Of a DNA stretch of 64,000 nucleotides, positions 1 to 64,000 are shown piece by piece. Numbering within the stretch: the stretch's first letter is position 1; each line of letters opens with the position of its first letter. The notes below the pieces were generated by a model. That model had not been told where the DNA came from. It saw only the letters and a list, made by a program, of their open reading frames with translations, and ran no database searches. Source of the stretch: Oceaniovalibus sp. ACAM 378 (GTDB lineage Bacteria; Pseudomonadota; Alphaproteobacteria; Rhodobacterales; Rhodobacteraceae); contig NZ_VSJK01000004.1 in assembly GCF_008085915.1 (NCBI RefSeq), forward strand, positions 248,001-312,000, read 5' to 3'. Position numbers and translations under genes: made by a program.

Positions 1-1828
1 CGAGCGCCACATATTGCCCGGCCGCCACGTCCGGATGAGAGTGGGCGTAAGCCTCGGTGAAATCAGCGTTGCCAATATCAATCGACAGTGTGCCCATTCC
101 GTCCATCGCATCCCGCGCGTTGATCGCCAGATTCAGAAGGGCATTCTCCATGTTATTGGGATCGACGTTGGTATTCCAAAGCGCGTCTTCGTACCGGGTC
201 ACCAGCTCCACGCCCTCGCCTATGGCGCTGCGCAGGATCTCGGTCGTGTCGCCCAGAAGTCGGCTCAGGTTGGTGACCACCGGTGCCAGCGGCTGTTTGC
301 GCGCGAAAGACAACAGCTGCGACGCGAGGGTCGCACCGCGCATGACGCTTTTCATCGCCTGATCAATGCGCACCTGCCCGGGCGAGTCCTGTGGAATCTC
401 ACGGGCTGCCAGTTGCAGATTGCCGGTGATGACCTGCAGCAGGTTATTGAAATCATGCGCGATACCGCCTGCGAGACCGCCGATCGCTTCCATCTTCTGG
501 CTTTGGCGCAGGGTTTCATGCAGCTCTTGCAGGTCCTGATTGCGCTTTGCCACACGGGTTTCCAGCGTCGCATTCAACTGGGCAATCTGGGCTTCGGTAT
601 TCTTGCGATCCTCGATATCGGTGTTGGTTCCGACCCAACCGGTCAATAACCCATTGTCCGCCCTCAGAGGTGACGCGCGCACCAGATGCCAGCGAAAACT
701 GCCATCCGCCTTGCGAATGCGGAATTCGTGCTCATAGGTAACGCCCTGCGCAATCGCATCGGCCCATTTTTCCACTGTCGCTTCAAGGTCGTCGGGATGA
801 ACCACGCGTTCCCAATTGCCCCCGTACAACTCACCTTCGCGGTATCCGGTAAAGTTATAGGTACGGTCATTCAACCAGGTCAGGCCACCGTCCTGATCGG
901 CAGTCCAGACCTGATTTGGCATGGTCTGCGCCATCGTTCTGAACTTTTCGCGGGTCGCCGTCAGCGTAGCTTCGGCAATTCCCTGCCCTGTTACATCATG
1001 CCCCTGAACAAACACCCCGATTGAAGCACCCGTGTCGTCCTTCAGCGGATGAGCGAAGAAATCAACGAACCGTTGCTCTAATTGTCCATCGGGCGTTGGT
1101 TGGATCAGCGCGGACATGCCCTTCATCGACACCGCTTCACCTGATGCGTAAACCTGATCGAGCAGTTCAAAATAGCCCTGTTGGGCGAGTTCGGGCAGTG
1201 CTTCGCGCACCGGCAGGCCAATGACATCCCGGCCGCCAATCAGATCTGTATAGGACTGGTTGGTGATCTGAAAAATATGCTGCGGCCCATTCAAGATCGC
1301 AATAAAGCTCGGTGCCTGATCGAAAGCCGACTGGAAGAACCCCATCATCGTTCCAAGCGCCAGATTTTCGGTTGCGACGGCTTCCGCCCGCTGCACCATA
1401 GCCGCGCGCTGCGGAAGATCATCTGTGATCGCGCCCGCCTCACCCCGATAAAGCCCGGTCACATCCATCGTGTTTTGCAGGATGAACTCCACCTGTCCCT
1501 CTGCATTCAGGATCGGGGTGTGTGTCGCGCTCCAGACGCGTTCTTCGATCTCGCCGTCGGCAGTCTCGATGGGATAGGGAATCAACGGCAGGTGATCGGT
1601 TTGACCGGTCGCAAGCACCCTGCGGAACGAGGCGCGCAACATTTGATCGGACACGGAATCCGGCGGGGCCGGAAATTCCTCGGTCATGAGCCGCCCGATC
1701 AATGTGTCCCGTTCGCGGCCGGTCACTTTGATATAGGCGTCATTGGCCCAGACCATCCGCAAATCCGGATCAAGAAGGACATAGGGCGAAGGCGATGCGG
1801 CAAAAAGCGCGTCAAGATCGATCCGCAT
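1..1828 (-). CDS. PAS-domain sensor histidine kinase, 3'-incomplete
   Basis: The reading frame stays open from an ATG at 1828 to the window edge (609 codons seen). Three PAS-like segments come in order (about residues 1-130, 165-290 and 300-425), the last with the usual WHLVRA end, followed by a short heptad-like linker. The HisKA H-box reads GGIAHDFNNLLQ with phospho-acceptor His458, and the N-box NLAINARDAM has Asn570. The G-boxes and any C-terminal receiver lie outside the window. No membrane segment is seen, so it is probably a cytoplasmic sensor of redox, light or a small ligand. An in-frame stop lies seven codons upstream of the ATG; no clear Shine-Dalgarno is visible. The sensed signal cannot be told from sequence. 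Confidence 0.9.
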   Translation of the reverse strand, partial: MRIDLDALFAASPSPYVLLDPDLRMVWANDAYIKVTGRERDTLIGRLMTEEFPAPPDSVSDQMLRASFRRVLATGQTDHLPLIPYPIETADGEIEERVWSATHTPILNAEGQVEFILQNTMDVTGLYRGEAGAITDDLPQRAAMVQRAEAVATENLALGTMMGFFQSAFDQAPSFIAILNGPQHIFQITNQSYTDLIGGRDVIGLPVREALPELAQQGYFELLDQVYASGEAVSMKGMSALIQPTPDGQLEQRFVDFFAHPLKDDTGASIGVFVQGHDVTGQGIAEATLTATREKFRTMAQTMPNQVWTADQDGGLTWLNDRTYNFTGYREGELYGGNWERVVHPDDLEATVEKWADAIAQGVTYEHEFRIRKADGSFRWHLVRASPLRADNGLLTGWVGTNTDIEDRKNTEAQIAQLNATLETRVAKRNQDLQELHETLRQSQKMEAIGGLAGGIAHDFNNLLQVITGNLQLAAREIPQDSPGQVRIDQAMKSVMRGATLASQLLSFARKQPLAPVVTNLSRLLGDTTEILRSAIGEGVELVTRYEDALWNTNVDPNNMENALLNLAINARDAMDGMGTLSIDIGNADFTEAYAHSHPDVAAGQYVAL

Positions 1829-2453
1829 GGTCAAGGTCTCAGCTTTCGTTCATGTTGGCATTTTCACAAAGCAATGCGTAATAAAAGTGTTGCTGTAAAG
1901 CGTTGGAAAGTGGCGCGCTTAAAGACACCTTTGGGTAACTTCACTTGTGGTAGTTTTCTGTTGAGCTGTTTCAACTGTAGATTGAAACAGGGAGGTCTTG
2001 CGAGGGGTGTTGCCGAACCTCTGTGCGATCTGCAATTGCAAACATCCAAGTGCTGCCGATGATTGCTTGCGCACCCTTGATTGTCGCCCCTGTCCTCTGC
2101 CGTGACGCTAAAAACAGGCCGATCACGTGTTCAAGATCCGACACGCCAGATCCGATTGGGTGGGCCAATCCGTCACTCTCATGATTTGCATCAGACCAAC
2201 GCCGGGCGACAGGTTGCGACCCGATCGAGACATCCACACCACATCGCTCGACAGGTGATATCGGCAGCCCAAACTGGATCTGGCCGTTTCATTTGCAATT
2301 ACCTGCGGTGCGATGGGATTTTGGGAAGCATTGCGTTCTGCATCGTGCAATCGCCCGCCATTTCCACCAACATCTCTTGCAACAACGCGAATTTTAGCGG
2401 GCCAATCAACCCAAATCCCCACGCTACACGATCCGTTTCGGACGACGCAAAGG
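1829..2453. other. Intergenic region without a recognisable gene
   Basis: About 625 bases between the histidine kinase and yehW, both on the minus strand. Open frames exist on both strands but their products are low-complexity and unlike known proteins. It must hold the promoter of the kinase and the 3' end of the osmoprotectant operon. Its A+T content is higher near 1860-1990, and one perfect inverted repeat (1966-1990) stands out. Confidence 0.5.
1966..1990. repeat. Perfect 9-bp inverted repeat upstream of the kinase gene
   Basis: CTGTTTCAA, a 7-base spacer, then TTGAAACAG. It lies about 138 bases upstream of the kinase start. No T-run follows on either strand, so an operator or RNA hairpin is more likely than an intrinsic terminator. 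The binding protein is unknown. Confidence 0.5.
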
Positions 2454-3197
2454 TCAGGACGATTGCGCACCGATGCGCCGGGCAAGGCGTACCTCAAGCT
2501 GCACCAGAGCATCATAGATAAGTACCGCGAACAATCCGACGATCAGCCCGCCTTGCAGCACATAGGCGGTGTTGTTGGTCAGAAGCCCGGCAATGATCAC
2601 CTCGCCCAGAGTCCGGGCAGCGACGGTCGAGCCAATCGTCGCGGTGCCGAGCGCAATCACCACAGACAGCCGGATACCCGTCAGTATCACAGGCAGCGCA
2701 AGGGGCAGTTCCACCCGCACCAAGCGTTGCCAACGGTTCAGCCCGATGCCCCGCGCCGCCTCCATCGTGGCGGGTGGCAGGGTCGACAGTGCCGCGATCG
2801 CATTCTCGAAGATCGGCAGCAGACCATAGAGGAACAGCGCAACCAGTGTCGGCCCCGCGCCAAACCCCAGCGCCGGCACGGCCAATGCCAGAACGGCGAC
2901 CGGTGGAAAGGTCTGCCCCATGTTGGTAATCGTGCGCGACAACGGGCGAAACGCGGCCCCCGCCGGTCGGGTCACGAGGATGGCCAGCGTCACGGCAATC
3001 AACGTCGCAGCCGCCGACGCCGCCGCCACCAGACCCAGATGGCTGAGAGACAGCGACAGCAGCGACACACGGTCATAGATCACCGGGCCGCCTTGCGGTG
3101 CAAAGGGCGCGAAAACTGGCGTGAACCAAGCAGGCCGTAGGACCAGCGCCAACAGCAGCAGGACCAGGGCCGGTCGCAGGACAGTGCCGATCCTCAT
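2454..3197 (-). CDS. yehW: Osmoprotectant ABC transporter permease (YehW-like)
   Basis: 247 aa integral membrane permease of the BPD-transporter family, start ATG at 3197 overlapping the stop of yehX (ATGA). It has five to six hydrophobic segments and the EAA-like loop where it docks with the ATPase (MEAARGIGLNRWQRLVRVELP). Length and position match E. coli YehW (about 243 aa), the last gene of osmF-yehYXW, a low-affinity glycine betaine uptake system. It is paralogous to the C-terminal half of the YehY-like permease encoded upstream. Substrate specificity is inferred from gene order and family only. Confidence 0.9.
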   Translation of the reverse strand: MRIGTVLRPALVLLLLALVLRPAWFTPVFAPFAPQGGPVIYDRVSLLSLSLSHLGLVAAASAAATLIAVTLAILVTRPAGAAFRPLSRTITNMGQTFPPVAVLALAVPALGFGAGPTLVALFLYGLLPIFENAIAALSTLPPATMEAARGIGLNRWQRLVRVELPLALPVILTGIRLSVVIALGTATIGSTVAARTLGEVIIAGLLTNNTAYVLQGGLIVGLFAVLIYDALVQLEVRLARRIGAQSS

Positions 3198-4129
3198 GGG
3201 TGGACCCGTGCGCGGGCGCGAATGGCGTCGAAGGTCACGCGCCCGACGCGCCTGCCGTCCTGCTCGACCGGAACCGCGCTGCGTCCGGTCCACAGACAGG
3301 CCGAAAGCGCGTCACGCAGGCTTGCCCCGACCTGCAGCGCTTCGCCTTCGGCTGTGCCTGCCTCGACCAGATCCGAGACGGGAACGAGTGACAAAAGGCG
3401 CAGCGGGCGCTCCACTTCGCCCACCATGCTGGCCACGAAATCCGTCGCGGGCCGGGTGATGATCTCGGCCGGGGTTCCGTGCTGCACAAGCCGACCGGCA
3501 TCCATGACCGCCACCCTGTCGCCAAGGCGCATTGCTTCTTCCATGTCATGGGTGACCAACATGATGGTCGACCCCAACTGTTGCTGGATGCGGCGCAAAT
3601 CTTCCTGCGCGCGGGTGCGGATGACCGGATCAAGCGCACCAAAGGGTTCATCCATCAGCAAAAGATCGGGCCGCGACGCCAACGCCCGCGCAACGCCCAC
3701 ACGCTGCTGCTGTCCGCCCGACAGCGCGGCAGGATAGCGGTCACGGAATGTCGCAGGCTCCATCGAGAACAGCGTCAGCAATTCATCGACCCGTGCGCGG
3801 ATCTTGTCGGCAGACCAGTTCAGCAATTCCGGCACGGCGGCGATATTGCGCGCCACCGTATGGTGCGGAAACAGCCCGTGACCCTGAATCGCATAGCCGA
3901 TACGCCGCCGCAGGATATGTGGCTTTACCGCCAAGGTGGATTCGCCATTGATCCGCACCTCGCCAGAACTGGGTTCTTCCAACCGGTTGATCATCCGCAA
4001 CAGCGTCGTCTTGCCCGAACCAGAGGTGCCGACGATCACGGTGATCGTGCCCGTCTCGACCGTCATCGTCACGGAATCCACTGCCCGCACGCCGTTATAA
4101 GTCTTGGTGATCCGGTCAATCTCGATCAT
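3194..4129 (-). CDS. yehX: Osmoprotectant ABC transporter ATP-binding protein (YehX-like)
   Basis: 311 aa cytoplasmic ATPase. The Walker A motif GTSGSGKT is at about residues 34-41, the signature is LSGGQQQRVG, Walker B is LLLMDEPFGALD, and the C-terminal tail is CBS-like, as in the glycine betaine/proline ATPase group (OpuCA, YehX 308 aa). The start ATG at 4129 overlaps the yehY stop by four bases, showing translational coupling. It powers the two permeases on either side. The CBS tail is the part of this family linked to sensing ionic strength, but whether it senses here is inference. Confidence 0.93.
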   Translation of the reverse strand: MIEIDRITKTYNGVRAVDSVTMTVETGTITVIVGTSGSGKTTLLRMINRLEEPSSGEVRINGESTLAVKPHILRRRIGYAIQGHGLFPHHTVARNIAAVPELLNWSADKIRARVDELLTLFSMEPATFRDRYPAALSGGQQQRVGVARALASRPDLLLMDEPFGALDPVIRTRAQEDLRRIQQQLGSTIMLVTHDMEEAMRLGDRVAVMDAGRLVQHGTPAEIITRPATDFVASMVGEVERPLRLLSLVPVSDLVEAGTAEGEALQVGASLRDALSACLWTGRSAVPVEQDGRRVGRVTFDAIRARARVHP

Positions 4130-5292
4130 GGGGTTGTCTCCGGTGTCGGGCGGACCAGATCCACGAGGATGTCCATCACGATGGCGGCCACAAGGGCCAG
4201 TACGACAGTGGGCAACGCGCCCAGCAGGATAAGATCGGTCGCCGTCTGATTGAGCCCCTGAAAGACAAAGGTGCCGAAGCCACCGCCACCGATCAGCCCG
4301 GCGATCACGGCAAGCCCGATATTCTGCACCAGCACAATGCGCACCCCGGTCAGGATAATCGGAAGGCCCAGTGGCAGTTCGACCCGCACAAGGCGCTGTC
4401 CGGGGGTCATGCCCATGCCCCGCGCCGCTTCGATCGCGGCGGGTGGCGCTGAGGCAAGTCCGGCCACGGTATTGCCGACCACCGGCAAGAGCGAATAGAG
4501 CACCAGCGCCACAAAGGCCGGCGCAAAGCCGATCCCCGCAATCCCGATGGCCTGAGCGCCCGGCACCGTTTCGCCGACCCAGCTGAAAATCGGGATCATC
4601 AGGCCGAACATGGCAAGTGACGGAATGGTTTGCAAAAAACTCAGCACCGGCAGGGTCATGCCGCGCAGATCTGCACGGCCATGGCACAGCACCCCCAAGG
4701 GAAAGCCGATGACCGCTGCCGCCGCGAGCGAGCCGAAGGCCAACCCCAGATGGCGCAGCGCGGCGTCGAGAAACCCGTTTTTCCGGCTGGCGAATTCCTG
4801 CAGGACCGACAGATCCGCAAGCGCACCGGACCACAGAACCAACGCCAGCGCCGACAATACCGCCGTCAGAAGACCGGCGCGCGCGAATGGTCCCGGGGTC
4901 AGGTCGGCAAGGGCATCGGCCATGAGCAGCATGAGAACGGTGAACAGACACCAGAACCCGATCGCCGGCGAAACGCGCGCATATTCCCCCGCCCCGTCCA
5001 GCAGCGCAGGTGCGCCCTGCATCAACAGCCACAGCAACCCCGCAAGACCCAGTATCGCCCCGCCAAGACGCAGGCGCGGCCAAACGCGGGGCACCCCAAG
5101 GGCCAGCCCCACCGTCACCGCTACAATGCCGACAAGGGTCTCTCCGGCTCCGGCCAGGCTCCAGACCTTCACGCCTTGACCCTCGACGATGCGGTTGGCG
5201 GAAATTGTCATGAACGGCGCAAGCAGCGCTCCCAACCCCAGTGCCGCGAACAGCAGCCCGGGCGCAGAAACAAAGCGCCCGGGTTGTGTCAC
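4126..5292 (-). CDS. yehY: Osmoprotectant ABC transporter permease with N-terminal extension (YehY-like)
   Basis: 388 aa, the same length class as E. coli YehY (385 aa). The first 160 residues add about five hydrophobic segments ahead of the ordinary permease domain (about 180-388), which carries the ATPase-docking loop IEAARGMGMTPGQRLVRVELP. The start codon is GTG at 5292, with only a weak purine stretch upstream; the preceding gene ends 17 bases away. It is the first membrane subunit after the binding protein. Confidence 0.9.
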   Translation of the reverse strand: MTQPGRFVSAPGLLFAALGLGALLAPFMTISANRIVEGQGVKVWSLAGAGETLVGIVAVTVGLALGVPRVWPRLRLGGAILGLAGLLWLLMQGAPALLDGAGEYARVSPAIGFWCLFTVLMLLMADALADLTPGPFARAGLLTAVLSALALVLWSGALADLSVLQEFASRKNGFLDAALRHLGLAFGSLAAAAVIGFPLGVLCHGRADLRGMTLPVLSFLQTIPSLAMFGLMIPIFSWVGETVPGAQAIGIAGIGFAPAFVALVLYSLLPVVGNTVAGLASAPPAAIEAARGMGMTPGQRLVRVELPLGLPIILTGVRIVLVQNIGLAVIAGLIGGGGFGTFVFQGLNQTATDLILLGALPTVVLALVAAIVMDILVDLVRPTPETTP

Positions 5293-5309
5293 GGATATTC
5301 CGTGGAGGC

Positions 5310-6221
5310 TCAGTCCAGTATCCCCGCTTGGGTAAGGTAATCGCGGGCCACCGTTTCGGACGGCTCACCGCCAACCTGAATCCGGCCGTTGAGCTTTTGC
5401 AGCGTTGCCATGTCCAGCCCGGCAAAGATCGGGTTCAGCACTTCGGGAATCGAGGGATATTCCACGAGCACCTGAGTGCGGACGATCGGTGTCGGCTCAT
5501 AGACTGGCTGCACGCCCTTGTCGTCTTCCATCACCACAAGGCCCGTCGCGCCGACCCCGCCATCCGTGCCATAGACCATGGCCGCGTTCACGCCCGAAGT
5601 TCCGCGCGCCGCCGCCTGAATTGTCGCGGCGGTATCGCCACCGGACAGAATAATCGTCTGATCCTGCGATAACTCGAACCCATAAGTCTCTTGCATGGCG
5701 GGCAGAACTGCCGGAGAGGACACGAATTCGGTCGAGGCGGCAAGTTTCAGCTCACCACCGCCACTCACCCATGCCCCGAAGTCAGACATGGTGACCAGAT
5801 TGTTTTCCTCGGCAACAGGGCCAGTCACGGCAATCGCCCAAGTGTTGTTTGCCGGGGCCGAGTCGAGCCAGGTGATACCGTTCTGCGAGGCATCCAGTTC
5901 TGTCGCCCGATCATGCGCCGCCTTGGCGTCTTTCCAGACATCGCTATCGGCTTCGTTGAAAAAGAACGCCGCGTTGCCAGTATATTCGGGATAAATGTCG
6001 ATCTGGCTGGCCAGCAGCGCCTCGCGCACGATCTGCGTGCCGCCAAGTTGCAGCCGACGCTCAACCGGCAGGCCGGCATCTTCAAGCGCAAGCGCAATGA
6101 TGTGGCCCAACAGCCCACCTTCGGTATCGATCTTGGACGAGACAGTGATATCGGCATGGGCTACAGTGGCCAGCGCGCTTGTCAGGGTGGCGGCGGCGGC
6201 AAAGACAAGACGGATCTTCAT
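5310..6221 (-). CDS. osmF: Osmoprotectant-binding protein (OsmF/YehZ-like)
   Basis: 303 aa periplasmic binding protein of the OpuAC/QAT family, close to OsmF (305 aa). A Sec signal peptide covers residues 1-24 and ends AHA. The start ATG at 6221 is preceded by AGGAGC; an upstream in-frame ATG at 6284 is less likely because it would bury the signal peptide. Family traits include the stretch around QIDIYPEYTGNA. First gene of osmF-yehY-yehX-yehW, so it delivers the osmolyte, probably a betaine, to the YehYXW complex. Confidence 0.92.
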   Translation of the reverse strand: MKIRLVFAAAATLTSALATVAHADITVSSKIDTEGGLLGHIIALALEDAGLPVERRLQLGGTQIVREALLASQIDIYPEYTGNAAFFFNEADSDVWKDAKAAHDRATELDASQNGITWLDSAPANNTWAIAVTGPVAEENNLVTMSDFGAWVSGGGELKLAASTEFVSSPAVLPAMQETYGFELSQDQTIILSGGDTAATIQAAARGTSGVNAAMVYGTDGGVGATGLVVMEDDKGVQPVYEPTPIVRTQVLVEYPSIPEVLNPIFAGLDMATLQKLNGRIQVGGEPSETVARDYLTQAGILD

Positions 6222-6707
6222 GGCGGTTTCAGCTCCTTGAAAAGATGTTCCCAACAGGGTTGAATTGGTCTGTGCCCAGAACATAGCGTGACATGCGCGA
6301 CCGCCAAGTCCCGCAATTTCGCTTCTGTTTCAGATTCGCAATTCACCATCTGGCCAAAGCAAGACCGCCGCTGCCGGTCTTTTACCCGTTCCCCGCGCAA
6401 ATATCAGCCAGAGTGACGCCGAGCGCCCACCCTCGCAGCGCAGAAATGCCGGGGGCTTCGGATCATCACCAAAACAGCCGGGGCTGTTATCGTCGATCAG
6501 CGATCGAAGGAGTGTTTCAGGCTTGCAAGCGGCGAACGGCGGGCAAAATAAACCAGCCATTTGGCACTGTTGCGCTCCACCGCGCCTGTCATCTCGGTGC
6601 CACCAGAGCAGCCGGCCCCGGTGACACCAATATTTACAATATACTTGAATTCATTTCGAAATCTCGCGGGATCGGGGCAACCAAACCAAGGTTGCCCCGG
6701 ACCGGTT
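6222..6707. other. Intergenic region, promoter side of the osmF operon
   Basis: 486 bases between the osmF start and the end of the DJ-1-like gene. No protein-like frame was found. It contains the terminator-like hairpin at 6673-6699 and an A+T-rich stretch near 6630-6662. The osmF promoter must lie near 6225-6330, but no confident -35/-10 pair was picked. Confidence 0.5.
6673..6699 (-). terminator. Hairpin downstream of the DJ-1-like gene
   Basis: A perfect 10-bp stem (CGGGGCAACC / GGTTGCCCCG) with a 7-base loop, starting 8 bases past the stop codon. The T-run of a classic intrinsic terminator is missing, so it may instead stabilise the 3' end. Confidence 0.5.
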
Positions 6708-7382
6708 TCAGAGCAGCGTCAGCAGTTTGCGCGCCGCTTCTTCCGAGGACGCGGGGTTCTGCCCGGTCACCAGCTTACCATCGGTCACAACGAAGGATGC
6801 CCAATCGTCACCCTTCTTATAATTGCCACCGTTGGCCTTCAGCATGTCTTCGACCAAGAATGGCACGACATCAGTCAGGCCGACGCCCTCTTCCTCGGTG
6901 TTGGTAAACCCGGTCACGGTCTTGCCGGACACCAGAGGTTTGCCGTCCGCGCCCTTGGGATGCTTGAACACGGCGGGGGCATGGCAAACCGCCCCGATGG
7001 GACGGTCAGTGGCGGCGAAAGCTTCGATCAGCGCCTTGCTCGAGCCATCTTCGGCCAGATCCCAGAGGGGACCATGCCCGCCGGGATAGAAGATCGCATC
7101 GAACCCGTCGGCAGAAATGGTCGACAGGACTTCGGTGTTGGCCAGAACCTTCTGCGCAGCGTCGTCACCCTTGAAACGCTTGGTGGCGTCGGTCTGGGCG
7201 TCTTCCGCGTCGCTTGACGGATCAAGCGGCGGCTGACCGCCCTTTGGCGACGCCAGCGTGATGTCAGCCCCTGCGTCCTTGAAGACGTAATAGGGGGCCG
7301 CAAACTCCTCAAGCCAGAAGCCGGTCTTGTTGCCAGTGTCGCCCAACTTGTCGTGCGACGTGAGAACCATGAGTATTTTCAT
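6708..7382 (-). CDS. DJ-1/PfpI (Hsp31-like) protein
   Basis: 224 aa of the class I glutamine-amidotransferase-like fold. Nucleophilic Cys133 sits in the elbow GAVCHAP with His134 next to it. GGHGPLWD at 101-108 and the acidic pair at 25-26 match the Cys-His-Glu triad of the Hsp31/HchA group. Members act as methylglyoxal glyoxalases or deglycase-like repair chaperones in stress. It lies 27 bases downstream of the CurA-like reductase on the same strand, suggesting a two-gene unit against reactive carbonyls. The exact activity is inferred from the family. Confidence 0.88.
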   Translation of the reverse strand: MKILMVLTSHDKLGDTGNKTGFWLEEFAAPYYVFKDAGADITLASPKGGQPPLDPSSDAEDAQTDATKRFKGDDAAQKVLANTEVLSTISADGFDAIFYPGGHGPLWDLAEDGSSKALIEAFAATDRPIGAVCHAPAVFKHPKGADGKPLVSGKTVTGFTNTEEEGVGLTDVVPFLVEDMLKANGGNYKKGDDWASFVVTDGKLVTGQNPASSEEAARKLLTLL

Positions 7383-7409
7383 CGGTTGTTGCCTCTTGAT
7401 CTGTATGTT

Positions 7410-8441
7410 TCAGGCGCTCAGCTTGATGACGCGTTTGCCAAAAGCCTCGCCGTTCAACAGGCCAACAAATGCTGCGGGGGCCTGTTCCAATCCGTCGATC
7501 ATTTCCTCACGGTATTGGATCTTTCCTTGCTTCACCCAGTCGCCCATCTGCTTGGCGAACTCGGGATAGTGTTGGCCGAAATCATCAAAAACGATAAAGC
7601 CTTGCATGGTCATCCGTTTGCGCAGGATCGTGCCAAGCAGCAGGTTCAAGCGGTCCGGGCCATCCGGCAGCGACGTCGCGTTGTACTGCGAAATCAGGCC
7701 GCAAACCGGGATACGGGCCGAGGGGTTGAGCAAAGGCAGGACCGCATCAAAGACCGCACCGCCGACGTTCTCGAAATAGACGTCGATGCCATCGGGAACG
7801 GCAGCTTTCAGCGCCGAGGCAAAGCCATCGGCCTTGTAGTCGATACAGGCGTCAAAGCCCAAAGTATCGACGACATGGGCGCATTTTTCGGCACCACCGG
7901 CGATGCCGACAACACGCAAGCCGAGGATCTTGCCGATCTGGCCGACGGTTGCACCAACCGGCCCGCTGGCCCCGGCGACAACAAGGGTCTCACCCGCCTT
8001 TGGCTTACCGATCTGGGTCAGGCCCGCCCAAGCGGTGAGGCCCGGCATCCCCAGCACTCCAAGCGCCCAGGAGGGGTTTTCGGGCTTCTTGCCCATGTTG
8101 ATCACGCCAGTGCCGTCGGACAGTGCGTAATCCTGCCAGCCGCCAAAAGCGACGACCCAATCGCCTGTCTCAAAGCCCTTCACATCCGACGTTACAACCT
8201 GCGAAACCGTGCCGCCCACCATCACGCCACCGATTTCAACCGGCGCAGCATATGAGGGTGCATCACTCATCCGGCCGCGCATGTATGGATCAAGTGACAG
8301 GAATTCGTTGCGCAACAACATCTGGCCCTTGCCAGCTGTTGGCCGATCCTCGGTTTCCAGCCGCAGCGTTTTGTCGTCCGGTTCGCCCTTCGGGCGCTCG
8401 GCCAGAACGAATTTGCGGTTCTGAGTGTCGGATTGTGTCAT
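7410..8441 (-). CDS. curA: NADPH-dependent alkenal/curcumin reductase-like oxidoreductase
   Basis: 343 aa zinc-independent medium-chain dehydrogenase/reductase, as long as E. coli CurA (345 aa). The N-terminal part has SLDPYMRGRM, typical of the leukotriene B4 12-hydroxydehydrogenase/CurA group, and the nucleotide site GASGPVGATVGQ is near residue 155. The structural-zinc cysteines of alcohol dehydrogenases are absent. The family reduces the C=C bond of alpha,beta-unsaturated carbonyls with NADPH. It precedes the DJ-1-like gene and is probably co-transcribed with it. Confidence 0.88.
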   Translation of the reverse strand: MTQSDTQNRKFVLAERPKGEPDDKTLRLETEDRPTAGKGQMLLRNEFLSLDPYMRGRMSDAPSYAAPVEIGGVMVGGTVSQVVTSDVKGFETGDWVVAFGGWQDYALSDGTGVINMGKKPENPSWALGVLGMPGLTAWAGLTQIGKPKAGETLVVAGASGPVGATVGQIGKILGLRVVGIAGGAEKCAHVVDTLGFDACIDYKADGFASALKAAVPDGIDVYFENVGGAVFDAVLPLLNPSARIPVCGLISQYNATSLPDGPDRLNLLLGTILRKRMTMQGFIVFDDFGQHYPEFAKQMGDWVKQGKIQYREEMIDGLEQAPAAFVGLLNGEAFGKRVIKLSA

Positions 8442-8995
8442 GGAAAGAGTCCTTGTCTGGTCAGACCTGCTGTTTGGTCCGTTTTCTATAAGGAGGCCGA
8501 AACCCGCATGTCACAACGGTCCGGTCTCGCAGGGATGAGAGATCAGCGGTAAGCACCGGCTGATACGTCAATCTTTAGCTATGACCGGAGAACTCGAATA
8601 CAATGCCAACGGGTCTTCGACATGGACCTTCGCCGGGGTTTAACGCGACGGAAGTTGTCGCGTACCGGCATCCGGCGCCTGCCGCACGCGGCGATGATCC
8701 TGGCCGGAAGTCCCGTGGGGTCGGGGATATGCGGCGAGGTGACATCCTGTGGCGGCCCCTAAAATATTTCTGGTCCTGCACAGGTTCACGCCAGCGGCCC
8801 CCCCCCCCCTAGTGTCCCGTGGCGCGACGATCCCGGGCCGGGTTCGTATTTTATTTCGCAGCTCGCCACATCCGTTGACCTTGCCCGGGCGCGAGAACAT
8901 ACTTGCTGTGGTATTGCATCCCGATGCCGCAAACGGCACAGGGACACCGCCGGGCCCGACGGGAAACGCGGCAGACGCCGGGGAGATATCAAGCC
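8442..8995. other. Divergent intergenic region
   Basis: 554 bases between curA (minus) and the AI-2E family gene (plus). No convincing gene is present; a 20-codon frame near 8580-8643 lacks support. The notable feature is a run of twelve C at 8798-8809, about 190 bases before the AI-2E family start. Confidence 0.5.
8798..8809. repeat. Twelve-base poly-C tract
   Basis: A homopolymer of 12 C on the plus strand, between divergently transcribed genes. Tracts this long are slippage-prone and could change spacing in a promoter or leader. It could also be a sequencing length error. Confidence 0.6.
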
Positions 8996-10096
8996 ATGGC
9001 CGCAGGCGCGTCGCATCTTTCGACTTTGGTCAACGCGGCTCTGCTGGTCGTTTTGGCCGGCTTCCTGATCTTCATCGGCAAGCCGGTACTGCTGCCGATT
9101 CTTGCGGCGGTCATCGCGGTTTACGTCCTGCTCAGCGCATCGGACGCGCTGGGTCGCCTGCCCGTTATCGGAAGGCTTCCCACGTCGCTGCGACGGTTCA
9201 TTGTGCTGTTGGGCTTTGCGGTGGCGGTTATCCTGCTCACCGGGGTCGTTGTGGGCACCGTCGGTCAGATCCTGCGCGAGGCACCGACATATCAGACCAA
9301 CATCGAACGGCTGGTCGCGCGCGCCGCCGACATGGCCGGTCTGGACGAGAGGCCCGACTGGAAAACGATACGCGATGCCACCTTGGGCCGACTTTCGGTG
9401 CAGGGACTTGTGAACGATGTCCTGCTGAACGTGACCAACATCGGCGCATCGGTGTTTCTGGTGATTGTCTATGCGGCGTTCCTGTTGTCCGAGCGTGCAG
9501 GTTTTGCCGCAAAGCTTTCGGCGGCATTGCCCGATCACGAAAGTGCGGCGCGGGCCGAAACGATGATCGGCAATATCAACCGGCGGATCGGTGATTACCT
9601 TGCCATCAAGACCTTGGTGAACGTCATACTCGGGGCGATCTCTTTTGTGATCCTCTGGGCGCTGGGGATCGACTATCCGTTGTTCTGGGCGCTGGTGATC
9701 GGTCTGTTGAACTATATCCCCTATATCGGGTCGCTGGTCGCGGTGGCTTTTCCTGTCGGGATGTCCGCGTTGCAGTTCGGCAATCTGGAATGGACGCTGC
9801 TTGTCGCGGTGCTGCTGACGGCGGCACAGATCGCGGTGGGCAATATCCTTGATCCGCGGCTGGTGGGGCGGCGCGTCAATCTTTCGCCCTTCGTCGTGCT
9901 CGTCTCGCTCGCGATCTGGTCTGCCCTGTGGGGATTGCCCGGCGCGCTTCTGGCCGTGCCGCTGACTTCGATGTTGACGATTGTGCTGTCGGCCTTTGAC
10001 ACCACCCGTGGCATTGCGGTGCTTATGGCCGATCGTGTGGCTGTGGACGGCGCGATGTACACCCTGCCCAAAAGAACGCCGTCTGATGATGCGTGA
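8996..10096 (+). CDS. AI-2E family transporter (PerM-like membrane protein)
   Basis: 366 aa inner-membrane protein with paired hydrophobic helices at the N-terminus, a soluble loop at about 100-165, and a C-terminal block of four to five helices holding NYIPYIGS and DPRLVGRR, hallmarks of the AI-2 exporter/PerM family. Start ATG at 8996 is chosen for its GGGGAG leader; an in-frame ATG at 8903 would add a charged, non-conserved tail. Family members export AI-2 or act in Na+/H+ antiport; which applies here cannot be seen. It converges on the lipoprotein gene. Confidence 0.88.
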   Translation: MAAGASHLSTLVNAALLVVLAGFLIFIGKPVLLPILAAVIAVYVLLSASDALGRLPVIGRLPTSLRRFIVLLGFAVAVILLTGVVVGTVGQILREAPTYQTNIERLVARAADMAGLDERPDWKTIRDATLGRLSVQGLVNDVLLNVTNIGASVFLVIVYAAFLLSERAGFAAKLSAALPDHESAARAETMIGNINRRIGDYLAIKTLVNVILGAISFVILWALGIDYPLFWALVIGLLNYIPYIGSLVAVAFPVGMSALQFGNLEWTLLVAVLLTAAQIAVGNILDPRLVGRRVNLSPFVVLVSLAIWSALWGLPGALLAVPLTSMLTIVLSAFDTTRGIAVLMADRVAVDGAMYTLPKRTPSDDA

Positions 10097-10123
10097 TCGG
10101 GACGGATCGCGCCCCGCGCCGGT

Positions 10124-10741
10124 TCAGGCGGTGGCGGTCACCCAATTCGCCATCTGCGGCAGCAGGGCGTTCAGGATCGTCTGAAACGCCGGAACCAGTA
10201 CCGCGGGGATATCGTCTGCGGCCGTGACGCTTTGCCGAAAGACCCGGCTGGCGATTACATTTTGGTCGCGGTCCCGCACAAGGGTCAGGCTGATCTCGAT
10301 CACGACTTCGAAACCGGCAGACCCCGCTTCGACCTGAAACCCATCGACACGGGACAAAAGCGCCACATCCGGCACCGGTCCGCCCTCGCTTGGTCCGACA
10401 TAGCCCACCCGCCCGGTTCCGGCGATGGAGCGGATCAGCAGCGATTGCACCACGGCGGGCAGATCATCGGCCCAACGGCTGTCCGGCAGGTATGTGACGG
10501 ACAGCGCATCCGGCTTTACCACGATGCGATCCGTCGCGATGGCCGCAGGTGTTTCGGGGCGTGCCACAAGGATGGTCTGCCCCGACCGCCGCCCGGTCGT
10601 GGCACCCGGCGCGGGACGCAGGTCAAAGGTATTCAGCGGCGTGGCCGCGTCATTCAGCGAGGACAGCGCGCTGCAACCGCCAAGCGAAGCCACCGCCCCA
10701 ACAAGGGCCGCGCGGCGGGTAAGGATGATCGGCTGTGTCAT
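10124..10741 (-). CDS. ABC-type transport auxiliary lipoprotein (PqiC/LptE-like, MCE partner)
   Basis: 205 aa with a lipoprotein signal: positively charged start, hydrophobic stretch and lipobox ASLGGC at about residue 23. The rest matches the PqiC-type family that accompanies MCE proteins, including the conserved segment VAVVQSLLIRSI-like around 95-110. The start ATG at 10741 is one base past the stop of the MCE gene. It likely anchors to the outer membrane as the acceptor side of the lipid path. It is the last gene of the four-gene MCE operon. Confidence 0.85.
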   Translation of the reverse strand: MTQPIILTRRAALVGAVASLGGCSALSSLNDAATPLNTFDLRPAPGATTGRRSGQTILVARPETPAAIATDRIVVKPDALSVTYLPDSRWADDLPAVVQSLLIRSIAGTGRVGYVGPSEGGPVPDVALLSRVDGFQVEAGSAGFEVVIEISLTLVRDRDQNVIASRVFRQSVTAADDIPAVLVPAFQTILNALLPQMANWVTATA

Positions 10742-10742
10742 G

Positions 10743-12458
10743 TCATCTCCGGTATTCGGGAACGCGTTCATCAAGAAGAAACCGGGCCGGATCCCGTTCG
10801 ATCCGCCGGGCAAGCTGACTCAAGGTTTGGACCAGACCACGCGCTTCGGCACTCAGTCCGGTCAATTCCGCCAACCCGCTGCTGGTAAAACTGCGGATGC
10901 CGGGGGCCGAGGCTGTGACAGTCGCCTGCACCTGTTCCATCACTGTGTCGGCCCGGGCGATCAGCCCCCGCAGGTCCGAGGTGATCGCGGGCAGATCGTC
11001 AGACACCTGTATCGTCGCCGTGCGGATCCTTTCCGACGTGGCGCGGATATCGTTCAGAACCGGGCCAAGATCGGTCGACAGCAGGTCGGTTGCGGCGCCG
11101 AACGTGGCGTCAGCCGATGTTATCGCTCTGTTTGCCGTCACCAGCGCCCCGTCCAGATGGACAAGCGTCGTCTGCGCCCGGTCGAACAGGGCTGTTGCTG
11201 CGCTCAGGGTCGCCTGTGCATCGGCCGCCAATGGATCAAGCCTGCCGGTTGCGCTGGTCACATCCGCCGCAACCTGTTCCACCGCGCCCAGCGCGCTGGC
11301 GATTGCCGCGCGGATGTCGCTCACCATGGCGGGCACATCGTCGTTGATCACCGTCTCAAGCGTGGCGATGGCCCGGCTGGCATCGGCCAGCACTCCGCGC
11401 GCCTCGCTGACCAAAAGCGTTCCGTCCCCATCGACCAGCGCATAAAAGCTGTCTGACGCTTCTGTAACGGCGGTAAATGCGGTCTCGGCTCCGGTCAGGG
11501 TGCCTTCCAACTCGGTCAGGCGCGCATTCAAAAGATCCGCAGTTTCCGCGAACCCGTCCAGCGTGGTGCCGGTCCGGTCGGACATATCGGCCAGCGCAGC
11601 TTTCAGCGCCTCCACCGTTTCCGAGATCTGCACCACGATACCCGGAACTTCGTCGCGCATCAGTGTCTCGGCCCGGGCAAAGGCCGCACCGGCACTGTCG
11701 ATGGCCGAGGATGACGCAGAAATCGTGCGCTCGGCCGCGTCGAACGCGCCGCTGGCCGAGGCAAGGGCGGTGTCCGTGTTGGTCAACGTGGCCTGCGCCG
11801 CGGCCCCGATCACGTCCAGCCGGGCGGTAAAGTCCGCGATCTGTGCAGTCGCGTCACTCACAGTGGTCGTAATATCCGAAAAATCGGCCAGTGCGCGGTC
11901 CAGCCCGCCAGACGCGGAATCGAGGTTTTGCAGGATGGCGGACACATGGGCCTGATTTTCAGGCCCGGCGATTTTGGTGAATTGCTCAAGAAGCTGTGTC
12001 GCCTCGGTCACAAGATCGGGCGCACCATCCACCAGTTGCTGGAGCGTCGAGGGCCGGGAAACGATCATCGGCACCTCGCCCGAAGCAGCCACCAGCGGCG
12101 GAGCCTCGGCCCGGCTGTTGGACAGCGAGATATAGGACACGCCGGTCACCGGCGACGAACTGAGCTGTGCGACCGTATCTTCGCGCACCGGCGTCGTTGA
12201 ATCGATCTCGATCAGCACAAAGACCTTGGAGGGATCGGGCTCGAATATCCGCCGCTCGATCACCTTGCCCACGGCAATCCCGTTGAACCGCACGTCGCCC
12301 GAGGCATCCAGCCCCGAAACGTCATCGAACAGGATGCCATAATAGGCATATTGCCGGTCAAGCTGCACATTTGCCAGCCAGATCATGAACCCGAGCGTGC
12401 CAAGGATACCCGCAAGGGTAAAGGCGCCGATCAGGATGAAATTCGCCCGGGTTTCCAT
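10743..12458 (-). CDS. mlaD: MCE (MlaD-type) periplasmic lipid transport protein
   Basis: 571 aa. One N-terminal membrane anchor (about 7-28) is followed by a single MCE domain (about 38-118, with DVRFNGIAVGKV). A very long, Ala/Thr/Asp-rich helical region with heptad character (about 130-540) follows. That is much longer than E. coli MlaD (about 180 aa) and like the long needle-forming MCE proteins of actinobacteria and alphaproteobacteria. It overlaps the ATPase stop by one base (TAATG). The helical part probably forms a hydrophobic tunnel crossing the periplasm. Confidence 0.9.
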   Translation of the reverse strand: METRANFILIGAFTLAGILGTLGFMIWLANVQLDRQYAYYGILFDDVSGLDASGDVRFNGIAVGKVIERRIFEPDPSKVFVLIEIDSTTPVREDTVAQLSSSPVTGVSYISLSNSRAEAPPLVAASGEVPMIVSRPSTLQQLVDGAPDLVTEATQLLEQFTKIAGPENQAHVSAILQNLDSASGGLDRALADFSDITTTVSDATAQIADFTARLDVIGAAAQATLTNTDTALASASGAFDAAERTISASSSAIDSAGAAFARAETLMRDEVPGIVVQISETVEALKAALADMSDRTGTTLDGFAETADLLNARLTELEGTLTGAETAFTAVTEASDSFYALVDGDGTLLVSEARGVLADASRAIATLETVINDDVPAMVSDIRAAIASALGAVEQVAADVTSATGRLDPLAADAQATLSAATALFDRAQTTLVHLDGALVTANRAITSADATFGAATDLLSTDLGPVLNDIRATSERIRTATIQVSDDLPAITSDLRGLIARADTVMEQVQATVTASAPGIRSFTSSGLAELTGLSAEARGLVQTLSQLARRIERDPARFLLDERVPEYRR

Positions 12459-13267
12459 TATCGCATCTCGTCCTTGTCAGTCGTGTCAGTGGTGGCCAGT
12501 GCGGCGCGGGCGCGGGGACCGTGAAAGTACTCGCGCACCCAAGGGTGGTCCACCTCGAGCATTTCGGCCATCGTACCGACCGCCAGTACCTTTTTCTCGG
12601 CCAGCACGGCAATCCGGTCACAGATCGCGTGCAGAGAGTCCAGATCATGCGTCACCATGAACACCGTCAGTCCCAAGGCCGCCTGCAACCGACCGATCAG
12701 CGTGTCAAACGCCGCCGCGCCGATCGGGTCGAGCCCTGCGGTCGGTTCGTCCAGAAACACGATCTCGGGGTCGAGAGAGATGGCGCGGGCAAACCCGGCC
12801 CGTTTGCGCATCCCACCCGACAGATCGGACGGATAGGTGCCCTGCGCACTGTCGGGCAGTCCAACCATCCGCACCTTGATCCCTGCCAGAGTCTTGCGCA
12901 GATCGTCGGGCAGGTCCAATTGTTCCTTCATCGGCACTTCTACATTCTGCCGCACGGTCAGCGATGAAAACAGCGCACCGTCCTGAAACATCACGCCCCA
13001 ACGGCGGCGCAGGTCGCGGTATTCCTCGTCGGAAGTGTCGCGGACGCTTTGGCCGAACACCTCGATCTGTCCTGCGTCGGGCTTCAGCAATCCGACGATC
13101 TGGTGCAGCAGCACGGATTTGCCCGTGCCCGATCCGCCGACGATGCCGATGATTTCCCCCCGGCGCACATCCAGATCGACACCGTCATGAACAACGTGTG
13201 TGCCAAATCGTTTGACCAGCCCGCGCACCCGGATGATCGGCTTTTCTGCTTGCTCCGTCTCGGTCAT
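12458..13267 (-). CDS. mlaF: MCE transporter ATP-binding protein (MlaF/Mkl-like)
   Basis: 269 aa ABC ATPase with Walker A GGSGTGKS, the signature LSGGMRKRAG typical of the Mkl/MlaF group, and Walker B IVFLDEPTAGLDP. Start ATG at 13267 overlaps the permease stop by one base (TGATG). It energises lipid movement through the MlaE-like permease and the MCE protein. Ordinary length, no missing motif. Confidence 0.94.
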   Translation of the reverse strand: MTETEQAEKPIIRVRGLVKRFGTHVVHDGVDLDVRRGEIIGIVGGSGTGKSVLLHQIVGLLKPDAGQIEVFGQSVRDTSDEEYRDLRRRWGVMFQDGALFSSLTVRQNVEVPMKEQLDLPDDLRKTLAGIKVRMVGLPDSAQGTYPSDLSGGMRKRAGFARAISLDPEIVFLDEPTAGLDPIGAAAFDTLIGRLQAALGLTVFMVTHDLDSLHAICDRIAVLAEKKVLAVGTMAEMLEVDHPWVREYFHGPRARAALATTDTTDKDEMR

Positions 13268-14388
13268 CACACACCCACCAGAGCAAAGAACACCGAAAAC
13301 ATCGCGTCCGCAACGATGACAAGAAAGATCGACACCACGACCGAAGTGGACGTGAGCCGCCCGAGCGATTCCGCGTTGCCTCCGACCTTCAGCCCCTCGT
13401 AACAGCCGATGACCCCGATGATCAGCGCAAAAAACGGCGCCTTGATGATCCCGACCGCGAATTGCCAGATGTTGACGTCGGCCACCAGCCGCGCCTGAAA
13501 CACCCCCGGCGACACGCCCAGCTCGATCCATGACATGAGCGCACCGCCCACAAGGCCGGAAATATCGGCGATCAGCCCCAGAAACGGCAGCGTGAAGATC
13601 AGCGCCAGCACACGCGGCACCACCAGAATCTGCACCGGGTCCAGCCCGAGGGTGCGCATCGCGTCCACCTCTTCGCGCATCTTCATTGATCCGATGGCGG
13701 CCGTGAATGCCGACCCGGACCGCCCGGCGATGATAATCGCGGTCAGCAGGATACCCAACTCGCGCAGGATCGAGATAGCGATCAGATCGACCACAAAAAC
13801 CTCGGCCCCGAATTGACGCAGCTGCGACGACCCCTGAAACGCCAGCACGATACCGATGAGAAACGCCATCAGAGCCACGATTGGAACGGCGTTCCAGCCA
13901 ACCTCTTGCATGTGGTGGACAAGCGAGGTCAGCCGCAGGCGCCGCGGGTGGATCACCAGACCGGCCAGCGCCGCGACGATCTGCCCAAGGAAACCGATGA
14001 TTTCAACGGTGGAACGCCAGGCGTCATGGGCTTTGCGCCCGATCATCTCGATCCGGTCGGTCAGCGAAGGCCAAGCATCCGGTGCAGCGTCCGCCCCCGG
14101 CATGTTTTCACGCACGGTATCAAGCAGCAGGGTCTGCACGTCGCTTGCCCCAGAGATCGGCGCGCTGGCGTCCGGCCCGCCAATCTGCGCCGCCAGATCA
14201 AGGATGAACCACGCCCCCGCCGTGTCCATCCGCCCGACCTGTTCGATGTCGACGCTTTGCGCATCCTGCAGATCACGCGACAGGTCAGCGACATCGCCGA
14301 TCAGCAGATCACCGGACAGCACGACGCGCCCGTCGGTCACCTCGATGCCCGGTGGCACTGTATCCTTATCCGGCCCTTGTCGGCTCAA
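13267..14388 (-). CDS. mlaE: MCE transporter permease with N-terminal STAS-like domain (MlaE-like)
   Basis: 373 aa. The first 95 residues resemble a STAS/MlaB-like domain (VDIEQVGRMDTAGAWFILDL); the rest is the MlaE permease with GRSGSAFTAAIGSMKMREEVDAM and five to six membrane segments. In E. coli the STAS protein MlaB is separate, so this is the fused form. The start appears to be TTG at 14388, with GGAG eight bases upstream. First gene of permease-ATPase-MCE-lipoprotein, a retrograde or anterograde phospholipid transporter between the membranes. Confidence 0.92.
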   Translation of the reverse strand: MSRQGPDKDTVPPGIEVTDGRVVLSGDLLIGDVADLSRDLQDAQSVDIEQVGRMDTAGAWFILDLAAQIGGPDASAPISGASDVQTLLLDTVRENMPGADAAPDAWPSLTDRIEMIGRKAHDAWRSTVEIIGFLGQIVAALAGLVIHPRRLRLTSLVHHMQEVGWNAVPIVALMAFLIGIVLAFQGSSQLRQFGAEVFVVDLIAISILRELGILLTAIIIAGRSGSAFTAAIGSMKMREEVDAMRTLGLDPVQILVVPRVLALIFTLPFLGLIADISGLVGGALMSWIELGVSPGVFQARLVADVNIWQFAVGIIKAPFFALIIGVIGCYEGLKVGGNAESLGRLTSTSVVVSIFLVIVADAMFSVFFALVGV

Positions 14389-14540
14389 AAGTCCACTCCG
14401 AATGATTCACGCCGCCGCCCACGAACAGGGCCGCCCCGCCCCATACCGCGAACACGCGGGCAAAGCATTGCCAATCCGAAGCGACAGTTCCTCCTTGCTG
14501 CCTTTCGGACACAAGTGACTATTTCATCTGTGCGACAATA

Positions 14541-14732
14541 TCATCTTTGCGATAACGCGAGTCCCGCGCGGAAGGGGAAGACAACGCCAATGGCGCGTTC
14601 ACCCTCGACCACCGGCAGAAATCCGATATCCCGGTCCTTCATCAAGGTCGCAACGGCGCGGATTGACTTGCCCGGCCCGACCATTGTCAGTCGCGTTTGC
14701 ATGAGGCTGGATAGAAGCACTCTGGCATCCAT
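14541..14732 (-). pseudogene. Truncated CBS-domain protein
   Basis: 63 codons. Residues 18-51 match the first half of a CBS domain (VGPGKSIRAVATLMKDRDIGFLPVVE then IGVV); after that the frame runs into unrelated sequence and stops. Real CBS-pair proteins are about 140 aa. The ATG at 14732 lies six bases past the atpG stop, so it sits at the tail of the N-ATPase operon. It is probably the broken remnant of a CBS-pair gene; a functional short protein cannot be excluded. Confidence 0.6.
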
Positions 14733-14738
14733 CCCAAC

Positions 14739-15671
14739 TCACCCGGTTTCGGTTTCGGAGCATTCCTTGCTCGCACCCCTGCCCGCACCCCTGCCCCCAT
14801 TCCTGCGGCGTTCGCGGGCTTTCAGCGCCTCAAAGCCGACAATCACGTCCAGCAGCTCTGTGGTAATCTCGCTTTGGCGGACCGAGCGGGTTTCCGATTG
14901 CAGATCCTCAAGTTGTTCATCCACCGATTGTTCGGCCTGCTGCATCCGCGCTAACCGTGCGGCGTTTTCGGTCATCAACGCCTCGGCTGCGGCGCGGTGG
15001 ACCGTGGCAAACAGCAAGTTGCGCACCAGCGCGGCCAGCATGACCGGCGCAGGCAGGTGAAATTGCGGCAAGCTGCGCGAGGTCCAGGGCCGCGCGGCCA
15101 ATTCGGCCAGCATATCCGCGTCAAGCGGCAACAACCCCAATGCAACGGGCATCTGGCGGCCATGGGCGGCGCGTTGGGTATAGATCAGAGTGACCCGGTC
15201 GTCGCTGCGCATCGACTCGAGCCGGGTGACCAATTCGCCCGCCAGCCGGTTCAACCCATCGACATTGGCGGGCGGCAAAAGCGTCACCTCGGGCACCATC
15301 CCTTCACCGCGCAGCGCATCCTCCATCTGGGCGCCAACGCAGATGATCCGCAGGGTTGTGCCCGGCACGATATGCCGGCGGGCCTCGATCGCCACGACTT
15401 CGTTATAGTTGCCGCACAGCCCGTGATCGGACCCCATGACGACAAGGATCGCGCGGTTGTCCGCCGGGCTATCCTGCACCAGAGGGCCGTTCAGGTGCAA
15501 AAACCCGTGCAACCCGTCCAGAACCATATCGCGCCACAGATCGATGGCCCGGGCCGCTTGTTCATAGGGTGCGGCATTGATCGCCGACATGGTTTTCATC
15601 GTGCGGACAATGCCGCGGATGCTTTGCATCGTTTCGGTGCGACGGGTCAGGCGTTCAAGCGACTGGGCCAT
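14739..15671 (-). CDS. atpG: N-type ATPase gamma subunit
   Basis: 310 aa. The conserved gamma ends are visible: an N-terminal helix with [30 protein letters not shown] at about 93, and the C-terminal helix with [19 protein letters not shown]. Start ATG at 15671 has GGAGGG seven bases upstream and overlaps the atpA end by 17 bases. It forms the central shaft of F1. The protein ends with a Gly/Arg-rich tail ([13 protein letters not shown]) past the usual end of the family. Confidence 0.9.
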
Positions 15672-17181
15672 CGGCACCCTCCGGCAACGCGGCACGGGCA
15701 AGCTCGATGATATGCGCGCGGCCTTCGTCGCCCAACCTTTGGCCCGAAGCGATAAGTGCGCTTGTCTTGCCGTTGTCGGCCCGGATCACGGCCCGGATCG
15801 CGTCGCTTGCCTTTGCCATCGCGGAATCGTCCATATCGTCGAACAGACCTTCCATGGCGGCGATCAGCACGGCCAGTTGTTGGTCGGCGGGCATCGGATC
15901 ACGCTCGGGCTGGCGCAGAGCGGCGCGCACAGCGGCCCCTCGGGTCAGGCGTGCTCGGGTTTCATCGTCAAGACGTGTGCCGAAACGGGCGAACTCTTCC
16001 AGCTCCTCAAACTGCGACAGGGTCACGCGCAGGTTGCCCGCAACATCGCGCAGTGCTGCGGCCTGTGCCTTACCACCCACGCGCGACACCGACACACCGA
16101 GATCGACGGCGGGAAACTGGTTGCGGCGGACCAGACGCGGCGACAGATAGATCTGCCCGTCGGTGATCGAAATCAGGTTCGTCGGGATATAGGCCGACAG
16201 GTTTTCCGCCTGTGTTTCAACCACCGGCAGTGCCGTGATCGAGCCGCCGCCGACACCCGGCCCGAACTGCCCCGCGCGCTCCAACAGGCGGGCATGGACG
16301 AAAAAGATATCACCCGGAAACGCCTCGCGCCCCGGCGGACGGCGCAGCAGCAGCGACAACTCGCGATAGGACTGGGCGTGATGCGTCAGGTCGTCCAGCA
16401 CGATCAGCACATCGCGCCCATCGGCGGCCAGAGCCTCGGCCATCGACATCGCAGCATAGGGCGCGACAAAGGCCTGCCCCGGTGTTTCCTCATCGCCTGC
16501 CGACAGGACGATGGTGTTTTCCATCACGCCCGCATCGGTCAACGCGCCGATCACCTTGGCCACGGCATCGCCGCGCTGACCGATGGCGCAATAGATCGAC
16601 AGGACGCCGCTGTCCTTCTGGTTCAGGATTGCATCGACCGCGATCGAGGTCTTGCCGGTTTGCCGGTCACCGATGATCAATTCGCGCTGCCCCATGCCCA
16701 CCGGAACCGCGGCATCCACAGCCTTCAACCCGGTTGCCAGCGGACGCACCACGGGCCTGCGGTCCAGAATACCCGGCGCTTCTGTCTCGATCGGGCGCAT
16801 GCGGTCGGTTTCTACCGGCCCGCGTCCGTCAAGCGGCCGCCCAAGTCCGTCGACGACCCGGCCCAACAGGGCCGGTCCCACCGGCACGCTGACCACCCGG
16901 CCCGTGCGGCGCACATCGGCACCCGGCACGACCGGCCCCGCCGGGCCAAGCAGGACGACGCCAAGACGGTCCTGCTCCAGATCGAACACGATTCCGGTCA
17001 GGCCGCCGCCGAAATCCAGCAATTCATCGACCAATGCCCGGGCCAGCCCGGTGACGATGGCGATCCCGTCACCGATCTCGGCGACGCGGCCAATTTCGCT
17101 CAGCTGCGGCTCGGGGGCGGGGGCGTCGAGCAGTGCGCGCAGCAGATCGTCGGTGCCGTCGGGGATGGTGTCAGCGGGCAT
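15655..17181 (-). CDS. atpA: N-type ATPase alpha subunit
   Basis: 508 aa, family length. P-loop GDRQTGKT at about residue 170, with the arginine-finger region [13 protein letters not shown] downstream. Start ATG at 17181 follows AAGGAGG and overlaps the end of atpF by 11 bases. Non-catalytic nucleotide-binding subunit of F1. The order atpDCQRBEFAG marks this as an N-ATPase cluster rather than the housekeeping F1F0 operon. Confidence 0.94.
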
Positions 17182-17929
17182 CGGTCTGCCTCCTTTGTCC
17201 GGCGGCGTCATCCAGAATGGCTTGCAACCCGTCCACATAGCCCTCGACGGTCCAGCCCAACTGTGCCCCACCAAGACGCAGGGACAGGCCGGGCGATTGC
17301 GTCTCGTCGATCACATAGCGCACCTTGGTTCCGGGCAGCGCGCCGTCAATCGCCCTGTCGATCTGCGCGCACAACTCGTCAGGCAATGGCTCACGCGTGG
17401 TCACCACGGCATCGCGACTGTCGCCCGCCGCCGCCTTCAGATCGCCCGCCATGCCGGGCAGACGCGAGAGGGCGCGGGCGACGATACGTTCTTCCAGAGT
17501 TTCGCCAGACAGATCGTCCAGCGCCTTGCGCGTCAGTGAAACCAGCGCCGCCGCGCCGTGCCGGTGCAGCCGGTCGGTATAACGCCGGGCCTCTTCGGCG
17601 CGCTCAACCTCGCTGGCCTCTCGTTCATGTCTCAGACGCTCGCGCGTTTCCATCAGCAGGGCGTCACGCTCGGCTGCGGCCTCGGCGCGGGCCTGTTGCA
17701 GCGCCTCGTCGCGCGCCGCCTTCAGGCGTTCGGTTTCGGCACGGCATTCGGCACCTGCGGCCTCGGCCGTTTTACGCACCTGTTCCGCTTGCGCCATCCT
17801 CTCGGAAATTCGCGCTTCTCGGGCGTCGATCCCGTCAAGGATCGGCCGATAGAGAAACCGTTTCAACAACCACACCAGCACAAGAAAGTTGACCAGCTGC
17901 GCCGCGACGGTGATCCAGTCGATCGACAT
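17171..17929 (-). CDS. atpF: N-type ATPase b subunit with delta-like C-terminus
   Basis: 252 aa, longer than a housekeeping b subunit (about 160). Residues 5-27 form one membrane helix, then comes a long charged coiled coil to about 145. The last 90 residues resemble the delta/OSCP end ([20 protein letters not shown], then an ILDD end). N-ATPase operons have no separate delta gene, and none is present here, so this fusion probably replaces it as the stator connection to F1. Confidence 0.88.
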
Positions 17930-17931
17930 AG

Positions 17932-18222
17932 TTAACCGCCCGCCCCCTGCACGGCGGCCTCAAGGGCTGCGTTCCAGAACGGATTGGCGAAGATCAGGAT
18001 CATCGCGACGACGAAACAATAGATTGCCGTGGATTCGATCATCGCAAGGCTGACGAACAGGGTGCGCGACAGGGTCGAGGCGGAATCGGGTTGCTGCGCG
18101 ATAGAGGTCAGCGCGCTGGCCGCCGCCCGGCCTTCGCCCAGCGCAGGACCAAGGGCGCCGAACGATACGGTCAGCCCGGCGGTGAAGATCGAGATTGCGG
18201 CGATGATGCCAAGATCAGTCAT
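17932..18222 (-). CDS. atpE: N-type ATPase c subunit (proteolipid)
   Basis: 96 aa hairpin of two membrane helices. Helix 2 holds the ion-binding Glu63 followed by Ser64-Thr65 (MIESTAIY). Helix 1 carries a second carboxylate, Glu30, in PALGEGRA, where sodium-type rings have a glutamine. This two-carboxylate pattern is typical of N-ATPases, which were first predicted to pump Na+ and for which H+ coupling has also been argued. It overlaps the atpB stop by four bases. Confidence 0.93.
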   Translation of the reverse strand: MTDLGIIAAISIFTAGLTVSFGALGPALGEGRAAASALTSIAQQPDSASTLSRTLFVSLAMIESTAIYCFVVAMILIFANPFWNAALEAAVQGAGG

Positions 18223-18911
18223 GTCAGCTCCTTTGCGGAAACGGAGTCGGGCACAGCGGTGGCCGACGAGATATAAACAGTGGCGAGGATGGCGAAGATA
18301 TAGGCTTGGATCACGCCGGTCAGCAGGCCCAGCATGTCCATCACCACAGGAAAAAAGAACGGTGCGACACCCAGCAGGATCGCGGCGATCACAGCACCGC
18401 TCATCACGTTGCCGTACAGGCGGATGGCCAGCGACAGGCCACGGGAAAATTCGCCGATGATGTTGAACGGCAGCATGATGACGTTCGGCTCGATATAGCT
18501 GTGCAGATACGCGCCGATGCCACGGCTGCCGACCCCGAACAGCGGCACCGCCACCAGCACCGCCAACGCAAGAGCCGCAGTCGTCGAAAGCGAGCCGGTG
18601 GGCGACCGCCAGCCCGGCACAATCATCAGCAGGTTCGAGGTAACGATGAACAGAAACAGCGTGCCCGCAAAATACAACAACCTGCGGTCCGGACGCGCGC
18701 TGATCTCATCAATCTGGCCCTGAATGGTCAGCACAATGGTTTCAAGCACGGTGCGCCAGCGGTTCGGCGGCACGTCGGGGCGCAGGTTGCGGGTGATCAG
18801 GATCGACGCACCGGTCAGGATCGCCATGACGATCCAAGTGAACAGGATCGTCGCGTTGATTGCAAAGCCGAAGACCGTGAAGAACACGGTGTCGTCGGGC
18901 GTCAGTTCCAT
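18219..18911 (-). CDS. atpB: N-type ATPase a subunit
   Basis: 230 aa integral membrane stator with five to six helices. The essential helix holds the arginine in SLAIRLYGNVMSGAV. Start ATG at 18911 overlaps the atpR stop by one base (TGATG); the frame stays open upstream, but that stretch is the atpR repeat tail read in another frame. It forms the ion half-channels facing the c ring. Confidence 0.9.
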   Translation of the reverse strand: MELTPDDTVFFTVFGFAINATILFTWIVMAILTGASILITRNLRPDVPPNRWRTVLETIVLTIQGQIDEISARPDRRLLYFAGTLFLFIVTSNLLMIVPGWRSPTGSLSTTAALALAVLVAVPLFGVGSRGIGAYLHSYIEPNVIMLPFNIIGEFSRGLSLAIRLYGNVMSGAVIAAILLGVAPFFFPVVMDMLGLLTGVIQAYIFAILATVYISSATAVPDSVSAKELT

Positions 18912-19339
18912 CACGTCACCTCCTTGCCGGGGCGCAGGTCTGCGGCGCGATTGTCGGTGTTCCGGCCAGTCATCCCCCTGTCGGTGTTCCGGGCTGTCGC
19001 GCTCTTGTCGGTGTTCCGGGCTGTGACGCCCTCGTCGGGGCGCAGGGATGTCACCGTCTTGCCGGGGCGCAGGGCGCTCAGCAGCACCAGCCGCACCACG
19101 AAAAACGCGATCACGAACCCGACTGCAGCCACAGCCCCCTGACCCGCCACCCACCAGCCCGCGCCGATCAACAGCGCGATGCGCAACGCCGCACTCGGTA
19201 GCAACACCGCCACAGGCCGCACGGCGCGCAGCGCCAGCCGCATCCCCAAGGCCAGCCCGGCAAAGAACAGCGCGGCGGCAATGCCACCGGTCAGCAGCCC
19301 AAACAACAGCAGGCCATAGTCAAAATCCGGCATGATCAT
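18911..19339 (-). CDS. atpR: N-type ATPase AtpR subunit with repeat tail
   Basis: 142 aa. Residues 1-89 are the ordinary three-helix membrane protein found only in N-ATPase operons, thought to help assembly or ion selectivity of the c ring. Residues 90-142 are six tandem 9-residue units (LRPGKTVTS, LRPDEGVTA, three RNTD units, LRPGKEVT) that the family normally lacks. Start ATG at 19339 (MIM) has GGAGAAAGG upstream and overlaps the atpQ stop (ATGA). Confidence 0.85.
   Translation of the reverse strand: MIMPDFDYGLLLFGLLTGGIAAALFFAGLALGMRLALRAVRPVAVLLPSAALRIALLIGAGWWVAGQGAVAAVGFVIAFFVVRLVLLSALRPGKTVTSLRPDEGVTARNTDKSATARNTDRGMTGRNTDNRAADLRPGKEVT
18914..19072 (-). repeat. 27-bp coding tandem repeat, six units, in atpR
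   Basis: Units at 19046-19072, 19019-19045, 18992-19018, 18965-18991, 18938-18964 and 18914-18937 (last one short). The outer units encode LRPG/LRPD, the inner three RNTD plus five variable residues. All keep the reading frame, and a GTCGGTGTTCCGG-like core recurs on the plus strand in the three inner units. Confidence 0.85.
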
Positions 19340-19616
19340 TCGCCTTTCTCCTTGTCGATCCAGACCCAGGCAAGGAATGCGCCAATGGCGACGCCGCCAA
19401 GGATCAGCGCAATCGTCCATGAAAAATCCTGTGGCCGCACCCGGTCAAGCCAGAGCCCCAGAAACGCGCCGCCAACCGTCGGCACGGCGACCGCCCAGCC
19501 GATCATCCCGAACACGCCGATCCCGCGCAGCGGGCTGGGGCCGGGATTGTCGCGGGCGGCCTTCTTGCGGGCGGCACTGCGACCGATCTCATCGGCCTTC
19601 TTGCGGTTGCGCTGGG

Positions 19617-19620
<4 letters not shown>
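19336..19620 (-). CDS. atpQ: N-type ATPase AtpQ (AtpI/ATPase_gene1-like) subunit
   Basis: 94 aa with a basic N-terminus (12 Lys/Arg in the first 33 residues) and two membrane helices (about 35-58 and 68-88), as in the AtpI/ATPase_gene1 family. Start ATG at 19620 overlaps the atpC stop by four bases. It likely aids c-ring assembly. Its place between epsilon and AtpR is diagnostic of N-ATPase operons. Confidence 0.88.
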
Positions 19621-21412
<1,792 letters not shown>

Positions 21413-22183
21413 TCAGCCCGCAGCCAGCCCACCATCGACGGGGAATTGCCCGCCGGTGATGAAGGCGGATTCGTCCGAGGCAAGGAACAGCACCAGATTG
21501 GCCACATCGATCGATTCACCATAGCGGGCCATCGGGATCGTGGCGACAAGCTGTTTCTGGGCTTCCGCACCTTTGCCGGGGCTGAACCCTTCTTCAAGCG
21601 ACCGCATCATGCGGGTGTTGACCGGTGACGGGTGCACGGAATTGACGCGCACGTTGGCCGGAGCCGATTCAATTGCCGCAGCCCGGGTCAGCCCGACGAT
21701 GGCATGTTTCGACGTGATATAGGGCGCGACGTCGGGGCTGCCCTGCAGGCCCGCAATGGATGACATGTTGATGACGCTGCCGGATTTGCGCGCGATCATG
21801 CCCGGCAGGACATGTTGCAACCCAAGAAAGGCTCCGCGCACGTTGACGGCCATCACCCGGTCGAAATCATCGATCTTCTGATCGACCAAGGGCGCGACAC
21901 GGCCCTCGATTCCGGCGTTGTTGAAGAACACGTCGATGCGCCCGAACCGGTCCAGCGCTGCCTTGACATAGGCGGCCGTATCCTCAACCGACGATACATC
22001 TGCGGCCACGCACAACACGTCATCCCCCGCGCCAAGACTTGTCGCGGCGGTGGCCAGATCGTCGTCTTTCAGATCGACAATCACGACTTTCGCGCCCTCA
22101 GCCAGAAACAGCCGGGCGGTTTCAAGCCCGATTCCCGCCGCACCACCGGTGATCAGCGCAATCTTATCCTGCAAGCGTTTCAT
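21413..22183 (-). CDS. Short-chain dehydrogenase/reductase
   Basis: 256 aa classical SDR. Cofactor motif GGAAGIG near residue 13, NNAG at about 88, catalytic Ser in NMSSIAG and the YxxxK pair YITSK. Asp at the end of beta-2 (VIVDLKDDD) suggests NAD(H) preference. Start ATG at 22183 follows AGGGG. It lies between the HdeD-like gene and atpD on the same strand with short gaps. The substrate is unknown. Confidence 0.88.
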   Translation of the reverse strand: MKRLQDKIALITGGAAGIGLETARLFLAEGAKVVIVDLKDDDLATAATSLGAGDDVLCVAADVSSVEDTAAYVKAALDRFGRIDVFFNNAGIEGRVAPLVDQKIDDFDRVMAVNVRGAFLGLQHVLPGMIARKSGSVINMSSIAGLQGSPDVAPYITSKHAIVGLTRAAAIESAPANVRVNSVHPSPVNTRMMRSLEEGFSPGKGAEAQKQLVATIPMARYGESIDVANLVLFLASDESAFITGGQFPVDGGLAAG

Positions 22184-22220
22184 AGGATTTCCCCTCTATT
22201 GTCATAAATGTTGCCGGGCG

Positions 22221-22781
22221 TCAGGCCGGTGCAGATCCGGCATTCTCGCGCCGCAACCGCAGCGCCAATCCGATGAACAGCACACCAAAAATGATCGCAC
22301 AGAACCCGATCAGCCAGATGAGCGAAAGCACCCCGGCCCCCGGAACGACGAACAACAACACGCCGAAAATGACCGACAGCACGCCCCCCGCGACCAGAAA
22401 CCATTCGCCCTCGATTTCCCGGCGCAACCGGATCGCCATGACGATTCTGAGGACGCCGCCCACGATCGCCCAGGCGGCGATGAACATCAGCAGCACAAAG
22501 GCCGTGACGCCAGGCGCAAGAAAAGTCATCACACCGACCGCGATGCCCAACACGCCTTCCAGCGCCCAGAGCCACCAATGGCTCAGCAATTCACGGTGGC
22601 GGATCGACTGGACCAAACCGAAGATGCCGTCGATCAGGACATAGGCCCCGAACAATGCGATCAGAATGCTGAGCGTCAGGCCGGGCCAGATAAACGCGGC
22701 AAAGCCGAATGCGATTGCCGCGATCCCGCGCAGCAAAAACAGCCACCAGTTGCGTTGCAAATAGGTTCTCAGGTCATCCAT
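22221..22781 (-). CDS. HdeD family membrane protein (DUF308)
   Basis: 186 aa with six hydrophobic segments in three repeated pairs (GIAAIAFGFAAFIWPG, LGIAVGVMTFLAPG, LSVIFGVLLFVVPG), the mark of the HdeD acid-resistance family. Start ATG at 22781 has AAGGAGATG upstream and overlaps the end of carbamate kinase by eight bases. In alphaproteobacteria HdeD-like genes often occur in low-oxygen stress clusters. The molecular role is not known. Confidence 0.87.
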   Translation of the reverse strand: MDDLRTYLQRNWWLFLLRGIAAIAFGFAAFIWPGLTLSILIALFGAYVLIDGIFGLVQSIRHRELLSHWWLWALEGVLGIAVGVMTFLAPGVTAFVLLMFIAAWAIVGGVLRIVMAIRLRREIEGEWFLVAGGVLSVIFGVLLFVVPGAGVLSLIWLIGFCAIIFGVLFIGLALRLRRENAGSAPA

Positions 22782-23712
22782 TCTTCATCTCCTTCGCATT
22801 TTCCTGCGAAATGCGCGTTCCCGCGCGCCCCGCCAGAATCTCGGAGGCCTGATCCAGACGTCCGATGCCACCCATCCTGCCGGCGGTGGCGAAGGCGGCG
22901 GCGGCCGTGACCTTGGGCCTCATGGACCCCGCAGGCAGGTCAAGTTTCAACGCGTCCTCGGGCGTGATCGCGCCGATCTGAGATTGCGCCGGAGTGCCGA
23001 AATCGCGCATCACGGCAGGCACGTCGGTCAGCAACAGCAATGCATCGGCACCCAGTTCGTGCGCCAGAAGGCCGCTCACGGCGTCTTTGTCGACCACCGC
23101 CTCGATTCCCGTCAGGTGGCCGTTGTCCTGTCGCACCACCGGGATACCGCCACCGCCGGCGCAAATCACGATCACCCCCTGATCCAGCAGCAGTTTCAGG
23201 ATCGTCATTTCGGGGATCTCGCTTGGCGCGGGCGATGCCACGACGCGGCGCCACTTGTCTCCGTCTTGTGCAATCGACCACCCTGCGGATTTGGCGCGCG
23301 CTTCGGCCTCTTCCCGGCTGTAAACCGGACCGATGAACTTGGTCGGCTTGTTAAACGCCGGATCCTGCGCATCGACCACGATCTGCGTCAGCAGGGTCGC
23401 CACGGGTTTTGAATGGCCCAGCGCGTTCTCCAGCTCCTGCTCGATCATATAGCCGATCATACCGGCGGTCTCGGCCACCAAAACATCCAGCGGATAGGCC
23501 TCGGCGGGATTATAGGCGGCACTTTGCAGCGCCAGCAGCCCGATCTGCGGACCGTTGCCGTGGGTGATCACCAGGCTGTGCCCCGCGCGCACGATCTCGG
23601 CGAGCGAGCGTACCGCGACACGGACATTGGCGCGTTGGTTTTCAGCGGTCATCAGTTGACCACGCTTCAGCAAGGCGTTGCCACCAAGGGCTGCGACGAC
23701 AAGCATGCTCAT
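22774..23712 (-). CDS. arcC: Carbamate kinase
   Basis: 312 aa, family length. Opening ALGGNALL, ITHGNGPQIG at about 50, and AGGGGIPVV near 210 are diagnostic. It transfers phosphate from carbamoyl phosphate to ADP, giving ATP, ammonia and CO2. Start ATG at 23712 overlaps the stop of the small upstream ORF (ATGA); a second ATG lies two codons in. No arginine deiminase or ornithine carbamoyltransferase is in the window, so the source of carbamoyl phosphate is not shown. It heads a set that runs into the N-ATPase genes. Confidence 0.94.
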   Translation of the reverse strand: MSMLVVAALGGNALLKRGQLMTAENQRANVRVAVRSLAEIVRAGHSLVITHGNGPQIGLLALQSAAYNPAEAYPLDVLVAETAGMIGYMIEQELENALGHSKPVATLLTQIVVDAQDPAFNKPTKFIGPVYSREEAEARAKSAGWSIAQDGDKWRRVVASPAPSEIPEMTILKLLLDQGVIVICAGGGGIPVVRQDNGHLTGIEAVVDKDAVSGLLAHELGADALLLLTDVPAVMRDFGTPAQSQIGAITPEDALKLDLPAGSMRPKVTAAAAFATAGRMGGIGRLDQASEILAGRAGTRISQENAKEMKNG

Positions 23713-23840
23713 GCGCCCATCCCGGCAGACAGCGCCGCCCCGATCCTTGACCGCGACATCCGGTTTTTGACCGGATCGAACCTGACGGCGGCGGGCGTGA
23801 CGGCGGCGGGGCCTTCCAGGATCACTTGGGTGGCATTCAT
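23709..23840 (-). CDS. Small ORF (43 aa) translationally coupled to carbamate kinase
   Basis: ATG at 23840 with a strong AAGGAG eight bases upstream; the stop overlaps the arcC start as ATGA. The product begins MNATQVILEGPAAV and ends GAALSAGMGA, with no membrane segment and no recognised domain. It may be a leader peptide that delivers ribosomes to arcC, a genuine small protein, or the 5' stump of a lost gene. The ribosome-binding site here is better than the one directly before arcC. Confidence 0.6.
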   Translation of the reverse strand: MNATQVILEGPAAVTPAAVRFDPVKNRMSRSRIGAALSAGMGA

Positions 23841-23942
23841 GGCATTTCTCCTTTTCAGACCGCGGCGCGGATGGCGGGACACTGTATCGCGGCTCGCGCC
23901 GCGTCGTGGTTCCGCACCCGCCCCGGCGGTGTCTTTCGATCA

Positions 23943-23948
23943 CCTATA
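23943..23948 (-). promoter_or_regulatory. Predicted -10 element of the arcC-ATPase operon
   Basis: TATAGG on the minus strand. Its centre is 32 bases from the FNR box centre, the distance expected when the box is at -41.5 (class II activation). This predicts a start site near 23936 and a leader of about 95 bases before the small ORF. Confidence 0.6.
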
Positions 23949-23970
23949 GATCGCCCTGCCCGGCCTATCA

Positions 23971-23984
23971 TTGACCGAGATCAA
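23971..23984. promoter_or_regulatory. FNR/FixK/Anr-type binding site
   Basis: TTGAC-CGAG-ATCAA, nine of ten positions of the consensus TTGAT-N4-ATCAA. It sits between the minus-strand arcC/N-ATPase block and a decayed plus-strand gene. Spacing fits class II activation to the left (TATAGG) and, symmetrically, to the right (TAACCT at 24007-24012, before an ATG at 24040). Confidence 0.75.
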
Positions 23985-24039
23985 TGAAAGCGCCGCCTTT
24001 CCCGCCTAACCTCAGGTCAAACGCGAGATACCTGTCAGG

Positions 24040-24192
24040 ATGAATGTATTGCTTTACATCGACTTGCCGACCGCCCAAGAGATCGGGGTACTGAACCAAC
24101 GGCGCGCGGATGCCTGTGTTTCGATCCATCTCGGGACGACACCGCTTTCCGAGATGGCGCACGAGTCCCGCATGACTTTGCAAAACCTGGAA
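24040..24192 (+). pseudogene. Remnant of a baeRF (archaeo-eukaryotic release factor-like) protein gene
   Basis: The first 50 codons read like the start of bacterial baeRF-domain proteins (LYIDLPTAQEI, RRADACVSIHLGTTPL, SRMTLQNL). The resemblance then ends and the frame continues as basic low-complexity sequence to 24399. Intact proteins are over 350 aa. The ATG lies 62 bases right of the FNR box centre, so the lost gene was probably under the same control. The family assignment is from memory of conserved starts, not a search. Confidence 0.5.
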
Positions 24193-24394
24193 GGTCCAGC
24201 GATGGCAGGAAATCCGGCAGCACCGGATCTCCATCCCCTGCGGCACGGTCGGTTTCGGCGTTATCGCGGTGCGAACCGGACATCCGACGATAGACTGGAA
24301 CCAATCTCGGCTCAGTTGGTTGAGCTATATGGGTTTACCCCGACTCTGCCGTCCCGGCGGCGAACCTTTGGAAAACGGCACGCGGGAGACAGAC

Positions 24395-24427
24395 TATGAC
24401 TTATCGGAAGATCCTATGACTTATCGG
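24395..24427 (+). repeat. 13-bp direct repeat over the cytochrome start, with a tiny overlapping ORF
   Basis: TATGACTTATCGG occurs at 24395-24407 and 24415-24427. The first copy opens a seven-codon ORF (MTYRKIL) with GGGAGA upstream; its stop overlaps the cytochrome ATG (ATGA). The copies are 20 bases apart and so in different frames, as if a short duplication moved the strong ribosome site onto a leader peptide. Confidence 0.7.
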
Positions 24428-25690
24428 CGCATCGGCTTGGTGAGTATCGCGGTTCTGATCGCCCTTGTTATCATCGCTTTTGCCCTCATTTGGCGCCCAG
24501 AGCTGACTGCCACCGCCGAAGGCGCTGAACCTGCCTATGGCAAGGATGAAATTGCGCGGGGCTATGCCTTGGCTCAGCTGGGAAATTGCGAAAGTTGCCA
24601 CACGGCAGAAGACGGCGCTGCCTATGCCGGAGGTCGCCCGCTGGACACGCCGTTTGGCACGATCTTTGCTGTGAACATCACACCCGACCGGGAAACCGGC
24701 ATCGGCGAATGGAGCCCAGAGGCCTTCACCCGTGCGATGCGCAAGGGTGTCGACCGCGAAGGGGCGCATCTGTACCCGGCTTTCCCCTATACCAGTTTCA
24801 CCAAGATCGACGACGGCGATATCTCTGCCCTTTACGCATATCTGCGCACGGTCCCGGCGGTCGAGAACGAAGCGCCGGAGAATGCATTGCCGTTTCCGTT
24901 CAACATCCGGGCGCTGATGGCAGGCTGGAACCTTCTGTTCCTCGATGCCGGGCCAGTCAAAGCCGTTTCGCGCGAAAGCGATGAATGGAACACGGGCCGC
25001 TATCTTGTTGAGGGCGTCACCCATTGCGGCGCCTGTCACACGCCCCGCAATGCCCTCGGGGCCGAGAAATCCTCGGATTCGCTGGCAGGGGCCGAGATCG
25101 ACGGTTGGTATGCGCCGCCGCTTGCGGGCGATGGGGCGCGCGCCTGGAACAAACCACAGTTGGCCGCCTATCTCTCCGCCGGATTCAGCCGCGATCACGG
25201 TGCCGCGGCAGGCCCCATGGGTGAAACCGTAACTAACCTGTCCAAGGTCGCGCCTGCCGATGTGACGGCCATCGCCACCTATGTGGCCAGTCTGACCGAT
25301 GACACGTCCCCCGCCTTTGCGGCCATCGACAACGGTGTGCCCGATGATCTGGCCGCGACACATGCCCTGTGGGTCGGTGCCTGCGCATCGTGCCATGAAG
25401 CGGCGGATGGCCGCGCGAACCCGTCCTATGGTGTCCCGCTGTCCGTCGGTTTTGCCCTGCGGGGCGACAAGCCGCTGAATGCGGCGCGCACGATTGTCGG
25501 TGGTATCGACGCATATCGTGACAGGGGTGGTCCTTATATGCCGGCTTTTGGAGGCACGCTCACGGCCGAACAGATCACCGATCTGACACAGTATGTCCGG
25601 GCGCGCTTTTCGGACGGGGCAGCATGGGAGGGCGTTGGCGATACGGTGGAACAGGCACTGAGCGAACAGAACGAAGGAGACGGGCAATGA
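24416..25690 (+). CDS. Membrane-anchored triheme cytochrome c subunit of a dehydrogenase
   Basis: 424 aa. An N-terminal anchor (about 7-27) puts the rest in the periplasm. Three CXXCH heme sites: Cys58-Cys61-His62, Cys204-Cys207-His208 and Cys323-Cys326-His327, the layout of cytochrome subunits of alcohol/aldehyde dehydrogenases. It is followed, with ATGA overlap, by the 2Fe-2S subunit and then the molybdenum subunit, so it likely carries electrons from them to ubiquinone or terminal cytochromes. The start at 24416 was chosen as the beginning of the anchor helix. Confidence 0.9.
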   Translation: MTYRRIGLVSIAVLIALVIIAFALIWRPELTATAEGAEPAYGKDEIARGYALAQLGNCESCHTAEDGAAYAGGRPLDTPFGTIFAVNITPDRETGIGEWSPEAFTRAMRKGVDREGAHLYPAFPYTSFTKIDDGDISALYAYLRTVPAVENEAPENALPFPFNIRALMAGWNLLFLDAGPVKAVSRESDEWNTGRYLVEGVTHCGACHTPRNALGAEKSSDSLAGAEIDGWYAPPLAGDGARAWNKPQLAAYLSAGFSRDHGAAAGPMGETVTNLSKVAPADVTAIATYVASLTDDTSPAFAAIDNGVPDDLAATHALWVGACASCHEAADGRANPSYGVPLSVGFALRGDKPLNAARTIVGGIDAYRDRGGPYMPAFGGTLTAEQITDLTQYVRARFSDGAAWEGVGDTVEQALSEQNEGDGQ

Positions 25691-26142
25691 GCGTCAGCAT
25701 CGAAGTGAACGGAACCCGGCACGACATCGACGGCGACCCGTCCATGCCACTGCTCTATGCCCTGCGCGATCAGATCGGCCTGCGCGGCGCCAAGTTCGGC
25801 TGCGGTCTGGGCCAGTGCGGCGCCTGTACCGTCATCGTCGACGGGCGCGCGGTTTTTTCCTGTCTCACGCCGATCTCCGCACTGGAAGGCCGTGCCGTCA
25901 CCACCACCGAGGGCCTGCTTGAAGATGGCAAACCCGGCAAGGTGCATCAGGCGTTCATCGACGAACAGGCGGCGCAATGCGGATATTGCATCGCCGGAAT
26001 GGTCATGCGCGTCCAGCATCTGCTTGAGCGCAACGCCGACCCCACGGACGAAGAAATCCTGACCGGAATGCAGGCCAACCTGTGCCGCTGCGGCACCCAT
26101 GCCGCGATCATCCGCGCCGTCCAACGCGCCGCGCGGACGTGA
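25687..26142 (+). CDS. 2Fe-2S subunit of a molybdenum hydroxylase (IorA/PaoA-like)
   Basis: 151 aa. The plant-ferredoxin-type cluster is bound by Cys39, Cys44, Cys47 and Cys59; the second cluster, in a four-helix domain, by Cys98, Cys101, Cys133 and Cys135 (QCGYC, CRCGTH). Both are complete. ATG at 25687 overlaps the cytochrome stop. It shuttles electrons from the molybdenum site to the heme subunit. There is no separate FAD subunit gene, as in IorAB and membrane-bound aldehyde dehydrogenases. Confidence 0.93.
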   Translation: MSVSIEVNGTRHDIDGDPSMPLLYALRDQIGLRGAKFGCGLGQCGACTVIVDGRAVFSCLTPISALEGRAVTTTEGLLEDGKPGKVHQAFIDEQAAQCGYCIAGMVMRVQHLLERNADPTDEEILTGMQANLCRCGTHAAIIRAVQRAART

Positions 26143-26156
26143 CAAAGGAAAACGCC

Positions 26157-28373
26157 ATGACCATCGCCCCGAACCTCAGCCGCCGATCCCTTTTGCAGGG
26201 GGCGGGCGGGCTTGTCGTCGCCTTTTCGTTGACCGGCGGTGTCCGTCCGGCCAGCGCGGAAACCGCCGCTGTGTTGAAATCTGTCGCAGAAGGTGCGGTG
26301 GATTCCTATATCTCGATCGATCCCAAGGGCATGGTCACGGTTTACAGCGGCAAGATCGACTATGGCACCGGGGTGCGGACCGGCTTTGCCCAGATGGCGG
26401 CCGAGGAACTTTCCGTCCCTCTGGACCGGGTAACGGTGATCGAAGGCGATACCTCGCTTACCCCGGATCAGGGGCCGACCTATGGCAGCCTTTCGATCGA
26501 AGTGGGTGGTCAAGCCATCCGCAAGGCCGCCGCCACAGCCCGCGAGGCGCTGCTTGACGCTGCTGGCGAACGGTTGGGCGTTGAACGGGCCGGGTTGACG
26601 ATCACCGATGGCATGATCCGCGGTGACGGTGGCGAAATCTCGTATGGCGATCTGCTGAACGGTGAAAATTTTTCGCTTGAGGTGAACGAGAACGTGCGCC
26701 TGAAAGATCCGGCGCAGTTCACCATCGTCGGCCAGCCGATCATCCGCGACGGTCTGCCGGGCAAGATTACCGGCGCCTTCGAATATATGCAGGATTTGAA
26801 AATCGACGGGATGGCCCACGCCCGGGTCGTGCGACCACCTGCAATCGACGCGACGCTTGAGGGTGTTGACGAAAGTTCGATCTCGCATCTGCCGGATGTG
26901 CAGATCGTGCAAAAGGGCAATTTTCTGGCGGTGGTCGCGGAATCCGAATGGACGGCAGTACGCGCCGCGCGGGAAATTTCGGTGACATGGGCAACCACCG
27001 AGAGCCTGCCAGATCAGGCCCAGCTCTGGACCCACGTGCGCGAAACACCCATCGCCAAAGATGACGTAACCAGCGATATCGGCGATGTGGATTCAGCCGC
27101 AGGCACGCGGCAGGTCAAGGCCACCTATGATTTCGCGCTGCACACCCACGGCTCGATCGGGCCGTCCTGTTCGGTTGCTGATTTCAGTGATGGCAAACTG
27201 GTCAGCTGGTCGTCGTCGCAGGCAACGCACCGGCTGCGCGGTCAACTGTCCGATATGTTCTCGGTTCCCGAGGAAGACGTGCGCTGCATCTATATCGAGG
27301 GCGCGGGATGCTATGGGCGCAACGGCCACGAGGATGCCGCCGCAGATGCGGCGCTGATATCACGTGAACTCGGTCGCCCGATCCGCGTGCAGTGGATGCG
27401 CCACGACGAACACGGCTGGGACCCGAAAGGCCCGCCGACCCTGATCGACCTGACCGCAACAATCGACGATGCCGGCGCGGTCGCCGCCTGGAGCTCGGAA
27501 TTCTTTATCCCTCAGGGGGCCGGTGGACGGGTCGCGTTGTTGGGTGCCAATCTGGCCGATCTGCCGACAAATCAGGATACCAACCCCGGCGGTATCACAA
27601 ACGATTCCGCCATCCCCTATGGCTTTCCCAACATCCGAACCGTCTGTCACCGGTTGGAATCAACTCCGCTGCGCCCTTCATGGATTCGCGCGCCGGGGCG
27701 GATGCAGAACACGTTCGCCAACGAAGCGTTTCTTGACGAAGTTGCGGCGGAACTGGCCGTCGATCCGATGGAATACCGGCGTGGGTTGATCGATCCTGCC
27801 GATAAACGCGGGCTGGCGGTGCTGGACCGGTTGAAAGAATTTGCCGGATGGGAGCCGCGCCCCTCACCCCGCTCAGGCGGTGACGGTGACGGAGCGCGCT
27901 TGACCGGCCGCGGCATGGCCTATGTCAAATACGAGTTGAAACGCACCTATGTCGGCGCGGTGGCCGAGGTGTCGATGGATGCGAATTCGGGCGCGATCAA
28001 GGTTGATCGGTTCTTTGTGGTCCACGATTGCGGCCAGATCATCAACCCGGCGGGCGTGCGTGCCCAAATCGAAGGCAACGTGATCCAGACCACCAGCCGC
28101 ACCCTGATGGAGGAACTGACCTTTGATCGCAACATGGTCACCAGCCTTGACTGGGCCAGCTATCCAATCCTGCGGTTTCCAGATGTGCCCGAGGTAAATA
28201 TCGAATTGATCGACTATCCCAACGAGGTGCCATGGGGGGCCGGCGAACCAACAGCGGCTGTCGTTTCCGCCTGTATTTCCAATGCGGTGTTCGATGCGGC
28301 AGGGATCAGACTGCGGTCGGTGCCGTTCAAACCGGCCAAGGTACGTGCGGCACTGTCCGAACAGCGCAGCTGA
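26157..28373 (+). CDS. Molybdopterin-binding hydroxylase subunit (IorB-like), Tat-exported
   Basis: 738 aa. The N-terminus LSRRSLLQGAGG with a following hydrophobic stretch is a twin-arginine signal, typical of IorB-type enzymes folded with cofactor in the cytoplasm. The C-terminal WGAGEPTA holds the catalytic glutamate of the xanthine oxidase family. Start ATG at 26157 has AAGGAAA upstream. With the cytochrome and 2Fe-2S subunits it forms a periplasmic dehydrogenase hydroxylating an N-heterocycle or aldehyde. The substrate cannot be told from sequence. Confidence 0.9.
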   Translation: MTIAPNLSRRSLLQGAGGLVVAFSLTGGVRPASAETAAVLKSVAEGAVDSYISIDPKGMVTVYSGKIDYGTGVRTGFAQMAAEELSVPLDRVTVIEGDTSLTPDQGPTYGSLSIEVGGQAIRKAAATAREALLDAAGERLGVERAGLTITDGMIRGDGGEISYGDLLNGENFSLEVNENVRLKDPAQFTIVGQPIIRDGLPGKITGAFEYMQDLKIDGMAHARVVRPPAIDATLEGVDESSISHLPDVQIVQKGNFLAVVAESEWTAVRAAREISVTWATTESLPDQAQLWTHVRETPIAKDDVTSDIGDVDSAAGTRQVKATYDFALHTHGSIGPSCSVADFSDGKLVSWSSSQATHRLRGQLSDMFSVPEEDVRCIYIEGAGCYGRNGHEDAAADAALISRELGRPIRVQWMRHDEHGWDPKGPPTLIDLTATIDDAGAVAAWSSEFFIPQGAGGRVALLGANLADLPTNQDTNPGGITNDSAIPYGFPNIRTVCHRLESTPLRPSWIRAPGRMQNTFANEAFLDEVAAELAVDPMEYRRGLIDPADKRGLAVLDRLKEFAGWEPRPSPRSGGDGDGARLTGRGMAYVKYELKRTYVGAVAEVSMDANSGAIKVDRFFVVHDCGQIINPAGVRAQIEGNVIQTTSRTLMEELTFDRNMVTSLDWASYPILRFPDVPEVNIELIDYPNEVPWGAGEPTAAVVSACISNAVFDAAGIRLRSVPFKPAKVRAALSEQRS

Positions 28374-28431
28374 ACGCGACAATCTCTGCGCCCGGACGGA
28401 TTGCGCAACGGTGCCTTGATCCATGCGGGCG

Positions 28432-29634
28432 TCAGTCAAGTTCCGATCTGCGGGTCGTAAGATCGGAACGTTCGAACACTGCGGGCAGAAGTTCGGTACC
28501 AAGACCCGGCCCCTGCATCGGCAGGACATAACCGTTTTCGATCACCGGAACTTCGGTCACCAGCTCTTTGTACCAGCCGGTATAAAATGCGCGCACGGAT
28601 TCCTGAATCAGGGTGTTGGGCTGACTGAAGGATGCATGAACCGCCGCCGCATAGCTGACCGGGCCGGTGCAGTCGTGGGGCGCGAAAGGACGGTGATAGG
28701 TGTCGGCAAGCGCGGCGATCTTGCGCCCCTCGGTCAAGCCACCGGTCCAGCACAGATCGACCATCACCACATCGACCGCGCCGCGTTCAAGCATATCCTT
28801 GTAGGGAAAGCGCGAGCCAAGCGTTTCAGAGGCGCAGACCCAGACATCGGTCGAGGCGGCATATTCAGCCAGGGCTTGTGGCGAATTCATCCGGATCGGA
28901 TCTTCATACCAGGTGGGCGCATAGGGTTCGAGAGCGCGGGCAATGTTCTTGGCCATGGGCAGGTTCCACAGCGAATGGAATTCGACCATGATCTCCATCT
29001 TGTCACCGACGGCACGGCGGATCTTCTCGAATGGCTCGATTGCGGTTTTCATCTGTTCGGCGGTGATATGCAGGCCGCGATTTTCCTGTGCCGGTGGATC
29101 GAACGGCCAGATCTTCATTCCAGTGATGCCGCTTTCCAACAGGTTTTCGGCCAGAGCACCGGCATCGGTCATAAACCCTGACAGATCCTCGAACGGGCCT
29201 TCGGATGCGCCCAAATTCCAGGTATCCACCGGGCGGATGTTGTTGCTGCGCACATAGCCATAGCCCGCACAGGTGTTGTAAACCCGCAGCTTGTCGCAGT
29301 TCAGCCCGCCCAGCATCTGATGAACCGGCTGATCGCAGACCTTTCCAAACAGATCCCACAGCGCGATATCAATGGCCGAGGCTGCCCGGTATTCAACCCC
29401 GGTCGAGGCCTGCGCCATGGGCAGATCGACCATGATCCGGTTCAGCGACTCGATTCTCAGGGGGTCCTGCCCCAAAAGGCGCCCGGCCAGCGTGTTGTGG
29501 ATATGCGCCTCGACCGCTGCCGCGCCATAAAACGTTTCGCCAAGCCCGATCGGCCCCGCATCCGTATGCACCCGCACCCAAAGCACGTTGGAAAACTCTT
29601 CGGTGCGCAGCGTTTCAATGGCGGTGATCTTCAA
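28432..29634 (-). CDS. Mandelate racemase/muconate lactonizing (enolase superfamily) enzyme
   Basis: 400 aa. The capping domain is followed by a TIM barrel with Lys174 (GMKIWP), metal ligand positions near Glu218-His220, Glu244 (YEDP) and Glu270 (CASET), and His320-Asp321 as the base side. This is the mandelate-racemase-subgroup pattern, typical of acid-sugar dehydratases and racemases. The start is TTG at 29634, six bases after an excellent GGGAGGAG; the longer frame upstream has no such site. It diverges from a TRAP transporter, which probably imports its substrate. Confidence 0.87.
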   Translation of the reverse strand: MKITAIETLRTEEFSNVLWVRVHTDAGPIGLGETFYGAAAVEAHIHNTLAGRLLGQDPLRIESLNRIMVDLPMAQASTGVEYRAASAIDIALWDLFGKVCDQPVHQMLGGLNCDKLRVYNTCAGYGYVRSNNIRPVDTWNLGASEGPFEDLSGFMTDAGALAENLLESGITGMKIWPFDPPAQENRGLHITAEQMKTAIEPFEKIRRAVGDKMEIMVEFHSLWNLPMAKNIARALEPYAPTWYEDPIRMNSPQALAEYAASTDVWVCASETLGSRFPYKDMLERGAVDVVMVDLCWTGGLTEGRKIAALADTYHRPFAPHDCTGPVSYAAAVHASFSQPNTLIQESVRAFYTGWYKELVTEVPVIENGYVLPMQGPGLGTELLPAVFERSDLTTRRSELD

Positions 29635-30041
29635 CGGCTCTCCTCCCGGCTTGGCGGCAATCTGTGACGACACAGGTCCTGCCGACAAGGGTGCCCGCAG
29701 CCGACGAAATTGACAATGTCTAAACCCCGCGAGGAATTGCGCCTGCGCGACCAAGGCAACCACTCCGATACTTTGACCCCGATACTCCTAAGATTGTGTT
29801 AGCGTCGACCATGCCGACAGCCGTTTGGCTGTTCCCGCAGGGGTGTGCGATGCTTCGACCGCCCGCAAATGCCTCAATTTCGCCGCGACTGGACATTGGC
29901 TGCTTCGGTTGGCAGTTTGAAACTGCGTGTGGCGTATCAATCTGGTCATGAAGTGAGTGGATTCAGAGATCTCAGGTTGCACCCGTGTCAAACTGCGGGG
30001 ATTGTGTCCCACTCAGCACGAACACATCAGGGAGGTTTTTC
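29635..30041. other. Divergent intergenic region before the first TRAP operon
   Basis: 407 bases between the enolase-type gene (minus) and dctP (plus), with no gene. It carries a perfect 7-1-7 inverted repeat at 29912-29926 and GGGAGG just before the dctP GTG. Both promoters should lie here, but none was called with confidence. Confidence 0.55.
29912..29926. promoter_or_regulatory. Possible operator between enolase-type gene and TRAP operon
   Basis: GCAGTTT-G-AAACTGC, a perfect palindrome about 115 bases before dctP; the half AAACTGC recurs at 29993-29999. The position in a divergent region suits a repressor site. The regulator is unknown; the nearest candidate is the GntR protein downstream. 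Confidence 0.4.
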
Positions 30042-31058
30042 GTGAAACATCATCTCATTTCGGCAGCACTGGCGGCGACGCTGGTTTTTGCCGGCGCTGC
30101 CGGGGCTCAGGAGTTTACGTTCCAGTTCCAGTCGTCCGATCCGGCGGGCAACCCGAACTTCGAATATCAGAAGGGCTGGACCGAACTGGTGGCCGAACGT
30201 TCCGAGGGTCGGATCAAGATCGACCTTCTGCCGGTCGGTTCGATCGTCGAATACAACGAGACACTGGACGCCGTCGCGGCGGGCATTCTTGACGGTCAGA
30301 TCTGCGACAGTTCCTATTGGGCAGGCAAGGATCCGGCTTTTGGCCTGATTTCGAACCCGGTTGGCGCATGGTCGGACCCGGCACAGATGATCGACTTTGT
30401 CGAGAACGGTGGCGGCAAGGAACTGATGCAAGAACTGCTGGGTTCATATGGCCTGCATTTCATTGGCGTCACCACACCGGGGCTTGAGGCGTTTGTGTCG
30501 CGCAAGCCGCTGAACGGGGTTGCCGATCTTCAGGGGCTCAAGATGCGCGCCCCCGAAGGCCCCGTCGCCAACGTGTTTGCCGCAGCTGGCGCAGCCCCCG
30601 TCAACCTGCCCTCGTCCGAGGTTTACACCTCGCTTGACAAGGGTGTTGTCGATGCCGCCGATTACTCGGTGTTTTCGGTCAACCAGCAGCAGGGCCTGAA
30701 CGAAGTCGCACCGAACCCGGTTTACCCCGGCTTTCACTCGCTGCCGCTGGTCGAAGTATCGCTGAACAAGGCCAAGTGGGAATCCCTGCCCGATGACCTC
30801 AAGCTGTTGCTGGAAGAAACGGTTAAAGAGTTCCAGCAGACCCAGTTGAAAGGCAACAGCGAGGCAGATCTGGCCGCGGTCGAAGAGGCGAAAGCCAATC
30901 CGAATATCACGGTACACGACTGGCCCGAAGAAGAGCGCGCCAAATTCCGCGCCATCGCCACCAACGAATGGGAGCGGATCGCAAAACAGTCACCGATGTC
31001 ACAAAAGGTCTATGACACGCTGACTGCATATCTTAAGGATAAAGACCTGCTGAAGTAG
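30042..31058 (+). CDS. TRAP transporter substrate-binding protein (DctP type)
   Basis: 338 aa. A signal peptide (about 1-23, ending AGAAGA) precedes a DctP-family fold with the conserved DLQGLKMRAPEG region (about 160) that contributes the carboxylate-binding arginine. Start GTG at 30042, five bases after GGGAGG. First gene of a dctPQM set; the divergent enolase-superfamily gene suggests a sugar acid or other hydroxy acid as ligand. Confidence 0.92.
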   Translation: MKHHLISAALAATLVFAGAAGAQEFTFQFQSSDPAGNPNFEYQKGWTELVAERSEGRIKIDLLPVGSIVEYNETLDAVAAGILDGQICDSSYWAGKDPAFGLISNPVGAWSDPAQMIDFVENGGGKELMQELLGSYGLHFIGVTTPGLEAFVSRKPLNGVADLQGLKMRAPEGPVANVFAAAGAAPVNLPSSEVYTSLDKGVVDAADYSVFSVNQQQGLNEVAPNPVYPGFHSLPLVEVSLNKAKWESLPDDLKLLLEETVKEFQQTQLKGNSEADLAAVEEAKANPNITVHDWPEEERAKFRAIATNEWERIAKQSPMSQKVYDTLTAYLKDKDLLK

Positions 31059-31069
31059 GCTTTCCACAG

Positions 31070-31093
31070 GGCCGCGCCGGTCACGGCGCGGCC
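31070..31093 (+). promoter_or_regulatory. Strong hairpin between dctP and dctQ
   Basis: A 10-bp perfect stem (GGCCGCGCCG / CGGCGCGGCC) with loop GTCA, 11 bases past the dctP stop. No T-run. Such intercistronic stems usually protect the binding-protein mRNA or reduce read-through, raising dctP over the membrane genes. Confidence 0.7.
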
Positions 31094-31132
31094 ACCACCA
31101 TCCGCCCCCAACCCCAGAACGGGCCAGCCACC

Positions 31133-31711
31133 ATGACCGACCAAGATCGCACAAAGGAAGCCGTCGACCTTTTGGCAACAAGCGAAGGCAGTGGGCGAAC
31201 GGCAGTCGAAGCAGGGCTGATGGGGCGCATCGTTGACCGGGTCGGATATGTGTTCGCAGCGGGGATCGTTCTTGCCGCCGCAATCCTGCTGCTCGAGGTG
31301 TTCCTGCGCTATTTCTTCAACCGTCCGACGATCTGGGCGCATGAGACGACCATTTTCCTGTGCGGCGCGTCATTCATATTTGGCGGGCTCTATTGTACCT
31401 GCAAGAACAGCCACATCCGTGTCGTTCTGCTGTACGATCATTTCTCGCCACGGGTTCGCCGGATCGCAGATATTCTGATCTCGATCACCTCGGCCATTGC
31501 TGCCGGTTTCTTTGCCTATGCGTCGTGGCACATGGTCAAACGCGCGGTGATCACGCCATCGGGTGAAATCCGGCTTGAAACAACCGGCAGCGCGTGGAGT
31601 CCGCCGACGCCCGCCCTGCTGAAGATATTCGTGCTGCTCGTCATGGTTCTTCTTGTGGTGCAGTTTCTCATCCTTGCCTTCAATTATGCCCGCAACCGGC
31701 AGAATCAGTGA
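31133..31711 (+). CDS. TRAP transporter small permease (DctQ type)
   Basis: 192 aa with four membrane helices (about 35-60, 70-90, 110-135, 160-185) after a 30-residue cytoplasmic lead. The family stretch LEVFLRYFFNRPTIWAHE is present. It is the small subunit that pairs with DctM. The gene follows the dctP hairpin after 39 bases. Confidence 0.88.
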   Translation: MTDQDRTKEAVDLLATSEGSGRTAVEAGLMGRIVDRVGYVFAAGIVLAAAILLLEVFLRYFFNRPTIWAHETTIFLCGASFIFGGLYCTCKNSHIRVVLLYDHFSPRVRRIADILISITSAIAAGFFAYASWHMVKRAVITPSGEIRLETTGSAWSPPTPALLKIFVLLVMVLLVVQFLILAFNYARNRQNQ

Positions 31712-31719
31712 GCACCCCC

Positions 31720-33036
31720 ATGGATTTCGGCTTTGATCTTTCCGCCTTGGGCATCGGCTGGGGCACGACCCTGATGTTCGTCATGTTGGTCCTGCTTTTG
31801 CTGACCGGCATGCCGCTTGCCTTTGTCACCCTTCTGGTTGCGCTGATCTTTGCGCTTGGCTGGTTCGGGCCGATGTCGATCCCGCTGATCACCAGCCGGG
31901 TCTATTCGTTCACAATGAACTTTGTGTTCGTCTCGGTGCCGATGTTCGTGCTGATGGCGGCGATTCTCGACCGGTCCGGCATTGCACGCGATCTGTTCGA
32001 CGCGATGAAGATCTTTGCCGGGCGCATCCGGGGCGGCGTGGCGGTGCAGACGATTTTCGTCGCCGTGATCCTTGCCGCGATGAGCGGTATCATCGGCGGC
32101 GAGATCGTCCTGCTGGGCATGATCGCGCTGCCGCAGATGCTGCGGCTTGGCTATGATCGCAACCTGTCGATCGGCGTGGTCTGTGCGGGCGGATCGCTGG
32201 GGACGATGATTCCGCCGTCCATCGTGCTGATCATCTATGGTCTGACCGCAAACGTTTCGATCGGTGATCTGTTCACCGCCGCCTTCCTTCCCGGTTTCAT
32301 GCTGGCGATGTTCTATGTCGCCTATATCCTGTTCCGGGCGTATTTCTCCGAAGGCATCGTGCCGCCGGTTGACACGACCGTCATCCCGAACATCGAGAAA
32401 ATCAGACTGCTCAAAGGGTTGGCCCTGCCGATCCTTGTCGTCACAGTGGTTTTGGGGTCGATCTATGGCGGCATCGCATCGGTGACCGAAGCCTCGGCAA
32501 TCGGCGTCGGCGGTGTGGTTCTGTCAACGATCCTGCGGGGTGAATTTTCCTATGGGTTGATGCGCGATGCAGCGCTTCAGACATTGGCAACGGTCGGCAT
32601 GATCGTGTGGATCGGCATTGGCGCGACCGCCATCGTCGGAGTTTACAATCTGATGGGCGGCGTCGATTTCGTGTCGAGCATGATCACCGGCGTGTCGGAC
32701 AACCCCACGGTCGTCATCCTGTTGATGATGGCGATCCTGTTTGTTCTCGGCGCATTTCTCGACTGGGTCGGGATCGCGCTGCTGACCATGCCGATCTTTG
32801 TGCCGATTGTTAAATCCATGGGTATGGATCCGGTCTGGTTCGGCGTTTTGTTCTGTATGAACATGCAAATTTCGTTCCTGTCGCCCCCGTTCGGTCCAGC
32901 CGCGTTCTATCTCAAAAGCGTGGCACCCCCCGACATTTCACTTGGCGACATCTTCCGCTCGCTGGTGCCTTTCATCTGCTTGCAGATCCTCGCCGTCGGG
33001 CTTTTGGTGGCGTTTCCGGGCATCACGGGCCGGTAA
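31720..33036 (+). CDS. TRAP transporter large permease (DctM type)
   Basis: 438 aa with about 12 membrane segments and the conserved GGSLGTMIPPSIVLIIYG stretch of DctM. ATG at 31720 is taken as the start; a GTG at 31708 overlapping the dctQ stop would add four residues and is an equal alternative, as neither has a clear ribosome site. It is the ion-coupled channel of the transporter, Na+-driven in studied members. Convergent with the GntR gene. Confidence 0.92.
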   Translation: MDFGFDLSALGIGWGTTLMFVMLVLLLLTGMPLAFVTLLVALIFALGWFGPMSIPLITSRVYSFTMNFVFVSVPMFVLMAAILDRSGIARDLFDAMKIFAGRIRGGVAVQTIFVAVILAAMSGIIGGEIVLLGMIALPQMLRLGYDRNLSIGVVCAGGSLGTMIPPSIVLIIYGLTANVSIGDLFTAAFLPGFMLAMFYVAYILFRAYFSEGIVPPVDTTVIPNIEKIRLLKGLALPILVVTVVLGSIYGGIASVTEASAIGVGGVVLSTILRGEFSYGLMRDAALQTLATVGMIVWIGIGATAIVGVYNLMGGVDFVSSMITGVSDNPTVVILLMMAILFVLGAFLDWVGIALLTMPIFVPIVKSMGMDPVWFGVLFCMNMQISFLSPPFGPAAFYLKSVAPPDISLGDIFRSLVPFICLQILAVGLLVAFPGITGR

Positions 33037-33063
33037 CATCTGGCAGGTAGAGCCGCGGGCGAC

Positions 33064-33720
33064 TCAGGCCGCGTCTTCACGCAGGCTGGCGATCAGGCGA
33101 TGGAACCGGTCGCCCTGAACCGTCACATGCAGACGCAGGGCCGCCGCGGCGCCCTCGCCATCGCCGGCGCGCAACGCCTCCAGTATGGCTGTATGCTCGG
33201 CCATTGACTGCTCCATCCGGCCCCGGTGACGCAGTTGCATCCGGCGAAACGGTTGCAGCCTTCGTTGCAGCCGCAGGGTTTCTTGCTGCAGAAACGCATT
33301 GCCCGACTGTGCATAGATCGTCTGGTGAAACTGCTCGTTCTCGCCATAGTAACCATCGGTATCGCGGGCCTGCGCCGCGGCCTGACAACGCTGGTGGATG
33401 GCATCAAGCAAAGTCAGCCCCGCGTCATCGATCCGGCGCGCCGCCAGCCGCCCGCAGGCCGCCTCAAGCTCGGCCATCACCTCGAACATCTCGACCAGTT
33501 CGACCGGCCCGGGCTGGCGCACGAACACGCCCCGGCGCGGTTGCTGTTCGGCCAGCCCCGACACGGTCAGCCGTTGAAACGCCTCGCGGATCGGAGTCCG
33601 CGATACGGCGAACTTTTTCGCAAGTCCGGCCTCGTCCAGACGATCCCCGCTGGCAAAGGTACCGTCAAGAATCATCACCTCAAGAGACTCGGCAATCTCA
33701 TCTGATCTTCGTTTTGTCAT
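33064..33720 (-). CDS. matR: GntR/FCD family repressor, MatR-like
   Basis: 218 aa. A winged helix-turn-helix (about 5-68, with VSRTPIREAFQRL) is followed by an all-helical FCD domain (about 78-210) whose Asp/His residues typically bind a metal and a carboxylate. Start ATG at 33720; the frame continues to 33777 but would overlap the operator. It diverges from the malonate operon, the place MatR holds in rhizobial mat loci, so it probably represses matPQMAB until malonate appears. It could also act on the TRAP genes it converges with. Confidence 0.82.
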   Translation of the reverse strand: MTKRRSDEIAESLEVMILDGTFASGDRLDEAGLAKKFAVSRTPIREAFQRLTVSGLAEQQPRRGVFVRQPGPVELVEMFEVMAELEAACGRLAARRIDDAGLTLLDAIHQRCQAAAQARDTDGYYGENEQFHQTIYAQSGNAFLQQETLRLQRRLQPFRRMQLRHRGRMEQSMAEHTAILEALRAGDGEGAAAALRLHVTVQGDRFHRLIASLREDAA

Positions 33721-33764
33721 GGCAACTGAATAGCCTATCGCCGATCGCGCACAAGAAGGGTTCT

Positions 33765-33786
33765 CTTGTATACGCAAGCATTGACA
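33765..33786 (+). promoter_or_regulatory. MatR-type operator and -35 element of the malonate operon
   Basis: CTTGTATACGCAAG (33765-33778) is an imperfect palindrome around the TTGTATAC core seen in FCD-type GntR operators, including the ATTGTATACAAT-like site reported for MatR. It directly abuts a perfect -35 TTGACA at 33781-33786. A matching -10 is weak. GATCGTT is repeated in tandem at 33797-33810. Confidence 0.6.
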
Positions 33787-33856
33787 GAAAATACCTGATC
33801 GTTGATCGTTACCCGTGACAGGGGAAATATCCCCGCATCACCAAGGGGAGGGTTCG

Positions 33857-34843
33857 ATGAAACGCTATTTGATGTCAGGCGCTGCGGCGCTTGTGATCTG
33901 TTCGGTTGCCGGTACGGCGATGGCGGCAGAGCTGCGGTTGTCACACCAATGGTCAACCGGCGATATCCGCCACAAGGTGGCACAGATGGTCGCCGATGAT
34001 GTCGCGGCTGCCGGTGTCGATCTTGAGATCAAGATTTTCCCGAGCGAATCCCTGTTCAAGGCGCGCGATCAATATACGCCGCTGTCGCGCGGCCAGCTTG
34101 ACATGGCGGTGCTCCCGCTCAGCTATGCGGCGGGGCAACAGCCGGCCTATAACCTGACGCTGATGCCCGGGTTGGTGAAGAACCACGATCACGCCGCACG
34201 CATGAACTATAGCCCGTTCATGGAGGCTGTCGAAGAGATCATGGCCGGGGATGACGTCAAGGTTCTGGTTCACGGCTATCTCGCCGGTGGGTTCGCCGCC
34301 AAGGACAAGTGCATCACCAAACCCGAAGATATGGCGGGATTGCAAACCCGCGCGGCAGGCAAGTCGTTCGAGCAAATGCTGGCGGGCGCTGGTGCCTCAA
34401 TCGCGTCGATGGCATCGTCCGAAGTGTATAACGCGATGCAATCGGGCGTTCTGGATGCGGTCAACACTTCGTCGTCCAGCTTTGTCAGCTATCGGCTGTA
34501 TGAGCAGGTGTCCTGCTATACCCCGGCGGGCGAATACGCCTTGTGGTTCATGTATCAGCCGCTGCTGGTCAACAAATCCGCCTTCGACGGGCTGACCCCG
34601 GAACAGCAGACCGCGCTGACCGACGCGGGTGCCAAGGCCGAAGCCTACTATCTGGAAGAGGCCAAAAAGGAAGACGCGGATTCGGCCAAGGTGTTCGCCG
34701 ACAACGGGGTCGAGATCGCTACAATGACGGCGGAAGAATTCGACGCATGGCGGGCTTTGGCGCAAGAGACCGCCTATAAGGCGTTTGTCGAAGAGACGCC
34801 GAATGGGCAGGAGCTTCTCGATATGGCGCTGGCGGTCGAATGA
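33857..34843 (+). CDS. matP: TRAP malonate-binding protein (MatP-like)
   Basis: 328 aa DctP-family protein with signal peptide (about 1-23, ending AMA). Start ATG at 33857 with AGGGGAGGG upstream. Family landmarks include the arginine in DMAGLQTRAAG. It opens dctPQM-matA-matB, the order of rhizobial matPQMAB, so the ligand is very probably malonate. Confidence 0.88.
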   Translation: MKRYLMSGAAALVICSVAGTAMAAELRLSHQWSTGDIRHKVAQMVADDVAAAGVDLEIKIFPSESLFKARDQYTPLSRGQLDMAVLPLSYAAGQQPAYNLTLMPGLVKNHDHAARMNYSPFMEAVEEIMAGDDVKVLVHGYLAGGFAAKDKCITKPEDMAGLQTRAAGKSFEQMLAGAGASIASMASSEVYNAMQSGVLDAVNTSSSSFVSYRLYEQVSCYTPAGEYALWFMYQPLLVNKSAFDGLTPEQQTALTDAGAKAEAYYLEEAKKEDADSAKVFADNGVEIATMTAEEFDAWRALAQETAYKAFVEETPNGQELLDMALAVE

Positions 34844-34848
34844 CCGTC

Positions 34849-34873
34849 CGCCCCGGGGGCAATCTTCGGGGCG
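34849..34873 (+). promoter_or_regulatory. Hairpin between matP and matQ
   Basis: Stem CGCCCCG / CGGGGCG with an 11-base loop, five bases past the matP stop. Its position copies the dctP-dctQ hairpin of the other TRAP operon. It lies inside the longest matQ frame, which favours the later matQ start. Confidence 0.55.
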
Positions 34874-34932
34874 ACTTCTACGCGTGCCGGCTCAGGCGTC
34901 CCCCGGCCCCCGAAACAGCAGAAAGTCCTTCC

Positions 34933-35496
34933 ATGTCAGGCTCACTTCCTTTGGCCGCTGACAGCGTGTCGCCGTTTGCGCGGTTCGGCGGCAATCCGGT
35001 GCTCTGCGCCGTCGCCGCCGTCAGCACTGTTGCCGGATGGATCGCGGCGGCGATGATCGTCGCGGCGGTGCTGATCACCTGCCAGATGATTTTCGTGCGT
35101 TTCGTGCTGAACGTCTCGACCGTCTGGCAGACCGAAACGGTGATCTATCTGTCGATCAGCGCCACCCTGCTGGGCCTGTCCTATGTCCAGCTGCTGCGCG
35201 GCCATGTGAATGTCGATCTGATTCCGCTGGCGCTGGGTCGGCGGGCGCGGACCCTGTTGTTCTGGTTCACCTCGGTTCTGTCGATCATCATCGTCGCGGT
35301 GATCCTGTGGTACGGATACGACCTGTGGCAACTCGCCTGGAGTCGCGGTTGGCGGTCTGAAACCGTGGTTGGGGTGCCCCTGTGGATTCCCTATCTGGCG
35401 ATTCCGGTCGGGTTCGGACTGATGTTGTTGCAACTGATGGCCGATCTGGCAGCGGTGGCTCTGGGCCATGACCGGCCCTTCGGGTTGGAGGGCTGA
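34933..35496 (+). CDS. matQ: TRAP small permease of the malonate transporter (MatQ-like)
   Basis: 187 aa with four membrane helices and the DctQ-type stretch QMIFVRFVLNVSTVWQTE. Start ATG at 34933 is preferred; an ATG at 34840 overlapping the matP stop would add 31 non-conserved residues that span the hairpin. It partners MatM in the inner membrane. Confidence 0.85.
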   Translation: MSGSLPLAADSVSPFARFGGNPVLCAVAAVSTVAGWIAAAMIVAAVLITCQMIFVRFVLNVSTVWQTETVIYLSISATLLGLSYVQLLRGHVNVDLIPLALGRRARTLLFWFTSVLSIIIVAVILWYGYDLWQLAWSRGWRSETVVGVPLWIPYLAIPVGFGLMLLQLMADLAAVALGHDRPFGLEG

Positions 35497-35499
35497 GCG

Positions 35500-36816
35500 A
35501 TGGACCCGTTGATTCTGGGTGGGCTGGTCGCTCTGACCACCATTCTGTTGCTGTTTTCAGGCGTTTCCGTGGCTCTGGGCCTGCTGATCGTTGCCGGTGG
35601 ATTTCTGGTGATCTTTGACGGGACGCGGTCGTTGGAGCTGATCCCCGAAATCGTGTTTGGCGAGCTGAACAATTTTGCCCTGCTGTCGATTCCGATGTTC
35701 ATCATCATGGGCGCCTCTATCGCATCGACCCGTGCGGGCGCCGACCTGTACGAGGCGTTGGAGCGCTGGCTGACTCGGGTGCCCGGCGGATTGGTGATTT
35801 CCAACCTCGGGGCCTGCGCGCTGTTTTCGGCGATGTCTGGGTCAAGCCCGGCCACCTGCGCCGCCATCGGCAAGATGGGCATCCCGGAAATGCGCAAGCG
35901 CGGCTATCCCGATGGGGTGGCCGCCGGTTCAATCGCGGCGGGCGGCACCCTTGGCATTCTGATCCCGCCCTCGGTGACGATGATCGTTTACGGCATCGCA
36001 ACGGAAACGTCGATCGGGCGGCTGTTTCTGGCCGGGGTCATGCCCGGCCTCATGCTTGTCACACTGTTCATGGCCTGGTCGCTGTATTCCACATGGCGTT
36101 CGGGGGATGTGAACCTGCTCTCGCCGCGCACGTACTCGTGGAAGCAGAAATTCGAAATCCTGCCCCGTGTCCTGCCCTTCCTCGTCATCATCATCGGCGT
36201 TCTGTTTACGCTTTACGGCGGCATCGCCACGCCCAGCGAGACCGCGGCGGTGGGGGCACTGCTGTGTCTGGTGATCGCGATCATCATTTATCGCCTGTGG
36301 TCGCCCGCCGCCCTGTGGACGGTGCTGCGCGACAGTACCAAGGAGTCGGTGATGATCCTGTTCATCATCGGCGCGGCGGGGGTGTTCAGCTATATGCTGT
36401 CCTCGCTTTTCATCACGCAAAGCATCGCGGAGTGGATCGGCACGCTGGATGTGAACCGTTGGGTGCTGATGGGGCTGATCAACGTGTTCCTGTTGATCGC
36501 CGGCTTCTTTCTGCCCCCGGTCGCGGTGATCCTGATGGCCGCGCCGATCCTGCTGCCGATCATCACCATTGCGGGTTTCGATCCGATCTGGTTCGCGGTG
36601 ATCCTGACGGTCAACATGGAAATCGGGCTGATTTCGCCCCCCGTCGGGCTGAACCTTTATGTGATCAACGGGATCGCGCCGGATATCTCGCTGAAGACGA
36701 TCCTTTACGGATCGCTGCCCTATGTCGCCTGTATGGTGCTGGCGATCTTCCTGCTGTGCGTGTTTCCGGGGATTGCGACCTGGCTGCCGGATGCCGTCAT
36801 GGGGGTGGCGATATGA
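35500..36816 (+). CDS. matM: TRAP large permease of the malonate transporter (MatM-like)
   Basis: 438 aa, about 12 membrane segments, with AAGGTLGILIPPSVTMIVYG, the DctM signature. Start ATG at 35500 follows GGAGGGC; the stop overlaps the matA start (ATGA), tying transport to catabolism. It shares length and layout with the other DctM in this window but differs clearly in sequence. Confidence 0.92.
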   Translation: MDPLILGGLVALTTILLLFSGVSVALGLLIVAGGFLVIFDGTRSLELIPEIVFGELNNFALLSIPMFIIMGASIASTRAGADLYEALERWLTRVPGGLVISNLGACALFSAMSGSSPATCAAIGKMGIPEMRKRGYPDGVAAGSIAAGGTLGILIPPSVTMIVYGIATETSIGRLFLAGVMPGLMLVTLFMAWSLYSTWRSGDVNLLSPRTYSWKQKFEILPRVLPFLVIIIGVLFTLYGGIATPSETAAVGALLCLVIAIIIYRLWSPAALWTVLRDSTKESVMILFIIGAAGVFSYMLSSLFITQSIAEWIGTLDVNRWVLMGLINVFLLIAGFFLPPVAVILMAAPILLPIITIAGFDPIWFAVILTVNMEIGLISPPVGLNLYVINGIAPDISLKTILYGSLPYVACMVLAIFLLCVFPGIATWLPDAVMGVAI

Positions 36817-38069
36817 GCTTTCTTGCCGATCTTCTGTCCACCGTGTTCGAGCGACGCTATCGCGCCGGTCCGACCGCCCAGACCGACTCTCGCCCGATTG
36901 AGGAACTGGCCGCGGCGCTGGTTGGATCGCAGGGTGAGATGTCGGGTCTGGCGCTGGCGCAACAGATTCTTGTTCGGTTCGACGGGCTTGATGACGCCGA
37001 GAAGCTCGCCCTGTTCCATCATTTTGAGCGTGACATGGATATTGATCCGGATACCGTGCGCGAAGCCCTTGCGGCTTATGAGCACGCACCGACCAAGGAC
37101 AGCTATCGCAGCTTCATGGAGGCGTCCGAGCCGCGCCGCCAAGAGTTGATCCGCCGGCTGAACAGCGTCCCGGGCGCGACCGGGCAACTGGTGCGGATGC
37201 GTGCCGATCTGCTGCGCCTTGGGCGTGGCGATCCGACGCTTGAACCGCTCGATCTTGATTTCCGGCATCTGTTCGCTTCGTGGTTCAACCGGGGCTTTCT
37301 GGTGCTGCGGCCGATAAGCTGGCAAAGTCCGGCGTATATTCTGGACAAGATCATCGCCTATGAGGCGGTGCACGCCATCGACAGCTGGGACGATCTGCGC
37401 GGCAGGTTGCAACCCGCCGACCGGCGCTGTTTCGCGTTTTTTCACCCCTCGATGCCCGATGAGCCGCTGATTTTCGTCGAGGTCGCCCTGACCCGGGGCA
37501 TTCCGGGATCGGTGCAAGACCTGTTGGCCGGGCAACGCAAGATCCTGCCCGCAACCGAGGCGGACACCGCCTGTTTCTATTCCATATCGAACTGTCAGGC
37601 CGGGCTGGCGAAGATTTCTTTTGGCAATTTGCTGATCAAACAGGTGGCGGCCGATCTGGCGGCTGAACTGCCCGGTCTTGCCACCTTTGTCACCCTGTCG
37701 CCGATCCCCGGGCTTGCCCGTTGGGCACGCGACCAAGAGGTGCTGCTGGATGGCTCCGACGACACCGATCCGGCCTCGGCCGCCGCGCATTTCCTGCTGA
37801 AGGTTAAAGCGCCGGACGGCGGCCCGTCTGACCCGGTGGCGCGGTTCCATCTGGGCAATGGGGCGCTGATCCATGCGATCCACACCGGCGCAGACACTTC
37901 GGCCAAGGGGATGGCGCAGTCGGCAGGGGTGATGGTGAATTACCTCTATGATCTGGACAAGGTGACACGAAACCACGAAAAGTTCGCGACCGAACGCGCC
38001 ATCGCCGCCTCGCCCGAGGTGACATCTCTGGCGGCGGGCCATGCTCCGGCCCGGTCTGAGGAAAGCTGA
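36813..38069 (+). CDS. matA: Malonyl-CoA decarboxylase
   Basis: 418 aa of the malonyl-CoA decarboxylase family: N-terminal helical domain (about 60-165) and C-terminal GNAT-like catalytic domain (about 170-400) with FFHPSMPDEPLIFVEVALT and the FYSISNCQAGL stretch. It turns malonyl-CoA into acetyl-CoA and CO2. ATG at 36813 overlaps the matM stop; matB follows after one base. Confidence 0.93.
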   Translation: MSFLADLLSTVFERRYRAGPTAQTDSRPIEELAAALVGSQGEMSGLALAQQILVRFDGLDDAEKLALFHHFERDMDIDPDTVREALAAYEHAPTKDSYRSFMEASEPRRQELIRRLNSVPGATGQLVRMRADLLRLGRGDPTLEPLDLDFRHLFASWFNRGFLVLRPISWQSPAYILDKIIAYEAVHAIDSWDDLRGRLQPADRRCFAFFHPSMPDEPLIFVEVALTRGIPGSVQDLLAGQRKILPATEADTACFYSISNCQAGLAKISFGNLLIKQVAADLAAELPGLATFVTLSPIPGLARWARDQEVLLDGSDDTDPASAAAHFLLKVKAPDGGPSDPVARFHLGNGALIHAIHTGADTSAKGMAQSAGVMVNYLYDLDKVTRNHEKFATERAIAASPEVTSLAAGHAPARSEES

Positions 38070-38070
38070 G

Positions 38071-39591
38071 ATGACCGTTAACCCGCTGTATGATTCACTG
38101 TTCGACCTGCATGCCGGGAAGGAAACGCCGTTTCTGATCCTCGACTCAGGAAAGGTGATCAGCCATCGCGCCTTTCTGGCAATGGCAGCGCGGTTCGCCG
38201 GGCATCTGACAAAACTTGGCCTTTCCCCGGGCGACCGTGTGGCGGCGCAGGTGCACAAATCGCCCGACGCGCTGGCGCTTTATGCGGCCTGCGTTCAGGC
38301 CGGGCTGGTGTTTCTGCCGCTCAACCCGGCCTATACCCATGGGGAACTTGGCTATTTCCTCGAAAACAGCGGCGCCGCGCTGCTCGTCTGTGACGGAGCC
38401 GAAGCTGCCGCCCTGCGCCCGCTGGCCGAGAGGATGAACACGCAACTTGCCACGCTGAACGCCGACGGTTCGGGCAGCCTGAGCGATGGCGCAAGTGTCT
38501 GCCCCGACACCTTTGCCACCGTGGCGCGCCAAGGCGGCGATCTGGCCGCGCTGCTTTATACCTCGGGCACGACCGGACGGTCGAAAGGCGCGATGCTGAC
38601 TCAGGACAACCTGATTTCGAATGCCCGCACTCTGGTCGATCACTGGCGGTTCGAAGCAAATGACGTTTTGCTCCATGCGCTGCCGATCTTTCATACACAT
38701 GGATTGTTCGTTGCCACGAATGTGACGCTGATGGCCGGGGGCGCGATGATCTTTCTGCCCCGGCTCGACATTGACCGGCTGATTGACCTGATGCCCCGGG
38801 CAACCGTGCTGATGGGCGTTCCGACGTTTTACACCCGGTTGCTGGACGATCCACGCTTTACCCGCGATCTGGCCGGTCATATGCGGCTGTTCATTTCGGG
38901 CAGCGCGCCCCTGCTTGCCGACACCCACCGCCAGTTCGAGACGCGCACCGGACACCGCATCCTTGAACGCTATGGGATGACGGAAACCAACATGAACACC
39001 TCGAACCCCTATGACGGGGAACGGCGGGCGGGCACGGTCGGCTTTCCCCTGCCCGGGGTTACGTTAAAGGTCACCGATCCCGACAGCGGTGAACAACTGC
39101 CACAGGGTGAGATCGGCCAGATCGAGGTGCGCGGTCCGAATGTGTTCAAGGGATACTGGGAAATGCCCGACAAGACAGCGGCGGAACTGCGCGCCGACGG
39201 GTTTTTCATCACCGGTGATCTGGGCCGGATCGACGCTGACGGCTATGTCCATATTGTCGGGCGCAACAAGGATCTGATCATCTCGGGCGGCTATAACATC
39301 TATCCCAAAGAGATCGAAATGTTGCTGGATGAACAGCCCGGCGTATTGGAGAGCGCGGTGATCGGCGTGCCGCATCCCGATCTGGGGGAAACCGTGCTGG
39401 GTCTGATCGTGCCTGCACCGGGGGCCTCTCCCGATCTTGACGCCATCATGGCGGCGGCGCAGGTCGATCTGGCCCGTTTCAAACATCCGCGCAAACTGTT
39501 GATTGTCGATGCCCTGCCGCGCAATACCATGGGCAAGGTGCAGAAAAACCTGCTGCGCGATCAACTGTCGGAAACCTTCACCACGCCCTGA
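38071..39591 (+). CDS. matB: Malonyl-CoA synthetase
   Basis: 506 aa acyl-adenylate-forming enzyme. ATP motif LLYTSGTTGRSKGAM at about 170, the RYGMTETNMNTSNPY stretch near 305 typical of MatB, and the catalytic lysine in NTMGKVQKN close to the end. It joins malonate to CoA with ATP, feeding MatA. Start ATG at 38071 with GAGGAAAG upstream; an in-frame ATG at 38041 lies inside matA. Last gene of the operon. Confidence 0.93.
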   Translation: MTVNPLYDSLFDLHAGKETPFLILDSGKVISHRAFLAMAARFAGHLTKLGLSPGDRVAAQVHKSPDALALYAACVQAGLVFLPLNPAYTHGELGYFLENSGAALLVCDGAEAAALRPLAERMNTQLATLNADGSGSLSDGASVCPDTFATVARQGGDLAALLYTSGTTGRSKGAMLTQDNLISNARTLVDHWRFEANDVLLHALPIFHTHGLFVATNVTLMAGGAMIFLPRLDIDRLIDLMPRATVLMGVPTFYTRLLDDPRFTRDLAGHMRLFISGSAPLLADTHRQFETRTGHRILERYGMTETNMNTSNPYDGERRAGTVGFPLPGVTLKVTDPDSGEQLPQGEIGQIEVRGPNVFKGYWEMPDKTAAELRADGFFITGDLGRIDADGYVHIVGRNKDLIISGGYNIYPKEIEMLLDEQPGVLESAVIGVPHPDLGETVLGLIVPAPGASPDLDAIMAAAQVDLARFKHPRKLLIVDALPRNTMGKVQKNLLRDQLSETFTTP

Positions 39592-39757
39592 CCGGGGCCG
39601 GACTTCTGCCCGTGATCAATCGGCTGTCGTTCGGCTACAGCCCGCTTGTGGATCGTCAAATCTGTATTGCTGCGATATGTCGGCCAGAAATCGAAACCCG
39701 GGGCAAGCGCATCATCCCCAGCCTTGGCCCCGGACCTGGCACAGAGCGGAGCAATTC

Positions 39758-40384
39758 ATGGCGAAACTGTTTTTTCACTGGGGGAGCATGGATGCAGGCA
39801 AATCGACCCTGCTTTTGCAAACCGAACACAACTACCGCGCCAAGGGCATGGATTGTCATTTGCTGACCGCAAGGCTTGACGACAGGGCGGGCGAGGGTTT
39901 TATCGCCAGCCGCCTTGGGCTGCGCTCACCCGCCAAAACCTTTGCAAGAGACGACGATCTGTTCGAGAAAATCATGATTCCGGCCCAGGCGGCGAAAGTG
40001 GCTGCTGTGCTCTGCGATGAGGCGCATTTTCTGACTCAGCAGCAGGTGATGCAGCTTGCCCGCGGCGTAGACGAACTTAACATTCCGGTGCTGACCTATG
40101 GTCTGCGGACCGACTTTCGCATGCACCCGTTTGAGGGTGCCGCCGCCCTTCTTGCGATTGCCGATGTCATCCGCGAGATGCGATCGATCTGTGAATGCGG
40201 GCGGGCGGCGACGGCTGTGCTGCGGCTTGATGCCTCCGGCACGGCGGTTTTTACCGGCCCACAGGTTCAGATCGGCGGCAACGCGAGCTATAAATCCGTC
40301 TGCCGCCGCCATTGGTTTCAGGCGTTTCGCCAGCAAGATGAGGCGGCAATGGATTTGGCCAGTGCCCGCGATCAGCGTGGCTGA
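39758..40384 (+). CDS. tdk: Thymidine kinase
   Basis: 208 aa type II (TK1-like) enzyme. P-loop GSMDAGKS at 9-16, Walker B CDEAHFL at about 88 with the catalytic Glu, and a zinc-binding lasso from the CEC pair and the CRRH pair. It phosphorylates thymidine for salvage. Start ATG at 39758 follows GCGGAG. It stands alone after a 166-base gap and converges with the ModE-like gene. Confidence 0.93.
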   Translation: MAKLFFHWGSMDAGKSTLLLQTEHNYRAKGMDCHLLTARLDDRAGEGFIASRLGLRSPAKTFARDDDLFEKIMIPAQAAKVAAVLCDEAHFLTQQQVMQLARGVDELNIPVLTYGLRTDFRMHPFEGAAALLAIADVIREMRSICECGRAATAVLRLDASGTAVFTGPQVQIGGNASYKSVCRRHWFQAFRQQDEAAMDLASARDQRG

Positions 40385-40394
40385 AGACGCGGTG

Positions 40395-40766
40395 TTATTT
40401 TCCGCCGGGCATATCCGTCATCATACGGCTCAGTGCGTCAAGACGCGGTGAGCCTGCCTTGGCGGCATCAGCCTCGAACTGTCGATAAAGCGCAAGAACG
40501 TCGCGGCCCCGGTCCGTCAGAACCGCGCCGCCGCCCCCGGCACCGCCGCGCGTGCTTTCGACCACTGGCGCGCTGAACATCGCGTTCATCGTCCCGATCA
40601 GGCTCCAGGCGCGCTTGTAACTCATGTTCATCTCACGGCCCGCCGCAGCGATCGAGCCACAGCGCCCGATGCGTTCAAGAAGTTCTGCCTTGCCCGGCCC
40701 CATGATCTCGTCCTCGCCAAAGACGATGCGGATGCGCAGACGGGGAGGACTGGTTTCGGGTTCCAT
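40395..40766 (-). CDS. ModE N-terminal-like winged-helix regulator
   Basis: 123 aa: a LysR/ModE-type helix-turn-helix (about 22-95, RIGRCGSIAAAGREMNMSYKRAWSLI) without the molybdate-binding Mop domains. This one-domain form is common next to molybdenum-enzyme or formate dehydrogenase genes. The nearest such enzyme here is the hydroxylase 12 kb away. Start ATG at 40766, chosen because homologues start near MEPE; the frame extends to 40850. Target unknown. Confidence 0.8.
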   Translation of the reverse strand: MEPETSPPRLRIRIVFGEDEIMGPGKAELLERIGRCGSIAAAGREMNMSYKRAWSLIGTMNAMFSAPVVESTRGGAGGGGAVLTDRGRDVLALYRQFEADAAKAGSPRLDALSRMMTDMPGGK

Positions 40767-40869
40767 CGCCAATAGTCGCGCGGTTCGCCGTCTCTGTGCA
40801 AGACCGCTTCCAAGGGCAACACCACCGAAGACGCGGTTCGGCTGTCCCAACCTTGGAACCGCCGCCGGA

Positions 40870-42120
40870 TCAATCGAATGATCGCGCGATCTGCCGGGTC
40901 ACACTGCCGTCGGCTGGATAAAGTGGGATCAAACAGGCCTGAAGTGCATGATAAAGATCGGGCTTTCCAGTGAACACCGTTTGCGACGGGGCAAGGGTGT
41001 CATCCAGTTCGGGAATCCATCCGCCACATTCCCGATCCAGAAAATACCGGTTGGTGAACCCCCAGATGCGACGATACCAGCCCTCGAATACGGCGTCGCC
41101 GGTCGCTCGATACAGGGTACTGGCGGCGGCGATGCCTTCGCAGCAGGGCCACCAATATCGATCGCGCACGATTGGCCGGTCGTCCCAATCAAGCGTATAG
41201 TAAAAGCCGCCATTGGCGGCGTCCCACCCGGTTCGGCATGCGGTCAGGAACAATTCCCGCGCCGCCACCGGCATCCAGTCAGCCGCCCTGCCCCCGAGTT
41301 CCCACAGTTGGATCAGCAGACGCGCCCATTCCAGAGCGTGGCCCGGCGTCACGCCTGCGGGGCGCAGCATTGGGTCGCCGGAATAACCGCGATCAACCGT
41401 CCACGCGGCGTCAAAATGCTCGGCCACCCGCCAGCCCTGCGCGCGGGCGTGGCGGTTTATGATCAGTGCGGCAATCGAATTGGCCTTGTCGAGATAGTGC
41501 TGCTCCTCCGTAGCCTCGAATGCCGCCATCAATGCTTCGGTCAGATGCATGTTCGAATTCTGACCGCGATAGGTGCTGATCGGCGACCAGTCGGCGTGAT
41601 ATTCCTCGGTCGTGGCCCCTGCCGCGGCATCCCAGAAACGCTCTTGCAGGATCCCGGTCACATCCGCCAACAGCCGGTCCGCGTCCGGATGACCGGCGAC
41701 CTTTGCCGATGATGCGGCCAGCAGGACGAAGGCATGACCATAGGCCTGTTTGCTGTCGTCCACTGCGCCTCCGTCGCCGACACCCCAGAAATAGCCGCCG
41801 TTCGTGTTGTCCCGGTGCCGCTGCCAGATGTATTTCAGCCCGTGATCCACCGCATCATCCGCCCCCGGCAGGCCCAGCATATGCGCAATCGCGGCGCAAT
41901 GAACCATCCGGGTGGTGCCGTGCAGCGCACGGACCGTCGAATCCGGCCACAGCGGCCGCCCGGCCCGGTCCAAAACGTGAAACCCGCCCACCGGATTGAT
42001 CGAAACAGGCAAAAAGAAGGAAATCAGCCCCCGCGCCTGATCCATCAACCAGTCCCGGTGCACCGGCCTGTCGGTGAACGCGGGTCCGGCAACCTGTGGC
42101 CATTCTGTGCTGTCAGCCAT
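40870..42120 (-). CDS. AGE family sugar epimerase/isomerase (YihS/mannose isomerase-like)
   Basis: 416 aa (alpha/alpha)6-barrel of the N-acylglucosamine 2-epimerase family, the length of YihS (413). Visible conserved spots include TRMVHCAAIAH (about 70), EYHADWSP, NSNMHLTEALMAAFEAT and the C-terminal TGKPDLYHALQA. Members isomerise mannose, glucose, fructose or sulfoquinovose. No sugar operon surrounds it, so the substrate is open. Start ATG at 42120; the preceding codons to 42147 look non-conserved. Confidence 0.86.
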   Translation of the reverse strand: MADSTEWPQVAGPAFTDRPVHRDWLMDQARGLISFFLPVSINPVGGFHVLDRAGRPLWPDSTVRALHGTTRMVHCAAIAHMLGLPGADDAVDHGLKYIWQRHRDNTNGGYFWGVGDGGAVDDSKQAYGHAFVLLAASSAKVAGHPDADRLLADVTGILQERFWDAAAGATTEEYHADWSPISTYRGQNSNMHLTEALMAAFEATEEQHYLDKANSIAALIINRHARAQGWRVAEHFDAAWTVDRGYSGDPMLRPAGVTPGHALEWARLLIQLWELGGRAADWMPVAARELFLTACRTGWDAANGGFYYTLDWDDRPIVRDRYWWPCCEGIAAASTLYRATGDAVFEGWYRRIWGFTNRYFLDRECGGWIPELDDTLAPSQTVFTGKPDLYHALQACLIPLYPADGSVTRQIARSFD

Positions 42121-42246
42121 GATCGTATCTCTTTTCGGTTTTTGCAAAGGCCGGATGGCGGTTACGTACAGTTATTAACGCGGGGTCAGGCGAATGGCGA
42201 ACCGGGCTTGGCGGCCTGCGCGATAGGGGGTCGCGGATGCCCGGTC

Positions 42247-43524
42247 TCAGGCCAACCACCGTTCCGGCGCGATGACCGGCGGCGCCGCATTCAGCAAACC
42301 GATGTCAAACCCTGCCGCCGCCTTATAGTGCGCCATGAATGCGGCCCGTTCCGCGGCCGGAATAACCTCGTCGATCTGCTCGAACACACCACCGCAGCGT
42401 TCGTCTACCATGTTCAGCAATCCGAACGGCCCTGCCCCGCGATTGCGCAGGACCAGCGCCGACACCGGTCCGCACAACTGCGCGTCAAACGCCGCAGCGG
42501 CCTGCGGCGTCTGCCCATGGTCGCAGATCCTCGCCCCCAGCACCCTTGCGTCGACGATCGCCTGACTGGCGCCGTTCGACCCCGTGGGATACATCGCATG
42601 CGCCGCATCGCCGATCAGGACGACCGGCCCGTCCACCCAAGTCGCAACCGGATCACGGTCGATCATCGGGTTCTCGAAGGCCGCCCCGGCCTGCCGCAGC
42701 AAGGCAGGCACATCCAGCCAGTCATAGCGGAACGCCTCGAAATGATGGGCGAATGTATCGATCTCCACCGGTCGGAACCAGCCCTCGCCGGTCCAGCCCG
42801 CCGCGCTGTCCACCGTCACCTCGGCAATCCAGTTGACCGTTGCCAATCCGTCATCCCCGACCGGCGAAATCGGATAGATCACCAGCCGCTGGCGGTGGGT
42901 CCCGAGCCCGACAAAGGAGGCGCCGGTGCGAAGGGGCCGGGCACGCGCCGTGCCGCGCCACATCAAAGCACCGCCCCAATGTACCGGTGGTTGGTCGGGA
43001 TGCATCTGCGCGCGGATCGCCGAATGAATACCGTCCGCCCCGACCAGCAGCGCGCCCGCTTCCTCGGTGATCGAACCGTCTTCTTGCAGCACCTGCGCGG
43101 TCACCCCATCGCCGCTGTGCGCATATCCCGTCACCCGCGCGCCAAGCCGCACCGCATCGACACCCATCCGTTCGATGACGGCCCGGTACAGCATCATCAA
43201 CAGCGCGCCGCGATGCACCGCATATTGCGGCCAGCGATATCCGGCGTCCAACCCGCGCGGTTCGGCATGGATCGTCGCGCCGTTCAGCCCGACCAGCGCC
43301 CATTCCCGGACTTGCACGCCGATTTCGCCCAAGGCATCGGCTCCGAACCCCAGATCGTGCAATTCCCGGACCGCGTTGGGTTGCAGGTTGATCCCGACGC
43401 CCAACGGCCGCATCCGACGCGAGGCTTCGAACACGGTGCAGGGCACGCCGATCTGGTGCAGCGTCAGCGCCATCGCCAACCCGGCAATGCCTCCGCCCGC
43501 GATCAACACAGGTTTCCCGGCCAT
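42247..43524 (-). CDS. FAD-dependent monooxygenase (PhzS/salicylate hydroxylase-like)
   Basis: 425 aa. Rossmann FAD motif IAGGGIAGLAMAL at 7-19, the DG motif LLVGADGIHSAIR near 160, and GDAAHAMYPTGSNGASQAI near 290, the full set for class A flavoprotein hydroxylases. Start ATG at 43524 with GGGGAG upstream; an ATG at 43542 is possible. It hydroxylates an aromatic or heterocyclic compound with NAD(P)H and oxygen. No pathway partner is adjacent. Confidence 0.87.
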   Translation of the reverse strand: MAGKPVLIAGGGIAGLAMALTLHQIGVPCTVFEASRRMRPLGVGINLQPNAVRELHDLGFGADALGEIGVQVREWALVGLNGATIHAEPRGLDAGYRWPQYAVHRGALLMMLYRAVIERMGVDAVRLGARVTGYAHSGDGVTAQVLQEDGSITEEAGALLVGADGIHSAIRAQMHPDQPPVHWGGALMWRGTARARPLRTGASFVGLGTHRQRLVIYPISPVGDDGLATVNWIAEVTVDSAAGWTGEGWFRPVEIDTFAHHFEAFRYDWLDVPALLRQAGAAFENPMIDRDPVATWVDGPVVLIGDAAHAMYPTGSNGASQAIVDARVLGARICDHGQTPQAAAAFDAQLCGPVSALVLRNRGAGPFGLLNMVDERCGGVFEQIDEVIPAAERAAFMAHYKAAAGFDIGLLNAAPPVIAPERWLA

Positions 43525-44014
43525 GATTGAGCTACTCCCCATTTCGCCAACGCCCCCGCCCGTGTCGCCAGCGCCCCCGAACGTCATCCTGCGCGGTCCC
43601 GGAGCGAAAGAAAAGCCAACCGCCGCCCCTGCATGCCGTCACACGAGATCTGCACTGCCATCTCAGCCCGAACCGCTTTCGGCTTCTTCTTTGTCCAAAT
43701 ACTCATGCAATAGCGTCAATCAAAGCGGGGTAAGTGCAATGAAACCGCTTGGGGTCCACCGGGCACCCTGTTCGCAGAGAGACCGCCAAGTGGATCAGTC
43801 ACGGCATAAAATCCGGATTGGCCTGATTTCGATTGCCGAATCGCGGTAAGGTTTTCAACCGACGTCAGGGCTTCGCACTCCCATCGCCCAGCAGAGCGAC
43901 TGCATCAGGCGCGCGCAGTCCGAACTACAGCAATTAACCGACGGAGTTTCGCCAGATGCCGACGACAATGCGTATTGCTCACGCCGGGTTTTGAATTCCC
44001 TTGCTTTGCTCCTG
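43525..44014. other. Intergenic region without recognisable features
   Basis: 490 bases between the monooxygenase gene and the polyamine-type permease gene. No protein-like frame, strong hairpin or known motif was seen. It should contain the monooxygenase promoter and the 3' end of the ABC operon. Confidence 0.5.
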
Positions 44015-44863
44015 TCAGCGGCGTTGCAGGGCGATCATCGCCAGCGCCAGCACACTGGACCCAAGGATCAGCAGCAGCGACACAGCGTTCAGCACCGGCG
44101 TCGATCCCTCCTTGAGGCGGTCGAACATGGTGATGGTCAACGGCGCGTCCGAGCCGACCAGCATCAGCGTGGTGTTGAAATTCTCGAAACTCATCAGAAA
44201 GGCGACGACAAAGGCACCGATCAACGCAGGCAGCAAATAGGGAATTGTGATCGTGCGCACCGCTGTCAGGGGGGTTGCGCCAAGGTTCAGCGCCGCTTCC
44301 TCCAGAGACCGGTCAAATTTGATCAGCCGGGCCGATATCACCAGCGTCGCAATGGTGGTGATGAAAGAAAACTGACCGGCGATGACCAGCACAAGACCGG
44401 GACGCAGGGCGTCGACGTAAAGACCCGATGCGTCCTGAACCACCCCGGCGATCCGGCTGGAAAACACCAGTATCGAGATCCCCAGCACGATCCCCGGCAC
44501 CACCAGAGGCAGCAGCATCAGGATATATAGTAACCCGCGCCCCGGAAAGCTGTAGCGGTTGAACAGGAATGCATTGGTCGTGCCGACCAGGACAGACAGC
44601 CCCGAGACGAAGATCGCGACAAAGACCGATGTGCCGATCGACGACAGGATCCGGCGTTCGTGAAACAGGCCGATCTGCGGGCGCGCGTCGCCAAAGAACC
44701 AGCCCCAGGTGAACCCCTGCCAGGGCAGCGACGGAAATTGGCTGTCGTTGAAGGCAAAGACGACAACGGTGGCAAGAGGCAGCGCCAGCCACAGGAAAAA
44801 CACCAGCACATAGGCTTTGTAGATCAGTTTTACCGCGCCCGACTGAGGGATCGACGGGATCAT
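44015..44863 (-). CDS. Spermidine/putrescine-type ABC transporter permease (PotC-like)
   Basis: 282 aa with six membrane helices and the ATPase-docking loop LEEAALNLGATPLTAVRTITIP near 190. It is the second permease of the PotABCD-type system; ATG at 44863 overlaps the PotB-like stop. Last gene of the operon (binding protein, ATPase, permease, permease). Confidence 0.9.
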   Translation of the reverse strand: MIPSIPQSGAVKLIYKAYVLVFFLWLALPLATVVVFAFNDSQFPSLPWQGFTWGWFFGDARPQIGLFHERRILSSIGTSVFVAIFVSGLSVLVGTTNAFLFNRYSFPGRGLLYILMLLPLVVPGIVLGISILVFSSRIAGVVQDASGLYVDALRPGLVLVIAGQFSFITTIATLVISARLIKFDRSLEEAALNLGATPLTAVRTITIPYLLPALIGAFVVAFLMSFENFNTTLMLVGSDAPLTITMFDRLKEGSTPVLNAVSLLLILGSSVLALAMIALQRR

Positions 44864-45723
44864 TTGCCCTCTCCCATCGTGCGCTCAAGGGTTTGTCCGG
44901 TCAGCCGCAAGATGCTCCAGACGATCAGCGAGGATGCGCCAAGAAGGCAGAAGCCGAAGGCGGCGCCAAGCTCCCAGTTGAAGCGGACGATGAATTGGGA
45001 ATAGATCAGCTCGGTGAACCACAGGCTGCCCTTGCCGCCCAGCATGGTGGGCGTCAGATAGTTGCCAAGGCTCAGCATGAACACCACGATGCAGCCCGAA
45101 ACGATCCCCGGCATAGCGTGGGGAATGACGATTTCCCGCAGCACGCTGAAACCCGATCCGCCAAGGTCATAGCCCGCCTCGATCACCGCATCGTCCAGAC
45201 TTTCCAATGTCGTGGTCAGTGGCACTACCATGAACAGCATCGAAGTATAAACGAGGCCCAGCATCATCGCCGCGTCATTATACAGCATTTCAATCGGTTG
45301 ATCGGCCAGACCCAGCCATTGCAGGAACCCGCTGATCACCCCGGTTTCGCGCAACAGGATGATCCAGCCGAAGGTGCGCACCAGCTCGGACACCCAGAAC
45401 GGGATCAGGCACATCAGGAACAGTGCGGCCTGACTGCGGCCCTTGGCGATCTTCGCGATATAGTAACTGATCGGAAAGGCGATGATCAGGGTGATCACCG
45501 TGGCCAGAACCGACATGATCGCAGTGCGCAAAAAGGTCACAATATAGAGCGGTTCGGTGATGAAAGCGGCATAGTTGTCCAGACTGGGGACATATTCGCG
45601 CGGGGCGACACGGGTGCGCAGGGATACGATGGCCATGTCGATATGCGGCAGGATGATCAGCAATCCCAGCCACAACACCAAGGGCGCCAGCAAAAGATAG
45701 AACCCAAGGCCCCGGCCCGTCAC
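44860..45723 (-). CDS. Spermidine/putrescine-type ABC transporter permease (PotB-like)
   Basis: 287 aa, six membrane helices, docking loop VIEAGYDLGGSGFSVLREIVIP. The start is taken as GTG at 45723, overlapping the ATPase stop as GTGA; the frame extends 21 bases further into the ATPase gene. Pairs with the PotC-like protein to form the membrane channel. Confidence 0.88.
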   Translation of the reverse strand: MTGRGLGFYLLLAPLVLWLGLLIILPHIDMAIVSLRTRVAPREYVPSLDNYAAFITEPLYIVTFLRTAIMSVLATVITLIIAFPISYYIAKIAKGRSQAALFLMCLIPFWVSELVRTFGWIILLRETGVISGFLQWLGLADQPIEMLYNDAAMMLGLVYTSMLFMVVPLTTTLESLDDAVIEAGYDLGGSGFSVLREIVIPHAMPGIVSGCIVVFMLSLGNYLTPTMLGGKGSLWFTELIYSQFIVRFNWELGAAFGFCLLGASSLIVWSILRLTGQTLERTMGEGK

Positions 45724-46826
45724 GACGCCGTGTCCGCAAAACACAGCGTCTGTTCCCGGGTCCAGCCGATCTGCACCTCGGCGCCCTTGTCGAGATTGGC
45801 AAAACCCGCCGATTGCGGCAGTGCCACGTCGATCTCGCTGCCCGATTGCGGGTCGCGGACCAGAACGCGGCTGTTGGCCCCGTTGAACAGCATCGCCGTC
45901 ACCTGAACTTTCGTGCCGAATGCCTGATCCTGCATCGCGGCGGCGTCCGGTCCGATGCTGATCGCTTCGGGGCGCACGAACACGGAGACCTTGTCATTGG
46001 TCTTCAGACCGTCCGCCGGGGCGCGCAGGGTCAGTCCCGCATCGGTCTGCACCTCGGCGGTGTCGCCTTCCACGCGGGTCACTCGCCCGCTCCAACGGTT
46101 TGCCTCGCCGACGAAACCGGCGACGAAAGCGGTGGCAGGCCGATAGTAAAGATCGCGGGCCGCGCCGATCTGTTCAAAGCGACCGGCGTTCATCACCGCC
46201 ACGGCGTCAGACATCACTAGGGCTTCGCCCTGATCATGGGTGATATAGACAAAAGTGGTGTCAAATTCAGCCTGCAGCGATTTCAGCTCGATCTTCATCT
46301 TCTCGCGCAGCTTCAGATCCAGCGCGCCCAGCGGTTCGTCCAGCAGCAGAACCTCGGGTTCAAGCACCATGCAGCGGGCAATGGCGACACGCTGACGCTG
46401 GCCGCCCGAAAGCTCGGACACTTTGCGCGCACCGATCCCGGGCAGGCTGATCCGCTCCAGAACCTCGCCGGTGCGCCGGGTGATTTCCGCCTTGGCCACG
46501 CCCTGACGGCGCAGCCCATAGCCGATATTTTCGGCCACGTTCATCATCGGGAACAGGGCAAGATGCTGAAACACCATGTTGACCGGGCGCTTGTTGGGCG
46601 GCACCCCGAGAACCGAGCGGCCGCGGATCAGGATATCGCCGCTGCTCGGCTCGAGAAACCCGGCAATCATCCGCATGATCGTCGTCTTGCCGCAGCCAGA
46701 CGGGCCGAGAATGGAAAAGAACGACCCCGCAGGCACCGAGAAATCCACATCCTTGACGGCAGTTATGTCGCCGAACCGCTTGGTAAGGCCGCGGCATTCC
46801 AGATCGGGGGCTGAATCGGCGCTCAT
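45720..46826 (-). CDS. Spermidine/putrescine-type ABC transporter ATPase (PotA-like)
   Basis: 368 aa. Walker A GPSGCGKT at about 41-48, signature LSGGQRQRVAIAR, Walker B VLLLDEPLGALD, then a TOBE domain (about 285-360). Family length. It lies between the binding protein gene and the permeases; the gap before it carries a strong hairpin. Confidence 0.94.
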   Translation of the reverse strand: MSADSAPDLECRGLTKRFGDITAVKDVDFSVPAGSFFSILGPSGCGKTTIMRMIAGFLEPSSGDILIRGRSVLGVPPNKRPVNMVFQHLALFPMMNVAENIGYGLRRQGVAKAEITRRTGEVLERISLPGIGARKVSELSGGQRQRVAIARCMVLEPEVLLLDEPLGALDLKLREKMKIELKSLQAEFDTTFVYITHDQGEALVMSDAVAVMNAGRFEQIGAARDLYYRPATAFVAGFVGEANRWSGRVTRVEGDTAEVQTDAGLTLRAPADGLKTNDKVSVFVRPEAISIGPDAAAMQDQAFGTKVQVTAMLFNGANSRVLVRDPQSGSEIDVALPQSAGFANLDKGAEVQIGWTREQTLCFADTAS

Positions 46827-46853
46827 GGATAGTCCTGTCTATCGGAAAGGTGC

Positions 46854-46879
46854 GGTGGCCCGGCGCAAACCGGGCCACC
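46854..46879 (-). promoter_or_regulatory. Strong hairpin between binding-protein and ATPase genes
   Basis: Ten-base perfect stem (GGTGGCCCGG / CCGGGCCACC) with a 6-base loop, 23 bases past the binding-protein stop in the direction of transcription. A short T-rich stretch (CTTT) follows. Likely an attenuator or mRNA-stabilising stem favouring the binding protein. Confidence 0.7.
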
Positions 46880-46902
46880 TGTCTTTGGCAGTCAAATGGG
46901 CC

Positions 46903-47964
46903 TTATTTGGCCGATTGAATGCGGTCCAGAGCTTCGCCTTCGATCCGCTCAAGGGTCGCGGGCACGGGCGGATACCAACGGATATTGTCCACCGCTTCGG
47001 GCGGGAAGCTGGCCTGATACTGCGCTTTCAGCGTATCGTTGACGAACTCGTCGGCCCCCTTGGAAGCCGTGAAGTTGCCGGCGGATTCCGTCACCATCGC
47101 GGCGATTTCCGGCTGCATCACAAAGTTGATCCAGTCATAAGCGGCCTGATCGGCCCGCCCCTGTGCCGGCAATGCAAAGGTATCGACCCACCCCAAAGCG
47201 CCCGACGTCGGCGCGACAAAGTTGATGTCGGGATTGTCGGCGTTCAGCTTCCAGCCACCGGTGTCCCAGGCCATGGAAGCCACCGCTTCGCCCGAGCGCA
47301 TGAAGTTCAGCAGCTCGTCACCACCACCCCAATAGGCCTTCACAATCGGCTTGCACTCGATCAGCTTGGCCTCGACCTTGTCGAGGATGTCCTTATAGGC
47401 GGCTTCGTCTTCGTAGGCCGCAAAAGGGTCCATCCCCATGGCAAAGGCAAATCCGATCAGCGTGGGACGCTTCAGGCGATAGCTGACCTTGCCCTTCAGT
47501 TCCTCGTTGCACAGATCGGTGTAATCCTTGACGTCGCCCGCTTCGGCGGCGTTCACGATCAGACCGGATGTGCCCCAGATGTCGGGCAGGCCATAGACCT
47601 CACCGTCGACAGTGGTGTTCGTCTTGGTCGACTCAAGCATCGAGGGTATGAACAGTCCGGTCTCTATCTTGCTCATATCAAAGGGCTTGTAGATGCCGAA
47701 TTCGCGCTGTGGTCCGGCGATGCGGTCCTGACTGGGCTGGGCAAGATCGAACCCGCCGCCCCCGGTCGCGCGCAGTTTGGCGATCATTTCTTCGTTGTTG
47801 GACAGGGTCACCTCGACGGTGTGCCCGGTCGCTTCCTCGAACTTGTCGATCACCGCGTCGGGGGCATAACCACCCCATGTCAGCAGGCGCAGCGTCTCGG
47901 CGCTGGCCGGTGCAGCCAGCACCAGCGCGAGTGCCGTGGCGGCAAGATATTGTGTTTTGGTCAT
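46903..47964 (-). CDS. Polyamine-type periplasmic binding protein (PotD/PotF-like)
   Basis: 353 aa. Signal peptide at about 1-22 (ending ASA), then a PotD-like start LRLLTWGGYAPDAVIDKFEEAT and SNNEEMIAKL. The start ATG at 47964 has AGGGAGAG upstream; the frame extends to 48132 but without signal-peptide character. First gene of the operon. Polyamine or a related amine/amino acid ligand is inferred from family. Confidence 0.92.
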   Translation of the reverse strand: MTKTQYLAATALALVLAAPASAETLRLLTWGGYAPDAVIDKFEEATGHTVEVTLSNNEEMIAKLRATGGGGFDLAQPSQDRIAGPQREFGIYKPFDMSKIETGLFIPSMLESTKTNTTVDGEVYGLPDIWGTSGLIVNAAEAGDVKDYTDLCNEELKGKVSYRLKRPTLIGFAFAMGMDPFAAYEDEAAYKDILDKVEAKLIECKPIVKAYWGGGDELLNFMRSGEAVASMAWDTGGWKLNADNPDINFVAPTSGALGWVDTFALPAQGRADQAAYDWINFVMQPEIAAMVTESAGNFTASKGADEFVNDTLKAQYQASFPPEAVDNIRWYPPVPATLERIEGEALDRIQSAK

Positions 47965-48930
47965 TTCGACTCTCCCTGATAGATTCGAACATCGTGTCAG
48001 GCCGTCTCGGGCTTGTGAAGCCATCGTGACGGCAGGCACGATCATTTTTCGCGAAATCAATACATTATTGCCCTGCATGGCCTTGACGCACAAAGCCGTT
48101 GCAGACCGGGCGTCCCCTTTCCCCGCACACAACTATCCCACGATCTTACAATTTTTGTGACAGGTATGCCGAGCGCAGTATAGCCGTTCATCATCGCGAT
48201 ACGGACCTGGACTTTGACGACCTCTCGGTCGAAGCTCCCTGCCATAAGGCGCTGCCCCCGCAATTTTACGCAGCGCATCTTGGTCTCGACGCGACTTTGC
48301 CCAAGGTGCCCCCATTCTTTCGACAGGATCTGGCGCTTCCCAAGCTACTCTTTGCTCCTGCTGATCGGGTTGCGTTACGCGGCGGCTTAGAAGATCAAGG
48401 TTCCCCTCGCCGGTCTGGGGGGCGGAGGAAAGCCTTGCTGCGCTGTCCCGCCATGAAGGGGTCGACGAGAGCCTGTCGTCGTCCTGGTCAACGGAATTCC
48501 TCGACTCCGGCGAAAACCGGCCCGCAGAAGATACAGCCCCGGAAGGCGATTGCGTCCAATGCGCCCGCCCCCATCGGGTTCAGGGGATAGCGCGCTTGCA
48601 GCACCGAAAGCCCGCCCGGGACCCACCAGTGGGTCACGGGCGACTAGTCGCCGATCCTGCCAATCTGCCCAGGACCGCAGCTCCGGTCGGAAGCGCTTGA
48701 TCGGCCTGAACTTCTGATCCCGCCGGGCTCGCATCCGGCCGGATCGCGCACTGGTGGCCGGGCCGGGAGGCACGAACGGAACCCTTGACCCAACGTCAAC
48801 TTCTCGCGATAGTTGTATCGATAGGTTAGAAAGTTTGTTTCTGCGCCTTTTGCCTGGCGACAGGCGGTATTCATTTTTTCTAAGTATGCCAGTCGGCACC
48901 ATCGCACTGCATTCATTGCGGAGATGACCG
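47965..48930. other. Long intergenic region before the eCIS regulator
   Basis: 966 bases separating the polyamine-type operon (minus) from the LuxR-type gene (plus). Open frames on both strands (for example 48099-48590 plus, 48387-49130 minus) look non-coding or badly decayed. A 7-2-7 palindrome GACCCACCAGTGGGTC lies at 48620-48635. The A+T-rich stretch 48800-48900 probably contains the promoter of the regulator. Confidence 0.55.
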
Positions 48931-49644
48931 ATGCCTGGAGCATCGACCGAAGCGGAAGAACATACAGCCGCGCCGAGGCAGACCCGCACGGGACGCCCGG
49001 CCCCGATAAGACTGGTCATTCTCAGCGCCGTTCGCCTTGTGCACGAGGGTGTCGCAGGCAGTTTCGACCCTGTGACCGGCGTGAGGGTGGTTGAACACAC
49101 CGAGATTTCTTCCGAGGCCTTCCCGCGCATCGGCCAGTTGCGGCCCGACGCGGTGCTTGTGGATGTGACGACCCGAAAGGGGCTTCAGGTGCCCCGGCGG
49201 ATTCAGCAGTTCTGCCCTCAGGCGGCCTTGATCGCCTTTGCGGTGGCCGAGGTCGAAGAGGAGGTGATCGCTTGCGCCAATGCGGGTTTCTGCGGCTATG
49301 TCTCGCGGCAATGCGGGGCGAGCGACCTGCTGCAGGCGCTGTATGACTCGCTCGACGGCCGCCTGTGCTGCCCGCCTCACATTTCCTCCGCGCTGTTCCG
49401 GCGGTTGGCTCATCACAGCGAGCCACCGGCCCCGCATTCCTCTCTCGACTGTGCGGTCCTGACCCCGCGCGAAACGGAGATCATTACGCTTGCCGACACC
49501 GGGCAAACCAACAAGGAAATCGCCCGCGAGCTGCGGATCAGCGACTCGACGGTGAAGAACCACATGCACAACATATTGCAAAAGCTGATGGTGTCGCGCC
49601 GCGGCGAGGCCCTGTCCCGCCTGCGCTCGCGCCCCATCGTCTAG
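48931..49644 (+). CDS. LuxR-type response regulator with degenerate receiver
   Basis: 237 aa. Residues 26-145 have a receiver-like fold. The expected acidic pair after the first strand is replaced (RLVILSAVRL), and the switch lysine position reads GYVSRQ; Asp78 (AVLVDV) could still fill the phospho-site. Residues 176-235 are a complete GerE/LuxR helix-turn-helix (LTPRETEII, NKEIARELRISDSTVKNHMHNI). Start ATG at 48931 with GCGGAGATG upstream. It lies directly before, and reads towards, the eCIS operon, so it is the likely regulator, probably not phosphorylation-controlled. Confidence 0.88.
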   Translation: MPGASTEAEEHTAAPRQTRTGRPAPIRLVILSAVRLVHEGVAGSFDPVTGVRVVEHTEISSEAFPRIGQLRPDAVLVDVTTRKGLQVPRRIQQFCPQAALIAFAVAEVEEEVIACANAGFCGYVSRQCGASDLLQALYDSLDGRLCCPPHISSALFRRLAHHSEPPAPHSSLDCAVLTPRETEIITLADTGQTNKEIARELRISDSTVKNHMHNILQKLMVSRRGEALSRLRSRPIV

Positions 49645-49855
49645 GCCGAGCCCCCGGCCCTGCCCATCAAGACCCGCCCTAAAGGTCCAGACCGCACGAC
49701 CCCCGGCAAATGCGCCGGGACGGTGGTTCTGATCGAGGTTTTGCCAACTGATGGCGCTGGCTGAACGGACGGTACCACGGAACTTTTGCATTTCCTTTCC
49801 GCTAGATAGGAAACTTCTCCCTACCGCAGGCCGGGAAGATCGCACCGGCTTTGCA

Positions 49856-49873
49856 CGCCAGTGGCCACTGGCG
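49856..49873. promoter_or_regulatory. 18-bp perfect palindrome, candidate operator for the eCIS operon
   Basis: CGCCAGTGG followed directly by CCACTGGCG, about 190 bases before the first eCIS-linked ORF. LuxR-type dimers bind palindromes of this size. No other copy was noticed in the window. Confidence 0.5.
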
Positions 49874-49912
49874 GTGCCTCACCAGCCGTTCATCCGCATC
49901 CCCACACGACGG

Positions 49913-49953
49913 CCCATGGAAGGGCCTATGCACTGGCCCATTCGGACCATGGG
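49913..49953 (+). promoter_or_regulatory. Bipartite hairpin in the eCIS leader
   Basis: Outer arms CCCATGG and CCATGGG, inner arms GGGCC and GGCCC with an 8-base loop, separated by an internal bulge. Together 12 base pairs. It could be an mRNA leader structure or a second protein site. Confidence 0.45.
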
Positions 49954-50063
49954 AAAAGGGCGCAAGGGTCTGGACCGCCCGGTGGACCATCGGGTCCATT
50001 GCTCTGGGGCAGGCCTCGCTTTTACGCTGCATGAAAGCGGATTCCCTAACCAGGACTGTGCAA

Positions 50064-50417
50064 GTGACGACGACAATCTTCCTCGCCAACATGCCACGAA
50101 TGCTGGAGGACATCGTCCAGACGGTCCTGAAGCGCTCGCCTGGCTTTCGCGTCGCCCGGCAGGGCGGCACCACGGGCGACCTGCTTGGTGCGGCCGCCGC
50201 TTCCGGCGCAAGCGCGATCATGCTTGCAGTTCCGGATCCCCGCGCACCTTTCACGAATGATCCCCGTCTTGCACTGCTCGACAATCTTGTGGTGCTCGCC
50301 CTAAGCGAGAGCGGCGCAGAGGCGTGGCTGTACAGGCTTTCCTGCGACGGGCAACCGCTGCCAGAGACCTCTTCCGACGCGCTGCTTGACGCACTTTCAA
50401 CGGCAAGGCGGGTGTGA
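50064..50417 (+). CDS. Stand-alone receiver-like protein of the eCIS operon
   Basis: 117 aa from GTG at 50064 (AGGA eight bases upstream); an ATG at 50031 would add 11 residues. It opens TTIFLANMPRMLEDIVQTVL and continues in an alternating strand/helix pattern like a CheY receiver, but the phospho-acceptor position (AIMLAVPDPRA) lacks the aspartate at the strand end, and there is no output domain. It ends one base before the DUF4255 gene. No known function; a pseudo-receiver partner of the upstream regulator is an inference. Confidence 0.65.
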   Translation: MTTTIFLANMPRMLEDIVQTVLKRSPGFRVARQGGTTGDLLGAAAASGASAIMLAVPDPRAPFTNDPRLALLDNLVVLALSESGAEAWLYRLSCDGQPLPETSSDALLDALSTARRV

Positions 50418-50418
50418 C

Positions 50419-51003
50419 ATGGACGGCACCATCATAGCAGATGCCAGCGAAACCCTCCGCGCCCTCGTCGAGGACGGGGTGCGCATCGCCTTCCCCGCCG
50501 CCACTGCAACGCTGGAACCGCCGAACCTCGCGCAGCCGCAGGCCAACGAGATCGCGGTCTCGGTCTGGCTGCACATGGTCGAGCGCCATCCCGACCTGCT
50601 CAACGTGCCGCCGCGACGCGTCGCGGTGGATCGGGTCGAGCGCCGCCCCCTGCCGCTGCGCCTGCATTACCTCATGACGCCGCTAGGCGCGGACACGCTG
50701 ACCCGCCAGCGGGTATTGGGCATGGCGATGCAGACCATGCATGACAACGCTTTCGTCGAGCCCGGCGACCTTGAACAACCGCTGATCAACGCACGCATCC
50801 GCAGCCTGTCGATCCACCTCAATTCCCAATCGCTGGAGGATTTGACACGGGTCTGGCACGCGCTCACCCGACCCTACGAACTCTCCGCCTGCTATCTCGT
50901 GGACGTGTTGCCCTTGCCCTCCATGCGTGAGGATCGCGCCGGGCCACCGGTGGTGGAGAAGCGCCTGGAATACGCCGCGGTGCCCTCGGGAGGTCGGTCA
51001 TGA
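50419..51003 (+). CDS. DUF4255 (Pvc16/Afp16 N-terminal-like) cap protein
   Basis: 194 aa. The pattern ETLRALVEDGVRIAFPAATATLEPPN, ANEIAVSVWLHMVE, then LPLRLHYLMTPLG and DLTRVWHALTRPYELSACYLVDV matches DUF4255 proteins, the tube/sheath terminator of Afp/PVC particles. It stops sheath and tube growth at the far end. In Afp-type loci this gene is usually last; here it is near the start. It overlaps the next gene by four bases. Confidence 0.85.
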   Translation: MDGTIIADASETLRALVEDGVRIAFPAATATLEPPNLAQPQANEIAVSVWLHMVERHPDLLNVPPRRVAVDRVERRPLPLRLHYLMTPLGADTLTRQRVLGMAMQTMHDNAFVEPGDLEQPLINARIRSLSIHLNSQSLEDLTRVWHALTRPYELSACYLVDVLPLPSMREDRAGPPVVEKRLEYAAVPSGGRS

Positions 51004-52049
51004 GCCTTGCCCCCCGCACCCTCGATCGGGAAATCCTGCAGGTGGGTCTGGCAACCTTCCGGGTGTTCGGAACCGACGGACTGCCGCTGGCTCGTCTGAC
51101 CCTCGATCTCGACGGACCGCCCGGTGTGACCGCACGCCATCTCGGCTCCGGCCTCGTCGGCCTCTCGGGTGATCCCGACACCGCGTTCCCACCGGCCCCG
51201 GCGCCGCTGGACGCCACGCTCACTGTCGGGGAGGTCGGTTACCGCTCCGAGACGCTTGCCATCTCGGTTGCCCAGAACGCCATCCTGCCGGAAAACCTGC
51301 CCGACATAGTTCTCAGGCGTCAGCCCGGCGTCCTGCAGGGCCGGGTTGTCCGAGAGGCCGATGGCACGCCAATCACCGGCGCGACGATCTCGGTCGTGCC
51401 GGTACCGCCTGTCGCCGGGGAGCACCTGATCGAACTGGCCACGCCCTTGCCCTGGGATGTTCCCCCCGGAACCCAGATCGATGGATTTGGCCTTGCAGCT
51501 GTGGCTGGACCTGTCCCTGTCAAGACACTCGGGGCCACCGCAAATGCCGGGGACAGGGCGCTCCTGCTCGATGACCGCCAGAGCCTTGCTGCGGGGCAGT
51601 ACCTGCGCCTTGGCGCGGGCCGCAGCCGGTCTCTGGCCGAGATCGCAGCCGTCTCTCCGGTGCCGGCGGATCTCACGCAACCCGGGCTGGTCTTTCTGGT
51701 CGGCCCGCTTCCCGCCAGCGCGCCTCAGGGCGCACCGGCCGCGCCGATGACCCTGGGCGGCCTCGTACAGGGCGGGCAGAGCATCGGCACTGCGCGGAGC
51801 GGCGAGGCTCTCCTTCTCACGGATCAGCCGGTGCAGGGCATGCTGCTGCGCATCGGCCCAGCTGCAGACGATCGGGTGATGGCCCCTCTCGACCCGACAG
51901 ACGCAGACGGGCGCTATACGATACCGGGCCTCGCCCGATTTCCCTTTCTTGAAGTCACGGCCAGCGCCGCCGGCTTCACCGATCAAACCCGTACCCTGAC
52001 TCAGACCTCAAGTTTGCGCATGCAGCTCGATTTCCGGCTCGCACCGTAA
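51000..52049 (+). CDS. Carboxypeptidase-regulatory-like domain protein of the eCIS operon
   Basis: 349 aa. The two halves of one beta-sandwich domain are visible: LQGRVVREADGTPITGATISV (about 112-132) and DADGRYTIPGL with VTASAAGF (about 301-326). Between them lies an insert of about 165 residues that contains a beta module like ones in both sheath proteins. No signal peptide. Start overlaps the DUF4255 stop. It may be a surface or collar component; eCIS loci often carry such a protein, but the role is unproven. Confidence 0.75.
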   Translation: MSLAPRTLDREILQVGLATFRVFGTDGLPLARLTLDLDGPPGVTARHLGSGLVGLSGDPDTAFPPAPAPLDATLTVGEVGYRSETLAISVAQNAILPENLPDIVLRRQPGVLQGRVVREADGTPITGATISVVPVPPVAGEHLIELATPLPWDVPPGTQIDGFGLAAVAGPVPVKTLGATANAGDRALLLDDRQSLAAGQYLRLGAGRSRSLAEIAAVSPVPADLTQPGLVFLVGPLPASAPQGAPAAPMTLGGLVQGGQSIGTARSGEALLLTDQPVQGMLLRIGPAADDRVMAPLDPTDADGRYTIPGLARFPFLEVTASAAGFTDQTRTLTQTSSLRMQLDFRLAP

Positions 52050-52073
52050 CCCCAGCCAACGAGGACACGCGAC

Positions 52074-54170
52074 ATGGCAGAATATCTCGCCCCCGGCGTC
52101 TTTGTAGAAGAAGTGGACCTGAAACCACCCGCGATCGAAGGCGTAAGCCTCAGTGCCGCGGGCTTTGTCGGCGCAACCCGGCGCGGGCCAACCGATGGCG
52201 GGCCAGTGCTGGTCACCGGCTATCCGGAGTTCCTGCGCACTTTCGGTGGGCCATTCGATCCGACCTCGCCGGTGAACCCGGTGGGCGATCTGCCTTTCGC
52301 CGTCGAAGGGTTCTTCGCCAATGGCGGGCGGCGGCTCTACGTCCGGCGCGTGGCCCCGGCGGGCACGACTCCGGCCGCGTTCTCGATGAGCGGCGGCATC
52401 CTGACACGGCTGCGCCCCGGCGAGGCTGCGGTGGTCGGCCAGACGACCTTCCGCCCGCAATCCCTGCGCGGGCTGCGCGACGGGTTGAACGTCACCTTCC
52501 AGACCAACGTGAGCGGGGTCGCCTATAGCTCCAGCGCGCTGACCATCGCCGCCAACGGGATTGACCGCGATACCGGCACGGTGACCCTTACCGCGGCCAT
52601 CGACATCGCCCCCGCTGGCCCCAACACACCGGCGTCGTTCGCCCCGGGCGCCACAGGAGTCGTCACCAACGCCAACGACATCGACGCGGCCGGGCTCATC
52701 GACACGGGCGCGCGCCAAGTGATCGGTGACCTGTTTGCCGCCAATGGCGGGGCCTGGGGCGACGGCCTTGTCGTCACCGCGCAACATGGCGACGGCGCGC
52801 AGTCCACGCTCGCAGGCTTTATCTTCGGCGCGGTCGACGACAACCGGATCCAGGTCGTCTCGACGGCCGGCTTCTATCCCGGCGCATGGGTGGAGATCGA
52901 CCGCGGCCCCAACGCCGGTAAACGGTACCGCCAGCTTGATCACGTCGAAGGCACGGTGCTGGTTCTGCTCGGCGGGGCCCTCGTGGCCGGAGACGTCGCC
53001 CCGGCCCCGGCCGGGTCCATCACCCGATTCACTGTCTGCGAGTTCACGCTGACCGCCCGCTTCGAAACCCAGAGCGAAACCTTCACCGGCCTTACTCTGG
53101 CCAATGTGCCGGGGCACTTCATCACCGAAGTCCTGCAACGCTCCAGCCTGATCCGCATGGAAGAGGCCGCCTTGCCGCTCAACGCACCACTCTTCGGCAC
53201 CAACACCAACCCCCTGCTCTTCCCGGCGGGCGACGATGGTGCGCGGATCACGCTGGCTGTGTCCGGCGTCGATGCTGTCCCCTCGGCCAACGACATCGTC
53301 GGCACCGACAACGGTCCCGGACAGCGCACCGGCCTCTTTTCGTTCGAGGACGAGCCGAGCCTCGGCATGATTGCCGCTCCGGGCTGGGGAGACCTCGTGG
53401 TCAAGCAGGCGATGATCGACCAGTGCGAGCGGTTGAAGTACCGCATTGTCCTGCTCGACCCGCGGCTGGTGGGCGGCGTCGCCCCCAACATCCAGCAGAT
53501 CCGCGACCAGCGAAACGAGGTCGACAGCCGCTATGCCTCTGTCTTCTACCCCCGCATCATGGTGCCGACGGCGCTGGGTGGCACCGGGCGGGCCATCGCG
53601 CCCTCGGGGCACGTGGCCGGGCTGATCGCGCGGGTGGATTCCGTGCGCGGGGTCAACAAGTCACCCGCCAACGAGATCGTTCGCGGGATTCTGGGTCTGG
53701 AGAGCACCGTCAACCAGCGCGAGCACGAGGTGCTGAACCCCGAGGCGATCAACGTGATCCGCGACTTCCGCGGCGACCGGCGCGGCATCCGCCTCTATGG
53801 TGCGCGCATGGCCACCAGCCTGCAGGACTGGCGTTACACCTCGGTGCGCAGGCTGTTCATCTTTATTGAGAAATCCATCGAGATCGGCACCGCCTGGGCC
53901 GTCTGGGAGCCGAACAATCCCACCACCTGGCAGCGGCTCATCGACAGTGTCAACGCCTTCCTGACGCGGCTCTGGCTTGATGGCGCGCTGTTGGGGCTGA
54001 AGAAGTCCGACGCCTTCTTCATCGACTGTGGGCTCAACACCATGACGCAGGACGACGTCGACAACGGGCGGCTGATCATGACCGTCGGTGTCGCCGCGTC
54101 GAAACCCGCCGAATTCGTCATCATCCGGATCAGCCAGATGGCTTCCGGCGCATTCATCGATGAAAGCTGA
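52074..54170 (+). CDS. Contractile tail sheath protein 1
   Basis: 698 aa. Sheath opening LAPGVFVEEVDLKPPAIEGVSLSAAGFVGAT, then FFANGGRRLYVRRV, and the conserved C-terminal domain (about 480-698) with the YGARM and AVWEPNN stretches and a KPAEFVIIRISQM end. Residues about 110-460 are a large insert that would face outward on the particle. It contracts to drive the tube. AACCCCAGCCAACGAGGA precedes the ATG. Longer than most Afp sheath proteins. Confidence 0.95.
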   Translation: MAEYLAPGVFVEEVDLKPPAIEGVSLSAAGFVGATRRGPTDGGPVLVTGYPEFLRTFGGPFDPTSPVNPVGDLPFAVEGFFANGGRRLYVRRVAPAGTTPAAFSMSGGILTRLRPGEAAVVGQTTFRPQSLRGLRDGLNVTFQTNVSGVAYSSSALTIAANGIDRDTGTVTLTAAIDIAPAGPNTPASFAPGATGVVTNANDIDAAGLIDTGARQVIGDLFAANGGAWGDGLVVTAQHGDGAQSTLAGFIFGAVDDNRIQVVSTAGFYPGAWVEIDRGPNAGKRYRQLDHVEGTVLVLLGGALVAGDVAPAPAGSITRFTVCEFTLTARFETQSETFTGLTLANVPGHFITEVLQRSSLIRMEEAALPLNAPLFGTNTNPLLFPAGDDGARITLAVSGVDAVPSANDIVGTDNGPGQRTGLFSFEDEPSLGMIAAPGWGDLVVKQAMIDQCERLKYRIVLLDPRLVGGVAPNIQQIRDQRNEVDSRYASVFYPRIMVPTALGGTGRAIAPSGHVAGLIARVDSVRGVNKSPANEIVRGILGLESTVNQREHEVLNPEAINVIRDFRGDRRGIRLYGARMATSLQDWRYTSVRRLFIFIEKSIEIGTAWAVWEPNNPTTWQRLIDSVNAFLTRLWLDGALLGLKKSDAFFIDCGLNTMTQDDVDNGRLIMTVGVAASKPAEFVIIRISQMASGAFIDES

Positions 54171-54182
54171 GGAGGTTTCCAA

Positions 54183-54626
54183 ATGGCAAACGGCAACCGG
54201 ATCGACCCCTATCTGGGCTATATGTTCAGCGTCAGTATCGGCGCGATCACCAACATCGGCTTTCGCGAGTGCATGGGGCTCTCGCTTGAAGTGGCACCGG
54301 TGGAGTACCGCGAAGGCAACTCGCGCAATCTGAACGTCAGAAAACTCTACGGGCTGCGCACCTTCCAGAACCTCCAGTTCAAGCGCGGCATCATCGAGGA
54401 CCGGCAGCTCTACCTCTGGTACCTTGAGGCGCTGAACGGCAACGCCCCCCGGCGGGACGGTTCGATCACGCTCCTCGGCCAGGATGGAGAGCCCACAGGC
54501 TGGCACTGGTTGTTCTTCGAGGCCTTTCCGACCAAGTGGGAGGGTCCAAGCTTCAACGCCACCGCCAACGAGGTCGCGATCGAAGCGTTGGACATCGCGG
54601 TGGAGCGGATCGAGGCGCAGGTCTGA
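54183..54626 (+). CDS. Inner tube protein 1 (gp19/Afp1-like)
   Basis: 147 aa of the phage tail tube/Hcp-like fold: DPYLGYMFSVSIGAITNIGFRECMGLSLEV at the start and FEAFPTKWEGPSFNATANEVAIEALDIAVE at the end, the typical Afp1/Pvc1 pattern. Strong GAGGAGG upstream. It stacks as hexameric rings inside the sheath. The stop is directly followed by the second sheath gene. Confidence 0.93.
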   Translation: MANGNRIDPYLGYMFSVSIGAITNIGFRECMGLSLEVAPVEYREGNSRNLNVRKLYGLRTFQNLQFKRGIIEDRQLYLWYLEALNGNAPRRDGSITLLGQDGEPTGWHWLFFEAFPTKWEGPSFNATANEVAIEALDIAVERIEAQV

Positions 54627-56954
54627 ATGCGCACTCCGGGGCTTCATATCCTGCCACCAGCGCCTCCGGCGCGGATCGACGCGAGCCGTATCGATGTACC
54701 CGCCTTCATCGGCGTGGCCGAGCGGGGCACCATCGGGCAGAGCGTGGCGCTCTCGGGCTGGCCGGCCTACCGCGAGGTTTTCGGCGGCTACCTTCCCAAT
54801 GCGCATCTCGCCTATGCCGTCTTCGCCTTTTTCGAGAACGGCGGCGCGCGCTGTCATGTGACCCGCGTCGCAGCCCCGGCGGCCGAGACGCAATCGGACC
54901 CGCTCCAGCCGCTCTCGGGCGACGGGATCACCGCAGCGGTGGTCGCCTCGGCCGGATTCGTTGCGGGCGCGGCGATACATGCATCCCAACAGATCGAGAC
55001 CGCGTCCGTCGGCCCGCAGCCCGCCGACCGGGCCTCCTCCATCGTGGCGTCGACCGCCGGGCTCCAGGCCGGAACGATGGTCCGGGTCCGCCAGGGGGAC
55101 CTGACCCAGCTCTGGCGGGTGCTGTCCCGCGTCGACGACGCCGCCAGCGCGATCACCTTCCGGGAGCCGCTGACGCTCGACTACGACCTCACCCAGCAGA
55201 TCCATTTCACCGTGACCCATACCGCAACCCGGCTCATGGCCACCGCGGGCGGCAATGTGCTGACCTTCACCCGCCCCCTGCCGGGCAACATCGTGCGCAA
55301 CCGGCAGATCGACTATCGCAGTGGCCGCGGCACGGCGGGGGGAGAGTTGCCCTCCGAGCGTGGCGTGCCGCTGCTGCGAATACAGGCAAGTTCACCGGGG
55401 GCTTGGGGAAACGCGCTGGTGGTCCGGCTCGCGCGCGGCTCGGCGGCCGAGACCGAGACCCGCACCCGCCCAGCGCCTCTGCCACCCGACGCGCCGAACC
55501 TGCTCTCGCTCGCGCGGATTCAGGGCCTGCCCGTCGGCGCGACACTGACGCTCCAACAGGAGGGTGCCGCCCCGGTGCGCCGCCGGGTGGCCGGGGTGCT
55601 CGGCCCGGAGCGGCAGATCCGGCTGGATGCAGACTTGCCCGTCAGCTTTTCCATGGCTCAGGCGGCCTCAGGCGTCCGGCCGGTTCGGCTGCGGCGCGAG
55701 ACCTTCACCCTCTCCGTAGTGGAGCGGGACCGGCTGGTGGAGCTGCATTCGGATCTCGATCTGCCCGAAGCAGGCGTCTTGCCGCTTATCGCGGGCAGCC
55801 GGATTATCGCCGAGCGTCTGGCCATCGCCAGCGAGCCCTATCCCCTGCCCCATCCCGAGCAACTCGCGACATCCGGCGCGCTGCGACTTGATGGCGGGCT
55901 CGACGGAATCGCCGCGCTCTTGCCCGAAGACTTTCTCGCCGGGCTCGCTCCCTATGACGACGAGGACGAGCCTGCGGCGATCGCCATGCCGGACATCCAG
56001 CCACCTGTCATAGCCGCCTCCGAGACCCTGCCGTCTCCCCCGGTGGTCCCGGACCCTTGCGCCCTGGACCCATCGGCCGCGGTTCCGATCCCCGACAGAC
56101 TCTCGACCATCGTCGAAGCCGCACCGGTCATTTCGGCCGGGGCCCACGCCGCGCTGGCCCGCGCACTGGTCGCACATTGCGAAGGCCGGGGTGATCGCAT
56201 CGCCGTGCTTGACGCCCCGCGCGATCTCGACGCCGCAGATCCCTTTGACCCGGAGAGCGCGATCGACTGGGCCTTGGGACAGGCCAGCTCCTATGCCGCG
56301 CTTTACTGGCCTTGGGTCTTGGCCGTGGACCCGCTGGACAGGCTCGGCGGGCTTCGCACCATCCCGCCCTCTGGGCACGTCCTTGGCGCATGGGCCCGGT
56401 CCGATGTCGCCCACGGGACACAGAAGGCCCCGGCGAACCAGCCGCTGCTGTTTGTCGAGGCGCTGAGCCGCGAGACAGACACCGCACGGCTGGGCCTGCT
56501 CAATGCGGGGGGCGTCAACTCGATCCGGCCTTTCACGGGCGCAGGCGTCCGGATCTACGGCGCGCGCACACTCTCGCCACAGCCAGACCTTGCGCTGCTC
56601 AACGTGCGGCGCATCCTGATCCAGCTTCGCCGCAGTCTGCGCCAGTCCTTGCAATGGGTCGTGTTCGAACCCGACAACGCTGCGCTGCGCCGCCGGTTGC
56701 AGACCGCCGTCGAAGGATTTCTCGAACGCTGGTGGCGGGCTGGGCGGTTTGCAGGTGCCACGGCAGATCAGGCCTTCCTCGTCCACATCGCCCTGCCCGA
56801 GGCGCTTGGGCCCGGCACCCTGCTTGTCGAAATCGCCGTCGCCCCCGTGCGACCGGCGGAATTTGTCGTGCTTACCGTCACCCGGATCGACGAGGCCATC
56901 TCGATCGGCGAACCGGCGGTGTCGGCGGGCGTGGCGCAGGGAGGTGCGGCATGA
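54627..56954 (+). CDS. Contractile tail sheath protein 2
   Basis: 775 aa, the larger of the two sheath proteins. The N-terminal arm has PAFIGVAERGTIG, FFENGGARCHVTRVA follows, and the C-terminal domain (about 590-765) has RIYGARTLS, WVVFEPDN and PAEFVVLTVTRID. The middle (about 90-580) contains inserts, including an acidic Pro-rich stretch near 440-500. Start ATG at 54627 is the base after the tube stop. Two or three sheath genes are usual in Afp/PVC clusters; one may form the baseplate-proximal ring. Confidence 0.92.
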   Translation: MRTPGLHILPPAPPARIDASRIDVPAFIGVAERGTIGQSVALSGWPAYREVFGGYLPNAHLAYAVFAFFENGGARCHVTRVAAPAAETQSDPLQPLSGDGITAAVVASAGFVAGAAIHASQQIETASVGPQPADRASSIVASTAGLQAGTMVRVRQGDLTQLWRVLSRVDDAASAITFREPLTLDYDLTQQIHFTVTHTATRLMATAGGNVLTFTRPLPGNIVRNRQIDYRSGRGTAGGELPSERGVPLLRIQASSPGAWGNALVVRLARGSAAETETRTRPAPLPPDAPNLLSLARIQGLPVGATLTLQQEGAAPVRRRVAGVLGPERQIRLDADLPVSFSMAQAASGVRPVRLRRETFTLSVVERDRLVELHSDLDLPEAGVLPLIAGSRIIAERLAIASEPYPLPHPEQLATSGALRLDGGLDGIAALLPEDFLAGLAPYDDEDEPAAIAMPDIQPPVIAASETLPSPPVVPDPCALDPSAAVPIPDRLSTIVEAAPVISAGAHAALARALVAHCEGRGDRIAVLDAPRDLDAADPFDPESAIDWALGQASSYAALYWPWVLAVDPLDRLGGLRTIPPSGHVLGAWARSDVAHGTQKAPANQPLLFVEALSRETDTARLGLLNAGGVNSIRPFTGAGVRIYGARTLSPQPDLALLNVRRILIQLRRSLRQSLQWVVFEPDNAALRRRLQTAVEGFLERWWRAGRFAGATADQAFLVHIALPEALGPGTLLVEIAVAPVRPAEFVVLTVTRIDEAISIGEPAVSAGVAQGGAA

Positions 56955-57463
56955 CCGGCGACCGAAACGATCCTGCCCTCGCCTACAACTTCGAGGTCGA
57001 ACTGGTGGACGCCCAGAGCGTCGGCGCGTTCCTCTCTCTCACCACCGGCGTGCCCTCCAAGGCGGGGTTCAGCGAGGTATCGGGACTCGAGGTCTCGATC
57101 GAACCCGAGAAGTACAAGGAAGGCGGCAACAACGGCACCGAGCTTGTGTTCCCCGGTGCGGCAAGCTGGTCGACGCTGAAACTGCGCCGCGGCGTGGTGA
57201 AAAGTTCCGACCTCTGGGACTGGCACATCGGCTTTATCGAGGGTCGCGGCGTGCGGCGCGACGGTGTCGTCACCCTGCTCGACCAGAACCGTGACGCCGT
57301 GCGCTCCTGGCGTTTTCTCAATGGCCTGCCGGTGAAGTGGCTGGGACCGAATTTCAACGCGATGGAGGCGGCGGTCGCGATTGAGGAGATCGAGATCGCG
57401 CATGAGGGCATCACCGGCACCGGCAGCCCCAACCTTGTCAGCGCCATCGGCGCCTTGTTCTGA
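56951..57463 (+). CDS. Inner tube protein 2 (Afp5-like)
   Basis: 170 aa tube-fold protein: NDPALAYNFEVELVDAQSVGAF, SEVSGLEVSIEPEKYKEGGNNG and the C-terminal LPVKWLGPNFNAMEAAVAIEEIEIAHEG. This resembles Afp5/Pvc5, the tube-initiating ring. ATG at 56951 overlaps the sheath 2 stop. The loop after strand two (about 35-45) is longer than in tube protein 1. Confidence 0.92.
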   Translation: MTGDRNDPALAYNFEVELVDAQSVGAFLSLTTGVPSKAGFSEVSGLEVSIEPEKYKEGGNNGTELVFPGAASWSTLKLRRGVVKSSDLWDWHIGFIEGRGVRRDGVVTLLDQNRDAVRSWRFLNGLPVKWLGPNFNAMEAAVAIEEIEIAHEGITGTGSPNLVSAIGALF

Positions 57464-57474
57464 AGGAGACCGCA

Positions 57475-57669
57475 ATGGACGACGTGCATGTCGAAACCCT
57501 GAACGTGGACATCACCGCCACCGATGGCGGCAGCCTGACCCCGGCGCAGGAGGCCCGCGTGCTGACGCTCGTCCGCCAGATTCTCGCTGACGACACCCGC
57601 AAGCGCCAACTCCAGAACGCCAACCGCAACCTCGGCCAGCCCGCCGACCGCACATTCGAGGGAGGCTGA
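57475..57669 (+). CDS. Small Afp6-like (DUF5908) protein
   Basis: 64 aa, acidic at the start and helical in the middle (TPAQEARVLTLVRQILADDTRKRQ). AAGGAGA directly upstream. Size and position between tube 2 and the LysM protein fit Afp6/Pvc6, a small protein of the baseplate region. Sequence alone gives little more. Confidence 0.75.
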   Translation: MDDVHVETLNVDITATDGGSLTPAQEARVLTLVRQILADDTRKRQLQNANRNLGQPADRTFEGG

Positions 57670-57672
57670 GCC

Positions 57673-58371
57673 ATGGTCCAGGCGCTTGCAAAGGCAGAAA
57701 TCCACAGGCTGAACCCCGACGGCACGCCTGCGGGCAAGTCGCTTACAGTGCAGTTCAATCCCAACGAATACACGCTGGTCAAGGGTGCCAAGATCGCCCA
57801 GATCCCGATTTTCGGCATCGACAGCCCGATCCTTCAATTCGTCGCCGGCACCTCGGAGACGATGAGTTTCGAGCTCTTCTTCGACTCCACCGAGGACGGC
57901 ACCGGGACCGAGGCCAAGCCGGTCACCAAACGCACGGATGAATTCTATGATCTGATCAAGATCGACGGCGAGACCCACGCGCCGCCGGTGGTGCTGTTTG
58001 CCTGGGGGGCTGATACCTTCCCCGGCCACCGCCGCCCCGACAGCCAAAGCCGCCACGGGTTCAAGGCGCTTGTGGAGCAGGTGCGCCAGCGCTTCACCTA
58101 TTTCTCCAGCCTTGGCGTGCCGCTCCGGGCAACGCTGAGCCTGACGCTGAGGGAGTACAAGACCCTTGACCAGCAGATCGCCGAACTGAACCTGCGCTCA
58201 CCCGACCACACCAAGGCCCATGTGGTGCAGACCGGCGAGACCATCACCCGCATTGCGCAGAAGACGGCGGGCGATCCGCGCTCCTGGCGGCGGATCGCCG
58301 AGGCCAACGCAATCGACGACCCATTCTCCCTCGCACCTGGCACGCAGCTTGCCGTGCCTCCGGAGGTATGA
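57673..58371 (+). CDS. LysM baseplate protein (Afp7/gp53-like)
   Basis: 232 aa. The first 165 residues match the tail-associated family that begins KAEIHRLNPDG and VQFNPNEYTL. A LysM domain covers about 183-230 (HVVQTGETITRIAQK, SWRRIAEANAID, LAPGTQLAVP). In Afp/PVC this protein caps the tube at the baseplate. GGAGGC upstream; ends three bases before the hub gene. Confidence 0.92.
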   Translation: MVQALAKAEIHRLNPDGTPAGKSLTVQFNPNEYTLVKGAKIAQIPIFGIDSPILQFVAGTSETMSFELFFDSTEDGTGTEAKPVTKRTDEFYDLIKIDGETHAPPVVLFAWGADTFPGHRRPDSQSRHGFKALVEQVRQRFTYFSSLGVPLRATLSLTLREYKTLDQQIAELNLRSPDHTKAHVVQTGETITRIAQKTAGDPRSWRRIAEANAIDDPFSLAPGTQLAVPPEV

Positions 58372-58374
58372 CCC

Positions 58375-59583
58375 ATGGCACCCCCGGCAAGCCCCACCCT
58401 GATCGAACTGGCGAAAACCAACGCCTCCTACTACGTGCCCACCTTCGAGCTGCGGGTGAAGGGCGCGCCGCTGCCGCGCAACGTGGTGCGGGACGTGGCC
58501 GAAGTCGTCTACGAGGACAACGTGGACAAGGTGGACGGCTTTCACCTTTCGCTTGCCAACTGGGACGCCACCGAGCGGCGGCCGAAATATGTCGGCCTGT
58601 CAAAGGACCGCCAGAACACCAAGGATGCAAAGCTGTTCTCACCCGGCAACGAGGTACAGCTTTTCATGGGCTATCAGGGCGATCTGACGCTGTTGATGAC
58701 CGGCTATATCACCATGCTGGATGTGGAATACCGCGAAGACGGGGCGACCGCCCTCACCGTGCACGGACTCAACGTGATCGACCGGCTGCGCCAGCGGCAA
58801 TTCACCTGGACCTGGCCCGATGACGGGGCAAAGACGATCCGCGACAGTGACGTCGCGCTCGCCCTCGCCCGCCCGGCGGACGACAAGAAGGGCCGCCCCG
58901 GACTTGGAATGCGGGTGCGCATCGACAAGGGCGCGCGGGATCGCGAGCCTCCCGTGGACCACATCATGATGAACAACGAAGTGCCCATCGTCTTCCTGCT
59001 CGAGCGGGCCCGGCGGCGCGGCTATGAGGTGACCATCGACGAAGAGATCCAGCCCAGCGGGAAGTCGGAGCAGATCCTGTATTTCGGCCCGACGATCTCG
59101 CTCAAGGACGTGAGTTACGTTCTGGAATGGGGCAAGTCGCTCACCAGCTTCAAACCGGTCTTTTCCTCGGCCAAGCAGCTCTACGCCGTCACCGTCACCG
59201 GCTGGGACCGGCGCAAGAAGGCGAAGATCTCCGAGCGGGTCACGCTGGATTCGATGGACCCGGTCGATCTGCCGAACAAGGACCTGATCGAGCCCGCGCG
59301 AGTGGCAAACCGCGAGGACGTGATCACCGACCATCCGGTGAAATCCAAGGAAGAAGCCAAGCGCCATGCCACCGACATCCTGCGCGAGCAGCAGCACCAG
59401 ATGATCACCGCCGCCGGCGAGACGGTGGGGCTGGTGGATCTGCGCGCCGGCCGCGTGGTCGCCATTCGCGGCACCGGCGTCCCCTTCGACGGCAAGTACT
59501 TTGTGACGGGCACAAGGCACACGATCGGCATCAACGGCTACCGCACCCGGTTCCAGGCACGCCGCATCAACCCGGAAACATGA
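58375..59583 (+). CDS. Baseplate hub protein (gpD/gp27-like part of Afp8)
   Basis: 402 aa of the phage late control D/VgrG N-terminal family: PTFELRVKGAPLPRNVVRDV at the start, DGATALTVHGLNVIDRLRQRQ near 125, and a C-terminal barrel with AGRVVAIRGTGVPFDGKYFVTGTRHTIG. In Afp8/Pvc8 this part is fused to the OB-fold spike; here the spike follows as its own gene after ten bases. It forms the trimeric adaptor between the sixfold tube and threefold spike. Confidence 0.9.
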   Translation: MAPPASPTLIELAKTNASYYVPTFELRVKGAPLPRNVVRDVAEVVYEDNVDKVDGFHLSLANWDATERRPKYVGLSKDRQNTKDAKLFSPGNEVQLFMGYQGDLTLLMTGYITMLDVEYREDGATALTVHGLNVIDRLRQRQFTWTWPDDGAKTIRDSDVALALARPADDKKGRPGLGMRVRIDKGARDREPPVDHIMMNNEVPIVFLLERARRRGYEVTIDEEIQPSGKSEQILYFGPTISLKDVSYVLEWGKSLTSFKPVFSSAKQLYAVTVTGWDRRKKAKISERVTLDSMDPVDLPNKDLIEPARVANREDVITDHPVKSKEEAKRHATDILREQQHQMITAAGETVGLVDLRAGRVVAIRGTGVPFDGKYFVTGTRHTIGINGYRTRFQARRINPET

Positions 59584-59593
59584 GAGGACCGCC

Positions 59594-60130
59594 ATGAAAC
59601 GCTCTGACGCACAACGCCCCCGAATGTCCGGACAGACGATTGCCACGGTGGTGTCGCTTGATGATCCGGATGGCGAGGGCAAGGTCCTGCTGGAATTGCA
59701 GACGCAGGAGGGCCGCAGCGTGCTCGCCTGGGCGCCGGTTGTCACACCCATGGCCGGAAACGGCCGCGGCTTGTGGGCAATGCCGGAAGAAGGCGACGAG
59801 GTCCTCTGCGGCTTTCTCTACGGCGACCCCGAGCATCCTTACATGTTGGGTGCGCTCTACAACGGGAAGGACAAGCCGCCCTCGACCTCCTACCGCGAGC
59901 GGCGCTGGTCGTCGCTGGTGCATCCCGGTTTCCGGATGCTCGACAAGGAGGGGGAGAAGGGCGACTTCGGCGCCGTCGTGATCGAGGATCATTACGGCAA
60001 CCGGATCACCCTTTCCAACGGCAAGATCACCGTCAGTTCGGTCTGCCTCGTGGAGTTCAAGGCCGAGATGTTCTCTTTCTCGGGGTCCGGCTGGCGCCGT
60101 GTCATGACCCCCAACAACAACCCGCTCTGA
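59594..60130 (+). CDS. Spike protein with gp5/VgrG-type OB-fold
   Basis: 178 aa. The OB-fold covers about 14-95 (IATVVSLDDPDGEGKVLLELQ, AWAPVVTPMAGNGRGLWAMPEEGDEVLCGFLYGDPEHPYMLGALYNGKDKPP), the gp5 N-terminal pattern. A short beta-repeat-like part follows (FGAVVIEDHYGNRITLSNGKITVSS). There is no long needle and no PAAR tip within it. It sits on the hub at the piercing end. Confidence 0.92.
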   Translation: MKRSDAQRPRMSGQTIATVVSLDDPDGEGKVLLELQTQEGRSVLAWAPVVTPMAGNGRGLWAMPEEGDEVLCGFLYGDPEHPYMLGALYNGKDKPPSTSYRERRWSSLVHPGFRMLDKEGEKGDFGAVVIEDHYGNRITLSNGKITVSSVCLVEFKAEMFSFSGSGWRRVMTPNNNPL

Positions 60131-60140
60131 GGTACGATCC

Positions 60141-60896
60141 ATGGCAACCAAGGAGATCCCCATCGAGGCCGACCTTCAGGAACTCCTGAAGATCCCGAGC
60201 TGCGATCTCCTGCGGCTGAACCGGCCAAAGCCGCTTTCGGTACAGATGCCGGGCGGTCCCAAGGTGCAGGCGTTCGCGGATATCTCGAAGGGGATTCCGA
60301 CCGATTGCTCCTTCGCGCTGTCGATCTCGCTTCAGATCGCCCCGTTCCTGATGTCGACGCATTGTCTGGTCCAGATTCTGGCCATGCTCGAGGCCGTCAA
60401 GAGCGTTGTCGAGGATCTCCCCATCCCGTCCTTCGAAACTCTGGAAAAGTTCTTCAAGGCGGCGGACGGGATCGCCGATTGCGTACTGGCCTTTACGCCG
60501 CTGGGCCTTTTCGATTTCATCCGTGACCTTCTGCTTCTCATCATCAAGTTCCTCAAATGTTTCATCGGCGCGATGAAATCGATGATCGAAACACTCGGCG
60601 GGCTGACGATAAAGATCGGCGAGGCCGAGGCGCTTGGCAATGACGAGTTGAAACAACTGTACGAATGCGCCCGCGAGAACGCGGCGAATTCCAACCAGAC
60701 CCTGCAGGACGGGCTGGGACCGGTCGTGAACCTTATCGATCTAGTGAAACCCCTTCTGGAAATTGCCGGAATCCCTGTCGAGGTGGAGTTGCCAGCAGCC
60801 GCCGACCCGGAAGACCTGGAGGCGATGACCGAGGCAATCCAAAAGATCGAGGACATCGTCGTGCTGCTTGAACAGGTGGTGGAGACAATCCCATGA
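60141..60896 (+). CDS. Unknown helical protein in the eCIS baseplate block
   Basis: 251 aa, mostly helical. A hydrophobic stretch at about 114-145 (CVLAFTPLGLFDFIRDLLLLII then KFLKCFIGAM) is long enough to enter a membrane, and at least six cysteines are spread through it. The end is acidic and heptad-like (EDLEAMTEAIQKIEDIVVLLEQVVE). No signal peptide and no family recognised. It lies between spike and gp25, overlapping the gp25 start, so it is made with the baseplate. A chaperone, tip-associated membrane-active protein or cargo adaptor are all possible. Confidence 0.7.
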   Translation: MATKEIPIEADLQELLKIPSCDLLRLNRPKPLSVQMPGGPKVQAFADISKGIPTDCSFALSISLQIAPFLMSTHCLVQILAMLEAVKSVVEDLPIPSFETLEKFFKAADGIADCVLAFTPLGLFDFIRDLLLLIIKFLKCFIGAMKSMIETLGGLTIKIGEAEALGNDELKQLYECARENAANSNQTLQDGLGPVVNLIDLVKPLLEIAGIPVEVELPAAADPEDLEAMTEAIQKIEDIVVLLEQVVETIP

Positions 60897-61306
60897 GACA
60901 ATCCCCCGACATCCGTCCTTTTCTGGGCCGCGGCACCGCGGTTCCGTTCCGCCCCAACACCCGCGGCGGCTTGGACCTCGTGAGTGGTCCCGCGCTGGTG
61001 GAGCAGTCGATCTGGATCATCCTCACGACGCCGCGCGGCTCGGTCGAGATGGAACCACGCTTTGGCTGCGGCATCCACGGGCTGGTGTTCTCTGACAACA
61101 CAGCCGCCGCCCGCGCCATCATCGCCCAGCAGGTGGCCGAGGCGCTGACCGAATGGGAGGCCCGGATCGACCTCATCGACCTCCGCGTGTCCGAAGGGAC
61201 CGAACCCACCGAGATCCGGATCGAGATCGACTATCGGCTGCGCTCCAACAACGCCTTTTTCAACCTGGTTTACCCCTTCTATGTGCGCGAAGGACGCGAT
61301 CTGTGA
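60893..61306 (+). CDS. Baseplate wedge protein (gp25/GPW, Afp9-like)
   Basis: 137 aa with the gp25 core: the EPR motif Glu54-Pro55-Arg56 in VEMEPRFGCGIHGLVF, and the C-terminal DYRLRSNNAFFNLVYPFYV. ATG at 60893 overlaps the upstream stop. The family forms the baseplate wedge that starts sheath assembly. Confidence 0.93.
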   Translation: MRQSPDIRPFLGRGTAVPFRPNTRGGLDLVSGPALVEQSIWIILTTPRGSVEMEPRFGCGIHGLVFSDNTAAARAIIAQQVAEALTEWEARIDLIDLRVSEGTEPTEIRIEIDYRLRSNNAFFNLVYPFYVREGRDL

Positions 61307-63312
61307 TGGTCCTCAAAGCCCCCGACCTCGACGACCGCCGCTATGACGACCTGCTGGAGGAGGTCCGCACCCTGATGCCGCGCTATGCGCCGGAGCAGAC
61401 CGACCTCACCGACAGCCAGCCCGCGATCCTCATCGCCAAACTCTTTTGCTGGATGACGGACCTGACGCTCTACCGGGTCAATCGCATCCCCGAGCGGGCC
61501 TACGTCAAATTCCTCGAACTGATCGACGTGACGCCGAAGCCCGCGAGCCCTGCCCGCACCGAGCTGAGCTTCACGCCCGCCCGGCAGGATGTTCCGGATA
61601 TCGTGGTGCCCGCAGGCACTCAGGTCGCCGCTGCGGCAGACGAAGACGGGCCGATCCTGTTCGAGACGCTGGAGCCTCTGAGCGTGGTGGCAACGCCGCT
61701 TGTCGAGGTGCAGGTCTATGACGGTTTCGGCTATCGGATCGCCACCACCCGCGCCCGGGCCGAGGGCCAGACCATCGACCCTTTCGGCCCGCTCGCCCGC
61801 GACGGTTCTGCGCTTTTGCTGGGTTTCCAGCCCACCGCCGATTTCACCGCTCAGGACATCTCGTTGCTGATCCGCCTGCCCCGGAACGAGCGCCCGCCCA
61901 CGCCGCTGAGCTGTAACGTGGCGATCGATCCGCTTCCGGCGGACCTTGTCTGGGAAGTGCGCAACGCGACCGGATGGGAGCCGATTTCCACCATCCGCGA
62001 CAACAGCCGCGCGTTTACTCAGGACGGCTATGTCCGCATCGCCGGCCCCGGCACAGTGGCACGTCAGGCCATCGTCGGAGAGGTGCAGACACCGCTCTAC
62101 TGGCTGCGCTGCCGCCTCCAGCGCGGGGCCTACGAACGCCCGCCACGCCTCGACTCGGTGCTGATCAACACTGTGCCCGCGCATCAGGCCTCCACCGCGA
62201 CCGAAGAATTCCTTGGCCGCAGCGATGGCCGACCCGACCAGAGCTTCACACTGGCCAACCTCCCCGTGGTGCCGCGCGACAGACCGATGAAGCTGCTTAC
62301 GCCGGACGGCGTGGCGATTTCAGTCCCCAGTCTTCGGCTGGAGGTGGATGAGGGTCAGGGATTTGTACCATGGCAGGAGGTGCCCGACTTCCTTGCCAGC
62401 GGCCCCGACGATCGCCATTTCACGCTGAACCATGGCACCGGCCTCGTGACCCTCGGGGACAACCGGCGCGGACGCATTCCCATAGCGGTGGGCGGCGGAG
62501 AAATCGTCGCGCAGGAGTATTTCTGGGGCGGCGGTCGGCGCGGCAACCTTGCCGCCGGAACCGTGACCCAGATCCAGAGCTTCGTTGCCGGGATCGAGGA
62601 GGTCACGAACCCGTTCGCCGCCGAGGGCGGTGCCGAAGAGGAGCCGGTGGAGGACGTGAAGCGCCGTGCCGCCGCCGAGATCGCCAGCAATGGCCGCGCC
62701 GTAACCGCCGCCGATTTCGAGACCCGGGCGCTCTCTACCCCCGGCGCCCGCATCCGCCGCGCCCATGCCGTGGCACGCTTTCATCCGCAGTTCCCGGGGG
62801 CCGAGGTGCCCGGCGTGGTGACAGTCATCGTCGTGCCCGATGGCGACGGCCCCGCGCCGATGCCAAGTGCCTCGACCCTGACGCTTGTCTGCAAGCATCT
62901 GGATACCGTACGCCTCATGACCTCCGAGGTTCACGTTGCCCCGCCGCGCTACCGCGAGGTCCGTGTGGCGGTGACGGTAGAGGCCCGGCCGGACGCCGAT
63001 GCCGCCGAGGTCCGGCGGCTGGTGGAACAGCGGCTCGACAGTTTCTTCCACCCGCTCGAGGGCGGCCTGAACCCGGCCACGGGCGATCCCGGCGCAGGCG
63101 GCCTGCCGTTCGGCGCGACGATATTCGTCTCGGACCTGTTTCAGCTCATCCTCGCCACCGATGGCGTGGCCCGACTCGCCGATGGCCAGATGGAGGTCCG
63201 CGTCGATGGCGAGGCCAGCCAGTTCTGCCGGGATATCCCGCTCTGCCCAAACGAGTTGACCTGCGCGAAGGGCCATGACGTCACTGTCCGGTTCCGGGGG
63301 AACGGGTCATGA
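61306..63312 (+). CDS. Baseplate J family protein (Afp11-like)
   Basis: 668 aa. N-terminal part with DLTDSQPAILIAKLFCWMTDLTLYRVNRIPERAYVKFLELIDV, typical of eCIS J proteins, a middle part with NPFAAEGGAEEEPVEDVKRRAAAEI near 490, then AVTAADFETRALSTPGARIRRAHAVA of the J domain. The start ATG at 61306 shares its first base with the gp25 stop (TGATG). It forms the wedge arms of the baseplate. Confidence 0.92.
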   Translation: MVLKAPDLDDRRYDDLLEEVRTLMPRYAPEQTDLTDSQPAILIAKLFCWMTDLTLYRVNRIPERAYVKFLELIDVTPKPASPARTELSFTPARQDVPDIVVPAGTQVAAAADEDGPILFETLEPLSVVATPLVEVQVYDGFGYRIATTRARAEGQTIDPFGPLARDGSALLLGFQPTADFTAQDISLLIRLPRNERPPTPLSCNVAIDPLPADLVWEVRNATGWEPISTIRDNSRAFTQDGYVRIAGPGTVARQAIVGEVQTPLYWLRCRLQRGAYERPPRLDSVLINTVPAHQASTATEEFLGRSDGRPDQSFTLANLPVVPRDRPMKLLTPDGVAISVPSLRLEVDEGQGFVPWQEVPDFLASGPDDRHFTLNHGTGLVTLGDNRRGRIPIAVGGGEIVAQEYFWGGGRRGNLAAGTVTQIQSFVAGIEEVTNPFAAEGGAEEEPVEDVKRRAAAEIASNGRAVTAADFETRALSTPGARIRRAHAVARFHPQFPGAEVPGVVTVIVVPDGDGPAPMPSASTLTLVCKHLDTVRLMTSEVHVAPPRYREVRVAVTVEARPDADAAEVRRLVEQRLDSFFHPLEGGLNPATGDPGAGGLPFGATIFVSDLFQLILATDGVARLADGQMEVRVDGEASQFCRDIPLCPNELTCAKGHDVTVRFRGNGS

Positions 63313-64000
63313 CCGCGGGGCTGGATATCGTCCGCCGTCTGGTGCTGGATGCCCGGCTGGGCTGGCCCGCAGCGGCCAGCTTCGAGATCGCCGTGGGCGA
63401 TGAGATCCGCCTCGCCGATCACCCCGTCGCCCCCGACCCCATTGCCGACCCCTCTAACCGGCTCGGCGGGCTCTCCGGGCCGATTTGGGCCGCCGTCTTT
63501 CGCGCCGGCGCTCTGGTGATCCTCGACAAGGAAGGCGCGAGGCTCCTCGCCTTCGATCCCTGCGACGAGGCATTCCATCCTTTCGCGTGTTTCCATGGCC
63601 CCGGCTCTAGCATCGGTGCGTTGCGCGGCGCGCGTGGCCTTGCGGTGGATGCCGCCGGTCGGCTCGTGATCGCGGACACCGGCAACAGACGGGTGCAGGT
63701 CTACGATCCGCGTCTCTCTCGGATCACGCAGGTGATCGGACCGTTCCGCGCCGAGGCCGGGGCACTTGTGCCGGTGTCGCCCGCCCCTGAGCTGGACCCT
63801 GACGGTCTGCCCACCGGTGCCCTGACCTATCCGACCGGCACTTGGGAGCCGACGGCGGCCCTGCCCCGGACGGGCGCGATGCTCTGGGTGGCCGACCGGG
63901 CCGGGCAGGCAATTCACCGGATCGACCCGATGGGCCGCCCCGCAGGTCAGCTTGACGCCGACGATCCGGCGGGGCGGCCGCTTGGCGCACCGGTGGCCCT
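63309..64000 (+). CDS. NHL-repeat protein of the eCIS operon, 3'-incomplete
   Basis: About 230 codons seen from ATG at 63309, which overlaps the J stop (ATGA). NHL/beta-propeller signatures are visible: RGLAVDAAGRLVIADTGNRRVQVYD (about 103-127) and AMLWVADRAGQAIHRIDPMGR (about 195-215). The frame is open to the window edge. Such propeller proteins follow J in some tail and eCIS loci and may be a fibre or baseplate-peripheral part; the role here is inferred from place only. Confidence 0.8.
   Translation, partial: MTAGLDIVRRLVLDARLGWPAAASFEIAVGDEIRLADHPVAPDPIADPSNRLGGLSGPIWAAVFRAGALVILDKEGARLLAFDPCDEAFHPFACFHGPGSSIGALRGARGLAVDAAGRLVIADTGNRRVQVYDPRLSRITQVIGPFRAEAGALVPVSPAPELDPDGLPTGALTYPTGTWEPTAALPRTGAMLWVADRAGQAIHRIDPMGRPAGQLDADDPAGRPLGAPVA

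Follow-up and report, generated by a model that had tools for sequence, protein, structure and literature searches.

Annexin domains in toxins of the PVC type were noted in 2012, when an accessory role in breaching membranes was proposed for them (Zhang 2012, PMC3482391). In the polymorphic toxins treated there, an enzymatic toxin domain stands C-terminal to the annexin domain, and the entries concerned give a single annexin domain listed with a PVC-metallopeptidase. Combinations of annexin and toxin domains in some bacteria were also described by Kodavali 2014 (PMC3894181), the main text of which does not use the terms alpha-proteobacteria, Rhodobacter, phage or secretion. In effectors of extracellular contractile injection systems (eCIS), the N-terminal signal is described as having no set sequence (PMC11297309). 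The contractile injection system (CIS) of Halogeometricum borinquense is presented as bound to the cytoplasmic membrane, working in the mode of a type VI secretion system (T6SS) and accompanied by toxin-immunity pairs (PMC11566945).

The locus reported here likewise joins an annexin region to a C-terminal toxin-like part. It differs from the toxins in the cited entries of Zhang 2012 (PMC3482391) in having at least three recognisable annexin repeats and no match to the PVC-metallopeptidase family (DUF4157; no Pfam match in any of five related cargos), and in the exchange of the C-terminal tip between related loci, with a next gene that partly co-varies.

Gene content and organization of the locus

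The window, by which we mean the whole stretch of 64,000 nucleotides that was analysed (C66:248001-312000), contains at 50419-64000 the front half of a CIS operon. As the window could be located on contig C66, the operon was traceable through flanking DNA to its end at C66:332171 (extended coordinate 84171). The 24 open reading frames assigned to the locus, the LuxR/GerE regulator included, were scanned against Pfam, and the family scan of the DNA reached extended position 88822. The syntenic operon is present in four other genomes or plasmids, and the cargo stem is common to all five loci (the present one, Roseomonas marmotae p1318-4, and those referred to below as G346, G631 and G1196). The features are as follows.

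48931..49644, + strand: LuxR/GerE-type response regulator, probable operon regulator (PF00196, E 4.2e-17)
50091..50417, + strand: 108-aa protein without assigned function (Roseomonas homologue, E 2.8e-15)
50419..51003, + strand: Cis16 terminator/cap (Pvc16_N, DUF4255; PF14065, E 1.1e-29)
51000..52049, + strand: carboxypeptidase-regulatory-like protein (PF13620, E 5.1e-10; same slot after cis16 in Roseomonas and S. clavuligerus)
52074..54170, + strand: sheath 1, 698 aa (PF17482/PF04984; C-terminal domain E 4.6e-12; PDB 9ezm, E 1.2e-91)
54183..54626, + strand: tube 1, gp19-type (PF06841, E 1.5e-35)
54627..56954, + strand: sheath 2, 775 aa (PF04984, E 7.3e-12; PF17482, C-terminal domain, E 3.2e-10)
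56951..57463, + strand: tube 2, gp19-type (PF06841, E 1.1e-33)
57475..57669, + strand: small protein, Cis6 by position only (read from the sequence; no family match)
57673..58371, + strand: Cis7, CIS_tube plus LysM (PF19266, E 6.6e-30; PF01476, E 1.7e-7)
58375..59583, + strand: VgrG-like hub, gpD/gp27-like half of Cis8 (NF033848, E 9.4e-23, under the model cut-off; phrog_52 tail protein, E 1.3e-18)
59594..60130, + strand: spike, gpV-like half of Cis8, as a separate gene (PF04717, E 2.1e-22)
60141..60896, + strand: 251-aa protein without assigned function (homologues in the four other annexin loci)
60893..61306, + strand: Cis9, gp25 (PF04965, E 5.4e-21)
61306..63312, + strand: Cis11, baseplate J (TIGR02243, E 2.4e-94)
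63309..64000, continuing to extended 65534, + strand: Cis12, NHL repeats plus Tail_P2_I (TIGR02242, E 9e-22; NF053768, E 2.9e-40, under its cut-off; NHL)
extended 76387-83436, downstream of the window: polymorphic-toxin-like cargo, 2349 aa
extended 83452-84171, right after the cargo: immunity-like gene, 239 aa

Past gp25, the J protein and the NHL-repeat Cis12 are followed by three Cis13-like fibres, an AAA+ ATPase that bears a WHD domain, the cargo and the immunity-like gene; the three genes scanned right after the operon make up an unrelated ABC transporter. Profile matches for sheath, tube, LysM, hub, spike, gp25, J and DUF4255 bear out the eCIS pattern proposed in a preliminary description of the window. 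As sheath, tube, spike, gp25, J, LysM adaptor, terminator and AAA+ ATPase stand in one operon, the gene set that marks an eCIS, the locus is by its sequence a CIS of the eCIS lineage. That description had also held that the locus was cut by the window edge, and the AAA+ ATPase, fibre-like and toxin-like genes that it predicted past 64000 were all found there; for the tape measure, also predicted, there is a candidate by position only, a 639-aa protein. The inclusion of 48931-49644 as a structural part had to be given up, since this gene encodes the response regulator, homologues of which lie directly upstream of cis16 in Roseomonas (45%) and G346 (31%). Between it and cis16 (49645-50418) the 108-aa frame was the sole one assigned, and cis16 was found in a single copy genome-wide. 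The 251-aa gene presumably occupies the usual PAAR slot; its product had no significant family in Pfam, NCBIfam or PHROGs, and the best match of its family in the PDB reached just E 0.24.

Afp loci have another gene order than the present operon, as had been stated earlier, but for its branch the order is not unusual, since relatives have it. Plasmids of S. clavuligerus and Roseomonas show the same order and Cereibacter shows a similar one, and the order was rejected as a sign of novelty. With S. clavuligerus pF1D25B the locus shares the succession cis16, carboxypeptidase-like, sheath, tube, sheath, tube, small, LysM, hub, spike-like and gp25. Compared with the Streptomyces/haloarchaea CIS branch, it adds the 251-aa gene between spike and gp25, three consecutive Cis13-like fibres, and the annexin-stem cargo with its immunity-like gene.

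Tail genes of this kind have homologues in prophages and tailocins, and a remnant of either would account for them; we consider this origin extremely improbable. In agreement with the earlier description, no capsid, portal or terminase was found by Pfam among the 24 open reading frames, and the AAA+ ATPase with WHD, the Pvc16_N protein, the two sheath-tube pairs, the NHL-containing Cis12, the ABC transporter that follows and the synteny in four other genomes or plasmids all argue against it. A TssJLM complex, which according to that description would have made the locus a T6SS, was not found beside the tail genes: no such family occurs among the locus proteins, and the sole IcmF_C (TssM-type) match genome-wide falls on a different contig (C27).

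A T6SS-like mode of action, in which the CIS would be membrane-bound and contact-dependent instead of being released as a particle, would nevertheless be compatible with the explanation preferred below, the cargo being the same. It is suggested by the sheath, whose best PDB match by sequence is from H. borinquense, the organism with the membrane-bound CIS and toxin-immunity pairs in the cited account (PMC11566945). We hold this arrangement to be rather unlikely, given that the organism, probably a member of the Rhodobacter group, is by this kinship probably Gram-negative, that the family scans revealed no anchor in the operon proteins, and that the IcmF_C match is located elsewhere.

The cargo and its annexin region

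In the 2349-aa cargo an annexin region of several repeats is accompanied by a hydrophobic segment and by a PD-(D/E)xK-like tip (residues about 2129-2349), and the cargo length is nearly constant over the five loci (2315-2380 aa). Annexin was found by Pfam in all five cargos at E up to 0.1 (3.1e-13 in the present one, 5.5e-14 in Roseomonas), the G631 match falling under the Pfam cut-off when scored as a single domain. A profile of the annexin region from the five cargos matched annexin VI in 5 stretches (E 5.9e-34). In all five, the last repeat contains a GxGTD loop, the Thr of which is followed 40 positions later (39 between) by an Asp, and the second repeat of G346, G631 and G1196 has insertions and is devoid of the loop Asp. 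The loop pattern was a weak discriminator in a shuffle test, its count being reached by 92 of 2000 shuffles for the present cargo and 88 of 2000 for Roseomonas. From these features we infer that the annexin region may bind membrane phospholipid, probably with Ca2+. An annexin match in G972 was discarded, as it lay under the cut-off in a sensor-kinase-like frame with no similarity to the stem, and a scan of viral_contigs with the stem gave 28 pattern matches and no relatives.

HExxH is missing from four of the five cargos, and G1196 has one isolated copy; the stem end resembles a Streptomyces DUF4157 protein from a CIS locus (E 7e-15). Near the N-terminus, all five stems contain Q-x(3)-G-N. The idea that these stems have an N-terminal motif in common with DUF4157 cargos was unsupported, a slightly looser pattern being present in 0.6-3% of shuffled N-termini and in 0 of 6 DUF4157 proteins.

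Exchange of the cargo tip

All 12 operon proteins compared were closer between G346 and G1196 (50-82%) than between G346 and G631 (37-72%), and so was the stem (67% against 53%), G346 and G1196 being the closest pair. For the tip the relationship was reversed: that of G346 is unrelated to that of G1196 (19%) and 44% identical to that of G631. In its first half, the next gene followed the tip (27% and 42%, respectively). The present tip, which had no match in Pfam or NCBIfam, looks like a nuclease. It resembles that of G1196 (E 5e-14) and the C-terminus of a CdiA-like protein of Rhizobium leguminosarum BT01 (37.6% identical, E 6e-25), "CdiA-like" being our reading of its hemagglutinin annotation. 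In that organism the tip forms the end of a hemagglutinin-repeat protein and not of a CIS cargo, and the next gene is related to the one found here; no CdiA-type repeat stick or CdiB transporter domain occurs among the proteins of the present locus. A further tip match, in G1177, was dropped (58 residues in a 130-aa frame, with no stem similarity at that locus).

With a constant stem and a variable C-terminal toxin-like part, the cargo has the make-up of a polymorphic toxin. The comparisons indicate that the stem stays fixed as the tip is exchanged, that the exchange in some cases visibly includes a portion of the next gene, and that it also reaches other delivery systems, of the CDI-like kind. 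The great and nearly constant length of the 2349-aa protein, its hydrophobic segment, its position adjoining the ATPase and the want of another candidate recognised by family would also suit a tape measure. However, its relatives end in unrelated nuclease-like or HINT-linked modules, a swapping for which a tape measure has no need, and we find it improbable that the giant protein is the tape measure. The 639-aa protein, which had no significant family match and no BLAST match at 1e-3 in the G346, G631 and G1196 stretches, would suit that function by its position.

A candidate immunity gene

The 239-aa gene after the cargo resembles the gene directly after the rhizobial CdiA-like toxin (E 1e-5), and a profile of six rhizobial homologues retrieved it at E 1.2e-12, the next best among 1690 sequences scoring 0.77. 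This relative surfaced solely through inspection of the gene that follows the tip match; when 72,556 plasmid records were searched directly, the 239-aa protein had no match at 0.01. The rhizobial next-gene family occurs in 40 plasmid records and the tip in just 2, so this family often stands without a tip of the present type. The present gene and that of G1196 showed no BLAST similarity despite the tip that they have in common, so that tip and next gene are not matched in every comparison; the first half of the G1196 gene scored E 0.91 against the rhizobial family by profile and 0.010 pairwise. The second half common to the other four downstream genes is missing from the 239-aa candidate, and that HEAT-like half had no significant similarity to the HEAT protein that adjoins a DUF4157 cargo in Rhodococcus.

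By sequence comparison the 239-aa gene is a likely candidate for an antidote to the cargo tip; if the two are, as is probable, toxin and immunity protein, the targets would be bacteria. Invertebrates are the targets of Afp and PVC, and the system could by the same token be anti-eukaryotic, its annexin region attaching to phosphatidylserine-type membranes in protists or animals and its nuclease killing their cells. Annexin is indeed counted among domains predicted to be anti-eukaryotic in the part of Geller 2021 concerned with them (PMC8213781). Two observations make such targets unlikely: the tip and the gene behind it look like the terminal part of a bacterial CdiA-like toxin with its adjoining gene, and among G346, G631 and G1196 the next gene varies, in its first half, along with the tip.

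Proposed mode of action

The system is best understood as an antibacterial weapon, though this is not proven. We put at roughly 0.65 the probability that this is a CIS of the eCIS lineage whose main cargo is a giant polymorphic-toxin-like protein with an immunity-like gene, working in the following manner. The AAA+ ATPase would assist particle assembly and loading, the N-terminus of the cargo serving as the loading signal. The three Cis13-like fibre paralogues would attach to the target, and sheath contraction would deliver the cargo. The multi-repeat annexin region could then attach to membrane phospholipid, probably with Ca2+, and the hydrophobic segment insert into the membrane, so that the C-terminal nuclease might get into the cytoplasm and cleave nucleic acid; in the relatives a HINT domain may free the tip. 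The next gene would shield the producer and its kin.

A more far-reaching scenario, which we offer tentatively and consider somewhat doubtful, is that the annexin stem is a general-purpose translocator triggered by Ca2+: laid on the inner membrane of the target, it would let the hydrophobic segment open a path through which a fused, folded nuclease is passed to the cytoplasm. In this scenario, since the particle proteins stay constant and the swapping of tip and immunity part extends to CDI-like systems, the CIS concerned would be weapons against bacteria, subject to the same immunity-driven diversification as CDI. If it holds, a fold best known from animal membrane biology would serve an antibacterial weapon.

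According to the relevant section of Geller 2021 (PMC8213781), antibacterial eCIS toxins mostly lack immunity genes, which is termed a mystery there. The present loci cast doubt on inferring eukaryotic targets from the presence of annexin at loci of this kind. Their stem, tip and immunity candidate are separable through natural exchange, so that three things each become testable: whether the role is antibacterial, what the loading signal is, and what an annexin does in bacteria.

Operon content and gene order

The genome (5.36 Mb, 116 contigs) carries the locus on contig C66, of which the window spans positions 248001-312000. Its DNA matches Rhodobacteraceae-type plasmids, so that it probably belongs to the Rhodobacter group. 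The genes that the preliminary description had listed for the injection system are present in the window with strong profile matches, and the operon continues to position 84171 in extended coordinates (contig position minus 248000).

Genes of the locus, in order
48931-49644: LuxR/GerE response regulator, first of the locus
then: 108-aa ORF, Cis16 (Pvc16_N), carboxypeptidase-regulatory-like protein, sheath 1, tube 1, sheath 2, tube 2
then: small Cis6-like ORF, Cis7 (LysM), hub, spike, 251-aa protein without family, gp25, J, start of Cis12
to extended 65534: Cis12, with NHL repeats and Tail_P2_I
extended 65544-68087: collagen-repeat Cis13-like fibre (NF053767, E 4.5e-21, below model cut-off)
extended 68057-70066: second Cis13-like protein (Cis13 N-terminus, E 1.6e-9, below model cut-off)
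extended 70063-72096: third Cis13-like protein (Cis13 N-terminus, E 6.7e-7, below model cut-off)
extended 72115-72351: 78-aa ORF
extended 72357-74276: 639-aa protein
extended 74273-76390: AAA+ ATPase with WHD domain (E 1e-20)
extended 76387-83436: 2349-aa protein, the proposed cargo
extended 83452-84171: 239-aa protein
directly after: glycine-betaine-type ABC transporter

The 639-aa protein lies where the tape measure is usually encoded. The three consecutive Cis13-like proteins (L009:2544-9096 of the fetched DNA, extended 65544-72096) have about 85 N-terminal residues in common and different bodies, as if mixed fibres could be carried on one particle. In all five annexin loci, spike and gp25 are separated by a 251-aa protein (window 60141-60896) that contains a hydrophobic stretch; neither family models nor the PDB gave a significant match to it. 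Since the operon yielded no recognisable PAAR protein, it could be an unusual tip or plug. GerE regulators adjoin 25.8% of the loci surveyed by Geller (2021; PMC8213781).

No capsid-type family, which would have pointed to a prophage, was found in the 24 ORFs of the locus or the next three scanned genes, and the only IcmF_C match of the genome, which would have pointed to a type VI secretion system (T6SS), is on contig C27, away from the locus. Given that TssM-type protein (G000 contig C27:6123-6443), the same genome may also have a true T6SS.

The gene order, described earlier as unusual, is so when compared to classic Afp loci, but not within its own branch, where plasmids have the same order. 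Streptomyces clavuligerus pF1D25B shows DUF4255, carboxypeptidase-like, sheath, tube, sheath, tube, small, LysM, gpD-like, Rhs-annotated spike-like and gp25 genes, and Roseomonas marmotae p1318-4 is syntenic with the locus all through the operon. Cereibacter pORIO4 has a similar order, but it includes a PAAR-like gene, and its last protein is unrelated and shorter. The locus has a GC content of 62-70%, against 60-64% for the preceding 10 kb; no repC-type match was found on C66, and three lie on other contigs.

In the PDB, sheath 1 matched 9ezm best (E 1.2e-91), followed by 8bky (3.8e-74). 9EZM was deposited with PMC11566945, where 8BKY is given as S. coelicolor Cis2. Because the nearest solved sheath by sequence belongs to a membrane-bound haloarchaeal CIS (PMC11566945), an extracellular state of the particles cannot be deduced from sequence alone.

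An annexin-bearing stem in the proposed cargo

The cargo gene immediately follows the AAA+ ATPase gene in all five annexin loci, a small sample and no unbiased draw, four having been found through sheath, annexin, stem or tip searches. The cargo matches annexin at residues 905-954 (E 3.1e-13); its relatives are 2315 aa (Roseomonas, 42% to it over 1960 columns), 2355 aa (genome G346), 2380 aa (G631) and 2346 aa (G1196). BLAST at 1e-3 matched 18 of 22 proteins of our locus in the G346 stretch and 16 of 22 in each of G631 and G1196; the 639-aa and 239-aa proteins and the two short ORFs went unmatched in all three, and for G631 and G1196, whose stretches stop inside sheath 1, this also held for Cis16 and the carboxypeptidase-like protein.

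Pfam annexin was detected in 5/5 cargos at E up to 0.1 (best 5.5e-14), and a profile of the five regions matched annexin VI over five stretches (E 5.9e-34). The region is read as three clear repeats (about 826-896, 897-980 and 1230-1305 in our numbering), with a possible degenerate repeat in between. All five cargos keep a GxGTD loop in the last repeat and, 40 positions beyond the Thr of this loop, an Asp; all five also have a hydrophobic segment (about 1390-1445 in our numbering, to about 1480 in three others) and an N-terminal Q-x(3)-G-N motif. The stem end (1783-1944) has a counterpart in a Streptomyces DUF4157 protein that adjoins CIS genes (E 7e-15).

Of 390 genomes sampled from the order, 39 had Pvc16_N, which was found in none of the three other listed genomes of the same genus; annexin was found in two of the 390 (own and G346), both among the 39. 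The stem profile matched 2/385 genomes of the class (own, G631). Annexin matches numbered 3/398 in the phylum (own, G631, G972), one of them above cut-off; that of G631 is the stem protein, and that of G972 was taken for false. Annexin scores in these searches were 23.3 bits for G346 (26.7 with neighbours) and 24.2 for G631, at a cut-off of 25. A search of 248 genomes from the family with our tip gave three matches: own, G1196 (stem protein) and G1177 (58 residues). Against 72,556 plasmid records the whole cargo gave four matches, in Roseomonas (stem), Rhizobium (tip), Streptomyces (stem end) and Acinetobacter (short tip piece). The last, unannotated, lies right after a site-specific integrase gene in A. 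ursingii (L020:4001-4141).

Exchange of the C-terminal tip

The tip of our cargo, matched by no family model, is common to G1196 (35% over 150 columns, E 5e-14), and both align with a rhizobial CdiA-like C-terminus. Each of the three tips has D-x-K, a conserved Glu and, within a short strand that is likewise conserved, an Asp, residues as in PD-(D/E)xK nucleases, the fold that we predict for the own and G1196 tips. Roseomonas, G346 and G631 have a second type, HINT-like plus GIY-YIG-like, a reading with moderate to weak profile support: PT-HINT was found in 2/5 cargos at 0.1, the two tips of this type that were scanned alone gave HINT-like matches (Roseomonas E 6.7e-7, G346 E 0.031), and GIY-YIG appeared in the G346 tip only (E 0.015).

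In all 12 operon proteins compared (omitting sheath 1, tube 1, spike, gp25, Cis16, the carboxypeptidase-like protein and short ORFs), G346 was nearer to G1196 than to G631, and the stem agreed (67% vs 53%). For the tip the relation was reversed (19% vs 44%), with an abrupt drop near residue 1900, from 80% to 22% in 100-residue windows. The gene after the cargo is two-part; its first half reversed with the tip (27% vs 42%, with no BLAST match between G346 and G1196) and its second half did not (54% vs 49%), the boundaries of tip and halves being placed by eye.

Zhang (2012; PMC3482391) reported that PVC-delivered toxins may bear a single annexin domain, always followed by the enzymatic domain, and suggested that annexin aids the breaching of membranes; Geller (2021; PMC8213781) placed annexin among anti-eukaryotic predictions. 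The portions consulted of the literature on annexin with CIS, polymorphic toxins or eCIS hold no multi-repeat annexin stem without DUF4157 in this CIS group, no case of tips exchanged in nature while the operon stays otherwise constant and the next gene partly varies with them, and no tip common to a CIS cargo and a CdiA-like protein together with its neighbour gene.

A candidate immunity gene

In favour of immunity, the 239-aa protein matched the product encoded right behind the related R. leguminosarum BT01 tip (pairwise E 1e-5; no score as high in 300 shuffles). A profile of six rhizobial homologues found it at E 1.2e-12, and no other among the 1690 sequences, which include 400 shuffles, did better than 0.77. 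In R. beringeri a homologue is the second gene behind a HINT-domain polymorphic toxin and has an Imm63 gene nearby. Against immunity, no BLAST match linked the 239-aa protein to the other four downstream genes, including that of G1196, although the tip there is of the same class; the first half of the G1196 gene scored E 0.91 with the rhizobial profile, and direct tblastn against plasmids gave nothing at 0.01. The rhizobial family occurs in 40 plasmid records (25 Moraxella, 14 Rhizobium, 1 Burkholderia) and the rhizobial tip in two; on three other rhizobial plasmids no toxin is annotated beside the family gene, and a fourth record carries no annotation. Polymorphic toxin systems often include orphan immunity genes, so that relatives without a toxin leave immunity undecided. 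Immunity genes have been reported in some eCIS loci (Geller 2021; PMC8213781).

The second half of the next gene (L027, L015, L035) is conserved regardless of tip; in the G346 and G631 genes, matches below Pfam cut-offs give it a HEAT-like look. It is possibly a loading adaptor fused to an immunity part, and the 239-aa protein is predicted to be the immunity protein of our locus.
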